Shown here: positions 1 through 64,000 of the stretch, piece by piece
Numbering within the stretch: the stretch's first letter is position 1
Layout: each line of letters starts with the position of its first letter
NCBI RefSeq assembly: GCF_905475395.1
Contig: NC_058338.1
Span: 6,028,935-6,092,934, forward strand
From: Chrysoperla carnea
Taxonomy: Eukaryota; Arthropoda; Insecta; Neuroptera; Chrysopidae
DNA: 64,000 nt
Reading direction: 5' to 3'
Made by a program: the position numbers and the translations under genes
The notes under the pieces: model-generated
Database searches by the model: none
The model's input: the letters and a program-made list of their open reading frames with translations, nothing else
What the model was told of the DNA's origin: nothing

Positions 1-1822
1 TATTCAAGTTTTTACTTCTGCCGGTACTCCCGGAGTACATCCCGTCATTTTTTAAAGTATGTTCACTGTACAGTTAAAATATTGTTAATATATAATGCAT
101 TTTCACTTAAACTCTTAAAGGCTTAAACCCCTTTTAAATACTTTCAAAAGTTTTTTTTTTTTTTTAATTTCTCATACGATCATAACTATTAGAATGTGTC
201 ATTTAGTATATTTTGTTTGTATAAATTGAAAAATTCAATCCCCGATATTAGTTCATATAAACTTATTATATTATTTTAAAGAAACTTTGTAAGCCTTGAT
301 CTATCGAATTAAATTAAATTAAAATTAAATAATTTATTTAAACTATTTAAAGTGAAAATAGTATTTTTATGATTTTTTTATTTATCATAAAAATTTATAA
401 TCCAAATAATCGTAGTTTATCACTGTTATCAGCTTTTGATTATATTATTGAATAAAGAAGAAACTTACAATTTCATTCAACTCATTTAATACCGAGCCCG
501 ACTAACACCTATTCGTTGTGTGCATAGTCATGGTAGGGACAATAAAATTGATGCCAGGGCTTCCAGTGAAAAATTTTGGAGTTAAAGGGGGCGTTTATGA
601 CTAATTTGCAATTCTTTACATGTTAATGTTATAGAAATGTCAAATTAAAATTATTGAAAAACACGAATTAATTAAACTTAATGCATTAAAAATTGTGTAA
701 ATAAGAAATCAAATTGAACAAATATTATTTTTCAAATGTAAATTATCATAATTATTTATTTAAATTTGTGAGACAATAATATTAAATTTTAAATGTAAGT
801 CATAAATGCAATCCATACAATTATATTTGCATCCATACAATTCTATAATTAAAGTAAAATCGTTACCATGGAAATGAAACTCACGCACGGAGCGAATACA
901 CATCATGAATAGTACTTAAGACTGTTTTATCAAGGTCGTGTCTACTATTAAACTTTTTTGGGCAGAGACTTCTCTTTCACGGAGCCTGGTAAAATTTTGT
1001 ATATCTACTGAAGGCGAGGTATTCAAATAAATATGGAATTGTATTATATCCAAATTTTCAAAATACAACAAGCTGTCAAATCAGCAGAAATTTTGTTTCT
1101 TCTCTTCATATTTATGTGAAGGTTAAAAGTATAATGAGAAGTTTCTAATTAATAATTTCGCAATCTTTTTCAATAAAAAATAAATTGGAAAATCTTTTGA
1201 TTAAGTTGTGATAATTGATTTAATAAATATTAAAAACAATCTATCCTTTTCTATATTATTAAAAAGTTGAACGACCTTGTAAAAAAACTTTGACATTTGT
1301 GAATAATGAATATTATAAATTTAGGATAATGATCTGTTTTTTTTTTTTTTTTAAGTTTCTAATTACGTATTTATTTTTGTAAATGATTTTGATTAGATAA
1401 GTTCTAATAAATCAAAAACGTGGTAAACTATTGATAAATAAATATCATTAAAATTATCTTTATCGCGATTTCAATTTTTTTAAAGGATTATTTTCAGTTA
1501 AAAAAAAAAAGTTTTCCTTTTAAATTCGTGTTAGTTATTCGTTAAGTTATAATAAACAAGTGAAAACAAACAATTGACTAAGTTAATTGTTGAAATACCA
1601 TGCATAGTCAGTGTTGATTTCTTTATCACATAACACATACAAACATGTGACACATACATAACTGATAATCAAGTATAGTACATATTATAAAATTTCCGCC
1701 TAATTGGCGCCCTCGCGGGTAAACAGTGATTTTTACGAAAAAATGTTTCAAAGAAAAGTTGTTTAATTTTTGATAAGGAACATTTTTTACATTTAAACTT
1801 TTGTTCTATCTCTAACGGTTTA

Positions 1823-2035
1823 CAGGATGGGTTCTACGGACCCAAGATCCAATTGACCTATGATGCTCATTTACGAACTTGACCTCACTTTTTACGTCCT
1901 GAGTACGCTGTAAAAATTTCAGTTGGATATCTTTTTTCGTTTTTGAGTTATCGTGTCCACAGACGGACGGACGGACGGACAACCGGAAATGGATCAATTA
2001 TTACCATCAATATTTCTAATCGTTACAAACTTATT
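1823..2035 (-). repeat. interspersed repeat, copy 1 (ACGG-run family)
   Basis: On the minus strand this segment contains a run of GTCC units followed by text matching acacgataactcaaaaac and a further 120 bp. It aligns with 23503-23745 on the plus strand over essentially its whole length, with scattered substitutions. Two dispersed copies in opposite orientation, one inside an EPG5 intron, mark it as an interspersed repeat. The short open frame inside it is not a gene. I cannot assign its class. Confidence 0.75.
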
Positions 2036-3178
2036 GATATCGCTTCTAACGGTTTTATCTACACAGCTTGCATTAAAGATTATAAATACTTAAGTGTATA
2101 CACATAATATTAATTTTAAAAATATAATATTAATAATATTTACCGATAAGACTTAATTAAATCACATATATTCAATTACATCATCATTTATTCAGTTGTC
2201 GAGTAAAATAATCCGGTACATACTTGTAAAATGTTGGAAATGTCAACAATAGAGTATTATCGTTGGTCAAAAATAAATCATGAAAGAAAAAAGTTAAAAT
2301 TTATGTAAAAATATACTTAAATATTTTGATTTCGAGTCATTTTTCTTTTAAAATATGTATATCACGTGACCTAAAACGCGAGTAAGCTCTGCTGTGATGT
2401 CATAGTGGTATGAGTCATAGACCATCAATTAGTTCAGTGTAGACAGCTGGGTATAATATATCCATAGATAATAAGTATTTATATTTATTATAATCAGATG
2501 TCTATGAATATATTTGTCAAACTTATTTGTGTTATTTCGTATAATGATACCGATATTACGTCATCAAATTGGATGCCCGCGTTTTTGACAGTTTAAAAAA
2601 GATTCAAAATTTAATTTAAGTTTTTGGCAAGAAAGCGTGTGTATTTTTCCGAAATATATTTTTGGTGGCTTTTTATTAGCAAAATCAAAATTTTGAAGTA
2701 CTTTTTCAAAAATAGTGGAATACCCTATTTTAAAAGCATTCAACATAACTAGCCTTTGACTCGATTTGAAAATTGAAGAAGTTTCACAGACGTATTAAAA
2801 GAACAAAGTGGCGTCTCATTGATCGTAATTTACAATCATAATCTTTTTATAATTGAAATAAATACGTCTAACGGTTCATTTTCAAGATACATACCTATAA
2901 GTACTAATGCTTCAAGTATTCAATTACTACATAGGCCAAGCAAATAAGACATATGGATATTTAAATTCTGAATCGAGTAGTTTCTCAGTTTCTGTAGGTT
3001 TATAAAAAATAAATATCGAAGCCCATACTCTCACAGCACCATTTTTTAGTTTATATCTCAAACATCAAACACAAAAATGAAATTATGGAAAGAAAAAGAA
3101 AATTATATTTAAATATGTAGTTACAGGTAGTGTACGAGCCCAATAATAAAACTTAAATATCATAGTGTCCATAACTTC

Positions 3179-3825
3179 TTAAGGATGTATGAGCATGGTA
3201 GTGGGGGCACAAATTTAAAAATAGATATTTTCAATTTTGATGATAAATTTGTATTATTACTTGACGATATAACACGAAAAGTAAGAATACAATTTTTCGA
3301 TATCTGGCTTAATTTTCAAAATATCGAAAATTGAAAATTTTGTTTAATTATTCAGCTTTCGATATTTCGAAAACCAAAACACATATCGAAAAATTGTATT
3401 CTTATTTTTCGTCTACATTCATGAAGTTATAACAAAATTCATCATCAAAGTTGAAAATAAGATAAAAATAATTTCAACCCTTAATCTACCCTGCTTTTAC
3501 ATCCCTTATATGGACGGTGACACTTATTTTTTTTCTTTTCTAATTCATTGCTAATATGTTTACTTTCTATTAAAAAGTTTTTTTTAAATTTGTTTTCATT
3601 CATTCCAAATGAAAATTATCAAAAACTTCCAAAATATGTCGTTTTTTGAGATTCCTCCATAAGAGCCAATGTATTTTATATCGATTTTTAATGACTTTTT
3701 TCTTAAAAATTTGCACGGTTACCTAAGCTGAAATTTTAATCACATATTCTTTGAGTAAAAGACTACCTACAAACAAATTTTGAGCCTTTAAATCAAACAT
3801 TGTTGTCATGCTCATACATCCTTAA
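3179..3825. mobile_element. TTAA-bounded inverted-repeat element (MITE-like)
   Basis: A perfect 19-bp inverted repeat, TTAAGGATGTATGAGCATG, occupies 3179-3197 and, in reverse complement, 3807-3825. The interior of about 610 bp is AT-rich and has no meaningful open frame. TTAA at both outer edges is what a piggyBac-type target-site duplication would give, so a non-autonomous piggyBac-like element is the best guess. Without a transposase the superfamily remains an inference. Confidence 0.7.
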
Positions 3826-4554
3826 CTATTGCATTTTGGACAAAATTATATAAGGCACCTTCAACTTAAAATTGTCCACAAAAGAATACGCTTTTAAGCT
3901 GTGTCCATAAATTCACGTGACAAGCTGTAATTCACCAGGTGCTGTGGTACGTTAAAAAACTGCAGGTTTCAGAATTTAACGAAAATACATAAATAACACC
4001 GATTGCTAATTTGCTTGGAGTAACATGACATTTTATCAAACAATAAATGATCAAATAATGCTCATATATTTATTATATATTCTCAATTTCATAACAATTG
4101 AAAGTTACCTACATAAAAAATACTTCAAAAAATTTTAAATTATAGTATTCATAATTCCCCTTCGAAAATTCACCCTTAAAAAAAGACTTAATGACTATTA
4201 TCACACTAAAAAGTACTTTATTACACAAAAGAATCCAAATTATTGTTAAAAAATACTTTCTCCCCAAACTCTTTAAAGTCAAAATTCAAAAACTTGTTAT
4301 TTATTTGGCGTAAAAAAATTTAAAAATTCAAATATTTGCGAAATTAACAACATCTCCAAGCTTGATCTTATCAGAATCATCTACGAATCATTCGAATGCT
4401 TGAACTATGTAGGTTTTGAATTACAACGATTAAAATTTGTTTATCACGACCCACCACTTTGTATCGAGGGTTTGACGAATGGGAAAAATTATCCTATAAA
4501 TTTCTAAGAATTTTAAAAGCGTACCCTAGGGCCTAGATACAATAATTATTTCAA

Positions 4555-4659
4555 TACAGGGTACCCCAGAAGTAACAGGCAACAAATGGAAGAGTTCTTT
4601 TCGTCTAAGAATTTTTTTGATGCAACAAGGGCGTCAGTTACTTCTGGGGCACGCTGTAT
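4555..4659. mobile_element. short MITE with 22-bp terminal inverted repeats
   Basis: The left end (4555-4576) begins TACAGGGTACCCCAGAAG. The right end (4637-4658) is its reverse complement with 20 of 22 positions matching. Only about 60 bp lie between them. The TACAGGGT-type terminus recurs in other elements in this window, at 44970, 47571 and 23450. No coding potential. Confidence 0.7.
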
Positions 4660-7580
4660 ATGCATTCGAACAAAAAAATCAAAATTGGTACATCCGTTTA
4701 AACGATGCCACAGACAGGCAGACAGATAAAAACACACATAGCTGTCAAACTTATAAAACCCTTTTTTTGGTTCATGGGTTTAAAATTAAAATATTACAAA
4801 AAAAAACTCGAATTCGAAAGTGTCAAATTTGATTTGACCGAGGGTAAACTAATCAAAAAATCTTGAGCAAGAATACATAAAAACATCTCAAAGAAATGCA
4901 TAAGCAGTTCCCGTGTACACTTTGAAAGTTCTTAGAAAATTATAAGATGGCTTTACTCATCCTTCAAATCGTCGACAAAAAAAAAAGAGTAACGGGGGCT
5001 GGTTGGTGCAATAGATTATAAAATTTAATTCAATCGTGAAATTCTAAAACGGAATAAATAAATATCTTGGAACGATTAAAACTAAAAATGTGAAATTCGT
5101 TGAATTATTCCTAAAAATAATGGCGCTAAAACAGTTTTAATTTATTCTACAAAAGAAACTTTTGATAGCAAAAGTATGGAATAATTTAGTCACATTTTTT
5201 CTTTACGAGATACTCTATTTGCAACTAAATTATTAAAATGAAGAAAATATTACTGCCCAAACGTAGAAAAACAAGTTTCGTTCGAAATAAAGTACACATT
5301 ACTTGTCGCAAGCATTAATTTTCTTACAGCGCTTAAATATCCAGAGTTCACGAATCCTTCAATTTCAATTCTCTAATTTCATAAAAAATACAAGACTATA
5401 TGAATCATATTGTCTAGAAAATCATCTTTCGAAAATTTCTAAAAATAGAATTGTAAATTTGTCAAAGATAATGTTTTCCTATGGTATTACGAACTCAAAC
5501 AAAATTCATAAAATGTGCAAATAGTCATTAAACTTTCGTTTATTTTCATTATCAATCGAAATCAAGAAAATAGCCTCGAAAATTATTCACGTTTTCTTAT
5601 AAGAGCAACAAGACAAAGAAAGAAGACAGATCTAAATGATTAAAATTTAAGTTTCCTGTCGTTAAAGCCTAATTTTAACTCAGTTATTTCTAGATATTAT
5701 GCCGTTCAAAAATACTCAAAATAGACTTAATTCGGTATTAAATCAAAAAAATTTCATGAAAATCATGCCTCATTTTCCATTGAAAATAAGATTCAATAAA
5801 TTCAATATACTTTCCCGATACACACATGCCAATTTCGAACTACAAATATTATCCACAAAAGCACTATTCTAGAATTTTCTTCGAAAATAACTACACCTTA
5901 ATTTGAGAAAACGTAAAAATTCTCAGAATATTTTCCAATAACAAAGAAATGAAACGAGAACTAAACACGAGATTCTCAAATCGATTGCCTCTCAAATGTA
6001 TAATTTAAGCAAGCCTAAGGCAAAAAATTTAACTTAAATAAAAAAACTACCTGAATAATAAAAGAAACAAACCTTTAGCAACACCAAATTTAAGCCATAT
6101 AGTCATCGAGTTTTTATTAAGCATCTGGGGGTAACACAAGAAACACTTGACAAAAAAAAATATAATTCACTTAATTCACCACACACGAGAGGACAGAACA
6201 CTTACACACACCGTAAAAAAAACACTAACAGGTTAATTGAGTTTCGAAATCAAAAAATCATTCCCCAATAATATACACAATTGTTATTTTCGAAACAATT
6301 TCGAAAATACTATTACACACAGAGAGAAAAAATCACATATACCTACACTATATCAAAAAACTAATACACACTTACTTCTCAGCTCTGACGTCTATGGTGC
6401 ACAAAATGGCGTTAAATAACAATAAATATTATCCTAGACGAAAACAAAAAAACATAGAAACGTCGAATTTATTTATTTTTATTTGTTTATACACTGATTT
6501 ATTTTTTTTTAGAGCATCAGCAACGTGGCTTACTTAAGTTGTGAGAAGACTAATTTATATTTTATATTAAAATTGATACCTCCTTTCTAGGTTGGGTAAA
6601 CTCAATAATAAACACTCCTCGATAACAAAAAAAAACCTTTTGCTCTTTTTTGAGTAACTCACAAAAAGTTACAAAAACTCACATTCCACAAATTTTTAAA
6701 AAAATACACCCATCACTGCTTCGAACAAAAAAAAATTTCAAAATCATTTTTAAGAAAATTTTCACTAATCAAAAAAAAATCGACGTAGGAAAATTAAATT
6801 ATTTTTAAACACAAAAAAAAATAAATTTTTTTCTCTTCAACACTTTCACAATAACCAAATCTTCCACATAGCACTTGAAAAAAAGAACAGAACGAAGAGT
6901 TTTTAATTTCTTGATTTATTTTAAAATATGTTTTTTTTCCACAAATTTTCACAGAAACAGTTTTTTTTTGTTTTACACGAAAATATTTATTATATTTTGT
7001 TTCCTTTTTTTATTGTGTGATTTATTTTTAAATAAAATTATTTTTTTTTTAATAAAAATTTGTTGTGTTTAATGTCTATCTGAAATTACCTCACAGTGAT
7101 GAGGTATTTCTTGCAATTGGCAACCCAGGCCAGTGATGGCGAACTTCAGTATAGCGCATGTGCACATACTTGAAACTAGACTTTGGTGGGGAGTATATTA
7201 ATAATCAGTGGACCCATTTTGATTCCCGCTATGCTTGTGCTGTGTGTACGTTGTTGCTGTACAGTATATTTATTAATTATTGTGTTTTTATAACTTTTGA
7301 AAATGTACGTTTTCGTATCGTTCAGCTCAGCTTAGCTTAGCGCGGCGTACACGTACATTGCGTTGTTTATCCAATTGTTTACTAAATCATTTTCAATATT
7401 GTCAACAAAAAGCAACCAACTATTTAATTTAATATTTAATCACATCACTTCCATTATTTCAAATATGAAAATCTATTTCCAAACAGTTTAATTCTTGTGA
7501 AATTTTATTGTAAAGGTTGTTACACAGGTGATTTTCTGTAAATGAGTCATTTCATTTTAAAATCGCATAGCTAGGGCGAC

Positions 7581-7740
7581 TATAATAGCCAGTTGGTTAA
7601 AGCGTCACCAATTCCGTTTGTGGTATGCCTAGGGTAGCGGGATCGATTCCCGCCAACAGTCATTTCAGAATGGATAGCTGTCTAAAATTTTCATTGCGAG
7701 GAACTTCTCTTTTAAGGGGCCTGCAAAATTTTTAACTGTG
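7581..7740 (+). repeat. tRNA-derived SINE-like copy
   Basis: An A-box-like segment (TAGCCAGTTGGTTAAAGCG) is followed by a perfect 5-bp T-stem and B-box (GCGGGATCGATTCCCGC). The outer ends GACT and AGTC can pair. The anticodon arm does not fold, so this is not a working tRNA. The following 60 bp (aggaacttctcttttaagg onward) resembles 955-1000, so a shared body sits behind the tRNA-like head, as expected for a SINE. Confidence 0.6.
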
Positions 7741-8324
7741 TAACAAGCTTTTATAAAGCTTGCTCAGAATTTTTTTGAAAGGGGCTATACGAACTCATGA
7801 AGTATTCGTCCAATGATCAAAGAGGCCCATATTTTGGGTCAAAAACACTCTAGAAAATTATATTTATCCAAATCGACGACAGTAAATTTTTTTATAATTT
7901 TCTAAAGTAGTACGTATTGCCCTTTCAAAAGATTGAAAAACTGCAAACAAATTATTGTTTCGGAATTTCATGAATCTTAAAGTATATAGTAATTTTGGCC
8001 CAAAAATTATAAAACTCGCGTTCATTTAGCGATTGGCTGAGTAGTTTTTGAGGTATCACCTAAATTCTTTTATTTTTTACTTTTTAGTGTATCTGAAGTA
8101 CACTAACTTATTTGTCACTAAGAAAAGAATCATCGAAATGGGTTGACATAATATTGAGTTATTCCTCCATTTGCCGCGCAAATATTTAATGCAAATTTAA
8201 GACTTTTATGGTTTTCTCATGGATGCCATTGTCAAAACTGGATCAAATTGAAATGGGACCACACAGGAGGCACCAGGTTTCAATTATCATCAAAATGGGT
8301 TCACTCAGTCGAAAGTTCTAAAGT

Positions 8325-8400
8325 AACAAACATTACAAAAAAAAAAAAAAAATACGGTCGAATTGAGAACCATCTCCTTTTTTTGAAGTCGGTTAAAAAG
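8325..8400 (+). repeat. LINE-type 3' end
   Basis: An A-run is followed by tacggtcgaattgagaacc and ttgaagtcggttaaaaa. From memory this text is common at the 3' ends of interspersed repeats in many insect genomes. No coding sequence remains beside it. The exact family cannot be assigned from sequence alone. Confidence 0.5.
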
Positions 8401-9514
8401 AAAGAGATTATGTTTATAACATAATCATATGAATATTAGCATGTATGTGCTTTTTACGCACCGTTTGTCTTTGTAAAAGTGAACATAGCTATACTAACTG
8501 ACTAAACTAGTTAACCTCCTTAATATTACACTATGAGTATGGTGAAAGCCAATTGGTTATTTATTATTCACTTGTTAAATGTTTACCAATTAGTTCTTCG
8601 TTTTTAGTCATTCAGATGTTTTTTTAATGTACAAATTTGTGTAATTATTAGGGTTTTGTATCTAACGGTCCTTCATAAAACGTAGAAATTTTTATTCTTA
8701 TTGAAATTTTGGAATTCAGCACCAATGGAAACTGATAGCTCAGTAATTCTTAACATTTATATAAACTAAGGTTTGTTCAGGCCCAAATTTTTCTTTTCCA
8801 CTGAGAACTCTGGGCAAGTGCTCGGGGCCCCGACCTGACTCAAAAAATCATTCTTTACATCCATCGTACCATTCTATGCATTAAGTACGAGATTCAATGA
8901 TTTTCGATGTTTCTAGCCCCAAACTTATTATATTTTTATAATTTAATAAGGTTTAATTGAACGTTGCAAGAAATTCGATTTGCAACTAGCAAAATACGTA
9001 AAATGAGACAAAAAGCGGCCATGGCATTAAATAATTATCTAATTAGCACACTAATTACGACACAAAACTTATCCAGGGTAAACTAAATGCTAAAATTTTG
9101 TATTTTATGACAGAAAATGAGATAAAAATGGAAGAAAAAAAAAGAAACTCCTGCGCGCCAGATTCTCATAGGGCATGTTAAGTGGCCTCCAAGAAAGCTC
9201 CCATACTTTAGACTGGCGATTTGCAAAAAAAAATCGTCATGAGTATCTCGAGCGCGTCAGATTTTCATTCCGCATGTTCAACTTGATGCCCTGGTCATGT
9301 TGTACCTTAATCTGACTAAAATCTTGCAGGATTATCTTAATCTGACGGTTTGATTTTTTTTTTGTTGACACATTTTTAATTATCCCTTACTCTCTGTTTG
9401 AAACATTTAATTAAATTATATATGTCCTTGAGACGGTGTGAAATTATTACAGAACCCTATAAATACATTCCAACACATACTTAACAGATGATTTTAATGT
9501 TTATTTTTTACTAG

Positions 9515-9985
9515 AGTGATACCCACCCGCTTCGCTGGGTTTAAAAGTAAAGATAAGTAAAGATTACTCTCGCTTATCCCCTTTCTATAACACTCGAAAT
9601 AATGGTAAGGATTGTTTTACACAGGTAAAATATGTGTATGGTTTTCTATTTTTTTAAATATATAATAGTCGTAATTACTCATGGAGTATATCAATAAAGA
9701 TGATGAAAGATATTGACTATTTTTACAGAAATCTGTAATTTCTGATAATGTCAAATGACTACTTTTACAGAAATCTGTAATTTATGGTAATCAAATTAAA
9801 TTAATTTTTAAATTTTGTTTGTTTTTATTAATATATCTTTATAAATTATATCTCATGTGTTATTCTGAAGTATGAGCTATATTGCTGTACAGTTTCATTA
9901 AAAACCATTCGCTAGTTTCAGCGTGAAAGCGTAACAAACAAACAAACATGCTTACTTTCGCATTTATAATATATAGAGATTTAAG
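9515..9985 (+). repeat. unclassified interspersed repeat
   Basis: The stretch runs from tgatacccacccgcttcgctgggttt to aaacaaacaaacatgcttactttcgcatttataatata. Both end texts are of a kind repeated widely in insect genomes, from memory. An internal direct duplication of about 22 bp (acttttacagaaatctgtaattt) occurs near 9720 and 9765. No open frame of note. Confidence 0.45.
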
Positions 9986-10829
9986 AAAGCTTTTTACATG
10001 TACAATTTTTTTTTATTGAATTAATTTAAAATTACATTATTTTTAATTTTCTCTAAAAATATAATCAATAAAGTAAATTCGCAAAGCCATAAATAACGAA
10101 TGTAGGCCGATTGCCGATTAAAAAGAAGCGAATATTCTTAATAACGTAAAGACCCAACATAGCGCGTATGATAATATAATGATTATTGCCTTGAATATTA
10201 ATCATAAAGTGTTCGATTGTGAAGGTCTTGGTTTTTATTGCTACATAAGTTGTACAAGGTTAATTTTAGAGGTCAATTTACGTTTTCTTTCTTATCTATT
10301 AGAAAATTCCTGAGAGAAGGAGAGATAGCAATTTTCATTCATTCGTAATTCATTAACATAAGAGAATTGGAAATCTAGTTGATTTTGCGATTTCAGGATC
10401 ATTTTTTTACATATCGGTTAGTATGATTGAATTTAGATGTGCCTAGGGGCCTCTATTTTCATAAGAATTTATCTGATTTAATCTTATCACTATTCTAACT
10501 ATATTCTATAAGAAATTCCGGTTGATTACTAGTCAAGCGTATAGAATTTGTTTAAGATATTAGTTCATCGAAGTTAAGCATCATTGAGTACATTTATTTG
10601 TATGAGTAATCACATGTTGGTCAATAAATATTACCTGTTTCTCCGTATAATATACAAATTTGATGACCTTAGAATGGAATTACCGTCCAAAAACTTGATA
10701 ACTAGTTCAGCAACAAACCAAACAATATACGAACCACAGTTGTTCATAAATTAACGAATAGATGGCGTTTTACCTTTTAACTTTCAATTGTTTAATATGT
10801 ATTTTTCAATTGTTATATATTTTTTATAT

Positions 10830-10995
10830 ATATTTATGTCCTATAATCCCGAGGGAGACGTAGGGCCTCAACAAATGCTCGCCAACGAACTCAATTCTGT
10901 GCCATGGACTTGACTTCTCCCCAGGATTTGCCTTCCTCAGCAATTTCTTCCTCCACTTCTCCCTAGGATTTGCCTTCCTCATTGTTAACTCCTGT
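10830..10995 (-). mobile_element. LINE 3'-end fragment (same family as 14790-15535)
   Basis: The reverse complement nearly matches 15400-15535: both read through the same segment encoding the last residues ([15 protein letters not shown] in the other copy) and end in an ATAAATATA tail. Here the segment with aaggcaaatcctgggga is internally duplicated. It is 5'-truncated, lies about 0.2 kb beyond the INTS4 poly(A) signal and is in opposite orientation to the intronic copy. Confidence 0.8.
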
Positions 10996-11201
10996 CAATT
11001 GATTGGGAATCAAATTTTATTTTGCAAATTGTAAAAACGAACTGGAACCTGGATAAAATAAGAATTTACTCAGGATGATCTCTGAGAAGGTTGTGACCAG
11101 TACCATATTGACTACATGGTAATAATTGAATTTTGCCACCTTTATTCCCTTTTTTGGCTAAGATGAGTGGATTAATTGGAATTTAATATCTAACTAAATC
11201 A

Positions 11202-11207
11202 TTTATT
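11202..11207 (-). terminator. INTS4 poly(A) signal AATAAA
   Basis: The minus strand reads AATAAA here, 108 nt downstream of the INTS4 stop codon. It is the nearest canonical signal I see after the gene, which implies a short 3' UTR. Confidence 0.6.
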
Positions 11208-11314
11208 CTGAAAAACTTTATACATACACTAAATAGAAAATATTAATAGAAAAATATCGAAAATATTCTAATTTCTTATGATAAACAAATGCTAACAACA
11301 TAAGTATATAATAT

Positions 11315-14300
11315 TTAAATTCCTTTTCGAACTGGTTTTGGAGCAACATATATATTCACTGGTTTACATAAATCAATCACATTTGGATCCGGTGGAGCTT
11401 GTGATGGTCGCTTTAATCCTGGTGGTCCACTATCTGATTCTGGAACAGCTATTGCTAAACTAACAGCAACATTACATGCTTCAGACCATACTTGATGTGA
11501 CAATAATACTTGTGTTAATAGTCGAAAATTGTTTTCTGCAAGAAAAAAAAAACATTGTTAATTAAAAATAAATATAAAAATATTTTCTTTTTTACAATAT
11601 GGCGTCTGTCCTGTCTGTCCTTAGTGTCCGTCAAAATTGAAACAAACATACATACATAGATATGATAAACTCATTAATTACCACTCCTTTGTGTTTCGCA
11701 GTCGGGTATTTCTGGTATTTTGAAAATTGAAATTTGTAAGATATTGAACGACGAGTCGGGCAAAATGATTCTGAGTATTTCAATATGATTCGTCTTGTAA
11801 ACTTACCTTCACAAAGATCCAAATCTAACGACCGTAAATCAGCAACTCTAGGAACAGTCATTTGAATTTGTTGATCCGGATATTTGACTTTAATTCGTAA
11901 CGTGCCACGATCATTTAAATTTAACAATTCCGCTTCAAATGGAACGGATACAATTAAACCGGCTGTGAATTTTAATGCACTATCATTTTCCCCTGACGGT
12001 TGTAATATTTTCGCTTTACACATCTTAATTTCTGAGCGTGGTTTTGGTGGTGTTTTTGGTTCAAAATTCCTTAATAATGGATGTAATAATCTTGCAACTG
12101 TTCCCGGTTTTGGATCCTCTACATTACTTAATTCATTTATAATTTGTGCAATTAATGGATCCGGTTTTATTGACATTGTTGCAAGCATTCGTTCAGTTTC
12201 GACCACAGCTTGAATGAAATGTTGACATAATGATAAGGCGCTAACATTACTGCCACGGACAACTAATACCAATTGTAGAGCTAATGCATGTAAACGTAAT
12301 TGATTCACTGAAGCTTTTTCAAAGTCCGTTAAATTTAAAAATAAATGGCGTAATCTGAAACATAAACAAATGTTTAATGAAATAGGGAACTTTAATGACT
12401 GGACATTTCAACTAAACCATTAATTTAGTAATTAATATCTTTTTAATTACTTAAAATTAATTAATAAAAGTACTAATTCATTGAGAACAATGAATTAAAA
12501 CTATAAAAAAAATACATGAATATTCCCTATTCTTGTATTTATCGGATGAAATCCCTCCAAGAATTTTAAACTAAACTTACTTAGCACAATGTAAAAGTAA
12601 TTCATTTATCAGTGAATGATTTGTTTGAGCTGATACATGAAAATTATCCATTTTTCCAATACGATCCGCCAATAATTGTGCCCCAATATGTAATGCAGTA
12701 AAATGTGCTGCACCAGCCACACCACTTTCCATTTCTGCTAAACGTAATAAATGTTTTTGAGCGGATTCCAGTAATGTAATTCGTACACGACTCGATGCAC
12801 CCACATTATCAATATTTGTGATAATTGTTTCCAAAAAATTTGCTGTATTTGTATCATCAGTTTTTTCACCAAATGTTTCGAATGCACTTCGATGTTGAAT
12901 TGTTAATGCTGGCACCAATGTTGGCATTGTATCACGTAAATATCGATAATGACGTAATGTATGCGATTCTAATAATGGTAGAATTGTTGAACAATGCCGT
13001 GCAGCGTTTAGAATTAGAATTAAAATGCATATATCTTGAAAATTTGTTAAGAAATTTAATTATGTATTCGAAATTAAATTTTTAAAGCTACGTTACTACA
13101 AGATGTTCAAGATCCCCTGAAAGAGAAGACTCCGAATATGCAAATTTTCGTAGGGGAAATAGCTGTTAAGCATTTCCTTGGCAACAGCTTGATAAAAAAA
13201 AGGATACATGACGGATCTTCAACATCCGGTTCTGGAGTATCGAAAAACGGATGTGTATTTAGCAGTTGTGGTGTTAACGGTAACGTTAATTCTGGATGTT
13301 GTGTTCCACAACGTTGTAAAAGACGCCATGTTGATCGTTTATCGCATGGATATTTTCGTAAATTATCCAATAATTTTGAAACACACATTTGTAAACATGT
13401 TGATGTTGCAAGTTTGCAGGACGCTAACATTCTGAAAATAATTTTAATGTTAGAATTTGTCATTTGTGATCTGAATGAAACGCGTGTGTTATAATCGTTA
13501 TCGAAAAAAAGCATTCACGGATCACAAACTATGCAACTACAACTTATAAATTTTATTACCTGTGTAAACCTTCTCGAACATCAATTGAATAATCTTCAAG
13601 TGCCCCTAAAATAGTCTCCAATTGGTCTTCACGTAGTACAATATGTTTACTAATACGTGTTAAACTATCGATAGCTTTTAATCGTACACCTTCGATTTCA
13701 TCGTTAAACATATCAACCAGAAAATCGATTGCAATATTCGCAAAAATACTATTATTCAAAGATAAATGGCACAATGACTCAACAGCTGCCGTTCGAACCT
13801 CTGCAACAGAAGACAATAAAATAAAGCCCTACAATACATATTCAAACTTATGCATATGCAAAAAAAAAAAGACTTCTATACCTAAAAATTCATCCTCAAG
13901 ACCATGAACTAAAGCTCCACACGCACCACTACTCATTAAATTCACAGTTGTTGCATCGATTAACTCTCTTGGTGCATCATCAGCCCATTTTTTCCCTGAA
14001 GCCCATTCACCACTTGTAACATTTTCCCAGGCTCTTTCATGAGCCGTACGTTTTTTTCTCATATTCGACATTAACTTCTTATCGAGTGTCTGTTGGAGGA
14101 AACGTGAACTCACACTTTGCATTGACCCTAATAACTTACAAGCTTCTGCTCGTACACGAACTGTTAGATCTGTAACTGCACTACAAACTTTTCCAAAAGC
14201 ATCGTCTATTAAACGGATTGGTTGGTCACTATCTGGTAGCATAATCAGCCTAAAAATAAAATAGAAAAGACCCATAAATTTTGTACCGACTTCAGTCTAA

Positions 14301-16180
14301 ATTTTTAAGTAGTGTTCTACATTTGCGCGAAGCATTCATAAAAGTCCTCAGATCAGAGGCGGGTTATCCATAAGGCAAAGTATATACCAAACACTTCTAT
14401 AACTTATAATGTTTCCCCCAAATATTACTTACTTTTCTGGATAAGTATTGCCAAGTAACCAAACTAGATATAAAGCTTCTCGTCGAACAATTTCATAATC
14501 ATCCTTTAATGCTAAACAAACTCCATTATAAATATCCACATCCAATTGAAAACCACGATTATGAAGCTTTATCATTGTTGCGAATGATTGACTTCGAACA
14601 CGAGCATCTTGACTATGCGTGTAATTTGTAATTAATTTTAGCAGTTTTTTGGATTGTTCGTCCTGTTCATTTGGTAAAAGAGTTCCAATTAATTCCAAAC
14701 AACGGCATTTAACTGCATGGCTAGTGTCTTTAATATTCTCTTGCGCTGCGTAATTTAAAAAAAATGTTCATTAATGTATAATAGTCCAGTAGCTTTATAC
14801 AACAGAACTTGCGTCAAATTCGATAGTTTTGATGAACGAAGGAAAAACCAAAGATTTGAGAATAAACAACGCCAACAACGAAGATCTTATCATTAACAAC
14901 CAACCCGTAGAGTGTGTACTACAGTTCCAATACCTCGGAAGTATTGTTTCTGAAAACGGCGGCACTGATGAAGATGTAGAACAAAGAATCAGAAAAGCCA
15001 AGGCAGCGTTTGCGCAACTTCGACCCATCTGGAGATCACACCAACTCAGAAGACATACTAAATTGAAAATATTCGAGACTAATGTAAAAAGTGTTCTTTT
15101 GTATGGATGTCAAACCTAGAAAGTCTCGCAAAGCATCACCAGACAACTGCAAGTCTTTGTCAACAGTTGTCTCAGACACATCCTCAACATTTATTGGCCC
15201 AACACGATTTCCAATGAAAACCTGCTGGACACCTGTCACCAAACTCCAGTAGGACACACCATCAAGCAACGCAAATATGGTTGGATTGGTCAGACACTCA
15301 GGCGAAACAACAGCATTGCCAAAGAAGCACTTGAGTGGAACCCCCAAGGAAAAAGAAGGGTGGGCCGACCTCGTCATACCTGACGAAGAACCCTCGAGCA
15401 AGAAATTACTGAAGAAGGCAAATCCTGGGGAGAAGTCAAGTCCATGGCACGGAATCGAGTTCGTTGGCGAGCATTTGTTGAGGCCCTACGTCCCCCTCGG
15501 GATCATAGGACATAAATATAAATATATATGAACATCGATACCAAAATTTTGTTCGCTTAATTAATATTTCAAACAAACTTGGGACTAAATTTAATATACC
15601 TTAATATATTGTCTAAAAATAAATGAATATTACCGAAACTTAATAATTTTTGTATAACATTTGTATTCGTAACATGTTCTCTTCCCAGTTTCAAACATGT
15701 TAATATCCCTTGCGCTAAAACTTTATGCGACGTTTCTGTCTTCAATAACGAGATTGTTTCATCGATAATATAAATTGAATCCGCTGTCGTTTCTAAACCA
15801 ATTTCAGCAAACATTGATAAAATTTTAACACGTCCAGCCGCTTCAGTTTCTGTTTTAAAATGTTCGGATAATTTTCGAATAACTTCATTTAAATCAACTT
15901 CATCATAATCAGAATCCGATATCCGGAGTAATGCTTGTAAAGCTTCATTACTGGTTTTTGCTTTCTCTAATAAGCCAACATATGCCGATACTGAACTGTT
16001 ACTAAGAGCTTTTTTGATCAATCGTAACTTTTTGGTAGGGACTTTAGATGGTTCCTAAACAAGAATAATTTCATTAAAATTTTGTCGTATAAAAAGTAGC
16101 GTAGGTAATGTTAATTTTTAATTTACTTGTATAGTTTGGCTATACTCAGCCAAAGCCCGTTTTTTCAATAATGCAGCCAT
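11315..16180 (-). CDS. IntS4: Integrator complex subunit 4 (INTS4), complete, 9 coding exons
   Basis: INTS4 is a nuclear scaffold of the Integrator cleavage module with INTS9 and INTS11, which cuts snRNA and other nascent transcripts. Coding exons in transcription order: 16180-16127, 16054-15634, 14745-14433, 14249-13882, 13800-13560, 13431-13208, 13034-12581, 12354-11807, 11535-11315. All introns are GT-AG and phases agree, giving 947 residues, close to the roughly 960 of the human protein. The start ATG ([15 protein letters not shown]) is short but family-like. Strong family matches: a HEAT-repeat region with [68 protein letters not shown] and [11 protein letters not shown]; then the C-terminal beta-sandwich region ending [17 protein letters not shown]. 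Intron 2 (14746-15633) carries a sense-opposed LINE remnant. No frameshift or internal stop was seen. Confidence 0.97.
14790..15535 (+). mobile_element. LINE remnant (reverse transcriptase 3' part) in INTS4 intron 2
   Basis: The plus strand encodes a decayed non-LTR retrotransposon C-terminus: [45 protein letters not shown], then a stop, then text resuming with [19 protein letters not shown] and [11 protein letters not shown]. Stops interrupt it at 15117-15119 and again after RPRHT. It ends in an ATAAATATAAATATATAT tail. It lies wholly inside INTS4 intron 2 in antisense orientation to the gene. It is 5'-truncated and dead. The clade is uncertain; an RTE- or L2-like lineage is possible. Confidence 0.85.
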
Positions 16181-17224
16181 ATTATTTCTCGGAGGGATTT
16201 TCTAATTATTCTATTAATTAAATTGCATTTAAAAATTGGAATGAAAAGACATTTTAGGTTAAGTCAAATGCAAATCTGTCAGTTTATAGTATGAATAAAC
16301 AATAACAAAAAAAAAAATATATTAGATTAGAAAACAGACTTCGTAAGTCAGGGAAATCTAGATTTATCGATAGTTATTAATATTAAAAGTAAAATTATCC
16401 AGAAAAATTCACTTAAGTAGAATATTTTTCCATAAGGTTATGTTCATAACGATAGGCGTATTGACATTTTTCGTTTAATCGCCGAATATAAAGGCTCATT
16501 TACATTGTTCAAGTATCGACTTGATGAATCTGGCAGATACAAATTTTATTAAAGGAGCATCCGTAAACCACGAACGCCAGTCTAGAGAGGGAGAGGATTA
16601 GTTAAAAAGCTGCTCTGAGCTACAATAATTAACAGTTTAAGTTGCGATATATGGTTATTTAATTTCAAACATTGAGTACTTTTATATTTCATGAACGCCA
16701 TATTCTTTCAATTTTGTAATGCTAGTGTTTCAGAAAATAAAAAATGTCTTCTTGACTCGATAATAAAAAAACTGCTTCATCCGAGGAGGGGGGAGTATCA
16801 TAGTAAAGGCTGCGGTAGGCTACATGGAGTAGGTTATGGACATTTCCAAACTAACAAGACGATATTCGTACCGTGCATGAGCAACTTTAATTCGACATTT
16901 TCGATACAATTTACATGTAAAAATTTAAAATTAGCCATAACAGCCACCTTTTACGCCAATGCCATCAACTGGAAGCGTTGGCGTCAATTTGATTGTCGCT
17001 ATCATGACTACGCACCCATCGGATAGAAGTATAAGAAGTTCAGTTAAAAGTTTTTAACAGTTGGAAAAATTGTTTATCATATTTTAGGTGAATAAGACAA
17101 TTTCCATATAGGAACCCCTTGTTCATATTTCATACACCGAATTCGTTTCCATGACAAAATTAATTGTATTGTGCCCAAAATATATATTTTTTTTATTTTT
17201 GACGGCAATATAACTCAGAGGAAC
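16181..17224. other. intergenic spacer between INTS4 and small membrane gene 1
   Basis: This stretch of about 1 kb separates the INTS4 start from the divergent gene 1 and must hold both promoters. A 111-codon open frame at 16691-17026 (plus) includes HPRRGEYHSKGCGRLHGVGYGH. It shows no recognised domain or splice partner and no paralogue in the window, so I do not call it a gene. Confidence 0.5.
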
Positions 17225-17742
17225 ATGCGAAATTATATTATAATTTCATTATCTTACTTTTTTCTACAAATTTACGGAGTCCAATGTGGGGACAATAGTG
17301 CTTTTACCGATTGGAGATTTTTAACGATCACATTGCCAACCTTAATAAGTGAGTTTTTCATTTCTGTTTATTACTATAAAAACGGTACGTCTCTTAGTTG
17401 AGTATTATCTATTGTAAAAGTGTGTTAAAAAGGGAAAGTGAAAAATCATAGACATCATCAAGGGGTTTTCTAAAAATTCGGTAAAAAATTACAAAAAATT
17501 TCCATCAGTGTCAAACTGTGCTCTCTAAATAATTTTTCATTTTCCAAATAAAATTTTGAACTATGCTTATTTTTTCAGTTATTGCTATTATCATTGCAAT
17601 TGTATTTCTTGTCCTACGATCACCTTTAGGTTGCTGTTTTGGTTTGTTTACGGAACCAACCATCTATGAAGAATACGTGAGTCCTAAGAAAAGCATATTT
17701 GAAGATTTGTGTATCGATAATACTCAGACAGTATCAGTGTAA
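17225..17742 (+). CDS. small single-pass membrane protein, family member 1 (unrecognised)
   Basis: I do not recognise this protein. Two exons, 17225-17348 and 17579-17742, join in phase 1 to give 95 residues. Residues 1-21 (MRNYIIISLSYFFLQIYGVQC) form a predicted signal peptide. A very short ectodomain (GDNSAFTDWR) leads into FLTITLPT and a strongly hydrophobic span (IIAIIIAIVFLVL). The predicted tail of about 40 residues starts CCFGLFTEPTIYEE. The intron cuts the codon inside the membrane span. FLTITLPT, the intron position and the CCFG-x-F tail motif all recur in the gene at 37278, so the two are paralogues. The ATG at 17225 was chosen because it starts the signal peptide; an upstream in-frame start would bury it. 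With no separated ectodomain it could instead be a two-span hairpin protein. Confidence 0.7.
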
Positions 17743-17787
17743 TTATATTGTAATTTTACAATTGTAATACCTAAAAAACAAATTTTT

Positions 17788-17793
17788 AATAAA
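17788..17793 (+). terminator. poly(A) signal of small membrane gene 1
   Basis: AATAAA lies 46 nt past the stop codon and 275 nt before the EPG5 ATG. This supports gene 1 as a separate transcription unit and not a leader of EPG5. Confidence 0.6.
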
Positions 17794-18067
17794 ATTTAAA
17801 TTTGTCTTTTTGACTTTCATCAAACTTGAAGATAATCGTATTCTGTACCAACATAATGGAAATTAAAATATACCTACACTAGAAGATTTGACACTTGGAC
17901 AGTCCAATATAAGATTTTAACATTCGTGATTACATTTGTCTTTGTATAAAATTTTTTATTTATTATTACTATTATTTTTTTTTTTACAATCAGCTGATAT
18001 GGATATTTACCTTTGTGAAAATTTTATCAACATTTTCTTTATACATTGAAATAGTGAAAAACTAAGT

Positions 18068-21000
18068 ATGGAAGTGCCAAAAATTAAGCAGGTAGGAAAA
18101 TTTTAAAATTTCCCCTCGGTATCAATTATCTTGATCGTCTTTATTTGTAAAAAAAAAATGAAAAAATGAGATGGAAGTATCAGAATCCTATCATTGTTTT
18201 ACGACGAATTTTTGAATGATTGAAATATTTTTCCGAAAATTAACTTTTCGTTTAACATGCATCAAATTAATATTTAAGCATTTTAGTTATTGTTTGTTTG
18301 AAGTTCTTATCATTTCAAGGTTGCAAATATCAGGAAATAATGATACAAATAAAATCTCAGTTCATTCTATGAATCAGTTTCACTTTCAATAAATCATTCG
18401 ATAACTATTAATAAGATGTAGTGAGATTTTTCTGAATTCATAAAACTATAAATGAAAAATTATTATTGTTTATAAATGTTAGATGATGTGAATATTAATT
18501 AAGTTTGAAAATTTAATAATATTTTTCTCAAACGTTAAAGTAAAGAGTAGGGAAATGCTAAAAAATCAAAAGGTCGGTAATTTGAAACCTAGGAAGGAGT
18601 ATCGATTATTTGAAACTAAGTTAGTTATAGTAACTAGAATTTGAGACGAACTTAAATAGAATTTATCCAATTTATATATTGTTTATGCTTTACTGTTTTG
18701 AATATTTGCGCTACTATTCGATATATGCGCAATAGAGACTAAATATGGTTGAAAGATTCATAGACTATCAAAATAGATAGCCCAGTGAAATTTTCTACAC
18801 ACAGTCATATATTATATACACAAGTCTGTTATAAAATGCATTAAGAACATATGTTCCCTTATTGATGTACGAGTTAGTTCCCAAAACTGCTACATAGTCA
18901 CGCCACCAGTATCGAATCCATATCACTGTTTATTTATTTTAAATTTTCTACTAATACCTCTATAAGGATTCTACTTATGTGGCGCTGTCTAGTGTTCAAT
19001 AATGTAACTAAAACAGTTTCATTAAGAGACTCGTGGTTTATATTATACGATTGTGATTCTACGTACGTGATTGAGTTTCTCTATTTCCCCATTTTTCTCT
19101 CTCGATCTTCCACTGTAAGAAGAAAAAATGTTCAAATAAAAAATAGCCTTTTTATATAATAAAAGCAATCTTTGATTGAAATTTTTCCGACAACTCAATA
19201 TAGATTTCAGTAATTATAGTACATTTAAACGATTAAACAGTTAGTTTCTATATATCTTGTTTGTTTTATTCACGTTTAGAATAAGAAAAAGGAAAAGAAA
19301 CAGAAACAGAAAACTGAGAGAAAACCAATTTGTCATGAAGAAGAATCAACTTCGTTGAATGTAAATATTGAAAGTGAAATTCAAGAAGCAATTCAGGATA
19401 CACCTAGTTGCTCAAAAAATGAGAATGTGCAGACACCGAAACTTCCAGTCAACGAAGAGAATAAACTGGATATTCTAGTGAACGAAGAGAGTAATCAAAG
19501 TGTTCCAGTCAACGAAGAAAATATCCAGAATGTCGCAACTAGTGAAAATATTCTCAATGATAGTAAAGATAACATTTTAATTCCTGAAAATAATGAAACA
19601 GAATCAAATCAAGCGGGTAACTCGCAAACTGATAGTCTAAATATGTTAACGAAAAATGAAGAGAGTCAACAAACATTACAAAATGAACCAAATCAAATCT
19701 GTAAGTAGCAGTTTATTGATAATAATTTATTAAATACTCGGCCGAGGGTTGATAAAAAATGTTACTATTGTCAGAAATCATTTATTAATTAGTAGTCAAC
19801 AATTTCACTTTCCTTGAATCCGCATTAAAGCCCATCCGTTGTATGAAAATTATACGAATTGTTTTAATAAATAATGTAACAGATAAATATAATTTTAGGT
19901 CCCGATGAACAAATATCCAATAATATCACATTACCTAAACAAAGTACAGACTTGAAAATGAAACCAATTTTAACTGAAGAAAAACATGACACTGTTGTAG
20001 CTTTGAAAAATTTATCGTTAAATCAAACCAAAGATTCTATTCGATACCAAATATGTAATGTACCTTCAAAAGAATTAATAGAAAACTCGAATCAACAGAT
20101 GAAAATGAAACCATTTACGTCCATTCAATTATGTGAATTATATCATAATGAAGAATATGATTTGGCAACAACACATTTCATACGAGAATTTATTGATACG
20201 GAATTAAGTGCGAATTTTGATAAACAACATAATTTATATCATTGTTTGATGTCATATTATCAAGTAAAACAAAAGTCTATTCAATATAATTTAGAAATTC
20301 AAAATTTAATACAAAAATGTTCGACTGATGAAGGAAAACTTTGGATCGTCAATGAAACAAAGGTCAGTTTATTGTTTAAAAATCATTTGACTCCACAAAC
20401 ATTACAGAAACTTAATGTGAACATGGATCCGAAGGCGATACCCCTTTCCGAAATCTGTTGGAAAAGATCATTACCACTTATTTTAAATCGCAGTCTTCTT
20501 GGTGTAGCGTTGTCTTACGGGTGCCCGCTATATCCCAATAGTGACAGTGTTACTTTTTTTAAAAATTTTATAATAAAATTAATCATTTTTTCAGGTTTCA
20601 AAAACAAGCGAATGTTCAAATAAGCATTCTGTTAGTGTAGTACAAAATTACACGTTGGCTTCATTTCAAAATTCTTTATTTAAAGAGTTAACGACATCTT
20701 TATTGCAAATTAAACAACGGCTTCACGACGATTATGAGCTAAATTTATATTTATGTCAGACTTATAAATTACAGGTGAATAATTCGTATATATAATTTAA
20801 CAACACCTCGACTCGATGCGCAAACTTTAAGGACTTAATCTTTGGATGATTATAAGCTCCTAAACTTTTGCAGGCCTGTAATATTAAGATTAGAAGTAAT
20901 TATTTATTTAATTTATAGGTTGACTATCGTATTCAATGTATTACGGATGAATGTCGAGGAGTAGCAAAATTATCACCAAAGTCACCCGTACAATTACAAG

Positions 21001-24000
21001 AAGGCGCATTGCCTTTATATCTATTACAAGAGATTCGAATATGTTTATCAATTTTATTTTATTTTCAACGACGTAATATTTCTGAAAAATCTTTTATTGA
21101 CGAAACTAGAAAATGGATTGAACAACTAGTTGCTATTTTATTACGAGTCGCATCCTGGAAGGATCATTTATTTTTGTTACATCATATACTAAGGTAACGA
21201 TTTTTAGAAATAATAGGGAAAAGTGAAACAATCAAACAAATTTTGTTAAAAAAAGTTTTCTTTATCAACGCTCCAGTATTTAATTAACAACATTTTTGGA
21301 GTTTACTCCTTAAGAATCGATTTTCATATAAGGAATTGTGTTGTGCTGACACACACAATTTTTTATTATAAAAAGTGAAATGAGCTTTTGTTTTCAGATG
21401 TCCAGGTGGTATCGCTAATTGGGCAACACATTTTATTCAAGCACCATGTCCTAAAACACTGTCATCGTCCCCATTCTCTGATGCGTACATTAATCATGTT
21501 GTGACAACCATAGCTATTATTTTAAGTCCGATTGAGAAACGTGAAGCATTTCTTTCCGAATTTTTAGCACGAGATATGGTAAATGATAGTATGTGGATTG
21601 TGGTTGATTCTGATGGTGAAGATGAAGAGAACGAATCTGTAAATACATGTCCTATTCGAGAAAGTGATTTAATCGCATTGCTAAATCAAATACCACTTGG
21701 TAATCTGTTTCGTAATTTGACACGAGTTATTACCAAAGACGATCAAGTAAGTATCAGTAAATTCATTTCCTCAGGAAAGCGCTTTCCTGCAGATTTGTTG
21801 TTTTACTGGAAAAAGTTTTATCCCTTTTTCAAGTTTTCCAATAATCAAATAAAAAAAAAATTAAAAACATCGTGTAATTTTTTTTTTAGGATATTTTAAA
21901 TTTAGATGAAATAACCGAATCATATTTACTGCAATTGATTGCATGGAGTTCCAAATGGATAGAAATTTTAGGATGTGGTATACGCACTTATTCCACAGGA
22001 CGATATCGACAATTAATAAAATTATTATCACGTTTTATCAATTATACAATACAGTATGTGACAGAAGTATGGATACTATTTAGGTATGATAAAATTCACC
22101 TTCCTATTATAATTTTTAAAAGAAATATAGAAATTTTATTTTTATAGCGCTCATAATACAAGAAGGATACGCGACGAAGCACTGATACAACGTTTACAAA
22201 TTGAATACGATGCATTATTTTTACGTGCTACAAAATCAATTTATTCATCACAACGACTTGGTGCATGGCAATTTTTAGCAGTTTTACCATTTGAAACACT
22301 TTCATCACCGACTTTATGGATAGTTTATTATTTACTTCATAATAGTGATGCTGAGATTGAAACAATGACGGAAGATTTAAATAAAAATGATATTATTAAA
22401 GATCTAAATAGTGCTTCATTCAAAATGCAGTTCGAGGAAATAGTTAAAAAATTACCGGATGCTGAAATTTATTATTTATTACAAACATTTGCAAATATGG
22501 CTTTGTCTAGGACACAAAAAGATGATTGGGATTTTATACAGCTTGCCACTATTAATCTTTTACACGTAAGCTATTCTTAAATGAAAAAACGAAATGGGTC
22601 TTTCTTGGGTCGTTTTATGATAAAATCGTTAAATTAAAAGTTGCAAAAAAGAATCAAAACATACAAAAATTCAGTTCCTTTGATGAATAGATGCGCAGTT
22701 TTCGAGATGCCGGTAAAAATTCTATCAAATTTTAGATATACAGTCTATCACAGGATACTGGCTGGGCGTCAAGCATGTTGAACGCTTAGGCCTGGCAGTG
22801 TATCACGACTACTGCAGGAGCTGTTACAGTGGTGACGAGGAGGAGACAATGTCTCATCTTCTCTGTCACTGCCCAGCTCTTTCCATGAGTAGATGGACTT
22901 TCCTGAGCTAGTCTCTGTTTGACGACCTCTCCGACCTAAAGTCAGTCGACGTTAAAACCCTCCTGCTGTTCTTAAACAGCTCCAAATGGTTCATGGAGTA
23001 GTGGCCGGGTATGGGCCAACCCATTTAAGGTATCCCAACGGACCCTATGGTCTAAGTGTGTCCCACCCCAGGACAGCCACTCTAAGCTAACCTACCCTAA
23101 CCTAACCTAGATATTCAGTTGTCCGCGGTCCTTTATTTGGAAAAAAAGTGTATCTTCTAATGACTTTCATTCCAATACGGTTGTAATTTGTATGAATTTC
23201 TAATGACCAAGAAAAAGTTAAATAAATTAAGTCGAAAAAAACAAAATTTATTTTCATGATCTTTTTTTTTTTCTTAAATTTATAGGTTGGCTTTACAAGC
23301 GTATCAACACGTGAAAATAATTCGAAGCACGTTAGAGATTTATTATCAAATTTAACCGTTAAACATCCAATTTTAATTTCAACGATTTTAAAATGTCTAC
23401 ATGAACATATATCACATATGGGGCAGGTAAATATAAATATAATCTATACAGGGTGTCCTTTTTATACCATGAAATATACATGGTATATTAAGCTTAGTCT
23501 CAAGTTTGTAACGCTTAAAAATATTGATGCTACGAAAAAAATTTTGGTATAGGTGTTCATAGAATCACCTAATTAGTCCATTTCCGTTTGTCTGTCCGCC
23601 TGTCCATCTGTCTGTCAACACGATAACTCAAAAACAAAAAGAGATATCAAGCTGAAATTTTTATAGCATACTCAGGATGTAAAAAGTAAAGTCGAGTTCG
23701 TAAATGAACAATATAGGTCAATTGGGTCTTGGGTAACATGTATGAAAGTTTCGGCGTCCACCAGGTGGGCTCTGGAAGTGAAATTTTCTGAAATTCTCTA
23801 GCTACGAAGGTAGTAGTTTAATCGACAGTGTTCCACTACCTTTGTTAACTGTATTCTAGTGAATTTCAACCGAACACAATCGTAGCCACTCTTTGAATCG
23901 GTAAATTATGGAGCATCTTAATATGAAAATGACGGGCTCAGGTGAAATAGGCATTTGAGAGGACCCCTCTCGTGCCAACGAGTTCGTATCTTCGTTCCCT

Positions 24001-27000
24001 TTAACACCAGAGTATCCCGGTACGCAGATCAATCTGACTGTGTTAATCAGTGCCAGATGGCTCAGTTCTTCGAATCATTTGTAGATTATTCTCGATTGGA
24101 ATCTTAAAGCCTCAAGAACTCAAAGTGTAGCTTGGTCATCTGAGAAAATGCTGGTATGTGCTACACTGTAGCCTTCCGGGATAGATCGTGCGAAGATTTC
24201 TGCTTCGAAGTGGATTCAATTTTTTTATGATAGGTTCATAAGCCCACACACTAGATAGTTCTCTGGGTTTTGATCCATCCGTTTCGAAAGGGGACAAAAA
24301 GTTATCTTAATCTCGATCTTATTCTTCACAGGAAGAACAGATTACCCTAAGTTTGCGAATACTAATATCTTACTAATTTTTTTTTGTTCTAGTTAGCTTT
24401 GTATCTTTTCAAAGAATTACCATTACATTTATGGGTACCAACAGAGGAGGACTTCCAACTATTAGCCCAAGAGTTAACCAACAGACCAATTATTTCATTT
24501 GAAAATAACTTAGTCAGATTTATTTTGGCTCATTTAAATTGGGATTTTCGAGAAAATTCAAAGTAGGTTTTTAATGTTTAGAAACAGGATTCAGAATTAA
24601 CCATGATTAAATTTGTTTTAGGAACGATGAATTATTTTTACCACAGCAGATTCATTTACGAATTGCTTTACTATTAGTAACAGCAACCACAAAACATTAT
24701 GCAGATGGTATGGCAAAAGGTACTGATGTATGTATGATTTGGGAGAGTTGGGTATGGAAATTTTTGTTACGGCTACGTTTACATTTATTTGATCAAGATT
24801 CGCGCACTATTTATTATTATTTTAATGATCCAGTTGTGGTTTTACAAAATATTCCCGAATATCATCCCGATATTTTACAAGGTAATTTTTTATCACAATA
24901 TTTTTTATTTAGATAATTTTTTACGAATATTCTTCTCTGTGTTCCATTTTACTGTTTTTCCACTAATAAAAATATTAATATACTTAATTTTTTAGCTTTG
25001 AAAGATAAACAACATGTGGCCACATTTGTAACACTTTTAACAACACAATGCGGACACTCTGTACCATTAATTTGTGATCATGGTTTTGTTTTAATGCAAA
25101 ATTTAATAAACTCAACTCGATACAATGAAGTTATATTTGCATTACATTTAATTATTCCAATTTTTTTATCGTGTGAAGAAGCACTTTGGCATTGTGATAA
25201 GTAAGTTATGAAATCTGTAATTATTAGTCTAGAAGGAAGTTTGTAACCCTTTTGTAATTCCGATTAGTATGGGAGGAAGCTTTTCTTAGCCCAAAAGAAC
25301 AACATACGAAATTTGGTAGCCAAATACTATAACCCAAAAGTTTAACCAAACATCAATATTGGTTATTATAACTGAATCGAAAGTGATGAAATCGGGCTTA
25401 ATAATTGATTAAAATTTGTTAGAATTAATATTGTTTATTTCCTAGATTAAAAGATGTGATAATTGGCTTATTTAATGCTGACAAAGGTTACGTAAAAATG
25501 GCAAAAAATTTAATTATTGCAAATGATCCTGGTCCAATAATTAAACAATTTGGTAATATGATACAGTACCATTTGAATAACGATAAAAAGTAAGTGCCCA
25601 TTTGATCCAATTACAAAAGACTTGGGTGAGTAAAATTATTTTAATAATTTTTTAGATATTTTCTGGAGAATCCTGGAAAATTAATTTCAATATGGCTACG
25701 AATAGTTACATCAATTGAAGGATGGAATCGGGATAGTAATTATATATATATTGTGGATATAATTTTACGTTCAGCATTTTTTTGTGCACCGATTTATACG
25801 GAAGTTTTTGATATTTTAAGAGAATTATTAAAGGTGGGCTCAAATATTTAAAATTTCTTTATAATAGGAAAGATTACATGTTTCCTAGATACTTATCCCA
25901 GATTGGTAATGGATGCAGTCTACTTATTCTGTTTTGAGACATCAATGAACCTAGAAACAGTCTCATAATTATTTTCTGAATAACTCGTAGAATTATTTTC
26001 TGAATATTGATTATTTTCAGGTACATAATGATTCTACAAAAACACAAACATCAAATTCATCAGGAGGAATATCTTCGTTATTTTCTTGGATGTCAACTTC
26101 AGCAACAATGCCAACATTATTATTAACAATATCAGAAAATAGTGTTTGGCTAGGATATTTTCTTTTAGAATTAGAATATATTGAATTTGAATACAAAACA
26201 GGTGTCTGGAAGGAGTTGTTTACACAAATTAGAAATAGTACATCTACGAAAACCAACATTGACAATTCATTGAAGGTGAAGAGACTGGCTTCACTCGAAT
26301 TTATAAACATAAAGCAACGTTTGAATAAATATTTTCCTATTTTTTTTTCTAGAAAGCGGCTGAAATATGTAAAACTCCATTTTTTGGTTCAAAATTTTTA
26401 AGTATATATCGTTGGTCTCAACAGGCATTAGAAGCATCATTTGATCATCCTATATTGATATTATTATGGCAAAAATTTTTTGCTTTATATTTTTATCGTA
26501 ATATCGAAATGTAAGTTCAAAAAATTTTGATTTCTTTCCATAGAATTTTTTCAAAAATGTTTTCTTTGCAATGATTTACTAGGAACAGAGATCTTGGTGG
26601 TATTGGAAATAAATTTTTTGAAGGTGTTATTAATTTAAATTATTTGAAAAAAATTAAAAAACGTTTACAAGATACTGTTGAATATTTTAGTAAAAAAGCT
26701 GAAGAATTTCCAAGTAGAAGGGAATATTTTATTAATTGTGAAAGGTTAGTAAGAAGTTGATTAGCAATTACAATATTGTCTGTGGAAGGAATGACGGAGT
26801 TGGTTACGTCCTAAACCGGATATCTAGAGAACCCGGGTTCGAGTCCCGGTTTAGGTGAAATTTTTTGGTTTCTTTCTATTTGTTCAAATGAAAATACGTA
26901 ATGTGAGATTTCCATTGAAGTGTAGTCCATTTTAGTTTCATAATAAAAATATTTGATTTTACAGTTTATTTAAAACATTTCTTTTATGGTTTGAGGAAAC

Positions 27001-30000
27001 ACGTTTACAAGAACCAGGATTTAATATACATTCTTTGCCACCGACATATTTACCACAAAAGTTATTATCACTTTTTGAACAAAGTAACGTAAGTAAAAAA
27101 AAATATGTGTAATACCATCCCCTCTTTTACTGTCTTCAATTTAGACTCCATTTAACGCAATATTTTCACGACAAAAAGAGGCTGTCTCAAGTACGTCGCA
27201 ACCTCTCATGGCAAGAGCTGTCTCCTCCTCCTCAGCACTGTGACAGCTCCTGCAGTAGTCGTGATACACTTTCAGATCCAGGAGTTAAGCATGCCTGCCG
27301 CCCAGCCAGTGTCTTGTAATAGCTGCAACCACTTTGCTAATAGAGGCCCTTCTAAGTGATATGTATAAGATTTTTGAAACAATTACGATTGTACTCAGAC
27401 CATATCTGTCTTGTAGTATCACAAGTACGTTCCTCTCTCCATCTAAGATTGACCTTTTTTAAGATATCCTTTTTGAGGAGCAACTTGCAGTTTGCAAATC
27501 TTTTTTTGAATAGTACTACTCATTCAAAATGATTTTCGATTCATTTGAATAAGAAATCATTTGCACCCAAGTGATCAGGTCTTAAAGCAGCGGATATGTC
27601 TTTTGATTTTATTTGTTGATGGAAATTTTTTCCAGGAATTATGGTTTGAGTATGTGAATTATGAACATGTAAAAAATTCTACAAATTTATGCTCAGAAGA
27701 ATGGATAACGAATTGTTATCGTAATCAAATAACACGTATTGTATCACCGATCAAGAAATGTTATAATCAAGAAGATCATTTAAAACATTTATTAAATCGT
27801 TTAAATTCGTACGATAATCCACAACCACCTCCAGAATTATCACCTATATCGACGATAATTCCTCCATTTGCACCAAATATATTCGTCGATAAAATGAAAT
27901 TAATGTCACTTTTAAAACCTCGAGTGAATACTGTCATCAAATTTACGCAGTAAGTAGTGTTAGCAGCGTGTTCGTAGTGTAAATAATTATAAATTAAAAA
28001 TTATTTAATAGGAATCATTCAATGCTATTTTCACAACATACCGCGTTAGATTGTGGCTATGGAGAATTATTACCGCAATTATATAAATCCGAATTACGAA
28101 CAATTCGAATGAAACAACGTTGTGCTAATAATGGTTGCTCTGAAGTAGTTAATATAACTTTTATGGTAAGATATTTATTGATATTTGTTATTTTATTTTT
28201 AACAAAGTATACCGAACAGATATCCAAGTAAACAGCATCCTCCACACTCGCGCGAGGTAGCATGAAGTCGGCCAAGGTTTGAGAATATGGATATGATACT
28301 TGTGTGGTCTCGTCTGTACTAGCCCGAATCGAAGACAACAAGTATTTGGTATTTTTTCATATGTGAGGTCCCTTGAATCCATTGGATTACACCCCCACGG
28401 TCAGATAGTACCAAGCACCGCCCACCAACACTCCCTTCCGATGGAGCAGGTCACTGGGATACTCCCAGTTAGCGCGCCAAAACTTCCAGTGTGTCTTCCA
28501 TCTTGGCTACCAAATTCCCTAGCAGGTCACGACCGTTACCTTGATGGGACTCGCGCCTTATCTAACAGCACTTGCAGTTCTGTGTTACTGCCAACTTATG
28601 TGTTAGAGCGTTGTAAAGACCTTTTAGCGACACCCTGTATATTAAAATTATTAACATTTATTTCAGAATACAGAAAGTAAACTTAATGAAAGTATTTTAC
28701 ATCAAATTCGTTCGAATCGTTCAGAGTACGAAGTAATTTTAAAACGATGTTTAAGCAATTTTCCACCAGATTTTTGCAATGCTTGCCTTTACATTCTTCA
28801 AGCTAATAAGTAAGTTTTGTCTTTCTTATTGTTTTCTATTTAAAAACTAGAATTTCAATTTATTTTGTAGATTCTTTGTTTAACTTTACAATCAATCAAT
28901 AATCGATATATTTTTTTTCAGTCTTTTAGTATCAGAATTTATTAAAGCATCATCAAATAACGATAATGAAAAAATCGAAAATATTCAAAGGGTTGCAGCT
29001 GATAGTTTTTATTATATAATTTCAGTATTTTCGGATGAAATTAAATTTTATTCACCAGCTCGATTTTTATTTTCGTCAATTACAACACGACTAGGAGAGG
29101 TAAGCACCCAAGTGGTCAGGTCTTAAATCTGATCATCGGCTGTCACAGACCCTGAAATTTATATTTAATAATTAATAAAATATAATAATTTTCTGTTATA
29201 GACGTTCATAACTGGTTGGGACACGGAAACCACACGTTTACTAAATATTGCAATACAATTTCCAAAGTTAATTGATACACTGGTTTCATTATTCGAACCT
29301 CCAGTCGATGGAGTGGGCTTTCTAAATGGCTATAAATTTCTAGTGGATCATATTACTAATTTACCACCAGAGACAACGTTTTTGTTTTTATCCAAGGTAA
29401 ATAAAGAATACGCGAGTTGAAGTTGTAATCACGAAACGATTTTTCGAGAATAACGCTTATTTAATTTTTTTTTTTGTAGTTTGATATAAAAAAATGGTTG
29501 GGTGTAAAAAAACCAAGGCTATGTGAACGCTCAGAAATATTATCAACTCTAATGCAAGCATTAATGGCGTTAGGTTTAAAACCTGAAGAACAATTTAATC
29601 TTCTGCATGAGGTAGGCAATATCCTGTATTATTTCTTTCCCACAAAACTATTACTCTTTTTTAAAATATTCGACTTGGGTGCTTAGCTTTCAGCTAAACT
29701 TTTAACAGTGTTAAGTACTGCTCTGTTGATGTAACTTGGCACCGTAAGCACTGAGAAAGTGATATTTAGCTCCCAAAAGCTATGCACACCTTCTGAAAGT
29801 GCACAAACTCGGATTACACGCATTTAGGACCAAATGAAGGTGTTAAAATGATTTCCTCTTGCTGGAAATTAAATTTTCTTTTCTAAATATCTACCAGATA
29901 CTTAATCGTATATTCCAAGATATTCATAACTTTTAATAATTTCAGCTACTTAGAAGTCATTTAATATCAGTATTTTGTCATGAATGGCCTGAACATTATG

Positions 30001-33000
30001 GTGAAGTTCTTCAAGCAGTTTTACGTGCAAGTAGTACATCAGAACCAGATGGAGGTTGTATAAGTGTACTAGTATGGAAAGATTTATTAAATACTTTAGG
30101 GTATAAACAACTTCCGTCACAAAGTTATGTTGAAGAATTACGTCATTATGCGACTACACAAACATTACTCAAATATAATGAGGTAAGTGATGATCTGAAA
30201 TTTGTAGAAAGAAGTCAAAATCAGTTATAGGGGAGACCGTATGCATATCGTATCTCTGGCGATTCGAATGATTATAATGCAGAGAGAAATATTACTTGGA
30301 GCTTATTTGATAAATCGTTTACTAAATATCATGCTTTTCCAAATTTTCACCCAATCGTTTGCTGTTACAGCCTTCCTTTTGACAAGAACAACCCGGGCTT
30401 TCTTCTTTCTTTGTAAAAGGAAGGTATTAGTGAAATCCGAACTTGTTATCGTGTAATTTGCCCTGTTATTAAATGCACTTTGTTTATAGGGTTCAAAATA
30501 AAATGAATACAATTCTGTTATAAAAAGTAATGTCGTTATAACTGGTTTTGACTGTAAAAATAAAGCCTTCGATCTTTCATTCATTTTTGTCGAGAATTGG
30601 AAAGTAAAATCTGAAAAGCGGGAAAAAAATTATGTTCGAAGACTCATAATTGAATTTTCTTGTAGTTACTAGAAAGTGCTGTTTTATTGGGTCATCATTT
30701 TACTCAAGAACGATTAACATATGGTCTTTATGGTTTATACCCACGTTTTCGACCGTACGTAGAGCAAATTACAACTTTATTAGCAATGTTTGGTCATGGA
30801 TTAGTTGTTAGCGTAATGCATAAGTACCCGGGTCTTTTAGCTGATGAATGTAAGTAGCTGTTTATCATCCTGTTTATTATTATTGAAATAAATACCACGA
30901 TACTCGCAATAAAATTGTATATTAAGAAATTCTATTTAAAGAATAGAATTAAAAAACATACAACAGACTTACATTTTGCTAAATATCAATATTTCGATTG
31001 GAAGACAACCATTGTCAGTAGCTAAATTTATTTATATAACACATTACAAACTCGAAGTCAACAAAAATTCATCCTTATATCTTATCTATTATTTTTCTCC
31101 CCCCAGTAAAATTTCAAAATTGGAAATCGATCAAGTAATAGAGTACATTTAAGCGATAAATTTAGGACTAACTTCCAATCCTCATGGAATCTGAGGTGAT
31201 TTACGTGAAGTGTTTTCGTGGTATTCCCTATCTACCATTAAAATTTCGTTTAAGATTTAATCCTAGCTTCTTTTCTACAATGATAGTACTTGAAATGATA
31301 TGGCCTGGATTAACGGACATGTTTTCACCATGGCTAATGCCATATTGGACAAGAAGTTTGAAGGATACATCAGCTGTATGGATTCAACAATTAACCGATG
31401 GACGGGCTGCAGTTCTGCCATGGATATATGCTGATATTAATTATGCACAAAAAGTCATTAGTGCTTTTGTAAATATTATTCGATTTATTATTGAAATGTT
31501 ACCAGGTAATTATAATTTTTAACCAACTTCAAAAAAAGAAGAACTTTTCAAATTTTAATATTTAATTTCTTGTCTTTACAGCATCCAATAGTATTTTTAA
31601 TCGAGTGTGGCAATATTATATTAGTAATTTTGCACATTCAGCCGTAAAAGATCATGTTTTATCGCCGATTCATTCCTCATTATTGACGTTACCATGGGAA
31701 AGATTTTGGCCATCTTTACAAGATCTAGAAATAATGTTGAAGGTAAGATAACAATGTTACATGATTAAATAATTAGAAGAAATTTAGTATCAAGATTCAT
31801 TTGATTTATTCGAAAGATATTCCAAATAAAATGAACCCTCATTAAAATGAGTTTTTTGCGTTCTTTTAGGTTGTTGATCAATATTTACCAACGTGTCACA
31901 TATTTATTGGTTGTATAGCAATGCGTATACCTTGGGTCCAGTGGCTGAATGCTATCGAGAATAACGATACACCGACAGCGATCACTATTCGGACACAACA
32001 ATGTCTTCTACCATTATTAGTTAAATTATCTCATGAACCAGCTGTTCAGCAACAGGTAATTACTTTTTAATAAAGTAAGAAAGTTATGATGAATGATTAA
32101 AAACTTAAAAATTGTTTAAATTGTTTTAGAGTTTGAAACATTTACAAACTTTGCTTTCTCAAGCATTCCGTTTTAATTGGTATCACGTAGATGTTGCTAC
32201 TTATGAAACGCTTATTAATTGGTATGTGATGAGTGTTGATCCAAAAGTAGTTTTACGTTTGAATGATAAATCACATAAATTAGACTATTTAATTTTAGAG
32301 TAAGTATTATTTTTTTGAGAGAAGTTCATGATAGTTTACTCTTTGTTTCAAATAGTTGATCAGCCAGTCTTGTAATGTTTTTACTACTTTGTCTTTTTTT
32401 ATTGTACTAAATAACGGAAATATGTGGGTGTCTTCATCTTAAATGCGACACTATATGTGTATATTTCGTTATTGTAAAGTCGCTTTGCGATGCCTTGAGT
32501 CCAGGGCGCCATCTTTATCAAATTCAACAACTTCTGATTCATTGGTATTTAATCCTGTAGGTACATATTTAAGATTCAAAACTCGATTCTCACGAATCGA
32601 ATCAAGTTCTGCTAAAATAAAATTAATAAATGTTAGCAAAGAGAAAGTTATTGTGATTAACTTCCAATTATTTTTTAATAGTTAACAAATATTTACATAA
32701 AATGTTCTCAGTGTTTTACTAGCTTCTGCTGAACATATACCAAGTGGTATTGGTGGAAAATTAGGTGTACATGCTCAAGCTAAACGTAAAATATTTATTC
32801 GAAGTTTTACGCGTTTGTTAATTGCTACAGCGAATCGTTACAAAAATTTAGTAAATAGTGAGAATATTAAGTTCCGTACCACTGTCGTTGAAGTTTTAGA
32901 AGATATGGAAAATATTTTAAAAACTAATGGTATGTATTAAGATAACTATACACTGTAGCCGTAGTTGTTCTAGCTAAAGCTTTAGCTTTAATGATGAATC

Positions 33001-35242
33001 GATTACGAAATCGTATGCTTACATTTAATTATCACTTTTTAAAGTTTCTATCATACTTTTTTTTTCAGCTGTAAATGAAACTAATAAGTTTACAGAAGTT
33101 ACAGAACTTCTAGAAGAATTTTTAATTATTTCCGATGATAAAAATTTGTCGTTACTTTTTAATGAAACATTGACTGAATGGCTTTCTAGTCGTACTGAAT
33201 ATAATCTAGTTTTACATGGAGTTTTATCTGTGCTTGGAACTGTACCACAATGTTTAACTGCAACTGGTGCCATACTGGATGCTGCCTTATTAGGTTATTT
33301 TAATTTATCTGAACCCAAATGGGAAATGGTTGTAAAATTGTTAAAAGGTATATAGCAACTATTTAATTTAATCTGTCGAGAATTTACGTTTTTTACTAAG
33401 TGCCGCCATTCAACTAGCGACCTGGAAGACAGGCTTAGGCCTGGCAGTGTATCACGACTACTGCAAGAGCTGTCACAGTGGTTACGAGGAGGAGACAATG
33501 TCTCATCTTCTCTGTCACTGCCCAGCCCTTGTCATGAGGAGATGGACTTACTTGAGCCAGCCTCTCTTTGAAGACCTCTCCGACCTAAAGTTAGTCGACG
33601 TCAAAGCCCTCCTGCTGTTCTTAAACAGCTCCAAATGGTTAATGGAGTAGTGGCCGGGGATGGGCCAACCCATTAACGGTATCACAACGGACCCTAATGG
33701 TCTAAGTGTGTCCCACCCCAGGACAGCCACTCTAACCTAACCTGCCTGATCTACCAATTAATAAGTTAATTGACTACGACGTATACACATGCTGTATATA
33801 ATTTTCAATTTTTAGGACGTAATTTATGGACGTCAAGAAAATTACTGGAAGTAATGGCTCAAAATGGTAATATTTTAGCATTTCATTCAATAATGTTAAT
33901 TCGTAAAGATGATCAGACAATTTCGTTACCAGAATTAATTGAATGGATTACACAAATTAAACCAGAGTAAGATTAAATGAAGATTTAGTTGATATATTTT
34001 TAATATGAAACGTTTTTGTTTTCTTTTTGCAGTAAAAATATTGAAAGTCGATTACCATTAATATGGAACGATGTTCTAGAGCTAATAATTACCGATTATC
34101 ATAAAACGAGTGAGACAAACGATGAAAAATGTATTGCTAATATTTTAACGAATCTAAAAAAGTTTACAAGTTATTTAAATAAAATAGCGGATGAAAAAAG
34201 TGGTTGGGGTAATTCATTGTTGGGTGCGATGCGTATCAGAAATAATAGTGTAGAAATTACGAATCGGTAATTAAAGTTTATTAAAATTTGAAATAAAACT
34301 TCTACAGCTAAAACAAATACACGAGTTGAACAATTTTATTTTAACTAGGCCCATGCGCAGGAATCGTCAAAGGGGGGTTCAAATTTTTGTTCATCATGTT
34401 AAGTCACAAAGCCAATAAAAAGGAGGAACTCTTTTTTCGAGTGAGAAACCATTTTATTAGATCAAAATGTGATATTCAGTCACATAAGTTAATTCTGCGA
34501 GCTACAGAAAATAACTTTTCCGGAACTCTGCGAGTTATATAACCTGTAGCTCGAAAACTATCCGTTAAATTTGTGGCCGTAAGAGCTTTTGATCAGAGAA
34601 TGATCTGAACAACATTTTAGATCCGGTTTGACCCTCTCCACTCCGTGCGCACAGGCCTGATCTTAACTATTCAAATGTATGAGATAGAAATTAAACTTTT
34701 TGTTACTTGTCTAGGTGTCGATTTTTTTGTAAAGCGTTAGCGTTATTTTTAAATGCACAAATAATTGAAAATCATTCAGGTAATGAGATAATTCGTTGTT
34801 GTGGTGAATCAATTCAATCAGAAAATTTGAATACGACTGACGTTAAAAGTTTACATCAATTTTCTCATGGAGAATTAAAAGTTTGTGCTGATATAACTAT
34901 TAAACAGGTAATTTAAAATTTTTTAAACTGTTCTTAAGACCTCACTTTTATTAAGTTCGAAATAAAGAAAATACGACACAAGATTATGCCCTTAATGTTT
35001 AAAATAGTTAGTCGTTATAGACTAATTAATAAATTGTAGGTATGTTGTTTTATCCAATTTTATATTTAGATTCAGTAATGTCAGGATCTTAGCGTTTCAT
35101 AGTTATATGTGAGGTTGTTATAACCGATTTTGACTAATTTAGTTTTTTATTTTAGATTCAAGATTTAAAAAATTCGCTTCACAATTCAAAGGATATTACA
35201 ACGTTTTTATGCCAGCAACTTTATAATGAACGGTTTCTTTAA
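18068..35242 (+). CDS. Epg5: ectopic P-granules protein 5 homologue (EPG5), complete, about 36 coding exons
   Basis: EPG5 is a large Rab7 effector that tethers autophagosomes to late endosomes and lysosomes; human loss causes Vici syndrome. Coding exons: 18068-18091, 19280-19700, 19899-20362, 20595-20774, 20919-21193, 21398-21746, 21890-22083, 22148-22565, 23286-23426, 24393-24562, 24622-24881, 24996-25200, 25446-25589, 25656-25833, 26021-26275, 26353-26510, 26583-26744, 26965-27088, 27636-27949, 28012-28165, 28667-28809, 28922-29099, 29202-29396, 29480-29611, 29946-30182, 30666-30849, 31287-31505, 31582-31742, 31870-32055, 32130-32299, 32712-32929, 33069-33347, 33816-33966, 34033-34266, 34715-34907, 35156-35242. 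Phases agree throughout, giving 2518 residues against about 2580 in human. Family-like stretches include [27 protein letters not shown]-type and WIQQLTD motifs, and a C-terminal [10 protein letters not shown][12 protein letters not shown]. The N-terminus is lysine-rich, then acidic and repetitive. A WIVV motif before DSDGEDEE fits an LC3-binding site. The least certain points are the 8-residue first exon and the start of exon 27. Confidence 0.95.
21594..21623 (+). other. candidate LC3-interacting region (LIR) in EPG5
   Basis: Exon 6 encodes [16 protein letters not shown], with the tryptophan at residue 521. W-x-x-V followed by an acidic run is a classic LIR. From memory, human EPG5 has two tandem LIR cores at the aligned place; here the position of the second core reads NTCPI, with no tryptophan, just before RESDLIALL. 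Confidence 0.6.
22735..23110 (+). mobile_element. R1/I-like LINE C-terminal fragment in EPG5 intron 8
   Basis: The plus strand encodes a decayed retrotransposon C-terminus: [21 protein letters not shown], then [11 protein letters not shown], with a stop, then [13 protein letters not shown] and [10 protein letters not shown] with a true stop. The C-x2-C, H and C-x-C spacing is the zinc-knuckle-like module after the RNase H domain in several LINE clades. The 3' end runs into CTAACCTACCCTAACCTAACC. A second copy of the same segment is at 33395-33750. Confidence 0.85.
23445..23765 (+). repeat. TACAGGGTGTCC start and ACGG-run repeat, copy 2, in EPG5 intron 9
   Basis: From 23503 this matches the reverse complement of 1823-2035, including a (TGTC)n-rich run and acacgataactcaaaaac. 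It begins after a TACAGGGTGTCC edge like those of other repeats here. It is inserted in the plus orientation upstream of an antisense LINE fragment in the same intron. Confidence 0.75.
23770..24345 (-). mobile_element. LINE RNase H-domain fragment in EPG5 intron 9
   Basis: Read on the minus strand, this encodes [15 protein letters not shown], then IFSDDQATL, a stop, more text with stops, and [17 protein letters not shown] followed by SLAREGSS. The order E, D(S/D)QA and VPG-(H/Y)-SG-x-x-GNE is that of LINE-encoded RNase H, with a tyrosine where the active-site region normally has histidine. Several stops show it is dead. It probably belongs to the same family as the fragments at 22735, 27170, 33395 and 57570. 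Confidence 0.75.
26788..26860 (+). repeat. tRNA-like segment with hairpin in EPG5 intron 17
   Basis: An A-box-like TGACGGAGTTGGTTACG is followed by a perfect T-arm (CCGGGTTCGAGTCCCGG). A 10-bp inverted repeat, CCTAAACCGG at 26810-26819 and its complement at 26846-26855, encloses the T-arm and replaces the expected anticodon arm. This is a tRNA-derived pseudogene or SINE head, not a functional tRNA. Confidence 0.5.
27165..27485 (-). mobile_element. antisense LINE fragment in EPG5 intron 18
   Basis: On the minus strand, [20 protein letters not shown] is followed by a degenerate join and then a segment matching the zinc-knuckle region at 22800 (ctcctgcagtagtcgtgatacac in plus-strand view). The first part aligns with 57940-58030. 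It is the same LINE family, inverted relative to EPG5 and riddled with stops. Confidence 0.75.
28200..28655 (+). mobile_element. GC-rich insert of probable transposon origin in EPG5 intron 20
   Basis: A 450-bp block of clearly higher GC than its surroundings sits between the exon 20 donor and the exon 21 acceptor. It ends with gcgacaccctgtatatt, an edge text shared with other repeats here (CACCCTGTATA). A 126-codon open frame runs through it, but I recognise no domain and it reads through the real splice acceptor. Family unknown. Confidence 0.5.
33395..33750 (+). mobile_element. R1/I-like LINE C-terminal fragment in EPG5 intron 32
   Basis: An open segment encodes [57 protein letters not shown] and [10 protein letters not shown] with its natural stop. 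It aligns with 22735-23110 along its length, including the 3' UTR (gtggccggg, tgtcccaccccaggacagcc) and a CTCTAACCTAACCTGCC end. It is 5'-truncated. This copy keeps an intact C-terminal frame, so it is the younger of the two. Confidence 0.85.
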
Positions 35243-35300
35243 TATAATTTGTGTTATTGTTATTGTAAAAATAATTTTTATATTTTTAAATATTTAAAAA

Positions 35301-35306
35301 AATAAA
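35301..35306 (+). terminator. EPG5 poly(A) signal AATAAA
   Basis: AATAAA lies 59 nt past the EPG5 stop codon, in an AT-rich short 3' UTR. Confidence 0.7.
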
Positions 35307-35583
35307 CTATTTTTTATTTAAAAAAATTTGAGTTATTATTTGACAAGCACGAGTTGGAATATGTATATTACATTACTAGTAGTAAAATATGTCAAAGGTG
35401 GAGTAGTGGCTAGCTTGGTCGCCTCCAGCTACAGAGGACCTCGGTTCGTATCTAGCAGTGCTACGATTAATTTTTAATTAACTAAATTATTATGCCAAGA
35501 TAAAATCATTTTTTTAGATAATTCTTATGAGAACGAAAAGCGACAGATAAGTAAGAGAGCGAGGTATATTTTATGTTATTTTA

Positions 35584-35655
35584 ATTCCCACCCTCAGCCA
35601 GAATAGTGATTTATGACATTTCCCACCCTCTGCCAGAATAGTGATTTATGACATA
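35584..35655. repeat. tandem duplication of a 34-bp unit
   Basis: Two adjacent copies read tcccaccctcagccagaata then gtgatttatgaca, and ttcccaccctctgccagaa then tagtgatttatgaca. They differ at one or two positions. Confidence 0.8.
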
Positions 35656-36379
35656 AGTAGGTAAGTGAGACTAACATGTTCTGTTACAAAATCTTATAAA
35701 ATTCCATTTCACAAAAAAGCTCCGCGATCTTAGCACCTCATGTGCGGAATTTCGATTGACCAATTATACCATCTGAAAGGTCAGAAATTGGTCATAAAAG
35801 GTCAGTTGGTCTCATTAATTGGTCAGCATCAGAAAATTTTTTATTAAAGATTGAAAAAACTCCACCTATGCGCGATCGGGAAGCATTCGCTGATAATTGG
35901 TCAGCTAACTAATATAAATAATTGGTCAGTTTAATTTTATATTCAAAAAATAATATAATTTCGAAAAAATTTTCAATTTTTTCAACATTTGTACTAGGAG
36001 AACATAAGTGGGAATTAGTAGTTCCTGATAAGGAGAAAAGTGAGTAAGTGTTTTCACCCCGAAAGTCTAAAATTTTATTTTGGCAGAAAGTTATTGGTCT
36101 GCCCACTAGAGGTCACACTCACCAAACACAGGTGTGCAGACCACTAACTTTCTGACTTACGAGGTGACAACAATTACCTTGCTATCAGGTACTACTTATT
36201 CCGTCCGTCCTTGATGTTCTCCTAGTAGAAATGTGAAAAAAATTGAAGTTTTTGAACGAAAAAAAACTAATTTTTTCATCATTTACTAGGCAAACATGCT
36301 GTGGTGGAAATTTGAAAAAAAAATGAAAATAAAAATCAGATTTTGCTTAAAAGATTTAATGAACTTTTTTTTATTATAT

Positions 36380-36452
36380 GTCCCTCACCTAGTTTCGAAC
36401 CAAGGGACTATTTATTCGAAGTCAGATACGCTAACCATTATACCATTAGGGC
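36380..36452 (-). pseudogene. tRNA-like pseudogene, Arg(TCG)-like
   Basis: The minus strand gives a 73-nt tRNA-sized segment starting GCCCTAATGGTATAATGG, with an anticodon-loop-like CTTCGAA and a T-arm CTTGG-TTCGAAA-CTAGG. The A-box and B-box are recognisable. The 5' CCCT and 3' AGGG of the acceptor can pair. The anticodon stem is broken (TCTGA against TAAAT) and the D-stem is poor, so it is a degenerate tRNA or SINE head. Confidence 0.5.
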
Positions 36453-37277
36453 TGTGTTATTCGTATTAATAAATAATTATATTCATATTTTCGACTTTCT
36501 TAAATTATAACAAAAAGTAAAACTCATTTTCGGAAAATTTTGAGTAGTATTATTACAAAAAAAAAATGGCAAACGAAGTTTGAAATACTTACCTATCGTG
36601 AAGTTCGAAATACTTACCTATTTTTAACTGAAATAATATTGTATAGCTAATATTGTATATATATATGTATAATTAACTTCATACTTAGCTTTACTAAATA
36701 ATTAATTAATTGATAATATTCTTCTGAAAGAAAAAATAGGATAGGAAATTTAAAAATTAAAACAAAATTTAAAATATTTAACAATTATTATTTATTTATA
36801 ACAAAAAAAAAAAAAAAAAATGTTTTAAATTTTCATGAAAAATCATATTGTACATTTTCATAAAACAAATTGACAGAGATTCTTCTTTTACTTATTAAAG
36901 TTTTTTTCAAAATAATTAAAATTCCATCACTTTTATATAATAATAATAATAAAGAGTGTCCCAAGATTAACGTCTGATTCGAACTTAAAATAAAATTTCT
37001 ATAATCGTTCTATAATACTTTATATTCAATGAATGTGATAAAATATCTCGGATTTATTTTTTCTGTTGTTTTTGCAACTCTCTTAGTAGAATTAGACAAG
37101 GTATGCTCGATGGAGGACGAGTTTTGGTTCTCTAGTTCTACCATGGCAACTCTGTATTATTTTTTAAATATTTCTATAGAAATAATTTATAACTAGCGCT
37201 GTAATACTGATTTATTTAGGCAAAGTCTATGTTTAGGTTGGTTTAGGCCACGTTAGTCCTATTGGGGTACATAAAAA

Positions 37278-38500
37278 ATGATAAATAAAATAATACATTT
37301 ATGCCTTTTAAGTTTGATAATTAATAATTATCAATTGACAATTTCAAAACACTTTAATAAAAGTGAAGAGTTTTTGATTGACGATGATGACAACGAAGAT
37401 TTCATAACACAATTTCAATTTCTTCATGGAGCTTCCGAGGAGGTGCATGAGGTTGGAGAATCGGGAGACGAAGAGGGTGACCTCCAACAGGGGCAAGATG
37501 CATTACCCGGAGAAGGGGCAACTGTAGCAATCGAAAAAAAAGAGAAAAAAAATTATTTCTTAACAATTACATTACCTACGTTTATTGGTAGGTGTTAATT
37601 ATTCCGATTAATTAATGTATTACAGGATTTATGTAGTATCTAGCAAACAAAAATTTATCTAATCAGAATATAAATCACCTTAAAAATAAGTTTAAAATAG
37701 ATAGCGGTAGACCCATTGGACACTGCACCAAGCTTCGATCACCTATTAAAATAATGACTTTTGAAAAAACTTTGAGGCGGATTTATGACCCGTATTTATC
37801 TCAATTTTAATATCCTCCTGATTGTGGATCAAACATTGAACCTTGGTGCAAAACGATTGATTGATATCTATGACTGGTAATAAAATCTTGATACAACCAT
37901 ATCTCGTACGGATTTTTCCATACATCTTCCGGTATATATGATATTCTGTACAAAGAGAACGAAAATTTTTGTCCTATTGCCCCTTTTAATTATATCATTA
38001 ATGTTTTTTAGCCGTGTTTGGTACAACACTATTTTTAAATTTAATAATACGATTACCAGAGTGGATGCATAGGGATATTAAAAGAACTACTGTACAAAAT
38101 GAAACAAAACAGTAAAATTTGCGTTAAAATATTCTCGAAAATGAAGTAAGGCTAAGGCGTGTAGTAGTAAACTAGTTAATAGTAATGTGTTTTTTTTTAA
38201 ATTTAATTTGTTGTATACTAACGAGTAATAAAATTATTTTTAAAGTTACCATGCGTTTCTGCGAGGTTGGTTATCGATGAGATTTAAGTAGTACTTTATT
38301 AATTTTTATTTGTAAAATTAATTCTATCAATTTATTTTTCTTCAGTTGTTGCACTTCAGTTCATTGTTATGATTGTAACTTTACACAAGAAAAATTGTTG
38401 CTTTGGATTTTTTGAGAAACCATTAATTATAGAAGAAGAACTTGATCGATTTAAACGGCGAGAAGTTTCTTCATCCGAAGATTATGATATAATTTATTAA
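37278..38500 (+). CDS. small single-pass membrane protein, family member 2, with two alternative last exons
   Basis: I do not recognise this protein. The common exon is 37278-37587 (103 codons, ends in phase 1). It can join 38012-38115 (tail A, 137 residues in all) or 38346-38500 (tail B, 154 residues). Both acceptors keep frame and both exons end in their own stop and poly(A) signal. Residues 1-23 form a predicted signal peptide. The ectodomain is highly acidic (EEFLIDDDDNEDFITQFQFL, then a Glu/Gly-rich stretch) with one NKS sequon. KNYFLTITLPTFIG starts the membrane span, completed by AVFGTTLFLNLIIRL (tail A) or VVALQFIVMIVTL (tail B). Tail B has CCFGFFEKPLIIEEE, shared with gene 1 at 17225. 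The acidic motif is shared with gene 3 at 38966. Likely a type I cell-surface or secretory-pathway protein; function unknown. Confidence 0.72.
38012..38115 (+). other. alternative last exon A of small membrane gene 2
   Basis: After a good acceptor (aatgttttttag) it encodes AVFGTTLFLNLIIRLPEWMH and a basic tail ending QNETKQ. It completes the membrane span and gives a tail of roughly 20 residues. AATAAA follows at 38227. Confidence 0.65.
38227..38232 (+). terminator. poly(A) signal after exon A of gene 2
   Basis: AATAAA lies 112 nt after the exon A stop and upstream of exon B, so it could end the short isoform by itself. Confidence 0.55.
38346..38500 (+). other. alternative last exon B of small membrane gene 2
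   Basis: After acceptor atttttcttcag it encodes VVALQFIVMIVTLHKKN, then CCFGFFEKPLIIEEELDRF, and ends SSSEDYDIIY. This is the version homologous to the last exon of gene 1, sharing CCFG-(L/F)-F-x-x-P-x-I-x-E-E. The Tyr/Asp-rich end (EDYDIIY) could be a sorting or phosphorylation signal; that is inference. Confidence 0.7.
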
Positions 38501-38531
38501 TAATATTATAATTATCTTATTATTATAAATT

Positions 38532-38537
38532 AATAAA
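38532..38537 (+). terminator. poly(A) signal after exon B of gene 2
   Basis: AATAAA lies 32 nt after the exon B stop and about 430 nt before the gene 3 start codon. Confidence 0.6.
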
Positions 38538-38965
38538 CATAACTGATAACCTTTTTGAGTATTATTTGAGGTTGATAAAACATAAGGTCATAAGGACCTA
38601 TTTTACTTGCCCATAAGCTGTACATAAGCTTTTGGATAAAAAGTTGCTTTTAGACTAGATTAGATTCGAGTTCGGATTAAGTTTTAGACAGGATTAGAAT
38701 CTCGAAAACCGAAATATAGACTGAGAGTCAGCCCCCCTCTCGAACGATTTTCGAAGAAAAATTACTACGCGGAATTTATTTTGTGTCATCCCCTCTTTTA
38801 ATCTAATTCTACTGGGTTATATGGAAAATTTGTATCAGGAAAAAATGTACATACTCATTTCATGTTACATAGCAACCAAAGACTTTTAATTTGATGTTAT
38901 GGAGATATTATTACTTACAGTGAAAAATATCTAATTATTAAAATATTTTAATTATTTTTTTAAAA

Positions 38966-39501
38966 ATGATAAAACAAATAATTATCATCTTTCTGAGCTT
39001 AACGACTATTAAAATAAATTTTCAATTTGCATTTGCTGAAGATGAAGAACCATTTGTAATAGATTATGATGATGTTCAGGATGCTAAAACACGTTTACAG
39101 TTTCTTTCAAAAGATATCGAAGATGTTTTTGGTAATTATAAATACGAATATTTTCTGCTAAAAGGTAAAGGAATAAAAGGAAATATAACGGCAAAAGAAA
39201 AAATGATAGCGAGAATTAGAAGTGCAGCGGAAAATAGTTCATTAGCAAGTAATAACACTAATGCAACAGAACCAAAATTTAAGTTAGAATATCTACCTCC
39301 AAAATATGGGCCAGTAATTACAGTAGTGGTAGTTGTCGGTAGGTATATGTTTATCAAAAAATTTTTCCGACAAAATATTATATTTTCATTCGCTTAGTTT
39401 AACTAATTTTTTTTTCATTTTAAATAGTTACTGTAGTGGCCGTAGGGTTGGGTTGTATAGTAATACGTCTGGCTTTTAAAATTACTTCAGCTGCTGTATA
39501 A
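38966..39501 (+). CDS. small single-pass membrane protein, family member 3 (unrecognised)
   Basis: I do not recognise this protein. Exons 38966-39338 and 39428-39501 join in phase 1 to give 148 residues. Residues 1-24 are a predicted signal peptide with a good cleavage context (AFA before EDEEP). The ectodomain of about 90 residues begins with the acidic motif FVIDYDDVQDAKTRLQFL, which aligns with gene 2 (F-x-ID-x-DD-x-x-D-x-x-T-x-x-QFL). It contains four N-glycosylation sequons (NIT, NSS, NNT, NAT). The membrane span VITVVVVVG-VTVVAVGLGCIVI is cut by the intron at a glycine/valine junction as in gene 2. The tail is only RLAFKITSAAV. No CCFG tail exon was found downstream. It is in tandem with gene 2 in the same orientation. 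No canonical poly(A) signal was found within 300 nt. Confidence 0.7.
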
Positions 39502-42500
39502 GAAAAGTTTTCCATTCCAGCCACGCCCAGCGAACGATATACATTAATTGATTCTTGATTGAAAAAGATCAGAGAACAATTTCGGAATCAATCAGAAATA
39601 TCAACTTCTATTCAAGCCTATTTGAATTGAAATTAATCGATTTGAATTGAATCGAATTTGGAATGGCAGAAGCGATCCCAATAATTATTGAAAAATTAAT
39701 TGACATGATGAAAAAAAGGCCTATTAATACAGTCGATTTTCGTTGATTTTCTGGAAATACATCGCTCCAAAAAGTTATTATTTTCCTATTTTGTTGCATA
39801 GAATTTTTAACTGATAGGAACTGGGAAAGGAATTAAAAAATCTTAAGATAAGGTGGATAAATTGATTAACTAGAATCGAAATTCAATATTTTACACTTTA
39901 TTAGAAATGTTTTTATTTGCCTAACATATAATGAGAATTATGTCCCGCCCCCAATTATATAATCATTTTTTGTTTTTGTTTAGCGCGGAGTGTTTGACGT
40001 GAATCATCATGACATATAGCAACACGTAACCCTAAAAAATTGGCAGTTGCTATGCACAAAATTACAGTCACTTATTAGAATTTAAAATCTAGATACACGT
40101 TTTCATCTCTTTAATAATTTTTTTTTTTTTACATTTAGTAATTATAAGATAGAGCTAGCGGTGCATTGCGCATTCTAAAATGAAATTGCAGTAAGTTTTC
40201 AATTGAAATCACTTTCTCCATGTTCCAGTTTTTGATCCAAGGATGAAGAGATTTTAATTTGTTTATTTACTGTATTTTTTTTTAAATATTCTACTATTTT
40301 TTATTTTTTCGTAAATCCACATGCGAACAATAAAAAAATGACTGTTATATAATGCAGAGAAAACAATATTCAAATGAAAAATAAAAACTTTTCGTTTCAA
40401 AAATTGAAAAATAATTTAACTAAATCTAAGAGAAAAGAGTTGTACAAAATTGATTTGAGCATGTTTTTCTTTTATATAATATCAAATTTTATTGTCTCGA
40501 TGTGGAAATCATTGAATTTTCATTTTTTAAGTATTTTTGTAAGCATTTTATGCAATAAAATTTATTGAAGAAATTACATTATTATTGTTTTTTATTTTTC
40601 ATATAAACATAAAAACAATTTTGGGTGGTTTACAACAATTACAACAATTAAAATGGCCGATATTAAAAATTTGATTTGGGTTTGAGAATAAATTTTCTTT
40701 TACAGAGAATTTCACGATATTGAAGCGACAATTATATTCAAGATGGCTCCTGTGTAGGATGAACCTTTTTTATTTGATAAATCATTACTATGGTAACAAA
40801 GAATACGTGTTGTCATCTCTATATAGTGCTAACCTTTTCTAGTTTTAATTGTCGAATTTATAAGTGCATGTTTCTGAAAACGATTTATATTTAGCAAAAA
40901 AGTATAAAATTTATTAATTAAATTAATAAATTACGATGATCACATGCAAAAATCGAATGCTTTTAATAAAAAAAAAATTAATTACGAATAGATAAAATTA
41001 AAATCGTTTCGCTAAAATTATATTTCTTTGAAAGCCATTTAAATTTTTTCGTCAATTTGCCTTACGCAAGGCTAGGCTTTCGATCATATTATGCAAAATG
41101 ACTTAACGACCCCAATGTATACCTTAAACGCGTTATTTAGATCTAATCGTAACTCAAATCCAATGGTCTATTCTAGATTATCACAGTTAGACTTGAATTA
41201 GTTTAACGGTTACTGTTCTTTTTTTTATTTATAACTTATTCGAATTATCGAACATTATTCGTTGTCATGGCCCATTTGTTTAAATATCACTTTTTACACA
41301 GTCTATTATGATTCTTCTATCTTTATTCGGTACGTAGATGTCTTACACTGGGAAAATATATCGTAAAAGAATTTCAACGCGTTGCCAAGACTTAGGTTAG
41401 AATTCTCAATTTTTTACAAACATCAGTGTTCTTTTATTTCTTAATTTCCTCGCCTTATTTCCTAACAAAATAATTTATACTAAAATTAATTAAATTAAAT
41501 AAAGTAATTCTGAAATTCTTCAAAAATAAAACTGACTACCTCATCAAAGTATTAGAAAATCAGTTTTATCAAAAACACAAGCTTACAAAAAGTGCAAAGT
41601 CTATGGTCTTAAGCGGTCTGTATTCTGACTATACAAATATACTAGACTAAGATCAAACTACCAGAATTTAGGTATATTTTGCTATGAAATAAATGCAAAA
41701 AGGCAAATTAATTATTCAAACTATGAGCTTAGGCCCTCGTTAAGAATTTTTATCTGCCACGCAATAGTTCTTCTTTTCGTAGAATTGATAAGGAATATTG
41801 AGGATCTACAAATTGAACGTCAAGTTCATAGAAACCTCGAAAATACACGATTTAAGTTTCTTTTTAATATTAAAAGCATTTTATTGTACAATTTTTCAAA
41901 AATTATCGTAAAATTTTCTGTTATGTTCGCGGAATCTACAACGATAGGTGAATAAAAAATGGGGTATATACATAATTCGAATGTTTGTTACAATTTCCAA
42001 AAAAATAATAAAAACAGCAATAATAATGAAATCTCAAATAAACAATTGTAATATATTTTTTTTTCATTTATTTCTACATTATTAATATCCTATAGTATTT
42101 TTTTTAAAATAGTAGTCATATGAAGACATTTTGATAACTTTATTTAACGCCGTCCCCGATATTTATAAATTTTAAATAAAAATAAAAGAGTACAATTATC
42201 TAATAAAAAAATAAGCGAAAAAATATAATAAAAATAAGAAAAAAAAGCTCTCACAAAAAAAACGGCGTAAATAACCATACCATTTTGAAATGAAAAATTT
42301 CAGTTTTACCCGAGTTTTCATGACAAAATGAATATCAAAAATTATGTTGATCTTCATATGTCCCCTGCCTTTTTCTTTTAGATTTATCAAATGGTAAATA
42401 ATGACCTTTTTTTTAATTAAATAATATTTTTTTGCAAAAAACTTACTATTTTTGTTTCTTTTAAATAAGTACACACATTTTATTCACAGATCTGTCTATG

Positions 42501-44969
42501 ATTCGATAAAGTTCAAAATTTTTTTAGTAAAATCTAACTGCTTTATTTTTAACGCATTGTTTTTTTGGTTTAAAATAAAAATTATTTTATTTGGCAGTAT
42601 TATTGTTCGAAATATTACAAATTCTAGGCCTTACATAAATTATTTGGCATCGTGATTATATCTTGATATGAAATATATGTGCTTTTTTTTCTGAAGATTT
42701 CCCTTCCAAAAGTTTTAAAAATTAGTAATTTTAAATAAATGTGAAGTTAGGTTTGAATAAAATTAATATTTTCAAATTTCAACCAGTAATCAGTGATCTA
42801 AATATCGCAGATTCGAAAAGACTTTCGCCAGAGTTGAAATAGCCTAAAAAGACATAGAGTACAAGAAAATTAATACCTTTATGAAAGTTTGTCACAGGAG
42901 TGTCGTAAGTCCTGAGGTCGTTAGATGATTTTTGGTTGTTAGCTGATATATCATCAGGGGTAGGTGCTTCTAATTGGGTTGTAAGACTACAGGTTGTTTG
43001 TTCTATTTCTTATGATTCGAAATTTCTTGAAAAACTTTTTCAAACTTTCTAACATGTGCTGCTTTCTCCGAATTACCATGAGTATAAAAACGAGATGATG
43101 GTAACGATGAGATTTTGACTTCTATGATACCTTTCTTCTTTAAATGTGGGATACAATTGTATTCAGTATAGGACGCCATTTTTTGCAAAGATCTTATTGA
43201 TAAGGGTATAACGAAAATCGCCTTAATCGCTGTCTCCAAAAAAGGTGACCAAAGTGAAATATTTTAAAACTTTTGAAAATGAAAATCTACAACAAAATTA
43301 CATTTTGTTTCCTAATAATATGCCAAAAAATTTTCGAAAAAAACAGTTATATTTTACATTTATTTCTTCAGTCCGAAAATGTATTTTGTGGGGATTTTTT
43401 ATTGATTTTTACTTCTTTTTTAATAATTTTATTTTTGTATAGTGCTTCCTTATTGAAATATTTTTTTTTTTTTTTAAATTGAAAATCATTTATACGGTTT
43501 TTCACACAAAGCAGTCACATCATGAACTCACATACAAAATATAATCAAGTACACTCACATCAACACAAAGCTCAAACATTCAATGAAACATAACATACCA
43601 ATCAATTCATTCGAAACAACATCGTTATGAATTCATTTTAATATTATTATTAGTTTTTTTATTTTTTTGTTTCTTTATATACATCGTTTTTTTTTTTTTT
43701 TTGTTTCTTCTTAATTCTTATATTCGGTGATACATTTTTTAAATATTTTTTTTAACTCAACATAAAAATAAGTTCATTTTTTTTTGTTCAATAAACAGAG
43801 ATAATAAACTATCATGTCATGTCAAATATATGTGATACTACATCAATTTTATTTAAGTCCTATTTTCTGGTGTGAAGTTTTTATAATAAGTCGTTTTTGA
43901 CCCCATCATATCGTCATAAAATTTTACAAAATGCACTTTGTGTTATACTTTCAATAGAAAGTTGGATATCTTGATTTAGTATGAGATTTTAACGCTAAGT
44001 TAAAAATTTCTGATCAAAAGTCAGAAAACTCAACTCTTTTGTATTGAAAATTGTTTTTTGATAAAGTTAGATAACCACTCCATCACAAACAGGCCACTTG
44101 AGTTATCTCAATCTCGCCCCCGTCTGTTTTGTTTTCCAAAACATTTCTATTAAGTATTATATATCTATGCGAGCTAACATATACAGTTTTTGAGTCTTTC
44201 TGAGCATTAAAGTCCCATAGGTATTATTGTTTTGAGAACATCATGGATTTGTTGATGAAAGTTGTACAAATTTATGAAAAATCTTGATGTTTGTATCGCC
44301 ATTCAAAGCCAAGCTTCATTTCGTGGGCTCTTTTATCCTTGAATCCTATTCTCAATTAATAAAAATTACTGATATCTGGTGTACAAAATCCCTAAATAAA
44401 TAAAAAGTGGATAAGTTATTTATGTTTAGTCAAGTGATATTTCTTCTCGCAATGTAAAAGAATATCCTTTCCCACTTCCAGTGACTCTCTTTAAGGTCAG
44501 CTCATAATTACCGAACGCCATCTCTGATGTGAGATAAGCTACCTAAATCAATTTTCAAATTTTATATTTCACTTAGCTTCAAATTGATGAAAATATTGGA
44601 AAATTGGTACAAAAAAAATTAATATTCCTTTTTTGATCTTATATAGGCACTTAAATAAAATACTCAAATGTTTTGTTTTTTTTTTTTGATCCGAGACCAA
44701 CTTAAAAGTTAAATATTTATTTTTTTCTAATCCTTATAATTATATACAAATTCGAAATATCTGTTCGTTTTGATGAAAAATTAAACTTGACGAAAACAAT
44801 TATTTTAAAAAGAAAATGAGAACACCATTATTTTAAATATATATAATATTTGTTTATTAACATATATTTGACATATAAACAAAAGAATTCATCGAATATC
44901 GAATGAATTAATTTATTTATTTATAAATTGATCGATAATTTATAATATACAGTATATTTATACGCGTGT

Positions 44970-45727
44970 TATACAGGGTGTTTATATTAAAACGATTCTT
45001 TACGATATCACGTCAGTTAAACTTACAAATGTCTTTGAATACTAAATTTCAACAAATATAAACATTTTTTAAGATAAAATCTCAGTTTTAAATACAACGG
45101 ATCTCATCTCTGTTCGTATTTTACTCTCGAAACGAGACTATACATTTTGTACATTTTAACGTTTTTCCAAAAGAATGAGATTTAATAATCCTTCAGGAAT
45201 TAACTTTGTACGATAATTCGAGAAAGTGATAAATTCAATTGTTCCAAATGTATCAATTTTTAAACGCTTCCTTAATATATGTACAAAAATGGCTCAAGTT
45301 TTCCATATTATTTCGGGAACGCTACAGGTTAATTTTCATTGAATTATAACCCCGAAAACTTTATCATATTGCGGAAAAATATTTTTGAATATATTTTTAG
45401 CAACGATTTTTCAGTTCGCATTCATTTATTATTTTCCAAAAGGTTATGGACCCAGTTAGTTACACACGATGTAAAATTAGGCTTCATATTAATCTAAGTT
45501 TTATGGGATGGTGAACTCTTCAGTAGTAAAGTTTTTTTTTAAATTTAATTTTCCCTTAATTGTAAAATTAGTCATTTAATATCTCGAAAGGAAAAATTCC
45601 CAGATTTGAAGAAATTTTTTAAAAAATACCCACGTATTATTTGTGTTGAATACTTAACGTTATATGTTCGAATTCATCAACTTCTTAGAAAAATGTTTGA
45701 TACGTTTTAATATAAACAAGCAGTATA
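44970..45727. mobile_element. DNA-transposon-like element with about 25-bp terminal inverted repeats
   Basis: The left end begins TATACAGGGTGTTTATATTA. The right end, in reverse complement, begins TATACTGCTTGTTTATATTA. Both continue AAACG, with about 22 of 25 positions matching. The 700-bp interior is AT-rich with no transposase. It lies downstream of par-1, possibly within its 3' UTR. Confidence 0.6.
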
Positions 45728-46230
45728 TACAGTTTTAATTTTTACATTTTGAGAAATATCTCGAAATATATTTAATTGCTTATTTTAAATATGAAATTTT
45801 ATTATTCAGACATTTTTTTCAACTATTTTGGAATTAAAAGAACTATTTTTTTTGTATATACTGTAAGTTAATATAAAATTATCGATCCAAAAATTTTTTT
45901 TGTGTAAATACTGTTTTTGTGTTTTAAATTTTTCTTGTATAATTTTTTTTATTTATTTTTTTTAAATATATATATTTATATATATCGGTTATTATATTAA
46001 TTTATTTATTAATTATATCGAAAAATATTTTATGCAGTCCGTAATAATTATACTTAGAAAAAGAGAAGGAGCACAGATCATTTTTTTATGTTTTTTTTAT
46101 TTGTTTGTTAAATAATGCGATGGTTTGTATCACAGCAACGTTTTGTGTGACGGTTTTTTTTTTTGCTTGTTGTTTTTTTTTTGTTTGTATTCGTAATGCA
46201 AGAAAATTCGAGTTGAAATAAAGAGTTTTT

Positions 46231-46236
46231 TTTATT
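46231..46236 (-). terminator. candidate par-1 poly(A) signal
   Basis: AATAAA on the minus strand lies 138 nt past the par-1 stop codon. In a T-rich region such matches are frequent, and par-1/MARK mRNAs often have long 3' UTRs, so a more distal site is possible. Confidence 0.3.
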
Positions 46237-46373
46237 TTTTTAAAATATTTATACCATTTTAAAATTGGCCATCGCAAAGCGTGTTGCTGCTGCTTACATG
46301 TTTATATTGTTTTCTTTTTAATATGTAAATGAGAAGTTTAATCTGGCGATGAAGTCGGTTCACCAACGGGGAG

Positions 46374-59412
<13,039 letters not shown>

Positions 59413-62400
59413 CTGGAAATTTTTGTTTTATATTAATATTTCATCATTTTTTAAAATTGTACAGTTATTATTACGATAATGTACACACAAATTACATAAA
59501 AATTGAGGGAATATAAAACAGACCAGAACCCCAACCCTAATTTTAGGTTTGTCGTCTCACGACCGAACTTTCATTTTTCTTCAGAGAAGGTTGAATTTTA
59601 TTTAGTTATTCAGTTATGGAGTAGAGTGAGATTTTCATTGAGCTTGAACACATCCAACATTTTTCGCTTGAAGCATTTTTATCGATAAAAGTTATTTTTC
59701 GAGTTTTAAGCATATATCAACTTAAAAAAGCACCCTGTATATCGCTAATAATGACTTCCGGATATAATGACCATAATTCTGAATGTCATCAAACCGAGTT
59801 TTGACAATTTGAAACTTGGCATATGGCTTATTATTACAAACAACTTTTTACATTTATTGGGAAAATATTGGGAAGGAAGTAAGTGTACATGATCGTAAAC
59901 AAACTGCTATTTTTGTGGTTAATTTGACTATCTACTTAAAAATAAAGATCATATCAAATTAAAATTTACAAAGAAATCATTCTTGTACCGTTAAAATATA
60001 AAATACACACACTGAACTAAATAAAACAAAAATTTATGACTTAACGGAGGAGTTTATTTTTGGGCATAGTGTCACATTTTGAAAAGGAATTTTGTGTATA
60101 AAAAAACATGCCCAAACTAATTTGATTTGTTAGAAGATGTTTAATAATAATCTGAACCATTCTGAGGAAGACAAAATAATACTTAACAGAATCTGAATGT
60201 TATTTAAAATCTGCTGTTCATCGTTTATAGGCCAGGTATCAGAGGAAATAGGCATGTTTAATGGGGGCAGTTCCTTGGAAATACTTTGGAATAATTTTAC
60301 TTAAAAATCATTTCTCGCCAGAATCTCCGAAAAAAGGTCCCAAAATTAATGCAAAAAGTAAGAAGTTTCGTTGATACTATAAGCTTTAAAGTTTGGCGTC
60401 AGTGGTCGCGAGGATATTGGACTTAGAGTTAAACAAATTTTAAAGTTAAAAGTCCAACGATGTTAATCCCGTGATTTGAGCGGTAAATTATGATCTAATC
60501 TTCCTGAAATATTTGAGTTTATCTTTTCAAAGTCAATCGTTTCGAGATACGTTCAATCAATAATCCCTATAGCATATGGATCCCTGCTACAACGGACACC
60601 CATTTTTAGAAGCGTCTAGGAATTTAGGTATTCACAACGATAATTATACTCTCTGATAAATGACCTATTATTTTCAATTATACGTCTGAGATTTCTGTCC
60701 AGCCAATGAAAATTGACAAAAGGACTTTTTCTGATAAAATATACATTTAAAAATAATTGTGTTTGGTGTAAAAAGCAGCGTGTTTTGTGTTTAATTTTGT
60801 TACGTTTAAAAATTACCGACAATACATATGAAATTTTAAAATACCCCCTCTACCCCTCTCTGTTAAACTTTAATATTTGATACGTAGCTCGAAGAAAAAT
60901 GGTATATTAGATATGTACTGTCGGTTATAAACTTTGTACTAATATTTAATCATAATATTTTTCGAATAACCTTATTAATCGGGGTGTGATGAAATTCAAA
61001 GGATAAACATTGATTTTTTTTACATCAAGTGAAAATTGTTTTTTTTTCGCAAGCACAAGCAATATTTATAAAATTTACTGGTGATAAAAAATCTATACAA
61101 CATGGCTATGTAATAGAAAGAAATAAAGAATAGGAATATCTTTTTTATTTGAGACATGCATTTAGCCATTTTAAATAAAAAAAATAAAAATAGTAAAAGT
61201 AGTAAAATTATTCTTATGAAAGCTGAAAAAATATCCTTATATATCACAATGCACAAAGAATGCAAAGCAATACTGTCTTGAATTCGATTTTCTAATACTA
61301 AAATTACTTTAGAAAGAAAGTTTACACAAAAATATATAGCGAAATATTAAAACTGATAAAATTCGAATAGTGGTAGCCCTAGGGTTGTGAGACTGGTACC
61401 CCCGAACCAGAAGCAGTCATAAGAAAACGTTACGCATCTCTTAATTTTTTTAATTTTACGAGGTTTTGACAAGTGTTAGTTTGTCTAAGCATGCACAAAA
61501 GGGCGAAAAGATTTAATACGAATAAGATTTTATTTATTCTGGGAAGGAGCACCACATAAAAATCTCGCAACATTCTTTAAACTTTTTAGGACCACCCCTA
61601 AAGTCGAATATGAAAATAAAATGATTTAAAACTTTTTTACTTTTGTAAATTGTGAATTCGAATAATACTAATTACAGAGATTTTCCACTAAATATTAAGC
61701 CTTCCATATTTTTAATTTTTGTTCAGCCAATTGATTGTGTTTTAGTAATTCTGTTTTATCAAGAAAATTTTAATTATAATTGTTCGTAAGAAAATCGGTG
61801 TGTGAGTTTAATCAGTTGTGTAAGAGAGTAAAATTCATATTTTTAGAAATCATAATCGAGTAAACAGGTGCTGACATTTCAAATGAAGCTTTTTTTGAAA
61901 CTTATTGCTCAAACTTAAGAGGAATAGAAGATATCTTGCAGGACGAATATCTCGAATTTTAGATTTTCTAGAAAATTGCGGCCCAAAGGCACAAAAAGGC
62001 ACAAAACTCAAATTCGTTTGACTATTAGATAAATATTTTCAAAAAAATTGTTTGAAAACCACCTCCTTCGTATGAGATTTTGGTAACTCCTCATTTAGTT
62101 GTCAAATGAACTGAATTTTTATGTCTTTTAGGTTTCCTTTACTTTATTTATTAAAAAAATAGAAAATTTTTTGATTTCTGGGTGTTTTTTAAGAATATCG
62201 ATGTAATTCCAAAAATTAAGCACCGGTAGAACCGAAAAAATTACGAAAAATTTATTTTTGATTTGGGTCAAAATCATCTTTTAAGATAAGTAAAATCCAA
62301 ACACATACAAATTCACTTTAATGTTGAATAGTTTCCAAGATTTTTCGAAACTTCTCTAATTCTCACAGAAAGTCAAAGCCTGTATACAAGACCATACATT

Positions 62401-64000
62401 TTGATTACAACAAATAACGATATAATTTTATAATTGTTAATGTGTTAATTTTAAAAAATTCATCGCATCGGGGTGCAATACTTGTATATACAAAATTTTA
62501 TATTACAAAATAATTATTTCCAAAAATTACCAAAAAAAATTAACGAACAAGTTGAAAAAAATCCAAAAATTGTTCAATTGTTTACAAAATGAATCAATAG
62601 TTTATGAAAAACATGCTATTTGTTGTTCGAAATATTTTTTAACTTTATTTCTTGGATATTTGTAACGTTATTCGAAGATTGAATCGAATTCTTACAACTT
62701 ACAACAAAAAATTGAAATCAGGATATCAGACGACAGACAAAAAAGGATGTCAATATCTTAAATTTCTATCCATAGTCTTATTAAGCGTATTTAGGAAGTC
62801 AAGAGTTCTGCAATCAATTATAGTCAACACCTTGTATATAATCGGGCGTACGTTACAGCGGTTCTTACAACTAAGACAGTTTGCACAATTCAAATCACTC
62901 AAATTAAAATCGCAATTTGACTAAGATCTGCTTGAATTTGTAGAATGGGTAGATCGAAACATTTTTACAAAGTATGCGTAAAAATTATGTTAAATAACAA
63001 TAACAATTATCCAACAAATAAAATGTTAGGTCTGGGGCCTAATAATGTTTGAAAATCATTTCACAACGGCTGGAAATTTGAAAATCAAGGTTGCTCATAA
63101 AGTTATACTTCTTCGGTAATAAAAAATATAATAATTTATAAATAATGTAAACAAATAATACATACTTCAGTTAACTTATCTATTGTGTTCGTAGATGACA
63201 CTTTTTTTTTTATCTATTAATCTTTGTCTATTGTGACAACTTCAGGATGTTATAAAAAACTTTCACTCTCATCATTTTTTTTCATAACTTCAAAAATGCA
63301 AAAATCAATTTATCCTACATACGAATAAATAAGTTCCCGTTGGTCGTCACCTTATTTTTCATGGTAGTGGTGATTGACGGACACCCTGTTATGTGGAGCG
63401 TCGGATAAAATAATTTTTGCATTTTTATTCAATTATCCTTTTATTTAAATATCGTCTTTAATGAAAAATCAACAAATTTAAATTTTCCCGAGCAATTAAA
63501 AATTTTTCTAATCAACTTTGTCATGGGAAAAAATAGTTTGACACGACTTAAATACTGTTAAATACTACGCCTGACCCCAGACCTATATAAAAATATTCTA
63601 TTTACGTAGATTATTTATAACAATCATCATCAATCACACTGAACTAAATAATGTACTAAAATAATAATTATGAAAAATGATTAATTAAAATCAATATAAA
63701 CAAAAAAATTAAAAAATTTCAACAAAATCCAAAAAAAAATAAAAATATATCATCGATCAGAAGAAGTAGATGTACAACAAAAAATTATAAACGTACTGTT
63801 ATCTTTTAAGTCTAGTGATTTCCCCCGATTAACAGCGGATCCCGGGAATATTCCTGCTAACCGAGAGATTTCTCAAAAATAAAAATGATATTATAATTAA
63901 TTTTTTGTTTTCGAATTATATAATAGTTTTTGTGTTTTATATAAAATGTCGAATTTCTTTTTTTATATATTTTATACAAATTAAATTTTATGTTTAAAAA
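59413..64000. other. right flank, probably par-1 intron
   Basis: The acceptor at 59413 requires an upstream exon ending in phase 1, which is not found before the window ends. The stretch is AT-rich with no recognised exon. A 90-codon plus-strand frame at 62652-62924 (RRLNRILTTYNKKLKSGYQ) has no recognisable domain. CACCCTGTATA-type edges at 59735 and about 63380 suggest further small repeats. Confidence 0.55.

Follow-up and report, generated by a model that had tools for sequence, protein, structure and literature searches.

A dispersed, apparently undescribed family of small membrane proteins with acid-flanked tyrosines in the lacewing Chrysoperla carnea

In the vertebrate selectin ligand PSGL-1 (SELPLG), an acidic region is followed by a stalk, which leads to one membrane span and a short tail, and the protein has stalk repeats and selectin glycans. 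The FXYD proteins, small regulators of the Na,K-ATPase, are small type I proteins whose extracellular part has an acidic aromatic motif and whose cytosolic side has juxtamembrane cysteines. In Drosophila, the sialophorin-type hemocyte glycoprotein Hemese is described in PMC4043501 as a heavily glycosylated transmembrane protein. Tyrosines that become sulfated have acidic residues within five positions, according to PMC6272617, where the substrate in an assay of Drosophila tyrosylprotein sulfotransferase (TPST) is ATEYEYLDYDFL, taken from PSGL-1.

We analysed a window of 64,000 nucleotides on chromosome 2 of Chrysoperla carnea, in which the initial annotation had placed three tiny membrane-protein genes starting at 17225, 37278 and 38966 (here G1, G2 and G3). 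These genes and their quoted motifs were confirmed in the sequence, each gene model having two exons. All three introns are GT-AG, in phase 1 and within the membrane span. The flanking genes include IntS4, confirmed by Pfam, and one that we take to be EPG5; 14 distinct ORF pieces of the latter gave no Pfam match above cut-off, and one piece compared with the PDB gave chance-level matches only. Rfam had no match in the window. The features of the three genes are as follows.

17225..17348 (+): G1 exon 1, with N-terminal hydrophobic segment, ectodomain of ~10 residues and WRFLTITLPTLI border; phase-1 donor GTGAGT
17318..17341 (+): G1 FLTITLPT, outer membrane-border block
17579..17742 (+): G1 exon 2, with membrane span, RSPLGCCFGLFTEPTIYEE and a tail that ends in a stop; AATAAA 45 nt past the stop
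17632..17643 (+): G1 CCFG, inner membrane border
37278..37587 (+): G2 exon 1, with N-terminal hydrophobic segment, acidic ectodomain and NYFLTITLPTFI border; phase-1 donor GTAGGT
37371..37424 (+): G2 acidic motif FLIDDDDNEDFITQFQFL, common to G3
37557..37580 (+): G2 FLTITLPT, outer membrane-border block
38012..38115 (+): G2 candidate alternative last exon, phase-compatible, containing LFLNLIIRLPEWMHRDIKR, stop; AATAAA 111 nt past the stop
38346..38500 (+): G2 exon 2, with membrane span, NCCFGFFEKPLIIEE and a tail that ends in a stop; AATAAA 31 nt past the stop
38396..38407 (+): G2 CCFG, inner membrane border
38966..39338 (+): G3 exon 1, with N-terminal hydrophobic segment, ectodomain with EEPFVIDYDDVQD and span start; phase-1 donor GTAGGT
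39053..39106 (+): G3 acidic motif FVIDYDDVQDAKTRLQFL, common to G2
39428..39501 (+): G3 exon 2, with the remaining span and a short tail that lacks CCFG; AATAAA first occurs 827 nt past the stop

An AATAAA within 60 nt past the stop, which 20% of random positions also have, is present in G1 and G2 and absent from G3. Codon usage is gene-like in G2 and G3 and equivocal in G1, whose score is equalled or exceeded by 12.6% of background runs. For the candidate alternative exon of G2, 500 shuffles of the intron gave a comparable exon 4 times when a pyrimidine rule was applied and 46 times when it was not, under thresholds chosen once the candidate had been seen.

G1 and G2 have in common FLTITLPT and the tail motif CCFG-x-F-x-x-P-x-I-x-E-E, while G2 and G3 share F-x-ID-x-DD-x-x-D-x-x-T-x-x-QFL, in which a count by eye finds identity at 10 of 18 positions. 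Smith-Waterman scores were compared with 1000 shuffles inside 10-residue windows, which keep local composition. The score was 104 for G1-G2 (shuffled, 32.8 ± 7.1) and 72 for G2-G3 (35.9 ± 6.6), and no shuffle (0/1000 each) was as high. The G1-G3 score was not significant, being reached in 454 of 1000 local shuffles.

Genome searches in C. carnea revealed five more genes, G4 to G8. The G4 query recovers G5, G1, G6 and G7, and the G6 query recovers G8 and G4; the first cross-matches were weak (E 0.07 to 8.45). A consensus of exon 2, built from the members, matched five places in the genome, all five of them members, and an outer-border consensus matched G4, G5 and G7 only. The proposed three-gene family around EPG5 is thus replaced by one of about eight members on chromosomes 1, 2 and 4, at four loci: G1 to G3 on chromosome 2, a pair on chromosome 2 at 74.75 Mb, a pair on chromosome 1 at 48.33 Mb and a single gene on chromosome 4 at 8.2 Mb. 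Because members occur in twos or threes at three of the four loci, a cluster that spans EPG5 or was split around it is unnecessary; the five further genes at other loci make this a dispersed family. Across all eight members, 13 of the 28 pairs scored above 1000 of 1000 local shuffles and 8 were not significant, six of these involving G3. G3 resembles G2 alone (0/1000; 334 to 982 of 1000 for the other six members), and it is the most divergent member, tied to the family solely through the first exon of G2. The gene family is almost certainly genuine, with G3 a provisional member.

The first exon of G8 was not found: just two ATGs came into question, both in one frame, and splicing from their donors would place a stop at the junction, as judged by eye. 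Six of 10 CCFG-like pattern matches were rejected as non-members with stops nearby (C1:29861565, C1:43695413, C1:120052328, C3:50952933, C5:31616225 and C6:21624082), and five of these six contain similar repeated sequence. Three of six further CCFG-like matches (C1:88803908, C1:110216531 and C2:16006367) were also judged non-members, and the weak protein matches L009, L010, L013, L047 and L048 were set aside. Two other matches were recorded: L046, 24 residues with 62.5% identity to G5 and no second half noticed, which may be a fragment, and L064 (C3:60439210), found in the G6 search with E 0.18 and one stop.

Most members share blocks at the two membrane borders. The outer block T[IV]T[LIV]P is exact in five of the eight (G1, G2, G4, G6 and G7), takes the forms TVAFP in G5 and LISVP in G8, and is missing from G3. 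The inner block CC[FY]G occurs in six (G1, G2, G4, G5, G6 and G8) and is followed by a tail of ~33-42 residues; G7 has SPCK in place of CCFG, and G3 has neither. In a core alignment of G1, G2, G4 and G5, two rows of which hold one extra typed glycine, the columns T, P, I, L, C, C, G and P are invariant. In all eight members a GT-AG intron in phase 1 interrupts the beginning of the span, and in seven this intron splits the fourth residue after the block proline (G3 has no such proline), as read by eye with the G8 frame checked separately. The genes have two to four exons, leaving aside the missing start of G8. Over longer blocks dN is below dS (0.32 versus 1.15 for G4-G5; 0.32 versus 1.96 for G6-G8), and at the conserved borders dN is lower than dS in 9 of the 10 pairs with a defined dS, the exception being the short border blocks of G4-G5 (dN 0.37, dS 0.31).

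The protein plan first described for G1 to G3 was partly upheld. A hydrophobic N-terminus followed by one strong span is present in these three, but the ectodomains are not always minimal, ranging from 10 to 283 residues across the eight members. G1 is little beyond its hydrophobic N-terminus, span and tail. A hydrophobic N-terminus is found in all seven members with a start. By hydropathy, the measure used to assess signal peptides, N-termini like that of G1 occur in 7 of 71 intergenic ATG ORFs and those like G2 or G3 in 6 each; individual members' N-termini are matched by 1 to 8 of the 71. Hydrophobic N-terminus and strong span together occur in 1 of the 71 control ORFs, which are unspliced, at thresholds (2.0 and 2.3) chosen with the family values already known. 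A stricter 19-residue scan flags the N-terminal segment in G2 and G3, not in G1. A type I topology is very likely. The ectodomains are net acidic (-14 in G2) and, with ends set by eye, contain one cysteine in total, in G5; under other boundaries G1, G6 and G7 have one each and G5 two. Neither G3 exon 1 (mean pLDDT 38) nor the last exon of G7 (49) was folded confidently by single-sequence AlphaFold2, a result that speaks neither for nor against disorder.

The eight ectodomains hold 14 acid-flanked tyrosines, compared with 3.2 ± 1.7 in shuffled versions, none of which (0/5000) reached 14. At least one occurs in six of the eight members, in settings such as LDYDD, FDYSDDYKD and FEYDDYK, and none in G1 or G2. 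As the best explanation of the whole, we tentatively propose small type I membrane glycoproteins that, like PSGL-1 or sialophorin, display a sulfated acidic region tethered to the membrane, here with lipidated cysteines as the anchor. The N-terminus would serve as a signal peptide and be cleaved off, tyrosylprotein sulfotransferase would sulfate the acid-flanked tyrosines in the Golgi, and the paired cysteines would be palmitoylated. A flexible, strongly negative strand could then be shown at the cell surface and bind a basic partner, perhaps in the manner of PSGL-1 and P-selectin, and so serve blood cells or an epithelium in adhesion or recognition, the ligand and the tissue being guesses. 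Sulfation of some members seems somewhat more probable than not, while display for adhesion or as a co-receptor is doubtful. As G1 and G2 lack a sulfation-like tyrosine and G1 has barely any ectodomain, sulfation cannot be the task of every member. That the ectodomains vary and the membrane borders stay fixed suggests that the outer partner was diversified by duplication and the anchor was kept.

Other explanations were weighed against this tethered acidic display. Chance likeness among hydrophobic ORFs in AT-rich DNA might be expected on a chromosome of ~29% G+C (PMC10116181), and the initial cross-matches were indeed weak (E 0.07 to 8.45). This is hardly credible, given that the two blocks, their order, and the phase and place of the intron are all alike at four loci; it was rejected on the local-shuffle scores (13 of 28 pairs above every shuffle) and on the 71 control ORFs, just one of which combines hydrophobic N-terminus and span. 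It is well conceivable that other insects have the family under a known name and that these genes are ordinary fast-evolving lacewing orthologues gone unrecognised, since C. carnea was the one insect searched for relatives and the RefSeq annotation may carry the genes as uncharacterised proteins. Against this, none of the eight members (G8 partial) matched Pfam-A (24,736 models) above cut-off, in keeping with the initial annotation, in which no known family was recognised, and literature word searches returned no such family among the matches listed. PDB sequence searches stayed at chance level (best E 1.1 for G2, 0.45 for G7 and 0.28 for a four-member profile). Matches to the fungal family Psg1 (PF14610) in G2, G6 and G7 were below threshold (E 0.0049 to 0.069; 13.4-17.1 bits, cut-off 30.1) and may be an effect of composition, because one of nine shuffled controls matched similarly (13.9 bits, E 0.047). 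A viral origin was unsupported: 52 viral-contig stretches fit a pattern, and tblastn found no relatives among them. The family is apparently undescribed.

The proteins might instead be accessory subunits of a multi-pass channel, transporter or receptor, with the border blocks and span docking and the ectodomain secondary. Consistent with this, the strongest conservation (the invariant columns of the G1, G2, G4 and G5 alignment) flanks the membrane, ectodomain length varies from 10 to 283 residues, and G1 is nearly just hydrophobic N-terminus, span and tail. We regard such a role as rather unlikely: the span residues vary freely, which is not expected of a docking helix, no accessory-subunit family in Pfam was matched, FXYD included, and the acidic tyrosine motif retained in most members would be left unexplained. 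Some members could also be membrane-tethered precursors that release acidic peptides by dibasic cleavage, as prohormones do. G5 has two similar units of ~65 residues starting with KKQNKR and KKQIKR and further basic sites, KDKR and RRKR (by eye), and G4 has LHKR shortly past its N-terminal segment. The repeated arrangement, however, is confined to G5; a single dibasic stretch is present in each of G6, G7 and G8 (in G7 it adjoins the span), G2 has just lysine pairs beside the span, and G1 and G3 have no dibasic sites, making this very improbable.

A three-gene curiosity thereby becomes a family of about eight genes, defined by two border blocks, a phase-1 span intron and an acidic tyrosine motif, diagnostic features that can be searched for in other insects. 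Annotation easily overlooks small, fast-evolving membrane proteins of this type. Should the tyrosines prove to be sulfated, these proteins would be insect targets for tyrosylprotein sulfotransferase. A bolder and improbable reading is that these are insect surface ligands, invented or much remodelled in lacewings, whose sulfated tyrosines on unfolded, cysteine-free ectodomains bind partners. On the same long-shot reading, they would be an independent counterpart of PSGL-1, with a fixed anchor and an outer strand diversifying by tandem duplication.

Among described systems, PSGL-1 comes close in its clustered sulfatable tyrosines in an acidic N-terminal region (EYEYLDYDFL; compare LDYDD and FDYSDDYKD in the lacewing). 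Its ectodomain is longer than the lacewing ones, its stalk repeats and selectin glycans are not seen in the lacewing family, and the membrane-border blocks are peculiar to the latter. FXYD proteins share the small type I plan, an acidic aromatic motif and juxtamembrane cysteines; in most lacewing members, however, the acidic motif lies away from the span, and the FXYD profile was absent among Pfam matches at E up to 10 for the eight members (G8 partial), a search in which HMMER filters discard most matches above E ~0.1. Hemese, compared by description, is an insect transmembrane glycoprotein, as the lacewing proteins are proposed to be. The lacewing family resembles PSGL-1 in plan and is not a member, with no homology claimed.

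The three genes first described in the window (G1, G2 and G3, at 17225, 37278 and 38966) were each modelled from the sequence read with two exons, separated by a GT-AG intron of phase 1 that lies inside the membrane span. The motif sharing claimed for them is likewise present: G1 and G2 have in common an outer block at the outer membrane border (T[IV]T[LIV]P type, FLTITLPT in both) and an inner block at the inner border (CC[FY]G), and G2 and G3 resemble each other in the N-terminal half of exon 1. Using 1000 local shuffles per pair, with residue composition kept within 10-residue windows, the sharing withstood permutation for G1–G2 and G2–G3 (above 1000/1000 shuffles each) but not for G1–G3, which was reached by 454/1000. 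In codon usage G2 and G3 resemble the neighbouring genes, their scores being equalled by 1.6% and 0% of 183 background runs, respectively; the result for G1 is equivocal (12.6%). Upstream of G1 lies IntS4 (minus strand, about 11.3–16 kb; Pfam INTS4 domains, E 8.7e-35 and 2.8e-20). Two further items were recorded in the window:

14793–15119, plus strand, opposite strand within the IntS4 gene: DUF6451 fragment (Pfam E 9.6e-19), reverse-transcriptase-like by eye
57755–58048, minus strand: ORF of 97 residues resembling a piece of a conserved gene; a Pfam search gave nothing at E 0.01

The genome search covered Chrysoperla carnea (559,487,470 bases in 337 contigs, named C1, C2 and so on; the window is C2:6028935–6092934, taken to be on chromosome 2). 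The G1 query gave a weak match at C2:74753179 (E 0.07), and this locus, when read, contained CCFGLFYEP (gene G4). An upstream exon about 800 bases off, which had no role in the G1 match, carries DYIATVTVPTVIG and a phase-1 donor, and the same organisation recurs in G5, the adjacent gene on the downstream side. With G4 as the query, G5, exon 2 of G1 (E 0.34), C1:48333120 (G6, E 0.11) and C4:8209334 (G7, E 8.45) were recovered. The upstream exon of G6 holds the outer block KYFLTITIP, the downstream exon of G7 encodes a span followed by SPCK, without CCFG, and G8 was located 5.8 kb downstream of G6 by a CCFG pattern search. The family is larger than the three genes of the initial annotation, of which G3 is tied in only through G2, as the genome holds five more. 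Every modelled intron is GT-AG, and the span intron is in phase 1 in 8/8 members (the G8 frame was checked separately), cutting the fourth residue past the outer-block proline in seven; G3 is without such a proline. Because G4–G8 were picked by resemblance to a query, their pair scores are inflated, and the neighbouring exons and shared intron place are, on the sequence, the less biased evidence for membership. An exon-2 consensus built from members had five matches in the genome, each at a member already identified (G4, G6, G1, G8 and G5; E 2.7e-14 to 0.04), and an outer-border consensus recovered G4, G5 and G7. The exon-2 consensus passed over G2, and the census is therefore a lower bound; protein, consensus and pattern searches of the Chrysoperla carnea genome gave no additional convincing member. 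A 24-residue match to G5 at C3:6218278 may be a fragment of another.

The gene between G1 and G2 is presumably EPG5; 14 pieces of it were searched against Pfam, and 0/14 had a match above cut-off. The initial annotation had considered a cluster that either spans this gene or was split by rearrangement. The top pair scores belong mostly to neighbours at other loci (G4–G5, 245; G6–G8, 140), followed by G4–G7 (127), G1–G2, G1–G4 and G4–G6 (104 each) and G2–G4 (101). Among the 28 pairs, 13 scores were never reached in 1000 local shuffles, 3 were reached once, 4 were reached 14 to 25 times and 8 were not significant, namely six with G3, plus G6–G7 and G7–G8. Since the best-scoring pairs are mostly adjoining genes, tandem duplication and dispersal would fit better than one cluster split by EPG5. 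Two similar reading frames adjoin G4 and G5 (plus strand, 6857–7132 and 8833–9048 of the extracted stretch L020), which we take to be ATP synthase subunit c-like.

At the border blocks, amino acids are held while synonymous codons vary. Codon pairs of the outer block (7 genes) comprise 42 identical, 57 synonymous and 132 amino-acid-changing, and those of the inner block (6 genes) 52, 33 and 65, respectively. dN is below dS in 9/10 pairs with defined dS, the sole exception being G4–G5 (0.37 versus 0.31); dS was not estimable in 5 more. As the blocks are short and were selected for conservation, protein-level constraint is shown for these blocks only.

Support from polyadenylation signals is mixed. 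AATAAA occurs ≤60 nt past the stop in 4/8 members (G1, G2, G5 and G6), compared with 20% of random positions. In G3, G4, G7 and G8 its distance from the stop is 219 to 827 nt; G4 has ATTAAA at 54 nt. The G2 intron (37588–38345) contains two features:

38012–38115: candidate exon, phase-compatible, encoding a hydrophobic segment and an alternative tail that lacks CCFG
37804–37938: stretch with four other genome matches (72–83% identity), probably a dispersed repeat

The former may be a second, alternative last exon of G2. Dinucleotide shuffles of the intron gave a comparable exon in 4/500 with a pyrimidine rule and 46/500 without, fractions that flatter the exon because the thresholds were fixed after it was seen and it equals or barely exceeds every one of them. 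Scored on its 34 codons, it reaches 0.134 bits per codon, exceeding the best of 183 background runs (0.112).

Hydropathy points to an N-terminal hydrophobic segment in all seven members with a known start and one span in all members; a strict 19-residue scan called the N-terminal segment in 4/7 (G2–G5). Taking ends judged by eye and an incomplete G8, the eight ectodomains contain one cysteine in total, and each has a negative net charge (−1 to −14). They hold 14 acid-flanked tyrosines (four or more acidic residues and no more than one basic residue up to five positions away) versus 3.2 ± 1.7 in shuffles (0/5000), spread over six members, with none in G1 and G2. The motif [FLV][DEI][YD][DGS]D, picked after the alignment was seen, occurs in 6/8 members versus 0.1 expected. 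Features of two members were also recorded:

L057 (stretch with G7) 5739–6064, minus strand: last exon of G7, whose cytosolic tail is far longer, at about 99 residues, and highly acidic, including an E/D run, with SPCK replacing CCFG
L020 (stretch with G4 and G5) 1515–2111, minus strand: exon 1 of G5, its ectodomain having a pair of similar units, each about 65 residues long (by eye), with dibasic or RRKR sites, prohormone precursor-like

These features predict small membrane proteins of type I topology whose ectodomain is unusual for its acid-flanked tyrosines. In line with the earlier claim that it is an unrecognised family, 0 Pfam families scored above cut-off, and no such family appeared among the open-access literature matches listed.

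The CC pair would be palmitoylated, given its position immediately inside the membrane. The likeliest reading, still a tentative one, is that the proteins bind a basic partner in adhesion or recognition; a role as accessory subunits comes close behind. The ectodomains would be sulfated, flexible and negative, given their acid-flanked tyrosines and the published sulfation context: in one study, sulfated tyrosines are marked by acidic residues within five positions, and an assay of the Drosophila tyrosylprotein sulfotransferase had as its substrate ATEYEYLDYDFL, from the vertebrate selectin ligand PSGL-1 (PMC6272617).
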